64,000 nucleotides of DNA from Hygrocybe punicea (taxonomy: Eukaryota; Basidiomycota; Agaricomycetes; Agaricales; Hygrophoraceae): contig OY744466.1 in NCBI GenBank assembly GCA_963556145.1, forward strand, positions 4,092,001 through 4,156,000, given 5' to 3'. Below, piece by piece: positions 1 to 64,000 of this stretch (its first letter is position 1; each line of letters starts with the position of its first letter). The position numbers and the translations under genes are program-made. The notes below the pieces were generated by a model that was not told the DNA's origin, made no database searches, and was given only the letters and a program-made list of their open reading frames with translations.

Positions 1-568
1 GAGATTCTGGAGTGTTATTGGCATGACAGGTATGTGATTTCCTTTGGATTTGCTGTTTAGTTCACAGGGCTACATTTACTGTTGCTTTTTCCAGAGTCAG
101 GTATTGTCTTTGTCATGTTTGCATTCAGATAAGAGATTTCTGTTAGCTGATTACTAACAATACTCTTTTCAAGGATTACGTTTTAGTGAATATTGTGGTA
201 TCTCTGCATGCCCAACCATCAGTGGTGGGTCCTCAGCAATGAGCGCTTGCCACCATGGGTCTTCGATTAGGAATTCAGGGAGGGTGAATCCACCTGAGTT
301 CCTGGCTAGGCAACCTACTTGTAGCGGGCCTGGTGGCATTGACAAGAATTTATTGGGTAAGTCTCATTTTCATTATTAATCCTTGTATTATTGACATTGT
401 ATCAACAGGTGATGTGTTTTACTTGTCTCAATTTCTTGTATTGTGTTTCATTTGTATTTTCATGGTTTGTTTGTTCTGTGTTCGCAAAAATTTTGACATT
501 ACTTCTCTTGTCAATCAGTCTTGATCAAGAAGGAGAAGAGCTCCTCCTTCAAGATTGAGACTGAATGA
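1..568 (+). CDS. 3' end of an unidentified host gene (partial)
   Basis: Three exons can be joined in one frame: 1-29, 174-356 and 519-568, ending in TGA at 566-568. The first intron has a GTATGT donor, a TACTAAC-type branch site near 152 and an AAG acceptor. The second intron (357-518) has a GTAAGT donor and CAG acceptor. The joined product is a Ser/Gly-rich tail of roughly 85 residues ending in a Lys/Ser-rich stretch. No domain is recognisable, so no function is proposed. The 5' part lies outside the window. The classic branch site and consensus donors make this more convincing than a chance ORF. Confidence 0.5.
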
Positions 569-999
569 CTTTTCTTTGCAACTGTATTTTCTTCGTAGTG
601 TTCTTTTCACACTTAAATGTGTGATTTCACATTGTTGTACTTTAGTGGATGTAATGTAAATCACTGTGGGCCTATTTATTGATTTTTATCACTGCTAACC
701 CTAACTCTAAGTCACTGGGAGGAAGTTTGGAGGACAAATATAATATTCAGATATCTTCTCAAGATGAAAATATGTGAGTACATTACTTGATTAAACCAGC
801 CACTTTTCATGTAATTGGTTGTTGTAAAATTGGAGCATGTGACCAGACAAGATAAATCTCGCAGATTGCTAGTCATACCTATTGGCTAGGTGAAATGACC
901 ACCCACCTCTGTGAAAACCAGCTTGTGCTAGCTGAGCAAAACATTTTCTGGTGAAAACATATTCCCACAAGGTGCTGTTCCATGGTAGGCCAAACACTA
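569..999. other. Intergenic, nothing recognisable
   Basis: AT-rich spacer after the stop codon of the upstream gene. It presumably holds that gene's 3' UTR. No ORF, repeat or RNA gene could be supported. Confidence 0.4.
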
Positions 1000-1740
1000 T
1001 TAGTTGACTAGCCGACGTACCCATTGCTGTTGATCAACCCATGCTAACTGGCCAGCCAATGCATCAGCCAACCCATCTCTGCTGGTCAACCACATTTCTC
1101 TGCTAGTCAGCCAACCAATGCCTGATGGCCAGGTAAAATATCCCTGCTTGTATGCCAGCCCATGCCTGATAGGGAGCCAATATAGGCTAGAGGGTTGGCA
1201 AACCCATGCTTGATGACAAGCCCATATATGCCAGTGGGTCAGCCAACCCATGCCTGATGGCCAGCCAAAATGTGTAAGTGGGTCAGCCAACCCAGGCCTG
1301 ATGGCCAGCCAAGATAAGCCAGACAGTCCACCAATCCAGGCTTCCTGGCCAGCCCAATATGCAAGTGGGTCGGCCAACCCATGCCTGATGGCCAGCCAAT
1401 ATATGGCAGTGGGTCGGCCAACCCATGCCTAATGGCCAGCCAATATATCCAGTTTGGTCGGCCAACCCATGCTGGATGGCCAGCCAAAATATCCCTACTG
1501 GTCGGCCACCCATGCCTAATGGCCAGCCAATATATGGCAGATGGTCGGCCAACCCATGTCTGATGGCAAGCTGAAACCCCCACCCAGTTGGGCAAAATAT
1601 CCCCTGGTTGGCCAACCCACTCGGGGTGGCCAGCTGTATGCCTCGGCCAAGCCATCTGCCTTGGGAAAAGATATTGGTTGGCTGAGGTCGGCTGGCCCAC
1701 TTCAAGTGGGAATTGTCCATCTCGGCTGACCCATGTTTCA
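1000..1740. repeat. 44-bp minisatellite
   Basis: Imperfect tandem array with a unit of about 44 bp built around CCAACCCATGCCTGATGG and GCCAGCCAATATATGGCAG. At least ten recognisable units run from about 1000 to 1620 and degrade to 1740. Several reading frames stay open through it only because the unit lacks stops; those ORFs are artefacts of the repeat. The array sits just beyond the 3' end of g3C. Confidence 0.85.
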
Positions 1741-1924
1741 TGGAAACAATATGCTGTAAGGTGTGTCTTCACATAGAAATACAACTGTGTCTCCGATGCC
1801 AAATAGGCCCCAAACGTTATGTCTACTCAAAAGCAGCTCCCACAAGAAAATGTGAGTAAATAAATTGCAGTCATTTATGTATTTCGACATATTGTGCAAC
1901 AGAAGTCTGTATTCTATGTTGTCG

Positions 1925-4710
1925 TCACTCACCCACCTCCATCTCATTCTGCTCGAGATTGAGTCTCTTCGGATTTCTGTCCTCTAAATTATATCCCACC
2001 TGCCGCTTCAGTGTTTGCTTCGGTTGATCAAATTTTGGTGTCAGGTGTTTCCTCAGAGCATTCTGTGAATTTAAATTAAATTAATATGTCGTCGTTTTCG
2101 CAATAATCCTTACCTGTGTGAAAGAGTCATCAAGCAACATGATCGAGTGTAGGACATTCAACATTTTGAAGTTTTGTCCCTTGAGCGGTACGGAGACAAA
2201 CGACATCTGAATTTCAACAAGGTCCCCGATGCAAAACATTTGAGGTTTGGCCTCCATGTAACTGCATTTCCACATCAACATTGCTCGCCCTTTGATTGAT
2301 CTGATGATCCATACCTTTTCTTCCCCTGGTCATCAACATAGCGGTTGTAGTAAGCAACTACATTTTCCTCGCCATGAATGTAGTTCACCTTGGCCATTTC
2401 CTTGAGGACACCATGTGGATCAACAGCTTCGGTGAATGGTATGTGTGCCATTTCTGGTGTGTCCTCCTTGGGAGGGAAATACTGGTTTGATATATCAAGC
2501 ACATGATGCCCTGCATATGTCGTTGGACTCCAGGGTTCCAACTTTCCAACCGGGAACTGGTGGTGAAATTGTGTGTAGATTTCTTGTGCTGACTGGATGG
2601 CCTCATTGAAGGTGGACGTTCCTGAACCTGTAATTGTGATGCCCTGTCTAAGGTATCTGTAGCGAGATGGCCTAATGCTAAATTGCAGTCATCTGAGGTT
2701 TTTATTTTGGGTTAACACTCAAAAATGCTCACTTTGTTGCATCCAATAAGGGCGGTAGGTCCAACCCACAGAAGATGCCTTGGAGTGTGAAGACCTTCTC
2801 CTCCATCACCGCACCTTCTGCCCCATTGCCACTGGCACCTTCAACTGGTGCCTTGATGAGTTGCCAAGTCGGAGGCCGATCCATATGTACTATACTAAAC
2901 TGACACATCCATTGTGTTGCCTGTTTCGAAGTCGTTGCAGTGTGGTAAGTCAGCAATTCCCTTTCCTGTTGCCGTCGACTCACTTTCATCATGCCTGCTA
3001 GTTGTCGATCTGTACCCTCTTGCTCAGCTGCGAGCTTCTCAAGTGCATCACCTAGGTGTGTTTCAGCGTTTGCACCAATTTCCGTTACACAATATCCTCT
3101 ACTCACATGCGTTCTGCATCTTGTAGTTTTGATCCATGGCTTGGGTATGTTCAATCTGCGGTCTTGCCATAGCCACACCTTTAGTGTTTCAAGGTCCAGT
3201 CCATAGGACCGGAAAAAAACCGGGACCCAACCGGACTGAACCAAAAAAGACCGGACCACCGGTTGCGGTTGCGCCCGATGTGGGAGGCTGCCGGTTGCGG
3301 TTGCCCGATTTGGCTCACCCTTATACAACCGAGTTGCAACTGGCTGCAACCGGTTACAACCGGACTTTCCGGTTCACCTCGTAGATAGGGAAATTGTATA
3401 TTTTTTGTGTATGTAGATAATAAAACTAAGGGACAAATTATGTATTATAATAGTGGGCATGGCACTTTGCCCTGCCCTGCCCAATTCTTGTTGGTGCCAA
3501 TGATGCGGCTTTCACCCTTGCGAGGTAGATGGGGGGGCCTCATGTGAGGCCATGGCCCTTAACCTGCTGGTTTCCATGACTTGGGGTATACCTCGCGCCG
3601 GCCAGACGCGTGTCAATTGATACAGTTGTCACCCTCGCGAGGTAGATGGGGGGCCATGCTCGCTGCCATGCTCGTTGGATGTGGGGCCATCCTTGATTGG
3701 GCTGTTGGTGTCCAATGGAGCTGGCCATTGGGGGGACTGGCGGTGCTTGTCCAGCGGGGCCATCCTGTTGGCCCTTTCCGCGTCCTTCATTATTACCATG
3801 CCGAATTCCTCACAAACGACGTCTGCGTGTCTGTTGACGCATCAGCCCATGTTTGCGAGGTGTGTGGTTAGCAAGATGTCGATGGGACAAAGGTGGCATA
3901 CGTACCTGGGCTGGTAGGTGGGCGCACCACCCTCCCAGCCTTCAACTTCCCTGTCGTCGTCATCGTCATGGTCTTGTTGTGACGTGGGTGTTGGTAGTGG
4001 TCATGGTCTTGTCATCATGCGCCTTTCTGTGGTCCGATCCATGGTTCCTGTGGGAGATGGTGGTGGGTTGTATTATTCATTGTCATTGTCGCAGGTGCTG
4101 TACTTGTTCTTGCAGAATCTTGTTGTTGTGTCACGGTTGTGATGGCTGTGTGAATTGTTGTCATCGTTGTGCTGACCGATGTCGCGGTGAATATCTACAT
4201 TAGAAAGGTAAAATGTTAGTGAAATATACACAGTACAACGAAAAACAGAAGACTTAACTTGAGCAGAAGGGTTCGCAATCATGAACCGTTCTGCTTGACG
4301 TTGTGGTTGGAGACTCGGAGTTGAGGTAGTGTCACTTATGTGACGAGAAGTCACACTTACAATTACAATTCAATATTCTAAGCTTTGAATAGTATAAACC
4401 GGTCCAGACCTGGTGCAAAACCAGTCTGGACTGGTTATTAACTGGTTCAGGTTAAAACCAGTTTAAACTGGTTAATGGACCGAAAAAAACGGATGGCAAC
4501 CGGTTTCTGTCAGTCCGGTCCGGTTTTTTTCATTTTTGCAATGTTAGGCAACCGGTCCAGTCCCGGTTAACTTCCAAAAAAGGCAAAAAACCGGACCTAA
4601 CCGGACTTTAAAACACTACACACCTTCAATCCTTTTTTACGGTACCTCCACCAAACATTGTGTTGTGTCCATCTTAGAATGATCCCCCTGGTGCATCTTC
4701 TCTCTTGCTC
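1925..4710 (-). pseudogene. g3C: family-3 gene, interrupted by a hAT-type MITE
   Basis: Exons on the minus strand match those of g3A and g3B in order. From the 5' end: an N-terminal segment at about 4710-4627, the MITE, then about 3173-3000, an exon with the IVHMD motif near 2896 ending in LLDATK near 2731, an exon from about 2658 to about 2275, a segment with the FCIGDLVEIQMS motif (about 2250-2108), and a last exon ending in TGA at 1925-1927. The last exon holds a KRQVGYNLED segment matching the C-terminus of g3B. Cutting out the MITE and one target duplication restores an open frame, reading KKGLKVWLWQD across the junction. If the MITE lies in an exon the gene is dead; if it lies in an intron it might still work. 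The far N-terminal exons are uncertain. Function unknown. Confidence 0.6.
3182..4618. mobile_element. hAT-type non-autonomous element (MITE), 1,437 bp
   Basis: The element begins TAGTGTTTCAAGGTCC and ends in the inverted counterpart GGACTTTAAAACACTA. It is flanked by a perfect 8-bp target duplication, CACACCTT, at 3174-3181 and 4619-4626. Eight-base duplications and short terminal inverted repeats are typical of hAT transposons. The subterminal 200 bp on each side are packed with AACCGGTT/CCGGTT motifs, as expected for transposase-binding repeats. No transposase frame is present. The interior (3480-4350) is unrelated filler with a short duplication around GCGAGGTAGATGGGGGG (about 3518 and 3637). 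Confidence 0.85.
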
Positions 4711-4789
4711 GGCAGCATGCCCTACCTTCTTCATCCGATTTATTGCTAGGATTCTTGATCCGATAATAAAATCATTTATTTCAACTCAA

Positions 4790-5200
4790 TAGGATGCAAC
4801 CTCCGCACTCAATGTGATTCCTTTAAACTTAAGGTGTCATCTTCCTTCGTCGTCAGCTATGTAACCGCTGCACTCACCATGATCCTCCTGCCTGCCTGTT
4901 TGCCTTTGGGTTGCTTGCAGTGAGCAAGAGATTTTTTTTTGTTATTGTGACTCCCTTGTTTCAACTCGACAGGATGTGACCTTCAGTCTTAAATATCTCT
5001 TCCGGGTTGGCCTTGTCAGCTTCTCTTAGTTATTGTTAGTATGACCTGGTGAGCCTCATCTTCCTTCATTGTCATCTATGCAACCTCCGCACTCACCGTG
5101 ACCTTCTTGTCTGCTTGTTTGCCTTAGGGTTGCTTGCGGGGGCAAGGCCCTGATCTTGTTTTGTTATTGTGACTCCCCTGTTTCAACTTGACCCCTCGTT
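4790..5200. repeat. Degenerate tandem duplication (about 220 bp unit)
   Basis: Two similar blocks, about 4790-4985 and about 5030-5195, share GATGCAACCTCCGCACTCA-like text, TTTGCCTT.GGGTTGCTTGC and TTGTTATTGTGACTCCC.TG. No coding potential. It lies upstream of g3C. Confidence 0.55.
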
Positions 5201-5340
5201 GGCTTCTCATATTTGTTGTCTGCTGGAAAGTAGCGTATTCTTTCAACCTTGCAAGTTGTAGCTCTCACACTTATTTTATGACCTTCTGCTCTGTGCTGTT
5301 CCCCTTACATCAGCTTCTATGTTGCTGGATATGCCAAGGA

Positions 5341-5570
5341 TTACGAGTCCCTATAAGGGAATCGTTCTATACGGTGGATTCTCAAACTCAGGGTCAGACT
5401 CTAATTTGCCAAGCTGTGGGAACAATTTTGTGAAACTGTGGGAACAATTTGGAAGCCCTGGGAATAACTATAAAACCGTGTGACTGGGCGGAGTTGAGTG
5501 TGAGAATTTGTTGTCCCAATCAGCAAGAACAATAAGGCAGCCGGATCACAGCAGCCAAAATTGGAAATGG
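5341..5570 (+). repeat. Dispersed repeat R1, copy 1
   Basis: About 230 bp starting TTACGAGTCCCTATAAGGGA and ending near CCAAAATTGG. The same sequence recurs at 27436-27664 (+) and 63324-63550 (-), with unrelated flanks. It has no ORF of its own. Its ends carry only weak inverted similarity (TTAC...TCCC), so it could be a MITE or another short non-autonomous element. Confidence 0.75.
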
Positions 5571-5859
5571 GTAGTGTTATATCATGTTGGTATTGCAATT
5601 GCAATTGGTTTCTGATAATGATCACATGCATTCATAATGCAATGCGCCGTGTATGAATGAACAATATGTCAGTGGTATCTGTCATGTAGCCACATCTACT
5701 GTGTGTAATAGAATTGTTGATAATGAAATGAGGTCAAACAGTGTCCATTGTACACTTGTCACACAGGTCCAAATGTGTGCGGTGAGTGTTTGGTAGGTGG
5801 CTTTAATCTGGCGCAGTCATTTGCACAAACATCTGTACGGTGTTTTGGTGGACATGTTC
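5571..5859. other. Intergenic, nothing recognisable
   Basis: Spacer between repeat R1 and the 82-bp satellite. No ORF or repeat could be supported. Confidence 0.4.
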
Positions 5860-6410
5860 AGTGCATGTCAGTAAACTAGTATGACCAGATATACGACACC
5901 AAACACATCGAACATGTTCGGTGTGTTCGGTGGACATGTTTGGTGCAGGTCAGTGAACTGGTATGACCAGATATACTACACCAAACACATTGAACATGTT
6001 CGGTGTGTTTGGTGGACATGTTCGGTGCATGTCAGTAAACTAGAATGACCAGATATACGACACCGAACACATCGAACATGTTCGGTGTGTTTGGTGGACA
6101 TGTTCGGTGCATGTCAGTAAACTAGAATGACCAGATATACGACACCGAACACATCGAACATGTTCGGTGGACATGTTCGGTGCATGTCAGTACAGTGGTA
6201 TAACCAGATATACTACACTGAACACATCGAACATGTTGAACCGGTGTGTTCGGTTGACATGTTCGGTGGATGTTGGTAAGCCAATATGATTAGGTATACT
6301 ACACCAAACACATCCGGTGTGTTTGGTGGACATGTTTGGTGGATGTCCATCGACTGGTATGACTAGGTATACTACACCGAACACATCCACCAAACACACT
6401 GAAGATGCCG
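5860..6410 (+). repeat. 82-bp palindromic satellite, array 1
   Basis: About six units with an 82-bp spacing, measured between GACCAGATATAC motifs at 5883, 5965, 6047 and 6129; later units are shortened. Each unit contains a long inverted repeat around CGAACATGTTCG, flanked by CACCGAACACA and TGTGTTCGGTG. The same unit, in the opposite orientation, forms the array at 35540-36456. Confidence 0.85.
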
Positions 6411-7000
6411 CAGCCTGCATGTGGGGCATTTCCCTTGCACAAATAGTTGTATGAACAACGTATTCGGTGTATCTGTAGTGTAGCTACCAGTACAATGTTC
6501 ATTAGAATTAATATTAATGCAAACATTGACTACTTGTTGAAGAGGTCCAAAGTGTTCGGTATGTTCGGTAGGGTGTTCGGTTGATGTCCCAGCCTTCATC
6601 TGTGGCATTTCCCTTGCACAAATAGTTGTATGAACAATGTATTCGGTGTATCTGTAGTGTAGCTACCAGTACAATGTGTATTAGAATTAATATTAATGCA
6701 AGCATTGACTACTTGCAAAGTGTTCGGTATGTTCGGTAGGGTGTTCGGTTGACGTCCCAGCCTTCATCTGTGGCATTTCCCTTGCACAAATAGTTGTACG
6801 AACAACGTATTCGATGTATCTGTAGTGTACCTACATGTACAATGTGTATTAGAATTATCATTAATGCACACATTGACTACTCGTCGTACAGGTCGAAAGT
6901 GTTCAGTCAGTGTTCAGTCGATATCCCAGCCTTTTTCTGATGCATTCCCCTTCCACCCACAATTGTACACACATTATATCAGATGTGTCTGTGTTGCAGT
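6411..7000 (+). repeat. 172-bp tandem repeat carrying GTTCGG motifs
   Basis: About three units share GTGGCATTTCCCTTGCACAA, a stretch with GTATCTGTAGTGTAGCTACC, AATTAATATTAATGCAA and clustered GTTCGGT motifs. A fourth, degenerate unit continues at 7374-7560 on the far side of the MITE. A single related unit is visible near 27960-28010. Confidence 0.7.
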
Positions 7001-7373
7001 CACTGGATGCAAGCCATAATATTTCTAATAAAAATGTCTTGAAATTGCCTGGAAATTAATCCATATTATTTTAACATGTCATTTGCAGAGAACATTTACA
7101 TATTTAGTGCATATTTTTCGTACATTTCTGAGACAGGTATCATAAAGATATGATAAACATTATAAGAAAACCAAGATGTTTCAAGACTATGAAATTGTAT
7201 TTCTTTTAAGATAGCACTCAAGATACCTTTATGATAACTTCCTTTAAAACAAACTGACATTATTTAGAAGGTTTTTAAAATTTGTCTCACAATGTTGTAT
7301 TAAAGTAACATAGATTAATTTCCAGATAACTTCAAGATATTTTGAGTTGAAATACTATGGCTTGCATCCAGTG
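7001..7373. mobile_element. MITE with long inverted repeats, CACTG ends, AGT target duplication
   Basis: Starts CACTGGATGCAAGCCATA and ends in the exact complement TATGGCTTGCATCCAGTG. Inverted similarity extends about 75 bp inwards. A 3-bp duplication, AGT, flanks it at 6998-7000 and 7374-7376. CACT(A/G) termini with a 3-bp duplication fit a CACTA/EnSpm-type non-autonomous element; this family call is an inference. It has no ORF and sits inside a degenerate unit of the 172-bp repeat. Confidence 0.8.
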
Positions 7374-7376
7374 AGT

Positions 7377-8299
7377 CATATATAATATGCACATTGAAAT
7401 CGTTCCCAATGCAAGCAGTGATTTCTTGTCAAAGAGGTATAATACAATGTTCCACCTTCAACCCTCGGCAATCCCATTGTAGACATAATAGTATGACCTG
7501 TATATTGGATGGGTCTGTACAAGTGCTACATATCCTTGCAATGCACCTCATACTTAATACATTATCAGTGCTGGTAAAACAGGCTGAATGGATTTCAGTA
7601 AATCATTGGGCCAGTGTCCCAGACACAGTATGCAGCATTGCAGTGCAACAGACACTGTCTGTTCCATAAATTCCATTCGTGCATGTCACACCTATCTTCA
7701 TCATGTGTGCTGGAATTGGTTCAGGTGTTCAACACTGATCAAACTGTTACACAAGAACATTATGTCACCAACTTCACAGCTTCATGAATCGGAAGCATTG
7801 CTAGTGCACAAGCTGAACCAGTCATCTTGTTGATTCTGGTATCATCAAACCCAGTGATCTTATCAAAGTGGTTCCAATACAAGTGCAGTTGGTGTCATTG
7901 TACATGTGTTTATTTCTACCATACTCACAGGAGGTCATTCTTGACCCGACAAATAATTCAGATACTTAGAGTTTCTGGATATACTTACTATGTATTCTGT
8001 AAAACTTTCACAGAGTAACTATGACTACTGATAGAGTAGTAAATTAGTTGTATATATGCCAGCATGAACACTGCAAACTTGATATGAAAGATGCCAATTT
8101 GGGATCTGATATTGCATTATGACAAATTGGAAGGAACAGGGTATAATCAATTATGAAAGCTATATCATTGTAGTATGGTATCTGAATGGTATCTGAATGG
8201 CATCAGTATGTAATAATAAAGGAAATATTAATAACTTTGCAAATATTGATTATCATAGCAGCATCATAATACTGTATGATTTGTATCCACTTATTCTCT
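7377..8299. other. Degenerate repeat remnant and possible non-autonomous Helitron body
   Basis: The first 180 bp are a decayed unit of the 172-bp repeat. From about 7560 to 8300 nothing coding is convincing. Because a Helitron 3' end follows at 8357 in plus orientation, part of this stretch may be the body of a non-autonomous Helitron, but no 5' end could be identified. Confidence 0.35.
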
Positions 8300-8357
8300 C
8301 ATTACTAAAAAGGGACGAGTAACCTGCCATGCAAAGCAATGGCCCACACCCCACTAG
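8300..8357 (+). mobile_element. Isolated Helitron 3' terminus (third copy)
   Basis: The last 58 bp match the 3' ends of the two full Helitrons: GGGACGAGTAAC, then the hairpin GCCATGC-AAA-GCAATGGC (8326-8343), then CCACACCCCACTAG ending at 8357, followed by T. No Rep or helicase reading frame lies upstream, so this is a truncated or non-autonomous family member. Confidence 0.75.
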
Positions 8358-8708
8358 TTTCATTTGTATCTGCGGGCAGCACTGCTTCGATCAAATCAAA
8401 TATCACTTTAACATACGCTTTGAACTCAGCCTTAGTAACCTGACTGTACAGCGGCATTCCATTCTGTGGTACATCATGTCACCATGCAGCTTCTTGCCGT
8501 TCCTATTTTTTGCAGCACATTGCGCACCTCCCTCTCTCCCTATAAGCATGCCGTCCTTTTGGATTTTGGCATCTTGCACCATTTGGCATCTTGCACCACG
8601 CACAGCTTATCTTTGAATCCTTACACTTTTGTTCCCAATGCCTTCATCTCAGAAACGGTGAATACTGTCTTTGTCTTGCTTAACATGAACTGATAACTGT
8701 CATTTTGT

Positions 8709-9777
8709 ATGGCCAGTTCGCCTGGCAAATCTTCGAAAAGAAAAGTTGCTATAGTCAAGTCTCCTGATAGTACCCTGAGTCCCAAGCCGTGAGTCGTTCC
8801 CCCCTTCTTCGTGTGTTCCCCTTTACATCTTTCCACCAGTCAACAAGCTGGCAAAAAGCGCAAAGTTGCCATTTCTGTTATTTCGTCTGATTCCGATGTG
8901 TTCGTATTTTTATATGCTGTTACATGCTGTTTGTCTGACTGCCTTGTACATATACGTTAGCCAAATTATTGACACATCAGCATCCCCTTCAAAGAAAAAG
9001 AAATCATCTGCATCTAGTCCTGCCCCAGGCTCCAAGGCATATGTGAAGCTTCCAGCAGTATCTGTTTCATAAGCATTTAGTTTGTGCCATGCTTGTTGAC
9101 AACTTCACTTTCTTTCTCTTGTCAGGCCAAAAGTTGACGCCGCCTTGTTTCAAACTAAGCAAACATTTGAGTTTGGTAGTGATGACGATGCTGATATCTC
9201 CCCTGGGGATGGACCGAGGTTTGCTATTTTTTCTACCACCCTCTATTTCTCATCATGCGCCTTGTCCAGCTCATCTGCAATGAAGGTCAAGGTAACCAAG
9301 GAGAAGTTGAAGCGCAGCAATGGTCAGTGTGAGGATGTTGAAGTTTCTGCCAAAGAGGATAAATCGAGGTCTAACACATTGTTACGAGATCCACTTATCC
9401 TGACGTGCATTTATAGTTCTCCTGTGTTGAGGGCCAAGGCAGCAAGTGGAAATGGCAAGTCTACCCCCAAGAGGCATAAGCAGGAGTTGGTGAAAAATAC
9501 CAGAGATAGCGAGACGGAGGATCTGTTGCCAGCGCCGTGAGTTTGCTGCCTTGCCCCACATATTTTGGAATACCACCTGTTGCCCCTAGTTCCCAAACGA
9601 AGCCTTGTGAAGCCCCCACCATGCCTGCCAGGCCCCGCTCCAGGTAAATATAGCTAAACCTGCCAAATTCCGTGCCTAACGTTCGTTATACAGCCACAAT
9701 AAAGTTATGTCTGAAAAAGCTCGCATTACAGAAGAGCAGTACATTCGTTCACTTCACTTCCTTTGCCATTATTATTA
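8709..9777 (+). pseudogene. g2C: family-2-like gene truncated by Helitron A
   Basis: An ATG at 8709 opens exon 8709-8788, with a consensus GTGAGT donor. It is followed by a series of short exons encoding Lys/Ser/Pro-rich and Asp-rich segments: KSSKRKV, GKKRKVAISV, SPSKKKKSSAS, FEFGSDDDAD, TPKRHKQELV. This many-small-exon layout with alternating basic and acidic blocks is the same style as the N-terminal half of g2A and g2B. The frame can be followed to 9777, where Helitron A begins. The conserved family-2 C-terminal domain is absent, and no continuation was found past the Helitron. One junction (around 9060-9127) does not keep the frame with the obvious splice sites, so the exon set is provisional. 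Likely a nuclear protein if ever expressed. Confidence 0.45.
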
Positions 9778-9849
9778 CTAGTGGGGTGTGGGCCATTGCT
9801 TTGCATGGCATATTACTCATCCCTCCTTTTTTTAGCAGGAGAACAAATA

Positions 9850-12800
9850 TTAAGATTGAGCATATATAAACAGTACAGCATTATTACCATTACATGACAA
9901 TAAATTAATATTTGAAAAGTTATCTATATCACCTTCATTAATGCAAATTGATCTGGTTGATATACCATCATGAAACCATACCATACTGTTGATGAATATG
10001 CAGGCAGTAAAATGTGCATCACCAAAGTACACAATTCCTCTCAATGTGTAAGCAGTAGATATGTCATCTATTGACAAGTTTATAACTTGACTAATTATTA
10101 AATTCTCAATAGAGTCAACTGTAAACATGATTAGAGGTGGAATTTTGTTAAATGCAATAAATTTAGTAATCTCTCCCCAACACAATTGACATTTGTGCCG
10201 TTGTCTATTAACTATGATTTGAGCAAGACATGTTGAGATGGTTCCAGAAAATGAATATGAACAATGAAAGATAGCATCATATCTATCATTTTCCAGAATG
10301 GTTATGTTTTCACAATTCATACATTTAAGACAAGTTGAAGTCATTGGTTCATTTGCTTTCATTATATAATGGGCCAAATCACTTATGGCAATGCCAACTT
10401 GACCATAAGGAAATATTTCGGGTTTATCTTGATGCAATAAATGTCTGATTGTATTTCTAACTGTTTCTAAATCTGTTGTGTGATTCTTGGATCGTTTGAA
10501 TCCTAAGCTCAAAATCTTTAATATTTCATTGATGCTATTGAATCTTTTTTTCCAACTTGATGGATCTTCATTCCATATTGCTAGTAATATTGTAAAGAGT
10601 GAATCATAAGCACAGCTCCAATCTTGCGCATCCCATATAAACCCTTTTGGTTCATTTAATTCAATAGTACTTGTTTTTCGTCTTTTTTTCACAATGGAAG
10701 ATGAACTTACAACTTGTTGTAATTTTCGTTTTTTATTTTGCAATACATTGGCTGTGGAATTTTTATGAGTGACAGTGATTGGAACAGTTCCTTTTGCAGG
10801 AACAAAGTTGAGGTTTCTGAAATCTGCCTTTTGATTTTTGTTCATAGGTTTAATTAATTGCCATGGAGAGGGCTGTGTTGTGTATTGATTTAGTTGCTCC
10901 GTGGCTTTCCATGCGATAGCATGATGAATGTTTTTTGGAATATATGACTTTCCTTTCCATTTTCTAAATTGATCAATGATAGAATTTCGCTGATCTCCCT
11001 TGACATGGTCTGGTAAGAGTCCTTGATATTTCAGTTTGGTAATCTCATCAAGCAGTTCTAATTCTCTGAATTCCTGCCTGAGATATCCAGAAGCACCCCC
11101 AGTAATTACTTTAGGATCAAAGCCTTGCATGATGATAGTTCCTGCTGCAGAAGCACTTCTTGATAAGCAAGTATAATAGGATTGGTGGTTTCTACAACTA
11201 CTGAGGTCAACTACATTGTTAGGACGAGTACGTCCTTGACATGCATAATCAGTCATTGCAAAATTAGGTAGTACCAACACTTGTTCTCTTGACAAAGATA
11301 TCACATCATCATTGGGTAATGAGCACATGGTGGAAGTGACATGTTTTGTAATCGGCACAACATTTTCAGGAAGTCCTTCTATGTTAATTTTTTTTGGAGG
11401 ATTCAATAATCTGACAAATAAAGTGTCCAGTACAGTTTGTTGCTCAGGACCTATTGCACTCTGCCAACCCACAACTATGCCCTCTGCTCCTTTGGTAATG
11501 CAGCACTCTGTTGCATCATTGTTCCTCAGCATCACTGGCATGCCTACACATAAGTCCAATCTTCCTGGTATATGATCAGAGGATGATGCATGTGGTTGGC
11601 TCCAAAGTAGCTTTTGGAGTGAAGGTTCCAATATCTTTGTGTGTCGAATAGGATCCAAAATTGTTGACATGTGATGAGATTTTCTTTTGCTATTGGAACT
11701 AGTAGGATCATTCCATCTGTCTATGGAATAGAATGATGTTAATGGTCTCCTATTTTCAGCAGCAAAACGTTGAATACCAAGTTCATTGATTTTGTCTTTT
11801 TGTGCATTCAATGCAGTTATAACTGACACATTCCTGAATTTCTTTTGGGCTAATTTTGGATCATTTGGACCTTTTCCTGCAACACGAGTACGAAGAAATG
11901 CAATATCTTTGGGAGTACATGCTTTGTATCTCATGTTTTCCAAAGCAAGCCTCAGTTGGACATCTTCTTCTGACTGATTGGTTTGTCTCATATTTTCACG
12001 TAATATAACAACTGTTGTTATTTGATGCCAAAGAGCTTTGCCTATAGCCGCTTCCTGATTTGCTATAGTTTGACTGGAATTGATTTGGACACCAACGGTT
12101 CCAGAGTATAAAGGAGCACCACTCATAGCTGGTGGAAGTTGGCCAAAATCTCCTGCAAATATCATATTAATGCCACCAAAGGGTTCATCATAAACACCAC
12201 GTGCTTTTGCACACTGAGCACTGATTTTATACATATCTCTGCAAGATAACATTGACACCTCATCAATGAAAATGTAATCCACACCATCAAGATTGGCACG
12301 TACTTGTGCAAGGGAACGAGATGATCCTCCCTGATTAATTCCAAGAATGGAGTGATATGTGGATCCATTTACAAGGGCAGCAGCACCACCGGTTGGTGCA
12401 AGAACCACAAATCGATGATTTTCGTTGTGTTTACCAAAAAAACTAGTCAATGCTTTGATGACTTGTGATTTCCCTGTGCCTGCCATCCCACCAAGATACA
12501 TGCGTAGCTTATCAGAACCGTTAATCAAGGTAGAGTGATTCGCAATGATATGAAATGCTCTCTTTTGGTCAGTGTTCAACTTGTAATCATTGATAGTTAC
12601 ATCAATAAGATGACGATCAGCTCTGTTTGCAGGAATAAACATATGGTTGATGTATGCTGCATCCACTATCTTGACATCATTATATTGAAAATTTGCGAAT
12701 TTATCTATGGTTGCTGTGTTTGTTGGTAAATTTTTATTTCTGTCATCGATGATTTCTTTTTTCTTTGCAAGGACTGCAGCTCTCCAAAATTTTGCTGATT

Positions 12801-13362
12801 GTACTACAGGTGGTTCTATAGGTATCAAAGGTCCTATATCTGGGGTACCATCAATACAATCATCGAGCCATCCTGACCTTTTCAAAGTTCTTTCAGCTAT
12901 TAGCATTTGATCTTTCCTCTTTTGTCCTTTTTGACCAAGTTTCAGGAGTATTTCTGTGTCATTATTGTCTTCATCAATGTTGTTGTTGAAGTCGTCGCCG
13001 TTAAATGCAAATTCAGCATTGTGCATGTCATCCAGTTCATCAAGACCGTTTGAGGTCGCCCATGAATACCTTATATCTGCAGTATTATTCTTCTGACGTT
13101 TAGCAGAGAAATCATCTCTTGCATCCAAACACTCATACCGCAGACCAAAGTATTTCATGATCTCGAGCTCTCTTTTAGAAAACTCATGGTCTACAAAAGC
13201 ATTATCCCATGTTTGTAATTTACATTTGAGTTCTTTGCCACTTCTCCATGGCTTGAAAAACGTTAACATTGTACAACAATAATATTCTCGATCACCACGG
13301 TCAGCCCTTGGCAAAGTGTTTGGAATAAAATTAGGAACTATGAAGGGATCATTCCCTTTCAT
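9850..13362 (-). CDS. Helitron A PIF1-like helicase with C-terminal USP-like protease domain
   Basis: 1,170 residues. A PIF1/RecD-type SF1 helicase occupies about residues 270-740: Walker A GMAGTGKS with K298, Walker B FIDEVSM (D367, E368) and GDFGQLPP. The last 280 residues resemble a ubiquitin-specific protease (C19): a Cys box DWSCAYDSLF (C917), two CxxC-like pairs, and a His box GDAHFTACIFINS (H1117) followed by FHDG (D1132). In Helitrons the helicase unwinds DNA for rolling-circle transposition; the protease role is unknown. The frame lies 21 nt downstream of the Rep stop codon, in the same frame, so a fused RepHel is separated by one TAA. Differs from copy B at only a few residues. Confidence 0.9.
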   Translation of the reverse strand: MKGNDPFIVPNFIPNTLPRADRGDREYYCCTMLTFFKPWRSGKELKCKLQTWDNAFVDHEFSKRELEIMKYFGLRYECLDARDDFSAKRQKNNTADIRYSWATSNGLDELDDMHNAEFAFNGDDFNNNIDEDNNDTEILLKLGQKGQKRKDQMLIAERTLKRSGWLDDCIDGTPDIGPLIPIEPPVVQSAKFWRAAVLAKKKEIIDDRNKNLPTNTATIDKFANFQYNDVKIVDAAYINHMFIPANRADRHLIDVTINDYKLNTDQKRAFHIIANHSTLINGSDKLRMYLGGMAGTGKSQVIKALTSFFGKHNENHRFVVLAPTGGAAALVNGSTYHSILGINQGGSSRSLAQVRANLDGVDYIFIDEVSMLSCRDMYKISAQCAKARGVYDEPFGGINMIFAGDFGQLPPAMSGAPLYSGTVGVQINSSQTIANQEAAIGKALWHQITTVVILRENMRQTNQSEEDVQLRLALENMRYKACTPKDIAFLRTRVAGKGPNDPKLAQKKFRNVSVITALNAQKDKINELGIQRFAAENRRPLTSFYSIDRWNDPTSSNSKRKSHHMSTILDPIRHTKILEPSLQKLLWSQPHASSSDHIPGRLDLCVGMPVMLRNNDATECCITKGAEGIVVGWQSAIGPEQQTVLDTLFVRLLNPPKKINIEGLPENVVPITKHVTSTMCSLPNDDVISLSREQVLVLPNFAMTDYACQGRTRPNNVVDLSSCRNHQSYYTCLSRSASAAGTIIMQGFDPKVITGGASGYLRQEFRELELLDEITKLKYQGLLPDHVKGDQRNSIIDQFRKWKGKSYIPKNIHHAIAWKATEQLNQYTTQPSPWQLIKPMNKNQKADFRNLNFVPAKGTVPITVTHKNSTANVLQNKKRKLQQVVSSSSIVKKRRKTSTIELNEPKGFIWDAQDWSCAYDSLFTILLAIWNEDPSSWKKRFNSINEILKILSLGFKRSKNHTTDLETVRNTIRHLLHQDKPEIFPYGQVGIAISDLAHYIMKANEPMTSTCLKCMNCENITILENDRYDAIFHCSYSFSGTISTCLAQIIVNRQRHKCQLCWGEITKFIAFNKIPPLIMFTVDSIENLIISQVINLSIDDISTAYTLRGIVYFGDAHFTACIFINSMVWFHDGISTRSICINEGDIDNFSNINLLSCNGNNAVLFIYAQS

Positions 13363-13383
13363 TTTGGCATGGTGGGTAAGATA

Positions 13384-16300
13384 TTATGGATGATTGGGAT
13401 GTAAAGTATAATCATTTTCAAATTTTGTCAATTTATTAAGATCAACTTCATTTGTTTTATCAACTATTTCTGGGCCTGCATTTTTATTCAAACTATCAGG
13501 TTTTAGAATTTCATCTATCTCCATGACTATATCATTATCAACGACATCAGACAAGTTGTCATCACTGGAATAGTCAACATTAGTAGGTTCAGTGCAAGAG
13601 TCAGACAAATCATCACAGCCTAGATTGTCAAAAATTTGGTTTTGCACTGGTTCTCTTCTGGCCCTTTTGGTCTTTGTTTTGGTGCGTCTTTTCTTTGGTT
13701 CCATAGTGGCAAGACGTATCCAGTCATACAGTGATACATTATCATACAAGGCTGGTCTGAACATATAATTATTTACTTTGGAAAGTCCAATGTATGCGCC
13801 ATTATTCTTACCAATAACAACCTTTTGTGCATTATCTTGGTCTTCACATATATTGGGAATTTCTTCATCAGACCATGCACTGATAACCTCTTTAACATAA
13901 GATCTCCAAAAGAATGGCACAAATTTATGACTGGTGTAGTGATCAGGATTTCCAAGCACATATAATGAAGCCATTGGAGCACCAATTTCCATTTTGGAGG
14001 TGAGTGAATTGACTATTTGTGTAAACAGTTTTCTGACTTTGTCTTTTCTTTTCAGGTTGGCACCAATCATTTCGGAATTCTTATCAAAAATACTTTTTAT
14101 CACTTCAAAAATGCTATAGGTCTTCAAGGAGAATTTTGTAATATAATCTGTTATGTATGCAACTATGGCCTTTATAGCAGTACCTGATAATAAGCTGGTC
14201 ACATCAGAATTGCATCGTAGCATATATGTAACTTCAGGTGTCACCGTGTTCATCCAAGGTTCACCATGCTTGAGGTTGAGAGCACCAGTGTTAGGTTCTA
14301 CAAAAGTTTGTTGAAAGATATCACGGGGAAATCGTCGTTTACATTCACCTTTCGAATTAAGACAGTATGGCTTTTTTTTGCCATCATGCCTGTTATGTAC
14401 ATTTAATCGCAATAAAAGATCATCTACAACATCTTGAAACCTTTGCCACCATGTTGATCTTTTGTTGTGATATTGACAATTCATGGAACAATTATATGAT
14501 GGTGGATCTGGCATGACACATGTTGGTGGTTGATATTCAGGTTTCGACATTGTCTGTTCCATTTTCTGTGATACCTCATCTTTAGAACCTGTCATGAATT
14601 GTCCTACACACAAACTTTCCAAATATTCCACTAATCTTTTCTGAAAGTCAGAATTTTCACCCATAATTTTGTCACGTATTTCCTGAGGTGTAAGGCATCC
14701 CTTTATCCACAACAGCATATGAAGATGCAAGGTAAGACGTCCTTGTTCCTCTACCGTTGCATAATAACCTGATGTGTTTCCATACAGGCCAGGATGAGAT
14801 TCATTTATTCCTAATATATGTTTGATGAACATTTCAGTAGTAAAGTGAAAAAAGCGGGCTCCAGCAACTGGATTGTTTGCAATTAGTTTGTAACAATCCT
14901 GGGGTAGACGTAGTTTAGGATAAAACTTTTCTTTGTTGTCAGCATAATATAAGCATAGTGGGTGATTGATGTCTGCAGGTGCAAAAGTGATAAACCAAGT
15001 CGGAGCACCAATATAGGATATCAGAGACCAAATCTCATTTCGCATGTATTTCTTGTTAGTAATTGAACCTTTGACCTGACCAGCTACGTGATCCAGATCA
15101 GAAATGAGTTTATAGCATGCTTTCTCTTCCGATGTATCTGGTTTGACTCTATCACCTCTAGACAATCTTTTAGAGAGGTCATCCAAAACAGCTGTATTGA
15201 TATTCATCAGGCGATCTGCAATATCGTTGAAATTATGTTTGTTAGTCAACAAATATCCTCCGGTTGTACTGTCTTTGATTTGTTCTTGATTGAATGCAAT
15301 CAATGGAAAATAGGGATCGGTTTGAAATCTTTTGTCATGGTACATCAGGAGATGTCTTTTGTGCATCATATCACTGATGCTTAAAACATCCTTGTCTATG
15401 CTGCTAATACCACCCAAGCCATATGGAAATAGGCAGGGGAACATCATAGGATATAATTGAGGATTATTAAAGAATGATTCTGGATTTCTAGCATGGCTTA
15501 TGGCAAGAACACCACCATGGTCATCTATCAAGTGCTTGGTGGCTCTAGCTATTAATGCTTTTGGACTTGTAATATCTAGATCTTCGCCAGTTACACCACT
15601 AACAACAAAGGGACAAGGCCCATCTTCAACACCATCTTCCTCTTCATTGTCAAATGCACTAGTGGCTTCCGGTTCCTTATTTGTGTCTGCTGGTCGATAT
15701 GCAACCACAACAGGAATTCCATGATCTGGATATTGTGCTAGATTTTCATAGGAGATATCTAAATCATAGTAATCCATGTGATTCAATTTCAGCCATTCTA
15801 AAGCTGCTGAAACTCGCCTTCGGCGAACCAATAAAGGCGTTCGCTCCATGTCTTCTGGAGTTGGTCTGGCAGGACCAGTGAAAATAAACGCTAGCACTTC
15901 ATCAAGTTCTTTAATTGTTGGAGGCAACCGTTGATATATCTTTGGTGTTGGGTTTTGAAACATGATGGCATTTGCTTTCATTTTATGCATCCCAGAGGAG
16001 ACACGAACAATACATTTGTTGTGACGAACACGGGCAATCAAAAGTTGTTCAGCAAATTTTAGATTTTGAAGTTGTGCAGGAATTCTTCCCATCCAAAGTC
16101 CATTCGCCAAAGCATATTTGGGAGTTTGGCCTTTATTCAGACTGAGCACACATGGTTTGCATATCCATTTACATGTGTCATCTAGCACTGGACCTTTGAT
16201 ATCCTCTATTGGATCAGAACAATGATATCGTTCACATCTTGTGATTCCCATATTGTCTCTAGTTAATATTTTCAGATTAACCTTCGTCTTTGACAATAAA

Positions 16301-17586
16301 GACATGTTTTCCAATGCAACCAATTGACCACATACAGCACACCCACTTTCTTGGAAACATTCAGGTGATGTATCTCTGCACCAGTTGCTGATTATGGTTT
16401 CCTTCAATTCAATAGATGGAGGAGGAGGAGGAAATAATTGCTCATCTGACTTGTCCAATTCTTCTTTCATTTGAGCCTGAGTTTCTTCTTTGCCGCACTC
16501 ATTTGTTTCTGTCATTTTTTGTCTTCTGTACCACTGTTTACACAGGTCTTTATGTGATTTAATATCATGCACATGAAAAATAGAAACATGAGTATCACAA
16601 GCTGAACAATTATGCCTCATTAATGCCACAGATAGATCTTGTCCATGTAATCTTCGTAATGTCTTTGACAAATATATACCATGTATTGTTGTTATTTCAC
16701 CAATATCCTTCACTGTCAAATTTGGCAGAAGTTCATGTAAAGACATTTTAACACATGCATAATTTTTTCTATCTTCATATAAAGTGTTGGCAGTTTGTTC
16801 ATCAATATGCCCCACATATTCGAATAATATGTCAGAATCATGGTTGATATTATTAGATGGTAGCATGAAAGATTGAATAAAGCTAAACTTGAATGTTGGT
16901 ATTCGTTTACCACCACCAATGTAGTCATATCTATGAACGGAATTTATATATAAAGATTTAAACAAGTTTCTGAATAAATTCAAATTGAACATAATTATGT
17001 TTGAACAGCTATGCCGTATTATGAAACATAGTGTGGTCCACAGCAACGTTGCATGTGATAGAGAACTAGTAATACAATGAAACAAATATGATCTGAAATC
17101 ATGTCGTCTCAATAGCGATCGCATTAGCAATGCATTGATCATTTTACAACAACATTGAACAGTGATAGGTTTGAGAAGACAATACAAAGTGAAGAGATAT
17201 TTAGGAGGTAAGAAATATGTTCTGTCATATTGAATAGAACGTAATTGCATTTTGAATGCGCTATTTTTAAATGTAGTCCAAACGAATAATGGATCGACCG
17301 TCAAGTTATCTTTTGTTATTTCAATGAACTTTACACATTGTGTTGCATTTATTTGCATCAATATTGTTGCATCGCCCTGATCTGGGGCAAACTCATGTTC
17401 TATGAGTTTTCTTTGAAAAACACCCAATTCTTGGGTCAATGCCAATATCAAAGGAGCGGATATTGGTTCAAGAGAGATATACATAAGTTGGTCTCGGCAT
17501 AGTTGTGGAAATATGGTTGCGTTTGCAAGGAAATGTAGATAAGTCAATACCGCAATGCAGACATGCATGATATCATGGAGATTCAT
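13384..17586 (-). CDS. Helitron A Rep (HUH nuclease) protein
   Basis: 1,400 residues starting at ATG 17584-17586. The middle (about 500-640) matches a DUF6570-like region usual in fungal Helitron proteins. The Helitron_like_N/Rep domain follows at about 750-1160, with the HUH motif in TLHLHMLLW and the paired tyrosines of AYITDYITKF. The N-terminal 330 residues hold CxxC motifs of unknown use. The C-terminal 120 residues are basic, then acidic. The first 275 residues differ noticeably from copy B, while the remainder is almost identical. The frame ends in TAA at 13384-13386. Confidence 0.9.
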   Translation of the reverse strand: MNLHDIMHVCIAVLTYLHFLANATIFPQLCRDQLMYISLEPISAPLILALTQELGVFQRKLIEHEFAPDQGDATILMQINATQCVKFIEITKDNLTVDPLFVWTTFKNSAFKMQLRSIQYDRTYFLPPKYLFTLYCLLKPITVQCCCKMINALLMRSLLRRHDFRSYLFHCITSSLSHATLLWTTLCFIIRHSCSNIIMFNLNLFRNLFKSLYINSVHRYDYIGGGKRIPTFKFSFIQSFMLPSNNINHDSDILFEYVGHIDEQTANTLYEDRKNYACVKMSLHELLPNLTVKDIGEITTIHGIYLSKTLRRLHGQDLSVALMRHNCSACDTHVSIFHVHDIKSHKDLCKQWYRRQKMTETNECGKEETQAQMKEELDKSDEQLFPPPPPSIELKETIISNWCRDTSPECFQESGCAVCGQLVALENMSLLSKTKVNLKILTRDNMGITRCERYHCSDPIEDIKGPVLDDTCKWICKPCVLSLNKGQTPKYALANGLWMGRIPAQLQNLKFAEQLLIARVRHNKCIVRVSSGMHKMKANAIMFQNPTPKIYQRLPPTIKELDEVLAFIFTGPARPTPEDMERTPLLVRRRRVSAALEWLKLNHMDYYDLDISYENLAQYPDHGIPVVVAYRPADTNKEPEATSAFDNEEEDGVEDGPCPFVVSGVTGEDLDITSPKALIARATKHLIDDHGGVLAISHARNPESFFNNPQLYPMMFPCLFPYGLGGISSIDKDVLSISDMMHKRHLLMYHDKRFQTDPYFPLIAFNQEQIKDSTTGGYLLTNKHNFNDIADRLMNINTAVLDDLSKRLSRGDRVKPDTSEEKACYKLISDLDHVAGQVKGSITNKKYMRNEIWSLISYIGAPTWFITFAPADINHPLCLYYADNKEKFYPKLRLPQDCYKLIANNPVAGARFFHFTTEMFIKHILGINESHPGLYGNTSGYYATVEEQGRLTLHLHMLLWIKGCLTPQEIRDKIMGENSDFQKRLVEYLESLCVGQFMTGSKDEVSQKMEQTMSKPEYQPPTCVMPDPPSYNCSMNCQYHNKRSTWWQRFQDVVDDLLLRLNVHNRHDGKKKPYCLNSKGECKRRFPRDIFQQTFVEPNTGALNLKHGEPWMNTVTPEVTYMLRCNSDVTSLLSGTAIKAIVAYITDYITKFSLKTYSIFEVIKSIFDKNSEMIGANLKRKDKVRKLFTQIVNSLTSKMEIGAPMASLYVLGNPDHYTSHKFVPFFWRSYVKEVISAWSDEEIPNICEDQDNAQKVVIGKNNGAYIGLSKVNNYMFRPALYDNVSLYDWIRLATMEPKKRRTKTKTKRARREPVQNQIFDNLGCDDLSDSCTEPTNVDYSSDDNLSDVVDNDIVMEIDEILKPDSLNKNAGPEIVDKTNEVDLNKLTKFENDYTLHPNHP

Positions 17587-17880
17587 GTGGATTGGTGATA
17601 GTAAGAGAAAGCACCGCCCATGTATCTATTTAACTAGTTAAGTGGTTCGGATCATGAACAACAATTAACACAATTGGATTGATCATATGACATTATCTTA
17701 TTTGTAAGCTCTTCCAAAAACATCATAAGGTGTGCCTGAAGCTTTATAATGTTTTTATTCAATTGAATGTTTTCGTAACATACGTAATATTCCGGTACTG
17801 AATAGTCATAGCTTTCCTTGGAGTGATGGTTATGCTTGCCACCATATGAGGGGGATTTGTTACAGTTGTCACAGGGGATG

Positions 17881-18062
17881 GATGAGGAATTTACCATCAA
17901 ATAATATTGAGATCTCCACTCAATTATTTTTGTTGTTATCATAAGTCCGAAAACGTTGTAAAAAGTGGATAACGTTATGTTTTCGACATTTTTGGACTTA
18001 TGATAGCAACAAAATAATTGAGTGGAGATCTCAATATTATTTGATGGCAAAAATTCCTCATC
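17881..18062. repeat. Near-perfect palindrome, 182 bp
   Basis: The arms run GATGAGGAATTTACCATC... and ...GATGGCAAAAATTCCTCATC, about 70 bp each with a loop of about 40 bp. The orthologous spacer next to Helitron B lacks it, so it is an insertion specific to copy A. It may be a small foldback MITE. The overlapping minus-strand ORF is an artefact. Confidence 0.7.
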
Positions 18063-18548
18063 TGTCTCCTATGTGTCTCCCCATTTAATTGGTCCATAAA
18101 GTTGGCAGTTCTGGTTTATTACATATATTCAATTTGAATGTTCATTAACTCGAGTCATAGTAATCCAAGGTTGTCCTTCTCATGTTACCTTCTCATGTTA
18201 CCTTCTCATGTTACCTGTGGTGGCTGTACTGACAAACGTGAACTGAAATTAATACACTTAATTTAGGCAAACAGGTTTTCAGTCACCAAGATCGATGTCT
18301 TATGTGATATCTGTGTATACTTATTATCTTACTCAATTGTTATGGTCATAGGAAAGTAACACAAGCCATTTTCAATAGAGCAAAAAAAGAAATGTACAGA
18401 TATTGTACAAATGTAAAGAATGGTGGTAGAGGAGGACGTTGAGGGCACAGATTACCAACAGATTACCAGAAATCAACGACTCAGATAAAAGTGTCTTTAG
18501 TCAAATATAATTAATACTCCACAAAAAGAGGACTTACAGCAACCGAAA
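18063..18548. other. Spacer between gene X copy A and Helitron A
   Basis: Clearly similar, in reverse complement, to 38812-39260 beside copy B, though with many more substitutions than the helicase frames. It contains a triplicated CTTCTCATGTTAC motif (18178-18210). No gene was seen. Confidence 0.6.
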
Positions 18549-21500
18549 CTAAGGGCCAGGGTCCAGTTTAGATGTTGACGCCTTGGGAGATGAAGGCCTT
18601 GTTTGGCTCAGCGTAATCGAGACTAGGATATCGTGAGGAACGATATTGCTCCAATCTACATCCATTGATAAACCGCCTGGCTCCGCCGGGGTCGACGACT
18701 GATGGCGTGACGATGCACGCGTATTGGGACGGAATCCTAGGATATTGATAAGATCAGATGTGAAATCTATATAGAGTGTGATGTGCATACCCGGAGTTGG
18801 AGACTTCTTCGGAGGCTTCGCTGGCTGGAGCCTTTCTGCGATAATACCGGCTTGCTCCGATGCCAGATCCAACTTCCTCCTCTTTGCTGTCTCGCCGTCC
18901 TCGTGATCGCCGCTGAGAGAGTCCTGTATGGGTTTGGGAGGTCCATCGTTGTCGTGCATGATTACATCGTCATCAGAATGCAACAACCCCTCCCATTCTG
19001 GTCCTAACAAGCCCAACTTTGCGGATTCCAGTGGCACATCATCCGACTCGGAGGAGACGGGTGGTTTAACTTCCACTGTCAATTTTTCGGATTCCGATTT
19101 CTTGGATCCACGCAACGGCGCAATTTCGACAGCGACTGCGAGATGTCAGTGCATTATTCAGAGCAAAGTGAGTAACATACGCATTTGAGCCTTTGATCGT
19201 TTCTTCTTTACCAGGGCTACGTCCTCCTCCATCTTGATATCGTCTATGCATGAATGAACAATATGCGTTATAAGCTTGATATTTAGAATTTAATAACTCA
19301 CCGTCAGCGTCGTCATCAGGTTTGGACTTCACGGTGCATTCTGTGATGATGAGGAGTTACCGTGTGTGATGATCACAGACAATGAAAGTACTTACTGGGC
19401 TTGGGCTTGGGCTTGGGCTTCTTTTTGTCCTTCTTGGACGAATTGTCTGCGCCACCTGAATATTCAGTACATCTATACACTGCTATGGTTAAAAATTTGT
19501 ACAAACCAGCGGAGGATGTCTTCTGTTTTTTGACCGATTTTGACTTGGCTTTGCCCTTGCCCTTGCCCTGGGGAACCGGCTCTTCTGCAAATGTATTATA
19601 TTACAGTAGACCCAGTCGTTTTGGTTAACCCAATCGCAGATATAGTTGCAAAAGGTAGGTACACATAGCGCAGTTGCTTGCTGGGGGGGTAGGTTAACCC
19701 AAGAGACAGCTCTTGCTGGGGAAATGTGGGGTGGTAGGTTGACCCAGGTACAGCTCTTGCTGGTCAAGGTTGGCAGGGTGGGTCAACCCAGTGTCAGCTC
19801 TGCCATGGGGTAGGTTAACCCAGGACAGCTATTCTGGGAAGGTTGGGTTGACCCAGGTCCAGCTGTGCAAGCAACGTGGGTTGACCTGGGTTGACCGTGG
19901 ACCAGCTCTTGCTGCAGGCTTGGGTTGACCTGGGTCCAGCTGTTGCTGCAGCACTGGGTTGACCCAGGCCCAGCACTTCCTGCAGGGTGGGGTGGCTGGG
20001 GTCCAGGTATTGCTGCAGCACCGGGTTTACCAGGGTTCAGCTATTGCTGCAGCACTGGGTTGACCGGGGTCCAGATATTGCTGTGGCACCAGGTTGACCC
20101 AGATCCAGCACTTGCTGCAGGGCTTGGGTTGACCTGGGTCCAGCTATTGCTGCAGCACTGGGTTGATCTGGTTCCAGCACTTGCTTTGGGGCTTGGGTTG
20201 ACCTGGGTCCAGCTCTCCCTGCAGGCTTGGGTTGACCAGGGTCCAGCTATTGCTGCAGCACTGGGTTGACCAGGGTTCAGGTATTGCTGCAGCACTGGGT
20301 TGACCGGGGTCCAGCTATTGCTGCAGGACCGGGTTGACCTGGGTCCAGCACTTGCTGCAGCACAGGGTTGACCTGGGTCCAGCTATTGCTGCTGCACCGG
20401 GTTGACCGGGGTCCAGATATTGCTGCAGCACTGGGTTGACCCAGATCCAGCACTCGCTGCAGGGCTGGGGTTGACTGGGGTCTAGATATTGCTGCAGCAC
20501 TGGGTTGACCTTGGTCCAGCACTTGCTGCAGCACTGGGTTGACCGGGGTCCAGCACTTGCTGCAGCACTGGGTTGACCAGGGTTCAGCTATTGCTGCTGC
20601 ACTGGGTTGACCAGGGTCCAGCACTTGCTGCAGCACTGGGTTGACCAGGGTCCAGCACTTGCTGCAGCACTGGGTTGACCAGGGTTCAGCTATTGCTGCA
20701 GCACCAGGTTGACTGGGGTCCAGCACTTGCTGCGGGGGTTGGGTTGACCCAGGTCTGGCTCTTCCTGCAGGCTTGGGTTGACCTGGGTCCAGGTATTGCT
20801 GCAGCACTGGGTTGACCGGGGTCCAGATATTGCTGCAACACCGGGTTGACCTGGATCCAGCACTCGCTGCAGGGCTGGGGTTGACCCAGGTCCAGCTCTT
20901 CCTGCAGGTTTGGGTTGACCTGGGTCTAGATATTGCTGCAGCACCAGGTTGACCGGGGTCCAGCACTTGCTGCGGGGCTTGGGTTGACCCAGGTCCCACT
21001 CTTCCTGCAGGCTTGGGTTGACCGGGCTCCAGCTATTGCTGCAGCACTGGGTTGACCTGGGTCCAGCACTTGCTGCAGGGCTTGTGTTGACCAGGGTCCA
21101 GCTCTTGCTGCAGCACTTTGTTGACCCACATCCAGCACTCACTGTAGGGTAGGTTGATTGGGGTCCAGCCTGTCCTGTAGCATTGCATTGACCCCAGACC
21201 CACCCATGTCGCAGGTTTGGATTCATGAGGGTCTGGCCATTGCTCCAGCATTGGGTTGACATGGCCCTGCTCTTGCTGCAGAATAAGGTTGACCCTGGCC
21301 CAGCTCTCACTGCAGGATTAGGTTGACCAGGATCCCGCTTTTGCTTTGACACGGGCTCAGCCACATCCCACTCTGCCTGCATGTATTTAATGTTGACAAC
21401 ATTGCCAGAGCTCACAACAACTCAAGCCAATATTTATTCAGAAAATGCAATATCCGGTAAAGAAAACGTCTCAGTTTCTTCAAATGTAATATAATTTCAA

Positions 21501-24500
21501 ATGCAATAATTCAAAGCACAGGTAATACCAAAATTACAACATTCTTATTTTGAAAATGCACAATCTCTCACTCTTAGCTTTATCTCTCACATGAGCTACT
21601 TATTCCCAAACAAAATTTATATATATAACAACCAGAAATTACCCCACTTGGAATTTTGTGCCTTTTTTATTTAATATTACTCAAATCTCAATTGGAATCA
21701 GTACACAAACACTCACTATTACTTAGAATGGACATATCAAATTAATTATTATTTTATCCAAATACATAATTAAATAATAAAGGGGTTGGGGGGGAGGAAG
21801 GTAGGTGTGAGTGGGACTGGGACTGGGACTGGGACTGGGACTGGAAGTGGGTGTGGGTGTGGGTGTGGGTATGGGTATGGGTGTGGGTGTGGGCGAACGG
21901 AGTGGGAGTGGGAGTGGGAGAAGGGAGGGTGAAGGGCAGGATGGAAGGGAGGAGGGAGGGGCAGCAGGGAGTGGGAGTGGGAGAGGCAGAGGAAGAGGGA
22001 GGAGACGAGGGCGGAGGGGTGGGATGTACATACCTGTTGCGTTCCCGTTGCCCTCGTCGTCTTCGTCTACGTCTCCGCCGTCCTCGTCCCCGTCGTCCCC
22101 GTCCCCGCCGTTCTGGTCCCTGTCGTTCCCGTTCTCGTCGTTCCTCTCGTTGTCGTCATCGTCCTCGTTGTCGTCGTCATCCCCCGTAGTCCTCGTCGTC
22201 CGCTGGATCGTCGTCGTCGTCTCCGTCGTCCTGTCGTCTCTTCGCTGGCCGTCTCCGTCCCCGTCGTCTTCCCTGGCTGGCCGTCTGTGCCCTCATCGCC
22301 TCTGTCCTCGTCGTTGCCTGCCATCCGCCGTTTCGGCCCTTCAGTTTGGCGTTGACGTGACGTGGCGCGGGCAAGCGTGTTGCGGTCCATTCCCGGCACA
22401 GCAATGAGAAAGTTCTACATAAAAACAACAATATTAGCTAGCATAGTAATGGATAATAAATTTGAGAAATCTACTTACCTTCTACTTGATTTTGCTGCTG
22501 CTGTTTTCGTGGACGCATCGTGGAGTACGCGACGAATCGCCGACGATTGAACGCACGCCGGAGGTTGCCGATTGCCCAAACGGGTGCGAGTTGCCTTATA
22601 TGTAAGCATGATCTGACTTTTCTCAATGTTATTGCATAGAGCACAACAACTTTGTAACACATTTAAGACCATGAGGGGATAGAAGTAGCCTATAACTACA
22701 TCCTCCCCAAATTTTGTATTTTATTATGCCCTACATAGAGAGATATTTATGATTCATTGATACCTCCCTGCCAATTTCAGACCCTTAAAGTGCAACTTTA
22801 CCAATATTGCTCTGAAAAATATGAAAATAATTGTGAAACTACTATGTAAAGTATCTATTGTATTGATGATCAGTGCCTGGCACTTGGTGGTCCCAGAAAT
22901 CTGTTGTAGCCAAGAAATGAAAGGTTCAGAGTAAAGCTGAAGTTTGGACTCGGTTGATGGGTCAGCCACAATGCACAATTCTGTGCATTTGCTTGGCTGC
23001 AACAAAGGTCCTGGTCCACCAACAATCAGGCACTTATGTGTACCACAATGAGTACTTCTTCAAGTACTCCTTAGATTAATTTCAGATTTTTAAGACAAAG
23101 TTAGATCATTAAGGGTCCAATTCTGGCAGAGGAATGGAATAAATGGTGAATAGCTCTTTACGCAGGGCCGAATAAAATACAAAATTTGACATGAGGGTAG
23201 GTATACTATATTTACATCTTTTGAGGATCTGACTTTGGGTATGCATGCATTGTTGTGCATGCCAGAAGATTCAAAAGCTTCAGCCACACATCCATGTTTG
23301 GCAACTCGAACCCGTTTGGGAAATCGGCAACTGCCGGTTGGCTTTCACGCGACTTCAAACGACTCGTTTTCAACAACGCGTCAACAACAGGAACGCGTCA
23401 ACAACAGGAAACGGGTGCAGAAGAGCACCCAAGGTAATGTCTTTTTTGAATTTTTTGTGAGTTGTATGCTAATGTTTATAATGATTGCAGCTACACCCAC
23501 GACAAACACAGGCGAACCCAACACCAGCCCAGAAAACAACGCCACGGCCACCCCAGCAAACAGAACGGATGCCGATGAAAACGGCCACGGAAACGAGGCC
23601 GCGAGGCCGGGTACGAGGATGCGCCAACGACCGAGACAGACGTCCGAGACAACCACAGCGGCAACGACGAGGACAGAGACGACGAGGGCAGAGACGGCCA
23701 GCCAGGGGACGACGACGGGACGGAGACGGCCAGCGAGAGGACAACAGGACGACGGAGACGACAGGACGAGGGAGACGACGACGACGATCCAGCGGACGAC
23801 GAGGACTACGGGGGATGACGACGACAACGAGGACGATGACGACGACGAGGGGAACGACGGGAACGGGAACGACAGGGACCGGAACGCGGAGACGGGGACG
23901 ATGGGGACGGGGACGACGGGGACGGGGACGGCGGGGACGGGGACGACGGAGACGTAGACGAAGACGACGAGGACGAGGGGAACGCAACGGGTACGTACAT
24001 CCCACTCTCCGCCCACTCCTCCTCCCTCTCCTCCTCCCTCTCCTCCTCCCTCTCCCTCTCCCTCTCCCTCTCCCTCTCCCTCTCCCTGCTGCCCTTGCCT
24101 CCTGCCTTCCCACCTTCCCACTTCTCCCACTCCCACTCCCTTCTCCCACTCCCACCTTCCTCCCACTCCCACTCCCACCTTCCTCCCACTCCACACCCAC
24201 CTTCCTCCCACACCCACACCCACCTTCCTCCCACACCCACACCCTTCCTCCCAGTCCACACCCACCTTCCTCTCACCTGCCTCCTGCCCTTTACTATTTA
24301 ATTATGTATTTTAATAATCATTAAATGTATGTGTCTATTTTAAGTAATAGTAAGGTTATATATATTGATTCCAATAGAGAATTGAGCAATATTAAATAGA
24401 AAAGCACAATATTCCAAGTGGGGTAATTTCTGGTTTTGCCATAGATTGGCATTGGGGATAAGTAGCTCCTGTAATGGCTGATGGCTGATAGTAAAAGTAA

Positions 24501-26904
24501 GATATTGTGCAGTGTCAAAATAATAATTGTGTAATTTTGCTATTCCCTGTGCTGTTAATAATTGCATTCAAATTATATTACATCATACATTTATGTGAAG
24601 TACAGATTGAAACATTTTGATTACTTTATATATATGGCAGGTTCTGAATAAATATTGGTTTGAGCTGTTGTGAGCTCTGTCAATGTTGTCAACATTAAAT
24701 ACATGCAGGCAGAGTGGGATGTGGCTGGGCCCATGTCAAAGCAAAAGCGGGCTCCTGGTCAACCTAATCCTGCAGTGAGAGCTGGGCCAGGGTCAACCTT
24801 ATTCTGCAGCAAGAGCAGGGCCATGTCAACCCAATGCTGGAGCAATGGCCAGACCCTCATGAATCCAAACCTGTGACATGGGTGGGTCTGGGGTCAATGC
24901 AATGCTACAGGACAGGCTGGACCCCAATCAACCTACCCTACAGTGAGTGCTGGATGTGGGTCAACAAAGTGCTGCAGCAAGAGCTGGACCCTGGTCAACA
25001 CAAGCCCTGCAGCAAGTGCTGGACCCAGGTCAACCCAGTGCTGCAGCAATAGCTGGAGCCCGGTCAACCCAAGCCTGCAGGAAGAGTGGGACCTGGGTCA
25101 ACCCAAGCCCCGCAGCAAGTGCTGGACCCCGGTCAACCTGGTGCTGCAGCAATATCTAGACCCTGGTCAACCCCAGCCCGGCAGCGAGTGCTGGATCTGG
25201 GTCAACCCAGTGCTGCAGCAATATCTGGACCCCGGTCAACCCGGTGCAGCAGCAATAGCTGGACCCAGGTCAACCCTGTGCTGCAGCAAGTGCTGGACCC
25301 AGGTCAACCCGGTCCTGCAGCAATAGCTGGACCCCGGTCAACCCAGTGCTGCAGCAATACCTGAACCCTGGTCAACCCAGTGCTGCAGCAATAGCTGGAC
25401 CCTGGTCAACCCAAGCCTGCAGGGAGAGCTGGACCCAGGTCAACCCAAGCCCCAAAGCAAGTGCTGGAACCAGATCAACCCAGTGCTGCAGCAATAGCTG
25501 GACCCAGGTCAACCCAAGCCCTGCAGCAAGTGCTGGATCTGGGTCAACCTGGTGCCACAGCAATATCTGGACCCCGGTCAACCCAGTGCTGCAGCAATAG
25601 CTGAACCCTGGTAAACCCGGTGCTGCAGCAATACCTGGACCCCAGCCACCCCACCCTGCAGGAAGTGCTGGGCCTGGGTCAACCCAGTGCTGCAGCAACA
25701 GCTGGACCCAGGTCAACCCAAGCCTGCAGCAAGAGCTGGTCCACGGTCAACCCAGGTCAACCCACGTTGCTTGCACAGCTGGACCTGGGTCAACCCAACC
25801 TTCCCAGAATAGCTGTCCTGGGTTAACCTACCCCATGGCAGAGCTGACACTGGGTTGACCCACCCTGCCAACCTTGACCAGCAAGAGCTGTACCTGGGTC
25901 AACCTACCACCCCACATTTCCCCAGCAAGAGCTGTCTCTTGGGTTAACCTACCCCCCCAGCAAGCAACTGCGCTATGTGTACCTACCTTTTGCAACTATA
26001 TCTGCGATTGGGTTAACCAAAACGACTGGGTCTACTGTATATTATTAGCACATTCACACATGTAATTATAGATCATACCTTCATCGTCCTCCGCCACATC
26101 GGCATCGACGAGGACACTATGTCCTTTACACCAAGCAATAACATGACCGATGATTTCGAGCTTTGTGGCGTCCGGAAGCCCACCGAACGACCAATTTGCA
26201 GAGGTTCCGCTGTGCCATGCTGGCACAGATTCGTCGTATTTCGCCCAATCTATGATGCCAGATGTCATAATCCATTTGTCTGCCAATGCGTATATATACT
26301 CACCGAGGTCCTCTGGCATGGTCTCGGTGCTAACAGCGTCATGTTGAATCAATGCCGATGGAGAATGCTTGCCGACATAAAACTCTTTGAGGAGCCAATC
26401 GTCGAAAATCTTGCTTCGCCAGTCACGGGCAACCTCGTTGGCCCGTTTTGCGACCAAACCCTCTGCCCAAATTTCGTCCATGACGGTGTCGGTATACTTG
26501 AGGTAATCCCGAAGTAAATCGGTCCCTTCCTTATCGTTTTTGACGTAGTCCGGCGAGTAGTGGGGTGCCTTGTTGTATGCGACGGCTGCTGTCGCGTAGA
26601 TGTACATATCCATTTGATAAATCAATCGACGCAGCGGTTCCTCGTATCGTTCGGGCATTTCCCGCCATAACTCGCCTCGGGCGGTGGCATCGTGAGGGTG
26701 GGTCTTCAGTACATAGAGATTACGAGAGAAGACGGGAACGGTGCCGGATTCCTTGTTGGGTGCCGGAATCTTCGGCGGGACCATGTACTGGATTTGGAAG
26801 ATGCGATGCAGCTCCTGCAGCTTTTTGGGCGGCGCATCAGGCCAGTATTTGAAAGCCGCGGGATTGACGGCGGGAGTCGAAGTTTTGATGACTGGCAAGG
26901 ACAT
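18549..26904 (-). CDS. Gene X copy A (one intron carries a 6.4-kb foldback element)
   Basis: Exon 1 starts at ATG 26902-26904 (MSLPVIKTSTPAVNPAAF) and runs to the donor after PEDL near 26305. Exon 2 (DWAKYDESVPAW...) ends with an acidic AEDDE near 26080. The next intron contains the foldback element 19604-26037; the exons resume near 19585 (QGKGKGKAKS) and continue to the stop at 18549-18551. The N-terminal 260 residues form a conserved, probably globular region with no recognised family. The C-terminal half is Lys/Pro/Ser-rich and acidic, ending SKLDPGP. Copy B at 36888 has the same exons without the insertion. Whether the long intron is spliced is unknown. A nuclear protein is a reasonable guess; no function is proposed. 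Confidence 0.65.
19680..21415. repeat. 34-bp minisatellite in the left foldback arm
   Basis: Tandem units of about 34 bp reading GGGTTGACC.GGGTCCAGC and TATTGCTGCAGCACT, roughly 40-50 units. The right arm (24690-25960) holds the inverted equivalent but is about 440 bp shorter, so the two arms have gained or lost units since they formed. Long ORFs here are repeat artefacts. Confidence 0.85.
21783..22350. repeat. Purine-rich and CGT microsatellites, left arm
   Basis: GGGACT, GGGTGT and GGGAGT runs (21783-22020) are followed by CGTCGT/CCCCGTCGT repeats (22035-22320). The mirror version lies at 23640-24290. Strong strand asymmetry could favour triplex or slipped structures. Confidence 0.8.
22178..22675 (-). 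CDS. Possible two-exon ORF in the left foldback arm
   Basis: Minus-strand reading from about 22672 contains TRTRLGNRQPPA. It continues through a GTAAGT...TAG intron (about 22480-22418) into a basic, then Asp-rich region ending near 22178. The right arm encodes a related frame with TRTRLGNRQLPV. The match between arms could simply reflect the inverted repeat, so coding status is uncertain. No domain recognised. Confidence 0.3.
23235..23957 (+). CDS. Possible ORF in the right foldback arm
   Basis: The frame contains TRTRLGNRQLPV, then an Asn/Thr-rich and Arg/Asp-rich low-complexity tail. A GTAATG...TTGCAG intron (about 23433-23490) fits in frame but is also open when unspliced. It mirrors the minus-strand ORF of the left arm. 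Likely low-complexity protein or non-coding; no function is suggested. Confidence 0.25.
   Translation: MGMHALLCMPEDSKASATHPCLATRTRLGNRQLPVGFHATSNDSFSTTRQQQERVNNRKRVQKSTQGNVFFEFFVSCMLMFIMIAATPTTNTGEPNTSPENNATATPANRTDADENGHGNEAARPGTRMRQRPRQTSETTTAATTRTETTRAETASQGTTTGRRRPARGQQDDGDDRTRETTTTIQRTTRTTGDDDDNEDDDDDEGNDGNGNDRDRNAETGTMGTGTTGTGTAGTGTTET
24690..25960. repeat. 34-bp minisatellite in the right foldback arm
   Basis: Inverted counterpart of the left-arm array, with units such as GCTGGACCC.GGTCAACCC and AGTGCTGCAGCAA. It has fewer units than the left arm. Confidence 0.85.
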
Positions 26905-27258
26905 GGTAGCTGTAGTAGAATCTTTGTGGTGGGCGTCTGAGGGAAAAAAACGAGGGGAACGGAAAACGTTGGATGTCAGGGTCGATGCCCTAGCCTATGA
27001 AGCAACTGGCCAGGTCAGATGACCTGTCAACGACACATGTTCGGCATTGTATACATTGATCGGACACGCGGTGTACAAATAACATACAACCAAACAGATT
27101 CTGAAGTTGTGCCATAATACATCCTTAAAATGTCGATAAGCGCTATTTGTCATGTAGCTATACAAATATATATTGTTAACTTGTGACACATCGAAGAGAT
27201 CGAACATGCTTGATGTTAATATACATAATGGTATGGTCATTAACATAGACAATGGATT
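26905..27258. other. Upstream region of gene X copy A
   Basis: Probable promoter side of gene X copy A. A short CGACACATGTTCGGC motif lies near 27030; a similar GCCGAACATG lies upstream of copy B (about 36738). No other feature is supported. Confidence 0.35.
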
Positions 27259-27432
27259 ATGGAACGCTTGTCGAACACTCGTCGAACAGGCCGAACAGTG
27301 TTCGAAAAGTGTTTGACAAGTCAATGCTACGTCAATAAATCAAGTGGAATATATATTAACGTAGCAATGACTTGTCGAACACTTGTCGAACAGGCCGAAC
27401 ACTGTTCGACAAGTGTTCGACAAGTCATTGCT
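27259..27432. repeat. TTCGACAAG palindromic repeat, two units
   Basis: Two inverted-repeat clusters of the form CTTGTCGAACACTTGTCGAA / CAGGCC / TTCGACAAGTGTTCGACAAG, separated by a short AT-rich spacer. The same module occurs at 47750-48110 and 61915-63135. Confidence 0.8.
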
Positions 27433-27435
27433 ACG

Positions 27436-27664
27436 TTACGAGTCCCTATAAGGGAATCGTTCTATACGGTGGATTTTTCAACTCAGGGTCAGACTCTAAT
27501 TTGCCAAGCCGTGGGAACAATTGTTGCAAACTGTAGGAACAATTTTGAAGCCCTGTGAATAAATTTGAAACCGTGTGACTGCTGACTTTGTAACTGTGAG
27601 AATTTGTTGTCTCAAATGAGCAAGAACAATAAGGTCACCAGATCAAAGGTGCCAAGTTGGGAAA
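27436..27664 (+). repeat. Dispersed repeat R1, copy 2
   Basis: About 229 bp, starting TTACGAGTCCCTATAAGGGA and ending near CCAAGTTGGG. It directly abuts the palindromic repeat to its left. Same family as 5341-5570. Confidence 0.75.
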
Positions 27665-28853
27665 GTGTAGTCCACTGCTAAGTCGACTTCATGACAATAA
27701 TCGTATTCTTTGTTGGTGTAATGTGCATTATGACATATGGATGAGTTGAAAACCTGTCTGAACAGTACTGAGAGTTCTGTATTGTCCAACTAGTATCCCT
27801 GCTGTATTCTGAGGAATTGCCAGTGCAATATAGACTGAATGAACCAGATATGATATCTTTGTTTACAGATACATATAACAGCTATGTACATTGGAATCAC
27901 AAGGAACAGGTTTAACACTGGTTTAACCAGCGGGTTCATCATTTTTCGGCACAAAGTGTTTTGCAGATGTCCCTACCTGAATCCGGGGCATTGCAATTGC
28001 ACAAATAATAGCAGAAATAAAAGTCTGGACAGTTGTTGGATGTGCATTATGTGCCATATTTGACATCCCATATTGAAGCAGAGAAAGTGCAAGCAGAGCT
28101 ATCAACATTGAGAAACTATGGAGTTCACACATTGGTACCCCAGATGCTGTTTCAATGTATTCATTGAATGGGCTCATAAGGGTGAGGTGTATAATTTGTT
28201 GATGTTTCATCAAAGGACACGAAAATAGTACAATAAATGCAGTCAACTGCATAATGATTCGAGATCCAGACACAAGGACAAGGAACATAATTAGTTCAAG
28301 AGAAGCTCCAATCATGCCAGAACAAAATAATATGATTGGAAAGCAATTATTAAATAGCAAAGCATCATATTTATGGCAGGATGGGAAGAAGTGAAGGTTG
28401 GGCCAAGATACAATCCAATGGTATCAATGCAGGAACATAGCAACATAGGCTTCTCAGTACAGCAGTGAATTTCGTCATCAATTTAGATATAAAGGAGTAA
28501 ATATGCTTGTTGTACCTGCAGATTTCGTCCAGTTAATATGACACGTCTTTGAACAAAAGGTTATGCATCACATATGCGAAGTAAAGGTAGTTTGATTGAA
28601 TTTGTACAATGAATTGTAATTCAGTTTCATGGACCACAAACCGAACATATTGGACATGTTCGGTGTGTTCGGTCAATGTGTTCGGTCAATATGTTCAGGT
28701 TACTATTGTCATATGTGATCAGTACACATTGAACATTGGATATAGTTAGCTATCCAGTGGTGATACAAAGAGAATATGCAAACATTAAATCTGGATTATA
28801 GGTAGATAATGGATTTTCAATAGCTCATTCTCATCTTTTCAGCAAAAAGGCAC
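27665..28853. other. Intergenic with repeat fragments
   Basis: Contains one decayed unit of the 172-bp repeat (about 27960-28010) and one short CCGAACATATTGGACATGTTCGG palindromic segment (28640-28700) related to the 82-bp satellite. The minus-strand ORF at 27923-28360 has no intron signals or similarity to anything in the window and is not called. Confidence 0.45.
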
Positions 28854-29325
28854 ATTGAGAAATTTGGACTTGGTAGAATTTTGGGTGCTGTGTTTTGTAT
28901 CTCATGAAATACTGCTTGGATCAAGATGGTTATACAGTTTATGATTCTGGTTGTATTTCGAGCCTAGTGACAGACAAACATAGTACAGATGCAATGACGG
29001 CTCAAAGGACAAAAATAGAGAAGAATATGGTATATGTACTTCTAGGCCTTGAAAAGATGAACAACCTTCTCCCTCCAGTCTTCTTCATATGAGCTCTTTC
29101 GATGTCATAATTTGACAGTATCATTTTGGGCGTCAAAAAGTACTGGTCTACCTTTTATTTCATCAACAACTCACTATATCCTAAATATTGTTCAAATGTA
29201 ATTACAGGCGTAGATAGTCCTCAAGACATAGTACAACTTCCCTGTATAACCATCTTAATCCAAATAGTATTTCATGAGATACAAAACACAGCACCCAAAA
29301 TTCTACCAAGTCCAAATTTCTCAAT
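28854..29325. mobile_element. Foldback MITE-like element with 84-bp arms
   Basis: Arms 28854-28937 and 29242-29325 are close inverted copies (ATTGAGAAATTTGGACTTGG...). The loop of about 304 bp is non-coding. No target duplication could be confirmed. Confidence 0.65.
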
Positions 29326-29411
29326 CGATTCAAAAAGGTGCAGTTGCTGCCATCAGATAGCAAAACAGCTGTAACATATCAACGGGTTGAGTACACATAC
29401 AATATTATACA

Positions 29412-30667
29412 TTAGCATCGGTCTATATTCATATTATAGAAGCGTTGCCTTGTTTCCACAACACCCTCTGCATCATTACCCTCTTCCACATACCCAACAT
29501 GCCGTTTGATGGCTATTCTGGGCTGTGTAGTTGGTGTAGGCAAAGCTGTCTTGTTGCGAATCATAGTTGCTTCCTGAGAATATACATCAGTATTCGTTTA
29601 ATTCTTGATGTATTAAAGTGTTACCTCTGTGAAGTCACTGTCTACTAGTGCCAATGACCGTAGATTCAGAATCATCTTGAATTTATCCTTCTTTACCGGA
29701 ACTGCCGATATTGTAAACTGAACCTCCACTATATCACCGATTCTAAAGCAAGTTGGGTTTGTTGGAATGAAGCTAATAAATATTTCCATCAGTAGGGATG
29801 TGATCCCAATTCATCGTCACTCACCAATGTCGATTTCTATCAGACTTCAACTTGTAATAAAGTACGCAATTGTCCTGGCCATGAAAGTAGCGGGAATTCG
29901 CAAGTGAGGTTAATATGCCTTTTGGATCGATGACATACTCGAATGGAATGTGAGAGGAAGTGTTGTCATGTCGGCGATCAGTGAAATATCGGGTTCCTAT
30001 TGCGAGTGCCATGTAATCCATGTATGTAGAAGGCGTAAAAGCTTGCATTGCTTTGTCAGGAAATTGACGAGCCAGTTTCTGGTGCAGAATCCGAAGGTTA
30101 TCGATATAGGATTGAAAGCCCGTTGTATCAAGGCCAGTTACGACTATGCTTTGACGTATGAAGGGCGTTCGGCGTTCTGGTTGACTATTGCAGTGATTCA
30201 TCAGAATGGTATTCAAGGAATTGATACGAATTTAGCACATACCTGGTTGTTATGGGTGGAAGATCTTTCGCCACCAAAATCGCTTGCAAACTTAATACCA
30301 ATTCTTGATGTTCGGATTCATCATTGGTTGGAAGTGTAAACTTCCAGCAATTTGGAGAGTCAACATGCACAATATTGACATTTGCAATCTGGCAATGCGG
30401 TCAATATGATATACCTTTTCAAATCCAATGACTTACGTTTGTGGCCTTCGCAAGCTGACTTTCATCATCGTCTAAGCGTGCAGATATGATTTCCTGCAGA
30501 TGTTCAGCTGTCAATTTGGTGTCAAATACTAGCCAGTATATATATGGTGGATATTGCTAACATGCACCCTTGAAGTTGTAATAGTTGTCCATCACGTACA
30601 AAGCAGTGGTGAGATGTATATTGCGTGGCACAATTTCGTCCACTTCATGGATTATATCTTCCGCCAT
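29412..30667 (-). pseudogene. g3A: family-3 gene of cassette A, start lost
   Basis: Minus-strand exons match g3B one for one: IVHVDSPNCWKF exon, then IDNLRILHQKL...GTRYFTDRRHD exon, then NPTCFRIGDIVEVQ exon, then a C-terminal exon ending in TAA at 29412-29414. The codon aligned with the g3B start ATG is TTA here (30473-30475). The frame continues upstream through PPYIYWLVFD to an in-frame TAG (30557-30559), beyond which a related 36-residue frame begins at ATG 30665-30667. Either the start lies in an unseen exon or the gene is recently disabled. The C-terminal segment (GDIVEVQ, then about 35 mostly beta-type residues) could be an OB-like fold; this is weak inference. Function unknown. Confidence 0.55.
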
Positions 30668-31329
30668 CACCGATCATATCCATATTTGCTTTTGATGTCC
30701 ATGTGATGATAGCTTTCAGGATCCGTTTTGCTTTTGTTTTTGTATTGCATTCTTCAATATTGAAGTTTGCGTCATTTTGCATAATACGGATCCTTTCCAT
30801 GTCTTTCAAATGCACCACATAATGTTGGTTGTCAGCTGTCTGGTTTGGATATGGTATAGTCAAGCATGTACTCCAGCTTTTCCGCATTAATTCTGCATCA
30901 CAGTATATGTGTGCACAGCATTAAAATTAGCCCCTATCCATTATGCATCAATATCCGTTAGTATACCCCATGTTTCTTAATTTGGCATTATGCATTTTTG
31001 TTTTATGAATACCCCTTTTTGTTTAGTCTCCATTCCTAACTTTAATTGAATTTGTCAACAATTCATGAAATCTACCAGTATAAACTTGTGGCGAATATCA
31101 TGTGGACAGTCATCCATTTTTCATGCATACCTTTGCGCTTTGCATGGAGTACATGGCCCAAGAAGCCTCGTTTGGTATATGAGCATGTGCCAATGGTGGA
31201 TCCTCTGATGTTATTGTTGAAGTTTTGGATTCACCGATTCATCTTAAATTCATAGCTTATTGTTTTTGAGTGATTTAAAGCGTGAGTGGAGATGATATCC
31301 ACTATTCCATCAACTTTTACCGCTCTCCA
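30668..31329. other. Relic of the g3 N-terminus plus probable g2A promoter
   Basis: 30668-30890 still encodes, on the minus strand, a fragment (KAKRILKAIITWTS) matching the N-terminal part of g3C (TRGIILRWTQHN). 30900-31329 is AT-rich with no ORF, and presumably holds the start region of g2A. Confidence 0.4.
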
Positions 31330-33377
31330 ATGCCTCCCAAGAAGTCCACCGCCACGAAATCAAACTCGAAAGCAAAATCCAAGGCCACCATGTATGCATC
31401 CCTATTTTACTCGGTATAACTGAAGTTTCTATTGCATGCACTAAAGACGGCCTTCTGCAACAATCGAGAAGCGGAAGAAGGTCATCAAGACTTGGGCTGA
31501 TGATGATATGTATGTGTCATCGTTTTAATCGTTATCTATTTTTGACCAATGGACAGTGTGGCTTTGTCCAATGCTAATGATGATGCCGTCAGTATTCAAA
31601 GCACTGGCAGTGTAATGGCACCGTCAACGCTCACAAGGTATCTATAATCACATATCATTGTTATCCAATATGAGTTAACAAATATCAATATCCTCCTAGG
31701 CATTCCGTCAAGTTTCGCAACGTTAAAGACGTGTTAGTGTTTCAATATCAAATATATCCACCATGATATCAATCTGTTACAGTGGAAAGAAACGTCAAAT
31801 GTCATCTCCCAATGTCACCGACAATGACGACAATGTGTAAATATTTTTCATAGGTATTGTCTCATCATTGACAGGTTATCTATAGTAAAATGCCTTCCCC
31901 CACCAAGAAATTGAAAGCTGCATCTAATCAATCACGAGACGGTGAGGAAGAGGAGGAAGAGGAAGAGGAAGAGGATTACGGTTCTAAGTGAGTTGTTCGG
32001 TTATCATAGACATATCCATTTGTTCAAACAAATCGTTTGACTGTTTAGGCATCGTCGCAAAGTAGCCTTGATGAAGAACCCCGATAAGCCAATTTCGTGT
32101 GTATTTTACGTGCCGATATGAATATTCTCATTCATTAATTGTAACAGCGTTTCTAATACTCCATCCAAGAAGTCGAAGTCCACGAAGGCCATCATGCTCG
32201 ATGATACCGACGATGATAAAGGCTCCAGTGGCGATGAAGGAGATCTGACCTATGCACTGACGCAGATCACCAGGTGTGTTGGATCTTATTACACCGTGGT
32301 GTTTGATGTAGATGTCGTGAATCTAGCTTACCATCTCCGAACGTTGATGAGTCCGATATTGGCACGAGGGATCCTCAACTTGTTGACACCTACCAAGACT
32401 GTGTCAATATCAAGTATGCAATTGCATTTATACCCTTGTCATTTACTCATAACCATTCAGGGCAGCAGCAATGGTATCCTGGTCCAGTGCAATTGGGAAT
32501 GGCAACCCACAGTTCAGTGATATCATCACTGACATCTACAAGATCAACAGAAAGTACGTTATTTGAACAGCAATTTGAGGTCAATTTGGTCGATTCATTG
32601 GATATAATATAGGTTATTGGTTTCTGCCATTACATTTGATAGATCTGGGAGGTACTCTAATCTCTCTCGTGATAACCCTGCCCATATCTCCACTGGTGCA
32701 TTTGGTCGCAACTTCTTTCATGCAGTCGGAGGTGGAATGCCGACGATCTTTACATCGGTCATCATAGTGGAGTCCTGCTTTCTCGATGAGCCCAAGATTG
32801 GTGGCAATACAAAGCCGGTCAAGGTTATACAGGGTGCACTACTTCAAGGGGAATGGGAGCGATATGTTGGTGCTATTGGAATGGTGATTCGCGAGTCCGA
32901 ATTTCGGGCCCAACTGTATAAGGACTATGTGTCCTTCTCAACGACCACAGCAAGTGGAATGGATACATCTCCCAGTTTGTGCATTAATCATTTTTAGTTG
33001 TAATTCCTAATCGATTTTCATAGAGGCATCGACATCCAAAAATGTACAACTTAGTCCATTCACTCGTCGACCCACTCCATCTTATCATAAGGCCGCTCTA
33101 TCATTTTACGATATTGGTAAGCATCCGGTCGTCTAATATAAATTGATATCTTAAGTATGTGTTGTCAGTGCCCATCTATGATGCACGCAAAGTCAAAGCG
33201 GACTTCACGTCCACTCTCATATCGCTCCAGCAACTACCCATCTTCCCGCACAATATCCCTGCAGGATCCTGTGTCGTTGTTGGACACACCATCAATACAT
33301 TCAAGCGTGTAGATGACATGATGAAGAGCATTTCACTCAATGTGCAATGGGTCATGGTCTTGGGAGTGCCGAAATGA
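31330..33377 (+). CDS. g2A: family-2 gene of cassette A, many-exon protein of unknown function
   Basis: ATG at 31330. About 13 exons with GT...AG introns of 45-60 bp can be joined in frame to TGA at 33375-33377. The first eight exons encode short Lys/Ser-rich (PKKSTATKSNSKAKSK) and Glu/Asp-rich blocks, typical of disordered nuclear proteins. The last five encode a conserved, probably globular region of about 320 residues, with the motifs DIYKINRKLLVSAITFDRSG, AFGRNFFHA, SCFLDEPKIGGNTKPVKVIQ, GEWERYVGAIG and CVVVGHTINTFKR. g2B shares all of these. No known domain was recognised. It lies between g3A and g1A, transcribed oppositely to both. It appears intact. Confidence 0.7.
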
Positions 33378-33464
33378 TTGCTCCACTTAGCATCATTTAT
33401 ATTTGTATCTTATGTCTGTTTTGTGAAATAAACGCGAACCGATCCATTGACTGTACAGATAATA

Positions 33465-35287
33465 TTACAAATATGAGTATGGACCTTTGATGTCAATCAA
33501 CCATTTATAGAAAACCCCTGCAAAAGTGTCTGCTAATGAGCCAATGGGTGCTCGAACGGATTTCGGACCTGACTTCATGTTCGACCAGAGGCTGCATGTG
33601 TGATAACGTTCCACCTCGTTCACGAAATAGGACACAGTATCCGTTTTGGAATCCACAATGAGCGATATGTCCATACGGCAAAAAACACTCATCGATGGTT
33701 TTCCACCAACCATATTGGACTCTATCGCATAAAGCCCTTCATAGGTCTTTTGGACAAAGTCGAAGAACTCGTTTCTGCCTTGCTCTCGAATAGAAATGGC
33801 GCCCCTGTCCGGATTGCACGCCACCGTCTTCAATAGAGTCCCCTGCGTTTGAAATATTCTGACAAAGTTAAGACAATCATACATATGAAATGACAAGTGA
33901 AAATGAAGGGCACTCACCTTAACTCATCCAAGGTATAGAAACTTGAGACGATATCCCACTTCCAGGACTTGCTTTCCTTGTTGTACAGGGTGTGCACTGT
34001 ATACACGACCTTTCCACCAACTAGAAACACACGCCATTCGCCCATCTTACTCAGTGGTTCGATGTACGTTTGCCCAAACCAACGTGAACCTGGAACCTCA
34101 CAGTTATTGCGCATGTATTCCCAATTTCGCTTGGCGTCGCCAGGTAATAGGACGTGATGACCGGTGTCGCTGTGTGTCCGTTTCAAGACAATATTTGGTG
34201 GGAATTGGTCGCCATCATTTAATAATTTTGCTTGAGGGCGTATCGTATGCGTTACATTCAAAGCGACATGAAGCAAGTTTTGATTTTGTATCCATTTTGA
34301 ATGGACTGTGTTCATCTGCTTCGGAGGCGGCCAGATGTGTGCCGTTCGACAGAGTTCGTCCATGCCAGTCATGAAAATCGACACATTTTCCAGTGTCAAT
34401 CCGTATTGGTTACCGCTGTCAAGACATCAGTATAATGCAGCGAAAACGGAGCAGAATTAATTAAAGCGATGTCAATCTTACATGTATGACATTCCCATAT
34501 CCACACCACCAAATACACAATCTGCCGATGCGAACTTTTGCCACGTATCGCCTTTGTCTTGATGGCGAAGTATTGCATGAAGGAACTCAGGCCAAAATAT
34601 GTATTTGACATTGAAGCGCCGGGCTCCATCCTCATGATGTAGTCGCATTCCGATATAAACCTGTTTGTTGTGAAATACGTTTCAGTATCAACAATCCACA
34701 AATTAAACAATAGACATTACCCATTCTTGAATACATGCTGAATAGCGACTCTTGTATGACTTGATGATATGGACGTAACCATCAAGATGGGCAATGGTAT
34801 CGAGTTCGATGTCGGATATGGTCGTGGTGACGAATGCAAGATCGTTAATGGCTGCGGCTTTGCTCGCGATACGAGTTGTTGGGTCAAGGATAAAAAGGAT
34901 TTTGAAAACACGGCCGTCATTGTTGCTTAATGTGGTTATACGGCGTTCATTGTTGCTTACGGTGGTTGGCGGTTCCGTTTCACAGTCAGATGATGTTTCC
35001 ATCTCAGAGTCGGATGATAGCCTTTTGCGTGGAAGGAGATCGAGTTCCGCGGCCGTCGCATTGCGGACACCCTGCGAATTTTCACGTATGTTGCGACCAA
35101 GACATACCGACTGCGGACAAATTCCAGACGAAACGCATTTGGGATGTTGGTGTGCGGATCCGACATGTCTTTGGCAGGAGTTGCCTTCCTTCTTCCACAA
35201 AAGACATTTCGTTTTTGGAGAGTCGCATTTTCGACCAGGGCAGATGTGCATGCAAAGTTCATAACCAAGTTCCTTCTTATATGGCAT
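33465..35287 (-). CDS. g1A: family-1 gene of cassette A, Cys-rich N-terminus plus ATP-grasp-like domain
   Basis: Four exons (35287-34721, 34660-34482, 34415-33918, 33858-33465) join to 545 residues. The N-terminal 75 residues are Cys-rich (CMHICPGRKC, CVSSGICPQSVC) and could bind zinc. The C-terminal 300 residues carry an ATP-grasp-like signature: NIVLKRTHSDTG with a candidate ATP-binding Lys, GEWRVFLVGG, then CRMDISLIVD and NEVE with candidate metal ligands. ATP-grasp enzymes ligate a carboxylate to an amine or thiol; no substrate can be named. Not related to any other gene in the window except g1B. It appears intact. The CGAACATG satellite begins about 250 bp upstream. Confidence 0.7.
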
Positions 35288-35539
35288 GTTTGTGGACCTA
35301 GGCAGGATTTCGGATGGATGGTATGAGGAACAGACACAGATATCATTAATACATCAATACCTTAATGATTGATTACTTTCAGGGTGGTTGATAGCGGGTG
35401 GTGACGATTCCACAAACCTTCTAATTATAAGACGTCGGAATTATGTCACCTGACAAGAGTGGCAATGATAAAACAACGAACACGTGCCAAACACGTTGAT
35501 CAGCAATGTAATCATTTAAATGTCTTGAAAGAGCAATAT
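35288..35539. other. Upstream region of g1A
   Basis: Short spacer between the g1A start codon and the satellite array. No feature other than the likely promoter. Confidence 0.35.
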
Positions 35540-36456
35540 CCACCGAACAGATCGGACGTGTTCGGTGTGTTCGGTGTGATATATCTAGTCACAACCGTTG
35601 GTTGACATCCACCGAACATCTCCACCGAACACACCGAACATGTTCGATGTGTTCGGTGTGGTATATCCAGTCACAACCGTTGGTTGACATCCACCGAACA
35701 TCTCCACCGAACACACCGAACATGTTCGATGTGTTCGGTGTGGTATATCCAGTCACAACCATTGGTTGACATCCACCGAACATCTCCACCGAACACACCG
35801 AACATGTTCGATGTGTTCGGTGTGGTATATCCAGTCACAACCGTTGGTTGACATCCACCGAACATCTCCACCGAACACACCGAACATGTTCGATGTGTTC
35901 GGTGTGATATATCTAGTCACAACCGTTGGTTGACATCCACCGAACATCTCCACCGAACACACCGAACATGTTCGATGTGTTCGGTGTGATATATCCAGTC
36001 ACAACCGTTGGTTGACATCCACCGAACATCTCCACCGAACACACCGAACATGTTCGATGTGTTCGGTGTGGTATATCCAGTCACAACCGTTGGTTGACAT
36101 CCACCGAACATCTCCACCGAACACACCGAACATGTTCGATGTGTTCGGTGTGGTATATCCAGTCACAACCGTTGGTTGACATCCACCGAACATCTCCACC
36201 GAACACACCGAACATGTTCGATGTGTTCGGTGTGATATATCTAGTCACAACCGTTGGTTGACATCCACCGAACATCTCCACCGAACACACCGAACATGTT
36301 CGATGTGTTCGGTGTGATATATCCAGTCACAACCGTTGGTTGACATCCACCGAACATCTCCACCGAACACACCGAACATGTTCGATGTGTTCGGTGTGGT
36401 ATATCCAGTCACAACCGTTGGTTGACATCCACCGAACATCTCCACCGAAACATGTC
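35540..36456 (-). repeat. 82-bp palindromic satellite, array 2
   Basis: About 11 near-identical units at exact 82-bp spacing. The unit is the reverse complement of the unit at 5860-6410. Each carries the inverted repeat CACCGAACACACCGAACATG / TTCGATGTGTTCGGTG. Sequence variants (GATATATCTAG against GGTATATCCAG) recur in a pattern close to every fourth unit, pointing to a 328-bp higher-order repeat. The 69-residue ORFs in it are repeat artefacts. Confidence 0.95.
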
Positions 36457-36887
36457 CGGTGACCGAACACACCAAACAACATGTTTGTTGTAGTATATCT
36501 AGTCCTTCTACATCCATCCAACAAGTCAGACTTGTTGTGCTTTTCCGTCAACGGACCAGTCCGTGAATATTCATCGAACGAATTAACTCGATTTATCGCC
36601 TTACCAACTGGAAAATATTCCATACGCTGCACATGTCGGTTTTCTGCGTGCAATTACTAGCTTTGGACAACTTCTAAGCTCGAGCCACATCAAAAACATA
36701 AATAAATAGATCTGTTGTTTATGCATGCAAAGAAGCCGAACATGAGGTCGAACATGTGGCGATTGATCTGGTCACGTGGTCGTGACATCTGTATTCATAG
36801 TCTGGAGCGTTGAGTAATAAATCCGCCCTTTTCTTTTGCTCTCAAATCGCCTCACACGTCGACCAAAAAACTTTTATTTCATCTACC
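36457..36887. other. Upstream region of gene X copy B
   Basis: Tail of the array followed by non-coding DNA with a GCCGAACATG..TCGAACATGTGG motif near 36738. Probable promoter of gene X copy B. No ORF. Confidence 0.4.
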
Positions 36888-38811
36888 ATGTCCTTGCCAG
36901 TCGTCAAAACCTCGACTCCCGCTGTCAATCCCGCCGCCTTCAAGTACTGGCCTGATGCGCCGCCCAAAAAGCTGCAGGAGCTACATCGCATCTTCCAAAT
37001 CCAGTACATGGTCCCGCCCAAGATTCCGGCACCCAACAAGGAATCCGGCACCATTCCCGTATTTTCTCGTAATCTCTATGTACTGAAGACACACCCCCAC
37101 GATGCCACCGCCCGAGGTGAGTTATGGCGCGAAATCCCCGAACGATACGAGGAACCGCTCCGTCGCTTGATTTATCAAATGGATATGTACATCTACGCGA
37201 CAGCAGCCATCGCATACAACAAGGCACCCAACTACTCGCCGGACTACGTCAAAAATGATAAGGAAGGGACCGATTCACTTCGGGATTACCTCAAGTATAC
37301 CGACACCGTCATGGACGAAATTTGGGCAGAAGTCTTGGTGGCGAAACGGGCAAACGAGGTTACCCGTGACTGGCGAAGCAAGATCTTCGATGATTGGCTC
37401 CTGAAAGAATTTTATGTTGGGAAACATTCTCCATCGGCTTTGATTCAACATGGCGCTGTGAACACCGAGATCAAGCCCGAGGATCTAGGTAAGTATATAT
37501 GTATTTATGGCCAAATGAATTCTCACGTCTGGCATCATAGATTGGGCAAAATACGACGAATCCGTGCCAGCATGGCACAGCGGAACCTTGGCAAATTGGT
37601 CATTCGGTGGGCTTCCGGATGCCACAAAGCTCGAGATCATCGGTCATGTTATTGCTTGGTGTAAAGGACATAGTGTCCTCGTCGATTCTGATGTGGCAGA
37701 TGATGATGAAGGTGTGATCTAGAATTACATGTGTGATTGTGCTAATGATATAGTACATTTGCAGAGGAGCCAGTTGCCCAGGGCAAGGGCAAGGGCAAAG
37801 CCAAGTCAAAATCGGTCAAAAAACAGAAGGCATCTTCTGCTGGTTTGTACAAATTTTCAACCATAGTGGTGTATAGATCTATTGAATATTCAGGTGGCGC
37901 AGACAATTCGTCCGAGAAGGACAAAAAGAAGCCCAAGCCCAAGCCCAAGTCCAGTAAGTACTTTCATTGTCTGTGATTGTCATACATGCAAACCCTTCAT
38001 CATGACAGAGCGCACAATCAAGTCCAAAGCCGAGGACGACGATGAGGGTGAGTTATTGAATTCCGAATATCAAAACGATGATCCAACACATTTATTCATG
38101 TATAGACGACATAAAGATGGAGGAGGACGTAGCCCCGGTAAAGAAGAAGCGGTCTAAGGCCCAAATGCGTACGTTGCTCACCTTGTTATGATTAATGCAC
38201 TGACATCTCGCAGTCGCTGTTGAAATTGGGTCGTCGCGCACAACCCGGCAATCGGCATCGGAGAAATTGACAATGGAGATTAAGCCACCCATCGCCCCCG
38301 AGCCGGATGTTGTGGCACCGGAATCCGCGAAGTTGGACATTTTAGGACCAGAGTGGGCGGGGTTGTTGGATGTTGATAATGATATAACCATGGACAACGA
38401 TGACGGATCTCCCGAACCTGAAAAGATGTCTCCCAGCGATGGTCACGAGGATGGCGAGATGGCAAAGAGGAGGAAATTGGATGTTGCTTCGGAGCAAGCG
38501 GGCATTATCGTAGAGAAACTCAACCTGGTGAAGCCACCGAAGAAGTCTCCGACTCCGGGTATGTATTTCAACATTACATCATAGGCTGTATATATTCCAA
38601 TTCTGATCTTCTCCATGTCCTAGGATTCCGTCCCAATACGCGTGCATCGTCACGCCACCAGTCATCGACCCCTGCAGAGCCCAGCGCTTCATCAATGGAT
38701 GTGGATTGGAGCAACATCGTTCCACCCGAAATCCTACTCTCCATTACTCCAAGCCAAACGAGGCCTTCATCTCCCAAGCCATCGACATCCAAACTTGATC
38801 CCGGGCCTTAA
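36888..38811 (+). CDS. Gene X copy B, intact, unknown function
   Basis: ATG 36888-36890 aligns with the start of copy A. Exons: 36888-37488, 37541-37711, from 37765, then several short exons to TAA at 38809-38811. Residues 1-257 are well conserved with copy A and probably globular (WPDAPPKKLQELHRIFQIQY, DYLKYTDTVMDEIWAE, GLPDATKLEIIGHVIAWCKG). The rest is low-complexity: Lys-rich KGKGKAKSKSVKKQK, acidic blocks and a Pro/Ser tail. No family recognised. It lies about 900 bp upstream of Helitron B in the same orientation, as copy A does for Helitron A. It may be a Helitron passenger gene. Confidence 0.7.
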
Positions 38812-39744
38812 TTTTGGAGGAGTAAGTCCTTCTTTTGTGGAGTATTCATTATATTTGACTAAAAAAACTGTATCCCAGTCGTTGATTTCTGGAAACTTGG
38901 TGACAATCTGTGCCCTCAAATGTCCTCCTCATACATCGCTACTATTAACATTTGTACAGTTTCTATATATGTATTTCTTTTTGCTCCGTTAAAAATGGTT
39001 TGTGTTACTGTCCTATGACCATAAGAATTGAGCATGATAGTGAGCATAGATACAGCATAAGGCATCAATCTTGTTGACTGAAAATCTGTTTGTCTAAAAT
39101 ATATCCTGGTGAATGCATTACTTTCAGTTCAGTTGTACAACCACCTACACACTCAACTTGAGAAGGACAACCTGAGATGACTCTCATTCGGGCTAATGAA
39201 AATTCAAATTGAATATATGTAAGAAACCAGAATCACGAACTTTATGGACCTATTAAATGAGGATACAATGATACAAGAGTAACAAAACCCCCTCTTGTAG
39301 TGGAAGATATAACTGTCACTCCAAGGGGAGCTATGACTCTTTGGTACCAGAATAATACAGTATACTTGTGTGGGAATGATACGTACAGCTCCATAAAAAT
39401 GACAATGTATTTCTGACAAGGATGAAGAACAATGATAATTTCCATGAATTACCAAGCAATTGTCAAATATGCACAGTTGTCAAACAGCCTGGTTGTTCAA
39501 CTTCAATACCTGTTTTGTCTGTTGAGCAAGCCAGAAATAAATATCACTGAGACTCTGAAGATTAAATCCACAAAATATCTTAAAAGGGGGTACCATTGTT
39601 CTTCTCAGTCGGTTTGATCAATGTCTTGTCAGCCAGACCCCTAATAAGATCGTAAGGCAGCTATTCATGATACAGATGCATTTTTGGCCTGTATCAAGGC
39701 ATGTCACAGGAACATAGAATGGAATAAAAAAAGTAAACACAGAT
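38812..39744. other. Spacer between gene X copy B and Helitron B
   Basis: Similar to the reverse complement of 17740-18548, without the palindrome seen there. No ORF has support. It may contain the true Helitron promoter. Confidence 0.55.
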
Positions 39745-39899
39745 TTCTAAAGATTCAGGCACGCCTTATGGTGTTTTGGGAAAAGCTTACAAATAATATA
39801 ATGTCATATGATCAATCCCATTGTGTTAATTGTTATTCATGATCCGAACCACTTGACTAGTTAAATGGGCGGTGTTTCCTCTTACTGTCACAAATCCTC

Positions 39900-42800
39900 A
39901 TGAATCCCCACAACATCATCCGTGTCTGCATTGCATGTTTGACTTATCTATATTTCCTTGCAAATGCAACATTGTTTCCACAACTATGCCAAGACAAACT
40001 TATGTATATCTCTCCTGAACCAATTTCATGTCCTGTGATATCGACCTTGACCCAAGAATTGGGTGTTTTTCAAAGAAAACTCATAGAACATGAGTTTGCC
40101 CCAGATCAGGGCGATGCAACAATATTGATGCAAATAAATGCAACACTATATGTAAAGATCATTGGAATAACAAAAGAAACAAAAGATAACTTGACAGTCG
40201 ATCCATTATTCGTTTGGACTACATTTAAAAATAGCGCCTTCAAAATGCGAATACGTTCTATTCAATATGCCAGAAGATATTTCTTACCTCCTAAATATCT
40301 CTTTGCTTTGTATTGTCTTCTCAAACCTATCACTGTCCAATGTCGTTGTAAAATGATCAAAGCATTGCTCATGCGATCGCTATTGAGACGACATGATTTC
40401 AAAACATATTTATTTCATTGTATTACTAGTTCTCTATCACATGCAACGTTGCTGTGGACCACACTATGTTTCATAATACGGCATAGCCGTTCAAACATAA
40501 TTGTGTTCAATTTGAATTTATTCGGACACTTGTTTAAATCTTTATATATAAATTTCGTTCATAGATATGACTACATTGGTGGTGGTAAACGAATACCAAC
40601 ATTCAAGTTTAGCTTTCTTCAATCTTTTATGCTACCGTCTAATAATATCAACCATGATTCTGACATATTATTCGAATATGTGGGGCATATTGATGAACAA
40701 ACAGCCAACACTTTATATGAAGATAGAAAAACATATGCATGTGTTAAAATGCCTTTACATGAACTTCTGCCAAATTTGACAGTGAAGGATATTGGTGAAA
40801 TAACAACAATACATGGTATATATTTGTCAAAGACATTACGAAGATTACATGGACAAGATCTATCTGTGGCATTAATGAGGCATAATTGTTCAGCTTGTGA
40901 TACTCATGTTTCTATTTTTCATGTGCATGATATTAAATCACATAAAGACCTGTGTAAACAGTGGTACAGAAGACAAAAAATGACAGAAACAAATGAGTGC
41001 GGCAAAGAAGAAACTCAGGCTCAAATGAAAGAAGAATTGGACAAGTCAGATGAGCAATTATTTCCTCCTCCTCCTCCATCTATTGAATTGAAGGAAACCA
41101 TAATCAGCAACTGGTGCAGAGATACATCACCTGAATGTTTCCAAGAAAGTGGGTGTGCTGTATGTGGTCAATTGGTTGCATTGAAAAACATGTCTTTATT
41201 GTCAAAGACGAAGGTTAATCTGAAAATATTAACTAGAGACAATATGGGAATCACAAGATGTGAACGATATCATTGTTCTGATCCAATAGAGGATATCAAA
41301 GGTCCAGTGCTAGATGACACATGTAAATGGATATGCAAACCATGTGTGCTCAGTCTGAATAAAGGCCAAACTCCCAAATATGCTTTGGCGAATGGACTTT
41401 GGATGGGAAGAATTCCTGCACAACTTCAAAATCTAACATTTGCTGAACAACTTTTGATTGCCCGTGTTCGTCACAACAAATGTATTGTTCGTGTCTCCTC
41501 TGGGATGCATAAAATGAAAGCAAATGCCATCATGTTTCAAAACCCAACACCAAAGATATATCAACGGTTGCCTCCAACAATTAAAGAACTTGATGAAGTG
41601 CTAGCGTTTATTTTCACTGGTCCTGCCAGACCAACTCCAGAAGACATGGAGCGAACGCCTTTATTGGTTCGCCGAAGGCGAGTTTCTGCAGCTTTAGAAT
41701 GGCTGAAATTGAATCACATGGATTACTATGATTTAGATATCTCCTATGAAAATCTAGCACAATATCCAGATCATGGAATTCCTGTTGTGGTTGCATATCG
41801 ACCAGCAGACACAAATAAGGAACCAGAAGCCACTAGTGCATTTGACAATGAAGTGGAAGATGGTGTGGAAGATGGGCCTTGTCCCTTTGTTGTTAGTGGA
41901 ATAACTGGCGAAAATCTAGATATTACAAGTCCAAAGGCATTAATAGCTAGAGCGACCAAGCACTTGATAGATGACCATGGTGGTGTTCTTGCCATAAGCC
42001 ATGCTAGAAATCCAGAATCGTTCTTTAATAATCCTCAGTTATATCCTATGATGTTTCCCTGCCTATTTCCATATGGCTTGGGTGGTATTAGCAGCATAGA
42101 CAATGATGTTTTAAGCATCAGTGATATGATGCACAAAAGACATCTCCTGATGTACCATGACAAAAGATTTCAAACCGATCCCTATTTTCCATTGATTGCA
42201 TTCAATCAAGAACAAATCAAAGACAGTACAACCGGAGGATATTTGTTGACTAATAAACATAATTTCAACGATATTGCAAATCGCCTGATGAATATCAATA
42301 CAGCTGTTTTGGATGACCTCTCTAAAAGATTATCTAGAGGTGATAGAGTCAAACCGGATACATCAGAAGAGAAAGCATGCTATAAACTCATTTCTGATCT
42401 GGATCACGTAGCTGGTCAGGTCAAAGGTTCAATTACTAACAAGAAATACATGCGAAATGAGATTTGGTCTCTGATATCCTATATTGGTGCTCCGACTTGG
42501 TTTATCACTTTTGCACCTGCAGACATCAATCACCCACTATGCTTATATTATGCTGACAACAAAGAAAAGTTTTATCCTAAACTACGTCTACCCCAGGATT
42601 GTTACAAACTAATTGCAAACAATCCAGTTGCTGGAGCCCGCTTTTTTCACTTTACTACTGAAATGTTCATCAAACATATATTAGGAATAAATGAATCTCA
42701 TCCTGGCCTGTATGGAAACACATCAGGTTATTATGCAACGGTAGAGGAACAAGGACGTCTTACCTTGCATCTTCATATGCTGTTGTGGATAAAGGGATGC

Positions 42801-44111
42801 CTTACACCTCAGGAAATACGTGACAAAATTATGGGTGAAAATTCTGACTTTCAGAAAAGATTAGTGGAATATTTGGAAAGTTTGTGTGTAGGACAATTCA
42901 TGACAGGTTCTAAAGATGAGGTATCACAGAAAATGGAACAGACAATGTCGAAACCTGAATATCAACCACCAACATGTGTCATGCCAGATCCACCATCATA
43001 TAATTGTTCCATGAATTGTCAATATCACAACAAAAGATCAACATGGTGGCAAAGGTTTCAAGATGTTGTAGATGATCTTTTATTGCGATTAAATGTACAT
43101 AACAGGCATGATGGCAAAAAAAAGCCATACTGTCTTAATTCGAAAGGTGAATGTAAACGACGATTTCCCCGTGATATCTTTCAACAAACTTTTGTAGAAC
43201 CTAACACTGGTGCTCTCAACCTCAAGCATGGTGAACCTTGGATGAACACGGTGACACCTGAAGTTACATATATGCTACGATGCAATTCTGATGTGACCAG
43301 CTTATTATCAGGTACTGCTATAAAGGCCATAGTTGCATACATAACAGATTATATTACAAAATTCTCCTTGAAGACCTATAGCATTTTTGAAGTGATAAAA
43401 AGTATTTTTGATAAGAATTCCGAAATGATTGGTGGCGACCTAAAAAGAAAAGACAAAGTCAGAAAGCTGTTTACACAAATAGTCAATTCACTCACCTCCA
43501 AAATGGAAATTGGTGCTCCAATGGCTTCATTATATGTGCTTGGAAATCCTGATCACTACACCAGTCATAAATTTGTGCCATTCTTTTGGAGATCTTATGT
43601 TAAAGAGGTTATCAGTGCATGGTCTGATGAAGAAATTCCTAATATATGTGAAGACCAAAATAATGCACAAAAGGTTGTTATTGGTAAGAATAATGGCGCA
43701 TACATTGGACTTTCCAAAGTAAATAATTATATGTTCAGACCCGCCTTGTATGATAATGTATCACTGTATGACTGGATACGTCTTGCCACTATGGAACCAA
43801 AGAAAAGACGCACCAAAACAAAGACCAAAAGGGCCAGAAGAGAACCAGTGCAAAACCAAATTTTTGACAATCTAGGCTGTGATGATTTGTCTGACTCTTG
43901 CACTGAACCTACTAATGTTGACTATTCCAGTGATGACAACTTGTCTGATGTCGTTGATAATGATATAGTCATGGAGATAGATGAAATTCTAAAACCTGAT
44001 AGTTTGAATAAAAATGCAGGCCCAGAAATAGTTGATAAAACAAATGAAGTTGATCTTAATAAATTGACAAAATTTGAAAATGATTATACTTTACATCCCA
44101 ATCATCCATAA
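39900..44111 (+). CDS. Helitron B Rep (HUH nuclease) protein
   Basis: 1,403 residues. HUH motif H957-L-H959 in TLHLHMLLW. Paired catalytic tyrosines Y1147 and Y1151 in AYITDYITKF. DUF6570-like region about 500-640. The Pro-rich stretch PPPPPS near residue 395 precedes a Cys-rich segment. Rep nicks DNA and joins ends in rolling-circle transposition. The frame ends in TAA 44109-44111, and the helicase frame continues in the same frame seven codons later. Confidence 0.9.
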   Translation: MNPHNIIRVCIACLTYLYFLANATLFPQLCQDKLMYISPEPISCPVISTLTQELGVFQRKLIEHEFAPDQGDATILMQINATLYVKIIGITKETKDNLTVDPLFVWTTFKNSAFKMRIRSIQYARRYFLPPKYLFALYCLLKPITVQCRCKMIKALLMRSLLRRHDFKTYLFHCITSSLSHATLLWTTLCFIIRHSRSNIIVFNLNLFGHLFKSLYINFVHRYDYIGGGKRIPTFKFSFLQSFMLPSNNINHDSDILFEYVGHIDEQTANTLYEDRKTYACVKMPLHELLPNLTVKDIGEITTIHGIYLSKTLRRLHGQDLSVALMRHNCSACDTHVSIFHVHDIKSHKDLCKQWYRRQKMTETNECGKEETQAQMKEELDKSDEQLFPPPPPSIELKETIISNWCRDTSPECFQESGCAVCGQLVALKNMSLLSKTKVNLKILTRDNMGITRCERYHCSDPIEDIKGPVLDDTCKWICKPCVLSLNKGQTPKYALANGLWMGRIPAQLQNLTFAEQLLIARVRHNKCIVRVSSGMHKMKANAIMFQNPTPKIYQRLPPTIKELDEVLAFIFTGPARPTPEDMERTPLLVRRRRVSAALEWLKLNHMDYYDLDISYENLAQYPDHGIPVVVAYRPADTNKEPEATSAFDNEVEDGVEDGPCPFVVSGITGENLDITSPKALIARATKHLIDDHGGVLAISHARNPESFFNNPQLYPMMFPCLFPYGLGGISSIDNDVLSISDMMHKRHLLMYHDKRFQTDPYFPLIAFNQEQIKDSTTGGYLLTNKHNFNDIANRLMNINTAVLDDLSKRLSRGDRVKPDTSEEKACYKLISDLDHVAGQVKGSITNKKYMRNEIWSLISYIGAPTWFITFAPADINHPLCLYYADNKEKFYPKLRLPQDCYKLIANNPVAGARFFHFTTEMFIKHILGINESHPGLYGNTSGYYATVEEQGRLTLHLHMLLWIKGCLTPQEIRDKIMGENSDFQKRLVEYLESLCVGQFMTGSKDEVSQKMEQTMSKPEYQPPTCVMPDPPSYNCSMNCQYHNKRSTWWQRFQDVVDDLLLRLNVHNRHDGKKKPYCLNSKGECKRRFPRDIFQQTFVEPNTGALNLKHGEPWMNTVTPEVTYMLRCNSDVTSLLSGTAIKAIVAYITDYITKFSLKTYSIFEVIKSIFDKNSEMIGGDLKRKDKVRKLFTQIVNSLTSKMEIGAPMASLYVLGNPDHYTSHKFVPFFWRSYVKEVISAWSDEEIPNICEDQNNAQKVVIGKNNGAYIGLSKVNNYMFRPALYDNVSLYDWIRLATMEPKKRRTKTKTKRARREPVQNQIFDNLGCDDLSDSCTEPTNVDYSSDDNLSDVVDNDIVMEIDEILKPDSLNKNAGPEIVDKTNEVDLNKLTKFENDYTLHPNHP

Positions 44112-44132
44112 TATCTTACCCACCATGCCAAA

Positions 44133-47100
44133 ATGAAAGGGAATGATCCCTTCATAGTTCCTAATTTTATTCCAAACACTTTGCCAAGGGCTGACCGTGG
44201 TGATCGAGAATATTATTGTTGTACAATGTTAACGTTTTTCAAGCCATGGAGAAGTGGCAAAGAACTCAAATGTAAATTACAAACATGGGATAATGCTTTT
44301 GTAGACCATGAGTTTTCTAAAAGAGAGCTCGAGATCATGAAATACTTTGGTCTGCGGTATGAGTGTTTGGATGCAAGAGATGATTTCTCTGCTAAACGTC
44401 AGAAGAATAATACTGCAGATATAAGGTATTCATGGGCGACCTCAAACGGTCTTGATGAACTGGATGACATGCACAATGCTGAATTTGCATTTAACGGCGA
44501 CGACTTCAACAACAACATTGATGAAGACAATAATGACACAGAAATACTCCTGAAACTTGGTCAAAAAGGACAAAAGAGGAAAGATCAAATGCTAATAGCT
44601 GAAAGAACTTTGAAAAGGTCAGGATGGCTCGATGATTGTATTGATGGTACCCCAGATATAGGACCTTTGATACCTATAGAACCACCTGTAGTACAATCAG
44701 CAAAATTTTGGAGAGCTGCAGTCCTTGCAAAGAAAAAAGAAATCATCGATGACAGAAATAAAAATTTACCAACAAACACAGCAACCATAGATAAATTCGC
44801 AAATTTTCAATATAATGATGTCAAGATAGTGGATGCAGCATACATCAACCATATGTTTATTCCTGCAAACAGAGCTGATCGTCATCTTATTGATGTAACT
44901 ATCAATGATTACAAGTTGAACACTGACCAAAAGAGAGCATTTCATATCATTGCGAATCACTCTACCTTGATTAACGGTTCTGATAAGCTACGCATGTATC
45001 TTGGTGGGATGGCAGGCACAGGGAAATCACAAGTCATCAAAGCATTGACTAGTTTTTTTGGTAAACACAACGAAAATCATCGATTTGTGGTTCTTGCACC
45101 AACCGGTGGTGCTGCTGCCCTTGTAAATGGATCCACATATCACTCCATTCTTGGAATTAATCAGGGAGGATCATCTCGTTCCCTTGCACAAGTACGTGCC
45201 AATCTTGATGGTGTGGATTACATTTTCATTGATGAGGTGTCAATGTTATCTTGCAGAGATATGTATAAAATCAGTGCTCAGTGTGCAAAAGCACGTGGTG
45301 TTTATGATGAACCCTTTGGTGGCATTAATATGATATTTGCAGGAGATTTTGGCCAACTTCCACCAGCTATGAGTGGTGCTCCTTTATACTCTGGAACCGT
45401 TGGTGTCCAAATCAATTCCAGTCAAACTATAGCAAATCAGGAAGCGGCTATAGGCAAAGCTCTTTGGCATCAAATAACAACAGTTGTTATATTACGTGAA
45501 AATATGAGACAAACCAATCAGTCAGAAGAAGATGTCCAACTGAGGCTTGCTTTGGAAAACATGAGATACAAAGCATGTACTCCCAAAGATATTGCATTTC
45601 TTCGTACTCGTGTTGCAGGAAAAGGTCCAAATGATCCAAAATTAGCCCAAAAGAAATTCAGGAATGTGTCAGTTATAACTGCATTGAATGCACAAAAAGA
45701 CAAAATCAATGAACTTGGTATTCAACGTTTTGCTGCTGAAAATAGGAGACCATTAACATCATTCTATTCCATAGACAGATGGAATGATCCTACTAGTTCC
45801 AATAGCAAAAGAAAATCTCATCACATGTCAACAATTTTGGATCCTATTCGACACACAAAGATATTGGAACCTTCACTCCAAAAGCTACTTTGGAGCCAAC
45901 CACATGCATCATCCTCTGATCATATACCAGGAAGATTGGACTTATGTGTAGGCATGCCAGTGATGCTGAGGAACAATGATGCAACAGAGTGCTGCATTAC
46001 CAAAGGAGCAGAGGGCATAGTTGTGGGTTGGCAGAGTGCAATAGGTCCTGAGCAACAAACTGTACTGGACACTTTATTTGTCAGATTATTGAATCCTCCA
46101 AAAAAAATTAACATAGAAGGACTTCCTGAAAATGTTGTGCCGATTACAAAACATGTCACTTCCACCATGTGCTCATTACCCAATGATGATGTGATATCTT
46201 TGTCAAGAGAACAAGTGTTGGTACTACCTAATTTTGCAATGACTGATTATGCATGTCAAGGACGTACTCGTCCTAACAATGTAGTTGACCTCAGTAGTTG
46301 TAGAAACCACCAATCCTATTATACTTGCTTATCAAGAAGTGCTTCTGCAGCAGGAACTATCATCATGCAAGGCTTTGATCCTAAAGTAATTACTGGGGGT
46401 GCTTCTGGATATCTCAGGCAGGAATTCAGAGAATTAGAACTGCTTGATGAGATTACCAAACTGAAATATCAAGGACTCTTACCAGACCATGTCAAGGGAG
46501 ATCAGCGAAATTCTATCATTGATCAATTTAGAAAATGGAAAGGAAAGTCATATATTCCAAAAAACATTCATCATGCTATCGCATGGAAAGCCACGGAGCA
46601 ACTAAATCAATACACAACACAGCCCTCTCCATGGCAATTAATTAAACATATGAACAAAAATCAAAAGGCAGATTTCAGAAACCTCAACTTTGTTCCTGCA
46701 AAAGGAACTGTTCCAATCACTGTCACTCATAAAAATTCGATGGCCAATGTATTGCAAAATAAAAAACGAAAATTACAACAAGTTGTAAGTTCATCTTCCA
46801 TAGTGAAAAAAAGACGAAAAACAAGTACTATTGAATTAAATGAACCAAAAGGGTTTATATGGGATGCGGAAGATTGGAGCTGTGCTTATGATTCACTCTT
46901 TACAATATTACTAGCAATATGGAATGAAGATCCATCAAGTTGGAAAAAAAGATTCAATAGCATCAATGAAATATTAAAGATTTTGAGCTTAGGATTCAAA
47001 CGATCCAAGAATCACACAACAGATTTAGAAACAGTTAGAAATACAATCAGACATTTATTGCATCAAGATAAACCCGAAATATTTCCTTATGGTCAAGTTG

Positions 47101-47645
47101 GCATTGCCATAAGTGATTTGGCCCATTATATAATGAAAGCAAATGAACCAATGACTTCAACTTGTCTTAAATGTATCAATTGTGAAAACATAACCATTCT
47201 GGAAAATGATAGATGTGACGCCATCTTTCATTGTTCATATTCATTTTCTGGAACAATCTCAACATGTCTTGCTCAAATCATAGTTAATAGACAACGGCAC
47301 AAATGTCAATTGTGTTGGGGAGAGATTACTAAATTTATTGCATTTAACAAAATTCCACCTCTAATCATGTTTACAGTTGACTCTATTGAGAATTTAATAA
47401 TTAGTCAAGTTATAAACTTGTCAATTGATGACATATCCACTGCTTACACATTGAGAGGAATTGTGTACTTTGGTGATGCACATTTTACTGCCCGCATATT
47501 CATCAACAGTATGGTATGGTTTCATGATGGTATATCAACCAGATCAATTTGCATTAATGAAGGTGATATAGATAACTTTTCAAATATTAATTTATTGTCA
47601 TGTAATGGTAATAATGCTGTACTGTTTATATATGCTCAATCTTAA
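44133..47645 (+). CDS. Helitron B PIF1-like helicase with C-terminal USP-like protease domain
   Basis: 1,170 residues, with the same layout as copy A. Walker A G292-MAGTGKS (K298). Walker B D367-E368. A basic linker at about 860-890 (KKRKL, KKRRKTS). C19-like segment with C917 in DWSCAYDSLF, H1117 in GDAHFTARIF and D1132 in FHDG. All helicase and protease motif residues are intact. Start context: ATG at 44133, preceded by GCCAAA. Synthesis could use re-initiation, stop readthrough or splicing around the TAA. Confidence 0.9.
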   Translation: MKGNDPFIVPNFIPNTLPRADRGDREYYCCTMLTFFKPWRSGKELKCKLQTWDNAFVDHEFSKRELEIMKYFGLRYECLDARDDFSAKRQKNNTADIRYSWATSNGLDELDDMHNAEFAFNGDDFNNNIDEDNNDTEILLKLGQKGQKRKDQMLIAERTLKRSGWLDDCIDGTPDIGPLIPIEPPVVQSAKFWRAAVLAKKKEIIDDRNKNLPTNTATIDKFANFQYNDVKIVDAAYINHMFIPANRADRHLIDVTINDYKLNTDQKRAFHIIANHSTLINGSDKLRMYLGGMAGTGKSQVIKALTSFFGKHNENHRFVVLAPTGGAAALVNGSTYHSILGINQGGSSRSLAQVRANLDGVDYIFIDEVSMLSCRDMYKISAQCAKARGVYDEPFGGINMIFAGDFGQLPPAMSGAPLYSGTVGVQINSSQTIANQEAAIGKALWHQITTVVILRENMRQTNQSEEDVQLRLALENMRYKACTPKDIAFLRTRVAGKGPNDPKLAQKKFRNVSVITALNAQKDKINELGIQRFAAENRRPLTSFYSIDRWNDPTSSNSKRKSHHMSTILDPIRHTKILEPSLQKLLWSQPHASSSDHIPGRLDLCVGMPVMLRNNDATECCITKGAEGIVVGWQSAIGPEQQTVLDTLFVRLLNPPKKINIEGLPENVVPITKHVTSTMCSLPNDDVISLSREQVLVLPNFAMTDYACQGRTRPNNVVDLSSCRNHQSYYTCLSRSASAAGTIIMQGFDPKVITGGASGYLRQEFRELELLDEITKLKYQGLLPDHVKGDQRNSIIDQFRKWKGKSYIPKNIHHAIAWKATEQLNQYTTQPSPWQLIKHMNKNQKADFRNLNFVPAKGTVPITVTHKNSMANVLQNKKRKLQQVVSSSSIVKKRRKTSTIELNEPKGFIWDAEDWSCAYDSLFTILLAIWNEDPSSWKKRFNSINEILKILSLGFKRSKNHTTDLETVRNTIRHLLHQDKPEIFPYGQVGIAISDLAHYIMKANEPMTSTCLKCINCENITILENDRCDAIFHCSYSFSGTISTCLAQIIVNRQRHKCQLCWGEITKFIAFNKIPPLIMFTVDSIENLIISQVINLSIDDISTAYTLRGIVYFGDAHFTARIFINSMVWFHDGISTRSICINEGDIDNFSNINLLSCNGNNAVLFIYAQS

Positions 47646-47749
47646 TATGTGTTCTCTTGCTAAAAGAAGGGACGAGTAACATGCCATGCAAAGCAATGGC
47701 CCACACCCCACTAGTCAATAAATTAAGTGTAATATATTTTAACGTAGCT

Positions 47750-48110
47750 ACGGCTTGTCGAACACTTGTCGAACAGGCCGAACAGTGTTCGACAAGTGTT
47801 CGACAAGTCATTGCTTTGTTAATATATATTCCACTTAATGTATTGACGTAGCATTGACTTGTCGAACACTTGTCGAACAGTGTTCGGCCTGTTCAACAAG
47901 TGTTCAACAAGTCATTGCTTTGTTAATATATATTCCACTTAATGTATTGACATAGCATTGGCTTGTCAAAAACTTGTCGAACAGGCCGAACACTGTTCGA
48001 CAAGAGTTCGACAAGCCATACGGACATTGATTAACACATCAAGATGCATATGACTAACCGAACACTTGCCGAACAGTGTTCGGCCTGTTCGACACATGTT
48101 CGGCAGGTCG
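47750..48110. repeat. TTCGACAAG palindromic repeat cluster
   Basis: Four palindromic clusters of CTTGTCGAACACTTGTCGAA with a GGCC centre, spaced by AT-rich DNA with TTAATATATATTCCACTTAA. It begins just after the Helitron B 3' end and ends about 280 bp upstream of g1B. Confidence 0.85.
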
Positions 48111-48388
48111 TTACATTGTTATTCATTCTAAAGACAAATATGGGTGCACAACCAACCCCTTGCCAATCCAACCGGGGGAGCATCATTGTTGCCGTTGTCA
48201 CCTGACACGAATCTGATATCATTGATAGTCAAAACGATTATCCAAACTTGATTAACTCTTCTTCTCCTTCACACTCACCATCTCACAACACATCCCGAGT
48301 TATAGAACACATACCGGTATATCACAGTACCATTCTGAACCCCGTTGAATTTACAAACTAACATAATCTGATCTGTTAGACCTTCAAT
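48111..48388. other. Upstream region of g1B
   Basis: Non-coding spacer, presumably the g1B promoter. Nothing else seen. Confidence 0.35.
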
Positions 48389-49003
48389 ATGCCCAAATCT
48401 CGCAAGGAAGTTGGCTACGAAGTGTGCCGCCACATCTGTCCAGGACGAAACTGCCTCTCGATGCAGACGCAAACTATCCTCTGGAAAAGGGAAGGAAGTT
48501 CCTGTCAGCGCCATTGTGGATCCGCAAGCAAGCATCCAAATTGCATCGCATCCGGTACCTGTCCTCTATCCAGCTGTATTGGACGGAAGGGCGCAGAAAA
48601 TTCCATAGGTGTTCGAAATGCTACTGAAGAGGAACTCGCGTTGTTGCCATCGATGGCGTCCAATACACCAGATCCCACTTCCCATGTGGAGATGGAGGAT
48701 GCAGCCATGAGCACGATTACACAGTCCGTCAGGACCGATCCCGTTTTCCACATAATCTTTGTTCTTGATCCCACCACCCGTATTACAAGCAAAGCCGCTG
48801 CAACCAATGATCTTGCATTCGTCAACATTACGATTTCACAAGACGAGTACGAAACCATCTCGCACCTCGATGGTTATATTCACAATCTCAAGGCGCACAA
48901 GACGCGATATTTCGTTTGCATGCAGGAATGGGTTTGTATATTTTAAAAATGTATGGAGAATTATCGCTAAAGAATACTTTCCAATTCCAGGTTTATGTTG
49001 CTA

Positions 49004-49559
49004 TGTCATATCCCATGCAGCTCCGCCGGATTCCGACGAACTCCGCTCCGGACTTTTCCGCCGACTTATCTTATCTTATCTTATCTTATCTTCTCGCGTA
49101 CGTTATTGTTCTTCTCTTGTTAATTACTATTCTTCCCCATCTCCGTTTACTCCAACCTCCTTTTCTCTTCCTCCCCTTTGTTTACTTGTCACCGTACATA
49201 GCAACCTTTTATCCCTTTTATTTTCTTCCGAACTCCGGTCCTCTTTCCGGAGTTCATATTGTCTTCACGTCTCCAAGGACATGACAATTAGTCTACCAAG
49301 TATATAAACTAGAACTACAATGTCCTGTAACTCCGTTCAGAAAATCAACTTGAGTTCCTTATTTCTTACCCACTCTCAAACTTAAGGCTTTCCCTTAAGC
49401 TCATTAGTTATCTTAATACTTAGTCCGGAACTCCGGACTAACTCCGCTCCGTCCACGTCTTCTCAATACGACTTAAGGAAGTAGTGAACCTACTTCAAGA
49501 GTTGACGTCTCCGCTCCTCCGAAGAACTCCGATCCTTCCGGAGTTGCACGCCTCTAACA
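49004..49559 (+). repeat. 5' LTR
   Basis: Begins TGTCATATCCC and ends CTCTAACA. Contains four tandem TTATC units near 49068-49090 and a TATATAAA box at 49301-49308. Confidence 0.95.
49301..49345 (+). promoter_or_regulatory. LTR TATA box and inferred transcription start
   Basis: TATATAAA at 49301. The segment GTTCAGAAAAT at 49335-49345 lies 34 bp downstream, the usual TATA-to-start distance, and is exactly complementary to the primer-binding site. Confidence 0.6.
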
Positions 49560-49561
49560 GT

Positions 49562-49572
49562 ATTTTCTGAAC
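49562..49572 (+). promoter_or_regulatory. Self-priming primer-binding site
   Basis: ATTTTCTGAAC, two bases after the 5' LTR, is the exact complement of the 11 nt at 49335-49345. This matches the Tf1/sushi mechanism, in which the first 11 nt of the element's own RNA prime reverse transcription. No tRNA-like TGG site is present. Confidence 0.65.
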
Positions 49573-49605
49573 AACTCTTGAGTCGTATTCCCTTTACATT
49601 TGATC

Positions 49606-50778
49606 ATGTCTTTCCAAGGCTTCTCCCAACGAAGAACCCCCACACGTTATCGACTTACACGACCGGCAAACACCTCATCCCAACGCCCAACGATAACCCC
49701 GGTCTCTCCGTTAGAAGAAACTCACACTCCGAGACACGAACCGTTTCCGCGCCCAGTCTTTGAAGAGAACAATCCTCTCGGACCGGGCAATCCTAATCGC
49801 GATGATACCAACCTTGCTGAGGCCATCGCTCTTCTAGCCACTACTCTCCGAAACAAAGGAGACGACAAGCAACGCACCAAAGTCCGAGAACCGGACACAT
49901 TTGACGCCTCCGATCCGACAAAGCTCCGCCCTTTCCTGGTTCAGTGTCAACTGAATTTCAATGATCGACCAACCGCTTTCCAAACGGACGGCGCCAAAGT
50001 CAACTTCGCCCTCTCCTACCTCAAAGGGATCGCACTTGCGTGGTTCGAGCCTTACCTTTTGGAGAACCCAGATATCGATACCTATCCGCCGGACTTCATG
50101 TCCGATTACGGAGATTTCTGCACGGAGTTGCAGAATAATTTCGGACCTCTGGACCCTAAAGGTAGCGCCGAGAGCGAGTTGGAAAACCTTGTAATGAAGG
50201 ATAACCAACGAATTGCGAAGTATATCGTCAACTTCAATCGTCTCGCTACGCAGACTGGCTGGGACATCGGTGCCTTACGGCATTCTTTTTACCGAGGACT
50301 TCCGGATCGCCTCAAAGATCAACTTGCCCAATCCGAGAAACCAAAGAACCTCTACGAGCTGAAGGATAAGGCTCAACTCCTTGACGCCCGGTATTGGGAA
50401 CGGAAATCGGAGATTTCCCACGCTTCGGGATCCTCTTCTGCTAAAGCCTCTACTTCCGAGGCCAAGTCTTCAACCGAAAAAGCTTCTGAGAAGAAGTCCC
50501 CTGCCAAAACTACCAACTCCGGTAGTACCTCCTCCACCACTCCGAAAACCCCTCCTGTCTACGCCGATAAGCTAGGCAAGGATGGTAAACTCAAGCCCGC
50601 GGAACGTCAACGCCGCATCGACAATAAACTCTGCATTATATGCGGAGGAGCCGGACACATGGCCAAGGATTGCACCAAGGCCAAATATTCGTCCACTCGC
50701 GTTGCCGCCCGCGCCGCCTCCACTTCCTCCGCACCTCCGGTCTCTAGTTCCGATTCTCTAGAGGAGCCGGAAAAATAG
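49606..50778 (+). CDS. gag: Gag polyprotein
   Basis: 390 residues from the ATG at 49606. A capsid-like central region (about 90-260) with the retrotransposon-gag signature ALAWFEPYL and FYRGLPDRLKDQLA is followed by a Ser/Lys-rich linker and one CCHC zinc knuckle, CIICGGAGHMAKDC, near residue 350. It packages the element's RNA. The stop TAG (50776-50778) follows a run of five A's and overlaps the pol frame. Confidence 0.9.
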   Translation: MSFQGFSQRRTPTRYRLTRPANTSSQRPTITPVSPLEETHTPRHEPFPRPVFEENNPLGPGNPNRDDTNLAEAIALLATTLRNKGDDKQRTKVREPDTFDASDPTKLRPFLVQCQLNFNDRPTAFQTDGAKVNFALSYLKGIALAWFEPYLLENPDIDTYPPDFMSDYGDFCTELQNNFGPLDPKGSAESELENLVMKDNQRIAKYIVNFNRLATQTGWDIGALRHSFYRGLPDRLKDQLAQSEKPKNLYELKDKAQLLDARYWERKSEISHASGSSSAKASTSEAKSSTEKASEKKSPAKTTNSGSTSSTTPKTPPVYADKLGKDGKLKPAERQRRIDNKLCIICGGAGHMAKDCTKAKYSSTRVAARAASTSSAPPVSSSDSLEEPEK

Positions 50779-53700
50779 AGAGCAGTCTGCATACTCCGGC
50801 ACAGGATGTAGGCTGCGTTGAACCTGACTGTGCGCTACCGGAAGTAAAACTCAACGCATCCGCTCTTTCTAACGATTCCTTGACGATTTCTCTTTATCAT
50901 TCTACTACGCTTATCGTTACCCTTGTGGATTGTGGATCGACGCATTGTTTCATTGACCCGGAATTTTGTTCCCTTCACAATCTTCCTATTTTTCCTACTG
51001 CTCCGAAACGCCTCCGCTTGTTTGATGGTTCCTCCGGTGGAATCATCGACAAATGTGTATCTATCTCTGTCCGTTTTTCTACTGGTGAAATTCTAATCTT
51101 AGAATTTTTGGTCACTCCGTTGGATCCGTCTGTTTCCGCAGTTCTTGGATATAGCTGGCTCGCCAAATACAATCCGTTGATTGACTGGGTCGAGCATAGC
51201 GTTAAATTCCGTTCTTCTGATTCCGCGCCTCCGTTGTCGACTCCGGTGCCTAGCGAGGCACCACTTCCGGACCCTCCAGTACGACCTCCGTCCCCTCCGT
51301 CCTCTCTGTCTACTCCGCCTGAACCTTCTTCACCATCCGCTTCGAAGCCTGACATCTCCTTTGTCAGCGCTCAAGCCTTTTTGCGTGGTTGCAAAGTACC
51401 CGGCACTCAGGTCTTCCGTATGGAAGTCCGATTACCTGACGCCACCGGTCGCTCTGCAAGCTACGGCCCTCCGGAGTCCTCCGAACCCTCCGTGGACCTT
51501 CACAATATCCCTGAAGAGTATCACGAATTCGCTGACGTCTTTAGCAAAACGAAGGCTTGGAACCTCCCTGAACACCGTCCTTACGACCTCAAAATTAATG
51601 TGGAGGATGGCGCAAAACCTCCTTTTGGCCCGATTTACTCTATTTCACCCTTAGAGCTCGAGACCCTTCGGGAATTCCTTGACAAGAATCTCCGGGCGGG
51701 TTTCGTCCGCTCCTCCCGTTCTCCCTGCGGAGCTCCCATTCTTTTCTCTCGGAAGAAAAATGGAAGTCTTCGACTTTGCGTAGATTTCCGAGGACTCAAT
51801 CGTATCACGAGGAAGGACCGCTATCCTATCCCTCTTACGGCGGACCTTCTCGACGCTCCCCGGACTGCGCGCATTTACACTAAAATCGACCTTAAACACG
51901 CCTACCATTTAGTCCGGATTGCCGAAGGTGATGAGTGGAAAACAGCTTTCCGCACTCGCTATGGCTCGTTTGAATGGTTGGTAATTCCGGAAGGTCTTAC
52001 TAACGCCCCGGCGGCCTTCCAACACTTCGTCAACGATATTTTTTCCGACCTCCTTGACGTCTCTGTCATTGTTTACCTTGACGACATCCTCATCTATTCC
52101 GATGACCCCGCTGATCATGTAGACCATGTCCGCGAGGTCCTCCGACGACTCCGGAAACACGGCCTCTATGCCAACGCCGAGAAGTGCTCTTTTGGCGTTG
52201 ACACGGTGGAATACTTGGGTTACATTCTTTCCCCCCAAGGCCTTTCTATGGATCCTGCCAAGGTCCAAACTATCCAGGATTGGCCGGAACCCCGGAAGAT
52301 CAAAGATGTTCAATCCTTCCTTGGATTCGCCAATTTTTACCGGCGTTTCATTCCGGACTATTCCTCCATCACTATTCCACTTACCCGGCTCACTCGTAAA
52401 GGGTTACAATGGAATTTCGATGATAAGTGTCGTTCCGCCTTCAATGACTTGAAATCCGCTTTCATTTCCGCCCCAATCCTTTCCCATTGGTCACCCAAGT
52501 TTGACACTCTGGTGGAGACTGATGCTTCCGATTACGCCGTTGCTTCCATTCTCTCCGTACGCCATCCTGACGGTGAAATTCATCCGGTTGCTTTCCGGTC
52601 TCGTACCCTTTCGGACTTGGAGTTGAACTACGATACCCATGACAAGGAACTCCTTGCCATCTTCGACGCTTTCACTGCCTGGCGGCATTATTTGGAAGGT
52701 ACTGCTACTCCGGTCGACGTTATCACCGATCACAAAAATTTGGAGTACTTCTCCACCGTCCGCTTGCTTACCCGCCGTCAAGCCCGCTGGTCGGAGTTCC
52801 TTTCCCGCTTCAACTTTGTTATCCGCTTTCGCCCAGGCAAGCTTGGCACTAAGCCCGATACCCTTACTCGACGCTGGGACGTCTACGCTAAAGGGGGAGA
52901 TAGCGACTACGCCAAAGCCAATCCTCACAATTTCCGCCCTGTTTTTGGGCCGGAACAATTGGCTTCGTCCCTCCGAGCGACTTCCCTCGAAGATGTAGTC
53001 CTTGGCACCGGATTCACCATAGACGTCGATTCCCTTCACTCCGATATCATCTCCGGACTACAGGTTGATCCTATTGCCTCCGGACATGTTTCCCGTACCA
53101 CCTCCGGCCCAGATCCTCGATGGTCTATCGACGATTTAGGTTTTCTACGCCTCGATAATCGTATCTATGTCCCCGATGTCAATGACCTACGACTCCGGAT
53201 TTTGCGTTCCAAACATGATCATCCTACTGCAGGACACTTCGGGCAAAATAAGACTCTCAAAATCATCCGGCGGGAATACACCTGGCCCGGACTCCGGACT
53301 TTTGTCCATGATTACTGCAAGTCTTGCACAACCTGCGCGAGATCCAAAACCCCTCGGCATCGTCCTTACGGATTGCTTAAGCAGCTCCCTATTCCGGAGA
53401 AACCATGGAATTCAATTTCCATGGATTTCATCGAACAACTTCCGGACTCCGAAGGATTTACGGCCATCCTAGTTGTGGTTGACCGTCTTTCCAAGCAAGG
53501 GATCTTTATTCCAACTTACGATACGATTACTTCCCCCCAACTCGCACATCTTTTCCTTATTCACGTTTTTTCTAAGCACGGAGTTCCTAGTCACGTCACC
53601 TCCGATAGAGGCACGGAATTTGTTTCCCATTTTTTCCGGTCTCTCGGAAAGGCCCTCGACATGAAACTCCACTTTACCTCCGGTTATCATCCTGAAGGCG

Positions 53701-54497
53701 ATGGCCAAACGGAACGCGTCAATCAAACCCTTGAGCAATATCTCCGCGTTTATTGCAATTATCAGCAAGATAATTGGTCGTCCCTCCTTCCTCTTGCGGA
53801 ATTTGCTTACAACAACGCTCCAAACGCCACTACCGGAGTTTCTCCTTTCTTTGCCAATAAAGGTTACCACCCTAACCTTTCCGTTCACCCGGAGCGCGAC
53901 CTCTCCTCCGCCCACGCACGAAAATTCGCTGTGGACCTCGATGAGTTACATCAACAACTTCGACAAACCATCTCTGAGGCACAACAACGTTATCAACACT
54001 ACGCGGACTTGAAGCGCGCTCCGCCTCCGAACTTCAAGGTTTCGGATTCCGTCTACGTCAAAGCTGAGCATTTCCGGACTACTAGACCCTCCAAGAAACT
54101 TTCTGAGAAGAACTTGGGGCCTTTTGAAGTTATTGCTAAGGCCGGTACTCACTCATATACCCTCCGTCTTCCGGAGGCTCTCCGCTCTGTTCACCCGGTC
54201 TATCATGTCTCTCAGCTCGAACCGGCGACTCCGAATACCATTCCTAACCGTGTCCAACCTCTGCCTCCTCCGATCGTTGTCGACGGAGAACCGGAGTTTG
54301 AGATCTCCGAAATACTCGATTCCAAGATCGACAACCGCCGTCGTGCTTGCAAGCTACTGTACCTTGTACGTTGGGAGGGCTACGAAGGCACTGACGAAGA
54401 AACTTCTTGGATCTTGGCCTCCGAACTTGGACATGCTACTGAGCTTGTTTCGGACTTTCACTCCGCTTATCCTTCGAAACCGGGCCCGTCCTATTAA
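50748..54497 (+). CDS. pol: Pol polyprotein: protease, RT, RNase H, integrase, chromodomain
   Basis: Open from 50748 in the -1 frame relative to gag, with no ATG near its start, so it is probably made as a Gag-Pol fusion by frameshift. Order: aspartic protease (LVDCGSTHCFID, with Cys where Ser/Thr is usual), reverse transcriptase (FRGLNRITRKDRYPIP, YLDDILIYS), RNase H (ETDASDYAV, THDKELLAI), integrase zinc finger (HDHPTAGHFG with CKSCTTC) and catalytic core (MDFIEQLP, SDRGTEF, HPEGDGQTERVNQTLEQY), and a C-terminal chromodomain (YLVRWEGYEGTDEETSW). Chromodomains in this class direct integration to marked chromatin. All catalytic motifs are intact. Confidence 0.95.
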   Translation, partial: FRFSRGAGKIESSLHTPAQDVGCVEPDCALPEVKLNASALSNDSLTISLYHSTTLIVTLVDCGSTHCFIDPEFCSLHNLPIFPTAPKRLRLFDGSSGGIIDKCVSISVRFSTGEILILEFLVTPLDPSVSAVLGYSWLAKYNPLIDWVEHSVKFRSSDSAPPLSTPVPSEAPLPDPPVRPPSPPSSLSTPPEPSSPSASKPDISFVSAQAFLRGCKVPGTQVFRMEVRLPDATGRSASYGPPESSEPSVDLHNIPEEYHEFADVFSKTKAWNLPEHRPYDLKINVEDGAKPPFGPIYSISPLELETLREFLDKNLRAGFVRSSRSPCGAPILFSRKKNGSLRLCVDFRGLNRITRKDRYPIPLTADLLDAPRTARIYTKIDLKHAYHLVRIAEGDEWKTAFRTRYGSFEWLVIPEGLTNAPAAFQHFVNDIFSDLLDVSVIVYLDDILIYSDDPADHVDHVREVLRRLRKHGLYANAEKCSFGVDTVEYLGYILSPQGLSMDPAKVQTIQDWPEPRKIKDVQSFLGFANFYRRFIPDYSSITIPLTRLTRKGLQWNFDDKCRSAFNDLKSAFISAPILSHWSPKFDTLVETDASDYAVASILSVRHPDGEIHPVAFRSRTLSDLELNYDTHDKELLAIFDAFTAWRHYLEGTATPVDVITDHKNLEYFSTVRLLTRRQARWSEFLSRFNFVIRFRPGKLGTKPDTLTRRWDVYAKGGDSDYAKANPHNFRPVFGPEQLASSLRATSLEDVVLGTGFTIDVDSLHSDIISGLQVDPIASGHVSRTTSGPDPRWSIDDLGFLRLDNRIYVPDVNDLRLRILRSKHDHPTAGHFGQNKTLKIIRREYTWPGLRTFVHDYCKSCTTCARSKTPRHRPYGLLKQLPIPEKPWNSISMDFIEQLPDSEGFTAILVVVDRLSKQGIFIPTYDTITSPQLAHLFLIHVFSKHGVPSHVTSDRGTEFVSHFFRSLGKALDMKLHFTSGYHPEGDGQTERVNQTLEQYLRVYCNYQQDNWSSLLPLAEFAYNNAPNATTGVSPFFANKGYHPNLSVHPERDLSSAHARKFAVDLDELHQQLRQTISEAQQRYQHYADLKRAPPPNFKVSDSVYVKAEHFRTTRPSKKLSEKNLGPFEVIAKAGTHSYTLRLPEALRSVHPVYHVSQLEPATPNTIPNRVQPLPPPIVVDGEPEFEISEILDSKIDNRRRACKLLYLVRWEGYEGTDEETSWILASELGHATELVSDFHSAYPSKPGPSY

Positions 54498-54507
54498 TTC
54501 TGTCTAT

Positions 54508-55362
54508 TTACGATTTTCGCGGACTATTTTCAAGGTTTCCTCCTTTCCCCAAAAAATCCCCCTCTTCCCACTCCGTTTCCGTCTCCTCCGGCGCGATGTC
54601 CTCGGACTCCGGAGTGTACTTCCGGAGCTCGTATGAATTATCTCTGAGGAACTCTAAGTTCCTCAGATGGTCGGCCCATTGAGCCGCATGTTCGCGGAGA
54701 TCCTCCACGGTGTCCCATACCCCCTCGCATGCCTCCGCGACCCGTCCCAACATCGCCGTGTTTTCTTCTGTCGCCCGGAGCAGCTTGTGAAGAAGCTGCT
54801 CCGTCCTCGTCAGCGGTTTCTTTACCGCGGGCTCCACTCCGTGGTACTCCGATCCGGATTCCTCCTTTTCCTCCTTTTTCTTTTTCTTCTTCACTCCACC
54901 CTCTTCACCATCTACCTCGCATCGCGCTTTTCTCTTCTTGCATGCATCGCAACTCCGCGCCTTTCCGGACGCGGGCCACACGCAGTTTTCCCGGCGTTCC
55001 GCGCACGCCTTGCATTGTACGGCCCTGCTTCTATAGTCAACTCCGGTCTTTCATTTATGTGCCTTTGCTTACCCGTCTCTTTTTCTCTTCCCCTTCTCCG
55101 CACTTGAGGGCCCCTCCTCCGCCGCCTCCACTTTCTTTTTCTCCTCCTCCGCCGCCGTTTTCTTCTTCATTTCCTCCTCCACCCTTTTCATCGCCTCCGC
55201 CTGGATCTTCTGTCTCCTCTCCTCTTCCGCCTTCTTCCTCTCGTCCTCCGCTTTTCTCCGTTCTTCTGCCTCCTCTTTCGCCCTCATTTCGGCGAATTCG
55301 CGCTCCATCTCCTTGATGCGCGCGGCTATCTCTTGCGAGGACGATAATTGCGAGGACGACAT
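54508..55362 (-). CDS. Antisense gene inside the gypsy element: coiled coil plus tandem Cys clusters
   Basis: ATG at 55360-55362. Exon 55362-55073, an intron with GTAAGC donor and CTATAG acceptor, and exon 55030-54508 give about 270 residues. Order: a Glu/Lys/Arg-rich coiled coil (about 10-85), a Lys/Arg basic patch, two Cys clusters (CKACAERRENC, then CDACKKRKARCEVD, resembling fungal Zn2Cys6 DNA-binding motifs), another Lys run, and a C-terminal helical segment (LLHKLLRATEEN...DLREHAAQWADHLRNLEFL). It may be a DNA- or RNA-binding accessory factor. It runs antisense to the element, starting about 120 bp before the 3' LTR. Function is inference only. Confidence 0.6.
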
Positions 55363-55469
55363 TTTTTGGGTTGTCTCCTGGCCAGGAGTTTGTTTTATAC
55401 CGTAGGCCCTCCGCTTTGAACTCCGCTACGGTTCTCCCTTTATTCCACAGGCGTCTCAAGGGTTCGACG

Positions 55470-55484
55470 CTAAGGGGGAGATAC
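55470..55484 (+). promoter_or_regulatory. Polypurine tract
   Basis: AAGGGGGAGA (55472-55481) lies immediately upstream of the 3' LTR, where plus-strand DNA synthesis is normally primed. Confidence 0.7.
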
Positions 55485-56040
55485 TGTCATATCCCATGCA
55501 GCTCTGCCGGATTCCGACGAACTCCGCTCCGGACTTTTCCGCCGACTTATCTTATCTTATCTTATCTTATCTTCTCGCGTACGTTATTGTTCTTCTCTTG
55601 TTAATTACTATTCTTCCCCATCTCCGTTTACTCCAACCTCCTTTTCTCTTCCTCCCCTTTGTTTACTTGTCACCGTACATAGCAACCTTTTATCCCTTTT
55701 ATTTTCTTCCGAACTCCGGTCCTCTTTCCGGAGTTCATATTGTCTTCACGTCTCCAAGGACATGACAATTAGTCTACCAAGTATATAAACTAGAACTACA
55801 ATGTCCTGTAACTCCGTTCAGAAAATCAACTTGAGTTCCTTATTTCTTACCCACTCTCAAACTTAAGGCTTTCCCTTAAGCTCATTAGTTATCTTAATAC
55901 TTAGTCCGGAACTCCGGACTAACTCCGCTCCGTCCACGTCTTCTCAATACGACTTAAGGAAGTAGTGAACCTACTTCAAGAGTTGACGTCTCCGCTCCTC
56001 CGAAGAACTCCGATCCTTCCGGAGTTGCACGCCTCTAACA
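55485..56040 (+). repeat. 3' LTR
   Basis: 556 bp, matching the 5' LTR apart from one noticed C/T difference in a CpG context. Followed by the TGCTA target duplication. Confidence 0.95.
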
Positions 56041-57424
56041 TGCTATGCGAATGCACCACTGGCGGTGTGACGAGCCCAACAGTGCAATACGCCGCTTCAA
56101 TGTTGAATACATGTTTTGGCCGGAGTTCGCTCATGCCATGCTCAACTCACCGGGGTCGAACATAACATGGAATAAGTTCAAATCCACCGATTGCGTATTT
56201 GGTGGTGTGGACATGGGAATGTCCTATATGTAAGCGTGTCAAACATTTTTGCTGAGTTTCCTTTCTTTTTAATTCGGTTAATTCGAATGTCATCTATAGT
56301 GGTAATCAATATGGTATAACGGTCGAAAACGTGTCGACATTCTTGGCCGGAATTGACCAGCTGTGTCGAACGATTCAGGTGTGGCCACCACCGAAACAAA
56401 TGAACACCGTGCATTCGAAATGGACGCAGATGCAAAACTTGCTCCATGTCGCATTGTCAAGGACGCACACGATGCGACCACAATCAAGGCTGCTGAAGGA
56501 CGGTGAACCGTTTCCACCAAACATTGTTTTGAAGCGAACGCATAGTGACACCGGTCACCATGTGTTGTTCCCGGGCGATCCAAGGCGGAATTGGGACTAT
56601 ATGCGCCTGAACTGTGAGGTCCCCGGTTCACGTTGGTTCGGTCAAACCTATGTTGAGCCACTGGCCAAGATCGGAGAATGGCGAGTGTTTTTGTTAGGTG
56701 GAAGGGACATTTACACGGTCCATACGCATTACAACAAAGAGAGCAAATCATGGAGGTGGGATATTGTGACGACCTTCTATACGTTGGAGGAATTGAGGTA
56801 GGCAGATGCCCTCCGTCTCGCATTACATGTTCACGAGTTTTTGGCATTTTCCAAGATCGTTCCAAGCACAGGGAATGCTCATGAAGACCGATGTTTGCAA
56901 TCCGGATCACGGCTCCATTGCAATTCGAGATCAAGCAAGACAGCAATTCTTCGGCTTCGTACGAGACACCTACGAGGGGCTGTATGCCATAGAGTCGACG
57001 TTGATTGGTGGGAAACCTTCAATGAGTGTATTCTGTCGCATGGACATTTCGCTCATTGTTGATTCAAACACCAACAATGTCAATTACTTCGTGAACGAGA
57101 TTGAATGGTATCACACCTGCAGCTTGTGGTCCAACATGAAGCAAGGCGCGAAATCCGCTCGGGCACCAATCGGATCTTTTGCGGACACATTTTCGGTGGT
57201 ATTTTATAAATGGCTTGTAGACATTACAAATGCATACTCATATTTTTGAACTTCACTTGTACATTAGTCAACTTTAAATGTCACAAATCGGATCTCATGT
57301 CTGAGAGGCACGAAACGCTTTGATTTCAATGATAGGTACATTACAAATTCAAGGCAACATAAAGAGAATTGGCAATAGGCCACGCTGCATGGCACACTAG
57401 TTTCATGATGAGAAAGACGACAAG

Positions 57425-59444
57425 TTAATGAGAGACGCCCAATACCATCACCCACTGCACATTTAGGGAAATACTCTTCAACAAATCATCAGAGCGTTTG
57501 AAGGTATTGATCGTGTGGCCGACCACAATGCACGATTCTGCAGGAACATCACCTGGAAAGTGGGGGAGTTTCTGAAGTATTTTGAGGGTGTCGGTAAAGT
57601 CCGTTTTAACTTTCCGGGCATCATAGATTGGGACTATGAATACAGGCATCAAAAACGAAACCAAGGACATTGTGTGAGAGAGAATAAAACTAACCAATGT
57701 CATGGAATGACAGCGCAGTCTTTTGGTAAGATGGAGCGGGACGTCGAGTAAAAGGACTAGACTGCATGAATTTCGAAGAGGAAGCTTCTATTGAATATGA
57801 GTAAGGATTGATAACAGAGCATTGAATGTATACTCACTGCTAGGAGATGCATCCATCCCACTTGCCGCTGTCATCAAGAAGGACAGAAAGTCCTTATATA
57901 GTTGTGCACGAAATTCCGCCTCACCAGTGACCATTCCAATGGCGCCAACATACCGCTCCCATTCTCCTGAGAGTAAAGCCCCTTGGATGACTTTGATCGG
58001 TTTCGTGTTCCCACCAACTTTTGGCTCATCAAGGAAGCATGAATCGACTAGAATGACAGAAGTGAAGATCGTTGGGATGGCACCAGCAATGGAGTGGAAG
58101 AAACTACGCCCAAATGCTCCAGTAGAGATATTGGCGGGATCATCACGAGAAAGATTCGAGTACTTGCCAGATCGAACAAAGGTCACTGCAGAGAACAGCA
58201 AACTGTTATGCGATGTGAATTGTCTTTAACCATAAAGTCCTAGCTGACAGCTTACTTTTGGTTGACCTTGCGAATGTTGCTGATAACATCGCTGTACTGA
58301 GGATTGCCATTCCCTATAGCACTAGACCAAGATACCATGGCCGCGGCCCTATTCAATATTAAGCATTGCTTAAGAAGATAAAACCGAATAGTTACTTAAT
58401 GTTGACACAGTCCTTATATGTATCGACCAACTGAGGGTCTCTTGTACCAATGTCGGACTCATCCGTGTTTGGAGAGCGTATGCTAAGCAAGGACATCAAT
58501 TAAAAAAATAATAGACAGATGTAATGTACCTGGTGATTTGGTTTTGTGCATATGTCCAGCTCCATCATCGCTACTGGAAACATTGTCGTCACTGATATCA
58601 TGAAGACGGGTAGTCTTTGTGACTTTGGAGGAAATCGCCTTCATGGTTTTGATGGATGTATCAGAGTTGCTGATCATTTATTAATATATGAAGGACAAGA
58701 ATCATATGAAGTATCATACCGAAGACCATTATCTGCATTTGATTTCTTAGAACCGAATTCGAGTTTTGCGATAGGCCTACGACATGTCTAACATATGACC
58801 AATTATTCAATTTCCAACTCACATGAATGTTTCGTCGCTGTCGTCATCCTCATCATGTAATTGATGCTGGTTTGACTTTGTCTTCTTCGATGGAGAAGAG
58901 AATTTACTATGTAAAGCGATTAAAGAATACACAAATATAAAAGACATTATTTAGAGCTACTGACCTGTCTTCATCTTCCTCTGAAGCATGCCGCCTTTTA
59001 CCGCTGAATATAAAGAATATTAGTTTGCATGAACAGTATAAATTGAACTTGCAAACCTTGCTCTATTGGTGGTCTTCCTGGACCGCCTATATTACTGAAG
59101 TAAATCACTAGTATCTGAAAATACAATTCATGAGACACACCTCATAGACGAGACGGGTTTGGCAATGCTAGCGATGCTATGAACACTAATAACGTCTTCG
59201 TCTTCGGAGTTGGCAATACTACTGGGTGGTTTAGTCATGGTGGATGAATCAGAATATTGGAATAAACACGTACACTTCATCATGGACAGGCTTGGTGGTG
59301 GTGACCTTCTTACCCTTCCTAGAAACAACAGTATGACCTTTATTCAGAATGAGCAGCAATACATGAAAATAAATATACATACGAAACGGCGCTTGATCGA
59401 GCTTTGGACTGAGTCTTCACATTCACAGACTTCTTAGGGGCCAT
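57425..59444 (-). CDS. g2B: family-2 gene of cassette B
   Basis: ATG at 59442-59444 (MAPKKSVNVKTQSKARSS), stop TAA at 57425-57427. Many small exons encode basic and acidic blocks (SRKGKKVTTTKP, NSEDEDVISVHS). They are followed by the conserved C-terminal region: FVRSGKYSNLSRDDP, AFGRSFFHS, SCFLDEPKVGGNTKPIKVIQ, GEWERYVGAIG, VVGHTINTFKR, ending VMVLGVSH. It matches g2A end to end. It is antisense to g1B and g3B, with only 175 bp between its stop and the g1B stop. Exon boundaries in the N-terminal half are approximate. No known family; a nuclear location is inferred from the basic blocks. Confidence 0.65.
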
Positions 59445-60348
59445 TGCAAAGATAAGAGCTTTAGGGCAAGGAATGAATCTGTGCGAGATATCGTAGATGA
59501 ATGAAGGGTCGGATGTGGACGATACCATTGCGCTCTCATCGCTATTTAAGTACACTGAGACAGATCGAATACAATAAAGAACTCGTTTATGGAGATCACA
59601 CCGGCAGGTATGAAAACTACATCTGTTGATGGTTTGAAGGAGAACTATTCGGATCATAGCGCCATAAAAATGAAAAAAAATCAGGGACATTCCCCATGAT
59701 GTAGAACCCATGATTGACCAGCTGTTACGCTCAGCATCATCCAACAACATGGATATGGATTACTGGTATGGAGAATAATCAAACACTAAGTCTAATTAGG
59801 ATTTTGGAATGTAGAACAGCTGTCACCACATGGAACTGATCATAAGATCATAACACAGCCAAATCGGAAATAGAAGTTTATGTGACATATATACTCATTT
59901 CCAAACAAATACAAACATCGGATCAACTATACTGACAGTTGCATCGGAAACAAATCATTCTGAATGGATAGGGGTTTCCTTTTAATGCTGTACAATAAGG
60001 AGGTCAAGCATTACGATAGCTGTCGATGTATATCCTGTCCTATAAAATGGAGAAAAACAATAAGAATCTATTAAGAAGATCTGCAACACAAGAATGCAAA
60101 CACCATACAGACATCACAAGTTCATGGAGGATGAACATGATGCACTGCCATAATCTCGATGACGATCGAAAACGATTCATGATAAAACAGTCGAAATTTG
60201 CGTTTGAATTATAAATCCCACTTCCACTTTGCAAATGGACACCTATTACGATTTCAAAAGCGCATGTCAGTCCATATACCACTGAAGGCATTCATACATT
60301 CAACTCTACTTTACAGCTGAACATTTAAGTAATCTCATATCGACACAG
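59445..60348. other. Bidirectional spacer between g2B and g3B with g3 relics
   Basis: Holds the probable divergent promoters of g2B and g3B. From about 60150 the plus strand retains fragments (MDTYYDFKSAC) equal to the upstream frame of g3A (VMDNYYNFKGAC), so family 3 once had a longer N-terminus. No other feature. Confidence 0.45.
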
Positions 60349-61410
60349 ATGGACAATGATGACAGTCAACTCGCCAATGCTACAAATGTACGTTCAAATT
60401 TTACGATGTATGCTGTGTTTCATTACATTTGCAGATTTCGAATATCAATGTAGTTCATAATGACTCACCAAATTGCTGGAAACTTACACAGCCGAGTACT
60501 GATACCACCGAGCATGAAGAACTTGTCTTAAGCTTACAGGCGATATTGGTGGCCAAAGACCTACCACCAATCACCAGCAGGTATATTGTTCCATCACATA
60601 AATCGTAAACAATTGATATACATATATTTTCCAGACCACCCGAACGTCGAACACCATTTCTTTGTCAGAGCATCCTTATAGCAGGTCTCAACATACCACT
60701 GTTCGAATCGTACCTTGACAACCTCCGCATCTTACATCAGAAACTGGCCCATACTTTCCCAGAACGTGCAATGCTGGACTTCACGTCATCCACCTATATC
60801 GAATACACTGCATTATCTATTGGCACCCGATACTTCACCGATCGCCGACATGACAATGTTTCATACCATATTCCATTCGAACACAACGTCGATCCCAAAG
60901 GTATCCTGTCATCCATGAGCAATACTCGATACTTCCATGGGACAGATAATGAGGTCCTTTATTTCAAGTTAACATCAGATGGAGGCCGGCATTGGTGAGT
61001 GCTCAGCACAACAATAGTTTGACCATCGATAATGATATAGATGACAGCTTTGTACCTGCCAGTCCAACTTGCTTCAGGATTGGTGACATTGTAGAAGTCC
61101 AGATGACGGTATCGGCGGTTTCAGTCAAGAATGACAAATTTAAGATGATACTCAATCTGCGCTCATTAGCACTGGTCAACAGCGAGTTTACCGAGGTACC
61201 AGACATATCTAATAATTCAATTAATAATAACTAATGTACATCCAGAATGCGACGATAGGTCGAACGAAGGCACCTCATCCTGCTCTCAATACTATGACCA
61301 GGATTAATATCAAACGTAATGTGGGTTATGTCCAGTTGACAGACGATGGTGAAGATGTCATAGAAACCCGAAGACGTTTGACCAACCTGAGGATGAATGA
61401 AGCCGATTAA
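60349..61410 (+). CDS. g3B: family-3 gene of cassette B, intact, unknown function
   Basis: Five exons: 60349-60387, 60435-60580, 60635-60994, 61048-61195 and 61246-61410, giving 285 residues with every intron GT...AG. Motifs conserved with g3A and g3C: VVHNDSPNCWKL, LQAILVAKDLPPI, LDNLRILHQKL, GTRYFTDRRHDN, DPKGILSSM, CFRIGDIVEVQ, FKMILNLRSLALV, and a C-terminal RNVGYVQLTDDGED. The GDIVEVQ...KMILNLRSLAL segment is beta-rich and could be an OB-like nucleic-acid-binding fold, which is a guess. The start is probably a shortened one, since the older family form extends further N-terminally. It neighbours g2B divergently. Confidence 0.7.
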
Positions 61411-61914
61411 TATCTATTATAATTACGTTGTACAGTTACATGTGAACATCAATTTTATATAATATTATGTTCTGCAATACGTTCACAAGTGAAATAACAA
61501 CACAAATAGTTTCATAAAGTGACTGGATATCTGAGTATCATTTAATCGTAAAAAGTCGTCATCATTTCCCTGTGAATATAACTATTCAAACCGATATGGT
61601 ATTTCTCATTCAATGGTCCGGCCTAACATGCATGGACATTTGCTCAGTACCTTTCAAAAACCTAGAATTAATTGATAAATGTATATATTGTACACACATA
61701 TCATATAAAATTTATATTGTTGTGTAGTAAGAATGGGTTACTTGGATTACATATGGAAAATTTACTGAACACTTTGTTGAACAATATTGGACCCATGTAG
61801 CTACATCACAAAAACATCCGATATACTGCACTTAGATCTTGCCTTTCCACTGCCAGACATCCGATATACTGCACATACCATTGGCTGTGCAATGGCAGTA
61901 CCCCTGATTAAAAC
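61411..61914. other. Intergenic, nothing recognisable
   Basis: AT-rich spacer after g3B. Two ACATCCGATATACTGCAC segments repeat at 61814 and 61857. No ORF. Confidence 0.45.
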
Positions 61915-63135
61915 CGAGACACTTGTCGAACACTTTGTTGAACACTGTTGAACGGTTTTTCGGCCTGTTCAACAGGTGTTGAACAAGTGTATCATTAATA
62001 ATACAATGTGCATTGTAAATCTAGCTACACCTTATATAATGTACATAACTTTATTTATGCAAATGTAATGCTTCAGATAAAGCCTGGAACACTTGTCGAA
62101 CAGCTTGTCGAACACTGTTCGGCCTGTTCGACAAGTGTTCGACAAGTCCATCATTAATAAACTCAATGTGCATTGTAAATATATCTACACCTCATATGAT
62201 GTATATAAAGTACGTACCATTATTTATGTCATTGTAATGCTTCAAATTAAAGCTTGGACACTTGTAGAGTGGCTTGTCGAACACTGTTCGGCCTGTTCGA
62301 CAAGTGTTCAACTAGTCCATCATTAATAAACTCAATGTGCATTGTAAATATATCTACACCTCATATGATGTATATAAAGTACGTACCATTATTTATGTCA
62401 TTGTAATGCTTCAAATTAAAGCTTGGACACTTGTAGAGTGGCTTGTCGAACACTGTTCGGCCTGTTCGACAAGTGTTCAACTAGTCCATCATTAATAAAC
62501 TCAATGTGCATTGTAAATATATCTACACCTCATATAATGTATATACAGTATGTACCATTATTTATGTCATTGTAATGCTTCAGATTGAAGCTTGGCCACT
62601 TGTTGAACACCTGGTTGAACACTGTTCGGCCTGTTCGTCAAGTGTTCGACATGTCCATCATTAATAAATTCAATGTGCATTTTAAATCTAGCTACACCTC
62701 ATATAATGTATATAAAGTACGTACCATTATTTATGTCATTGTAATGCTTCAAATTAAAGCTTGGACACTTGTAGAGTGGCTTGTCGAACACTGTTCGGCC
62801 TGTTCGACAAGTATTCAACTAGTCCATCATTAATAAACTCAATGTGCATTGTAAATATATCTACACCTCATATAATGTATATACAGTATGTACCATTATT
62901 TATGTCATTGTAATGCTTCAGATTGAAGCTTGGCCACTTGTTGAACACCTGGTTGAACACTGTTCGGCCTGTTCGTCAAGTGTTCGACATGTCCATCATT
63001 AATAAATTCAATGTGCATTTTAAATCTAGCTACACCTCATATAATGTACATACCTTTATTTATGCAATGGTAACGCTTCAGATGAAGCTTGAACACTTGT
63101 TGAACACCTTGTTGAACACTGTTCACCGTATCTGA
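61915..63135 (+). repeat. 169-bp palindromic satellite
   Basis: About seven units. The marker CTTCA(A/G)ATTAAAGC recurs at 62074, 62243, 62412, 62581, 62750 and 62919 with exact 169-bp spacing, then at 63079. Each unit has one palindrome TTGTCGAACACTGTTCGG / CCTGTTCGACAAGTG. Two unit types alternate from 62412 on, giving a 338-bp higher-order duplication. ORFs reading across it are artefacts. Confidence 0.92.
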
Positions 63136-63323
63136 CCAGTGTCCGATGTTCCTCCTGTAAATAATTCTAATACATATTGCACAATATATGTATTTGTAGA
63201 CACATTTGATGTATGGTTGTCAATTACACTGGCAGTTCCTCAGAATACAGCTGGGACACTGGTTGAACCCGTCACAGAGCAATGTTCAGCGCCTTCCACT
63301 CATGTTAATTTGTAGTATTACTT
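63136..63323. other. Intergenic, nothing recognisable
   Basis: Short AT-rich spacer between the satellite and repeat R1. No feature. Confidence 0.4.
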
Positions 63324-63550
63324 ATTCCCAATTTGGAGCCTGTGATCCGGCTGCCTTATTGTACTTTCTGATTGGGACAACAACTTCTCACAGTCAGCTC
63401 CACCCAGTCACACGGTTTCATAATTATTCCCAGGGCTTCAAAATTGTTCCCACAGTTTCAAAAAATTGTTCCCACGGCTTGGCAAATTAGAGTGTGACCC
63501 TGAGTTTGAGAATCCACCGTATAGAACGATTCCCTTATAGGGACTCGTAA
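63324..63550 (-). repeat. Dispersed repeat R1, copy 3
   Basis: Reverse-complement copy of the 5341-5570 repeat, about 227 bp, ending in GGACTCGTAA. It lies directly upstream of the exon of the following gene. Confidence 0.8.
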
Positions 63551-63562
63551 CTTAGATCTCAC

Positions 63563-64000
63563 AGGTGCTCTGGTGCAAAAACACGATCTCAAGTGCCGCG
63601 TATTCAAGTTGAGACCACAATCAACTCTGTTGATACCAGCGAAGTACATCCTTCGCCCACCGACAAATTGTAGGATTTATCCCAAATGCATGTTGTAAAA
63701 TTTGCTGATTATTCTCACAGGACCAGCAATCTGAGTTCTCCTGCATCCCCGGTTGTAAAAATTGAAAATTCTTCAGAGTATGTGCTCCATCGTTTTTTGT
63801 TACTTTAAATAATTTAAACTGTCTACCGATGCAGGCCTCCCATCACCGAGCAACCAGGAAATGATCTTCCTGGTGGTGCTGAGCCCGACAAGCATTCTGA
63901 TGGTGATGTTTCTGATGGTGCATCCACATCAAGCAACACCGTTTCTCAGGGGAATGCATCTGAACCTTCTGATGCTGCAGCTAGCGCCAATGAAGCGGCT
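63563..64000 (+). CDS. Partial gene at the window's right end, Ser/Ala/Asp-rich product
   Basis: Exons about 63563-63668, 63721-63778 and 63836 to beyond 64000 join in frame through GTAGGA...CACAG and GTATGT...TGCAG introns. The product is low-complexity (SVDTSEVHPSPTDKL, SSPASPVVKIENSS, GDVSDGASTSSNTVSQGNAS) and continues past the window. The start codon was not found; the R1 repeat begins 13 bp upstream of the first exon. The style resembles the N-terminal regions of family 2, but no specific link can be shown. Confidence 0.45.

Follow-up and report, generated by a model that had tools for sequence, protein, structure and literature searches.

The window, i.e., the whole 64,000-nucleotide stretch of Hygrocybe punicea DNA that was analyzed, contains two sets of three genes, g1, g2, and g3, arranged as mirror images. 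The first (29412–35287) consists of g3A (29412..30667, minus strand; six predicted exons, 333 aa), g2A (31330..33377, plus strand; 470 aa over 12 predicted exons, of which those at the 5′ end are poorly conserved and uncertain), and g1A (33465..35287, minus strand; four predicted exons, 545 aa, with a Cys-rich N-terminus and an ATP-grasp-like domain). The second (48389–61410) consists of g1B (48389..57249, plus strand; four predicted exons) and the predicted genes g2B (57425..59444, minus strand) and g3B (60235..61410, plus strand). Exon 2 of g1B is broken by an LTR retrotransposon (49004..56040, plus strand), whose 556-bp LTRs are 99.8% identical and which is flanked by a 5-bp target duplication, TGCTA. 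All gene models come from a custom gene finder based on splice signals, codon use, and A/B conservation, which recovered a hand-built g1 model exactly. The cassette proteins of A and B share 64–68% of their amino acids, and the homology is beyond chance (one g1 exon reaches E 5e-95); the mirrored homologous trios of the original prediction are thereby confirmed. A third copy had been claimed as well. Its g3C (1991..2908, minus strand) is a real distant relative of g3 (30–34% identity, E 4e-28), but its g2C at 8.7 kb was recovered neither by tblastn of both g2 proteins over 1–9777 (E ≤ 0.1) nor by a g2 profile scan of the six-frame window (E ≤ 1), so that only g3 is seen there.

Aligning three sites in the window gave sharp element ends, 5′ TACGAGTCCCTATAAGGGAATCG and 3′ TGCCATGCAAAGCAATGGCCCACACCCCACTAG, and these ends define three elements. 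Element A (27437..47714, plus strand) is complete, running for 20.3 kb from 5′ TACGAG to 3′ CTAG. Element B lies on the minus strand from 63549 (5′ end) to 9778 (3′ end) and is split by element A, by the LTR retrotransposon, and by a 6.4-kb foldback insertion with long inverted arms (~19602–26037). Element C (5342..8357, plus strand) is a 3.0-kb derivative with the ends of A and B and without the cassette; a search of the 5342–8357 region found no g1, g2, or full transposase, and C is probably a non-autonomous derivative. The distant relative g3C lies outside all three. A and B have a common gene order: 5′ end, g3(−) g2(+) g1(−), ORF4, ORF5, a Rep/Pif1 transposase, and 3′ end. In element A, ORF4A (36888..37661, plus strand) has 258 codons starting from MSLPV and no Pfam family, and the ORF5A open frame (38204..38581, plus strand) has no family above cut-off; 82-bp tandem repeats (35454..36573, unstranded) lie between g1A and ORF4A. 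In element B, ORF4B (26961–26129) and ORF5B (19145–18774) lie on the minus strand within 18774..26961, separated by the foldback insertion.

The two trios are mirrored because element A sits inside the oppositely oriented element B. The A-free site was found in four other B-type loci (L002–L005), where it lies in repeats that flank g1 toward ORF4. The original prediction had explained the mirror as one cassette duplicated in inverted form; this is ruled out, since A and B each have ends of their own and A is nested in B. A further element elsewhere in the genome, D (C8:2239396-2262401, loci L051–L053), has the same ends as A and B and a different gene order, g1(−) g3(−) g2(+) ORF4(+), and its transposase is a single open frame of 2610 aa.

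In element A, the transposase comprises two frames on the plus strand. The first (39861..44108) contains DUF6570 and Helitron_like_N, with HLHM (residue 970) as the candidate HUH motif and YITDY (residue 1160) as the candidate Y2 motif; the second (44112..47642) contains a PIF1 helicase and, in its C-terminal part, motifs resembling those of thiol proteases. The profile matches to Helitron_like_N (9.1e-33) and PIF1 (7e-21) are above cut-off. The transposase of B (9853..17625, minus strand) is likewise in two frames, 17625–13387 and 13383–9853, and in both elements the frames are divided by the same single stop codon. Because 35 of 150 copies among the matches listed have one uninterrupted frame of 2588–2610 aa, the stop appears to be a defect of the copies in the window. 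Beyond the helicase only Cys and His motifs are seen, with no Pfam or PDB match; an Asp-x-His motif there reads DAH in A and B and HAH in D, i.e., the Asp is not kept in D.

A Rep domain (HUH, Y2) and a Pif1-type helicase in one transposase define the Helitron class, and so does insertion lacking a longer target site duplication. In ten elements taken from the list of paired ends (by the type of g1, seven are A and three are B), T is found on both flanks of every insertion, preceded by A in six and G in four; no consistent longer target duplication occurs in any of the ten, two sites matching over three bases, maybe by chance. One of these insertions lies within g2 and one within a g1 intron of other copies, the uninterrupted relatives being compared by eye only. 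Shared ends and target duplications had been named as things to look for; the ends are shared, and only the T is common to all ten sites. The element does not match the Helentron type: the A-free site has a single T rather than TT, and a profile search found no AP-type endonuclease family in either transposase frame. As to subclass, the 3′ end CTAG with a predicted hairpin 15 nt before it agrees with the CTRR end of canonical Helitron1, but the 5′ end is TACGAG rather than TC, and the base before the inserted-at T is A or G instead of the A of an A-T site. Helitron2 was considered as well. An inverted near-match to an 11-nt 5′ sequence stands 46 nt from the 3′ end and agrees at 9, 8, and 9 of the 11 positions in A, B, and C, respectively (shuffles did as well in 42, 484, and 32 of 5000), and hairpins are predicted at both ends of A (−7.8 and −5.4, values computed without a shuffled control). 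The original prediction had thought of the core of a large uncharacterized transposon. The element is a large transposon, but of a known class, and its transposase lies in the window.

The census covered the 92.2-Mb genome in 42 contigs, which contains more than 100 copies of this Helitron of ~20 kb. Allowing up to three mismatches, the 5′ end pattern has 281 genome matches and the 3′ end pattern 358, with none for the reversed controls, and 100 places of each were listed. Candidate totals were 231 for the g1 exon, 669 for Rep, 352 for the g3 exon, and 291 for the g2 exon, with at least 150 scored matches each; the listed ones of the at least 150 g1 exon matches spread over 13 contigs. Among the matches listed, g3 and g2 stand at a fixed spacing in 125 of 150 (opposite orientation, 0), g2 and g1 in 99 of 150 (opposite, 0), and g1 and Rep in 107 of 150 (opposite, 4). 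The adjacency of the trio at many scattered loci, which had been proposed as a check, was thus found. A correctly placed listed 5′ end occurs no farther than 40 kb from 61 of the 150 listed g1 matches (orientation control, 8), and a listed 3′ end accompanies 46 of the 53 listed g1 matches on contigs C1–C3 (control, 4). The listed 3′ ends span a stretch that holds 42 listed 5′ ends, and 37 of the latter have a 3′-end partner no more than 60 kb away; five of these pairs are 3.0–5.0 kb apart, 18 are 18.0–21.4 kb apart, one is 23.6 kb, and 13 are 26–40 kb, the last being taken for copies with inserts or for mispairings. Many copies are nearly alike: 33 g1 matches among those listed score equally to the A copy of the window, and 40 g2 and 32 g3 matches are 100% identical. 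The family is large and recently amplified, with a conserved three-gene set. Stop codons are present in several copies elsewhere, as they are in the transposases of the window, where g1B is also interrupted.

Could the trio be a separate transposon that had inserted into a Helitron? The close spacing of the genes at one end of the element would fit such an origin. The distance between the Helitron 5′ end and the g1 exon, however, is fixed at 6.2–7.0 kb for the majority of paired copies among the matches listed, element D has the same ends in spite of its changed gene order, and no further terminal repeats were noticed, in passing, around the trio. We consider a separate transposon very improbable, and the three genes are better described as part of the Helitron itself.

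What the three proteins do was approached by profile searches, PDB sequence searches, and fold models. The original prediction had seen an ATP-grasp resemblance in g1, and this holds at the level of sub-threshold matches. GSH-S_ATP was matched by three of five g1 sequences (those of A, B, and D plus two relatives from databases, 45–48% identical), at best with 0.0038, and RimK by one of the five (0.018), while NCBIfam gave RimK at 0.0084 and glutathione synthase at 0.011, all below the curated cut-offs. Invariant in the five sequences are K-R-T-H-S-D, G-E-W-R-V-F, R-x-D-I, and V-N-E, residues which we take to be of the ATP-grasp kind and candidates for binding ATP or metal. A PDB profile search with g1 returned no ATP-grasp chain, and the AlphaFold model of the g1 domain (lead P0001, five sequences) has a mean pLDDT of 39.6 and is not usable. 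The N-terminus of g1 carries a dense Cys/His pattern. These sequence matches make a RimK/GshB-like ATP-grasp ligase the probable identity of g1. For g2 and g3, profile searches gave no known family, as originally stated; the AlphaFold model of g3 (lead P0011, seven sequences) has a mean pLDDT of about 40. An OB-fold for g3 was considered and set aside, as one of seven members matches OB_MEIOB_N (E 0.022), which is a hint only. When g1, g2, g3, and the C-terminal part of the transposase were searched against PDB sequences, no match rose above chance level. Pluteus cervinus and Cytidiella melzeri have relatives of g3, named hypothetical proteins, a distribution that suggests an agaricomycete host. 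Searches of virus contigs for g1 and g3, and of prokaryote genome contigs for g1, confirmed no relative.

The cassette genes of A and B have diverged strongly at silent positions (pS 0.73–0.79) with dN of 0.22–0.26, and g1 of B and D differ by dS 1.33 and dN 0.15. Overall, dN is 0.15–0.26 against dS of at least 1.3 or saturated for the three genes, by a simple Nei-Gojobori count that is unreliable near saturation; by this measure the cassette proteins are under strong constraint. This bears on another explanation, in which g1, g2, and g3 are captured host genes, passive cargo that does nothing for the element. Helitrons do capture genes, and Pleurotus Helitrons hold captured genes with no assigned function (PMC4289320); a host orthologue may also exist beyond the at least 150 matches listed. 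Passive cargo is expected to decay and to vary, whereas A, B, and D keep three coding genes with dN far below dS despite the changed order in D. Among the 68 listed Rep matches with a listed upstream 5′ end, all three genes lie in between in 51, one or two in 14, and none in three, and the 51 likewise speak against passive cargo. We regard such an origin as unlikely.

In the reading that we prefer, the trio is a working part of the transposon. g1-g2-g3 form the 5′ half of a 19–23-kb Helitron with its own Rep/Pif1 transposase, and, because the proteins are constrained and the genes co-occur, we propose that they likely act as its helper module, with g1 a predicted ATP-grasp ligase that would join an amino acid or a peptide to a protein; we give this reading a probability of about 0.65. 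The element would be copied by a rolling circle, judging from the class of its transposase. g1 would be catalytically active as a RimK/GshB-like ligase with a metal-binding N-terminus, its target might be a host protein by which the element is held in check, and g2 and g3 may work with g1 or with the transposase. The cassette products could also serve copies that lack the genes, e.g., the 3-kb element C with its identical ends. The three genes likely aid the spread of the Helitron. The three Rep-bearing elements of 68 with no listed cassette gene are a counterpoint to the helper reading, as are the stops in the window transposases and in several copies elsewhere, the interruption of g1B, and the mosaic cassettes described below. 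A defence module, which had been suggested as well, found no support in this analysis.

The two halves of the element have different histories. In the very elements A and B whose cassettes are near saturation, dS is 0.38 in ORF4, 0.045 in Rep, and 0.010 in the helicase, i.e., A/B sharing rises toward the 3′ end; the Rep of D differs from that of A by dS 0.46. The first 59 listed Rep matches all have 100% protein identity over 200 aa, and 38 of them lie beside an A-type and ten beside a B-type g1. When 91 g2-centered sets with all three genes listed were typed by identity, 68 were A-A-A, 15 were B-B-B, and eight were mosaic, each of the eight joining an A-type g1 to g3 and g2 of B type; the reverse kind was not seen among the 91. 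Given the saturated cassettes, the near-identical transposases, and the mosaics, gene versions and transposase have been exchanged between elements, and from the mosaics and the dS differences the breakpoints are placed in the interval from g2 to g1 and close to where the transposase gene begins. Sequence may have passed from copy to copy by recombination or by a switch of template in replication. The gene set is kept in the family; its versions and order vary. The original prediction had the trio acting or moving as a unit. It does recur together at scattered places, but the order in D and the eight mosaics of 91 listed cassettes speak against a strict unit, the mosaics showing that g1 is separable from g2 and g3.

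The near-identity of the A and B transposases might instead be due to gene conversion between two nested neighbors, A being inside B, with no exchange across the family. We rate this as highly unlikely. Six further B-type elements were compared over a 1.5-kb Rep DNA piece. Five of them, on C1, C3, and C34, are 97.8–98.6% identical to six A-type copies, i.e., five others and the A copy of the window; the sixth B-type copy (C33:3290753) is only 91–93% identical to all A and B copies; and the mosaic cassettes lie at eight other places among the matches listed. Exchange across the family remains our preferred explanation. A bolder extension, which we offer tentatively and would not bet on, is that the family consists of exchangeable parts, in which the transposase half sweeps while old versions of the helper cassette (a RimK/GshB-like ligase and two new families) persist and recombine, as if they countered or recognized something in the host, e.g., the silencing of foreign DNA.

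Helitrons are best known as a transposase with random captured fragments. A large family such as this, with its conserved gene set and with separate histories of genes and transposase, shows what additional genes are retained by a Helitron and in what manner it reshuffles them. If g1 is ligase-like, its substrate could reveal how fungi restrain such elements, and mushroom "hypothetical proteins" related to these genes, such as g3 in Pluteus and Cytidiella, may be transposon genes. Our literature search, mainly of open-access papers, found no Helitron with an ATP-grasp gene or with such a cassette.

Among known systems, FoHeli of Fusarium oxysporum is Helitron2-type, with FoHeli1 about 6–7 kb long and insertion at TTTT-T or TNAT-T, and fungal Helitrons may have asymmetric terminal repeats (PMC5148889). 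Our element resembles FoHeli in its Rep-Pif1 transposase, predicted hairpins near both ends, and short derivatives with the same ends, and the inverted 11-nt match near the 3′ end (8–9 of 11) is a candidate for a further likeness; it differs in its 19–23 kb, the three-gene set, the 3′ end CTAG, and insertion at R-T. The HELPO1 Helitrons of Pleurotus ostreatus, up to 13.7 kb, are likewise mushroom Helitrons with a CTRR-type 3′ end and extra genes lacking known function. As described there (PMC4289320), those genes lie downstream of RepHel, in contrast to the upstream position in the 5′ half seen here. TET/JBP dioxygenase genes are carried by fungal transposons including Helitron1 and Helitron2 and were proposed to counter silencing (PMC12730594); they share with our case an accessory enzyme gene on a fungal DNA transposon, which here is ATP-grasp-like and accompanied by two uncharacterized families. 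Some animal Helitrons bear deubiquitinases of the VTD family (PMC9741609); like them, our transposase has Cys and His motifs in the region C-terminal to the helicase, though here these match neither Pfam nor PDB and the Asp is not kept in D. With RimK/GshB ligases, g1 has in common the weak profile matches over the ATP-binding part and candidate residues of the expected kind, and it is set apart by scores below each curated cut-off and by its Cys/His-rich N-terminal part. The known kind is thus a Helitron, and what is distinctive is its size, its conserved gene set, and its mosaic structure.

Exon 2 of g1B, the element B version of the ATP-grasp-like cassette gene, holds an LTR retrotransposon (49004-56040) that has long gag-like (398 codons) and pol-like (1249 codons) frames, LTRs 99.8% identical to each other and a 5-bp target duplication, TGCTA; this insertion is recent. 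ORF4B and ORF5B, the element B frames between the cassette and the Rep/Pif1 transposase, are separated by a 6.4-kb insertion (19602-26037) in which two long inverted arms flank a simple-repeat centre. The arms consist of 34-bp tandem repeats and are 98-99% alike, the termini read TACAGTAGACCC...GGGTCTACTGTA, and the whole is a foldback-like element.

In one B-type copy, the Rep piece, i.e., 1.5 kb of transposase DNA (L057, G000:C33:3298267-3299766), is only 91-93% identical to that of the other A and B copies; this copy could be mutated or else belong to an older lineage.

Two D-type g1 exons with equal scores, G000:C8:1614616 (+) and G000:C8:1617062 (-), lie 2.4 kb apart in opposite orientation. 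A D-type g2 is found 7-14 kb away from each of them, and the arrangement looks like a head-to-head pair of elements. In element D itself, the intact g1 is adjoined by a degraded second g1 fragment (L051 1157-1455, -), possibly a trace of the route by which g1 moved.

The C-terminal part of transposase A (46659-47642) carries the motifs WSCAYDS and DAHF, the latter reading HAHF in element D, and by motif only it resembles a thiol protease of the deubiquitinase type.
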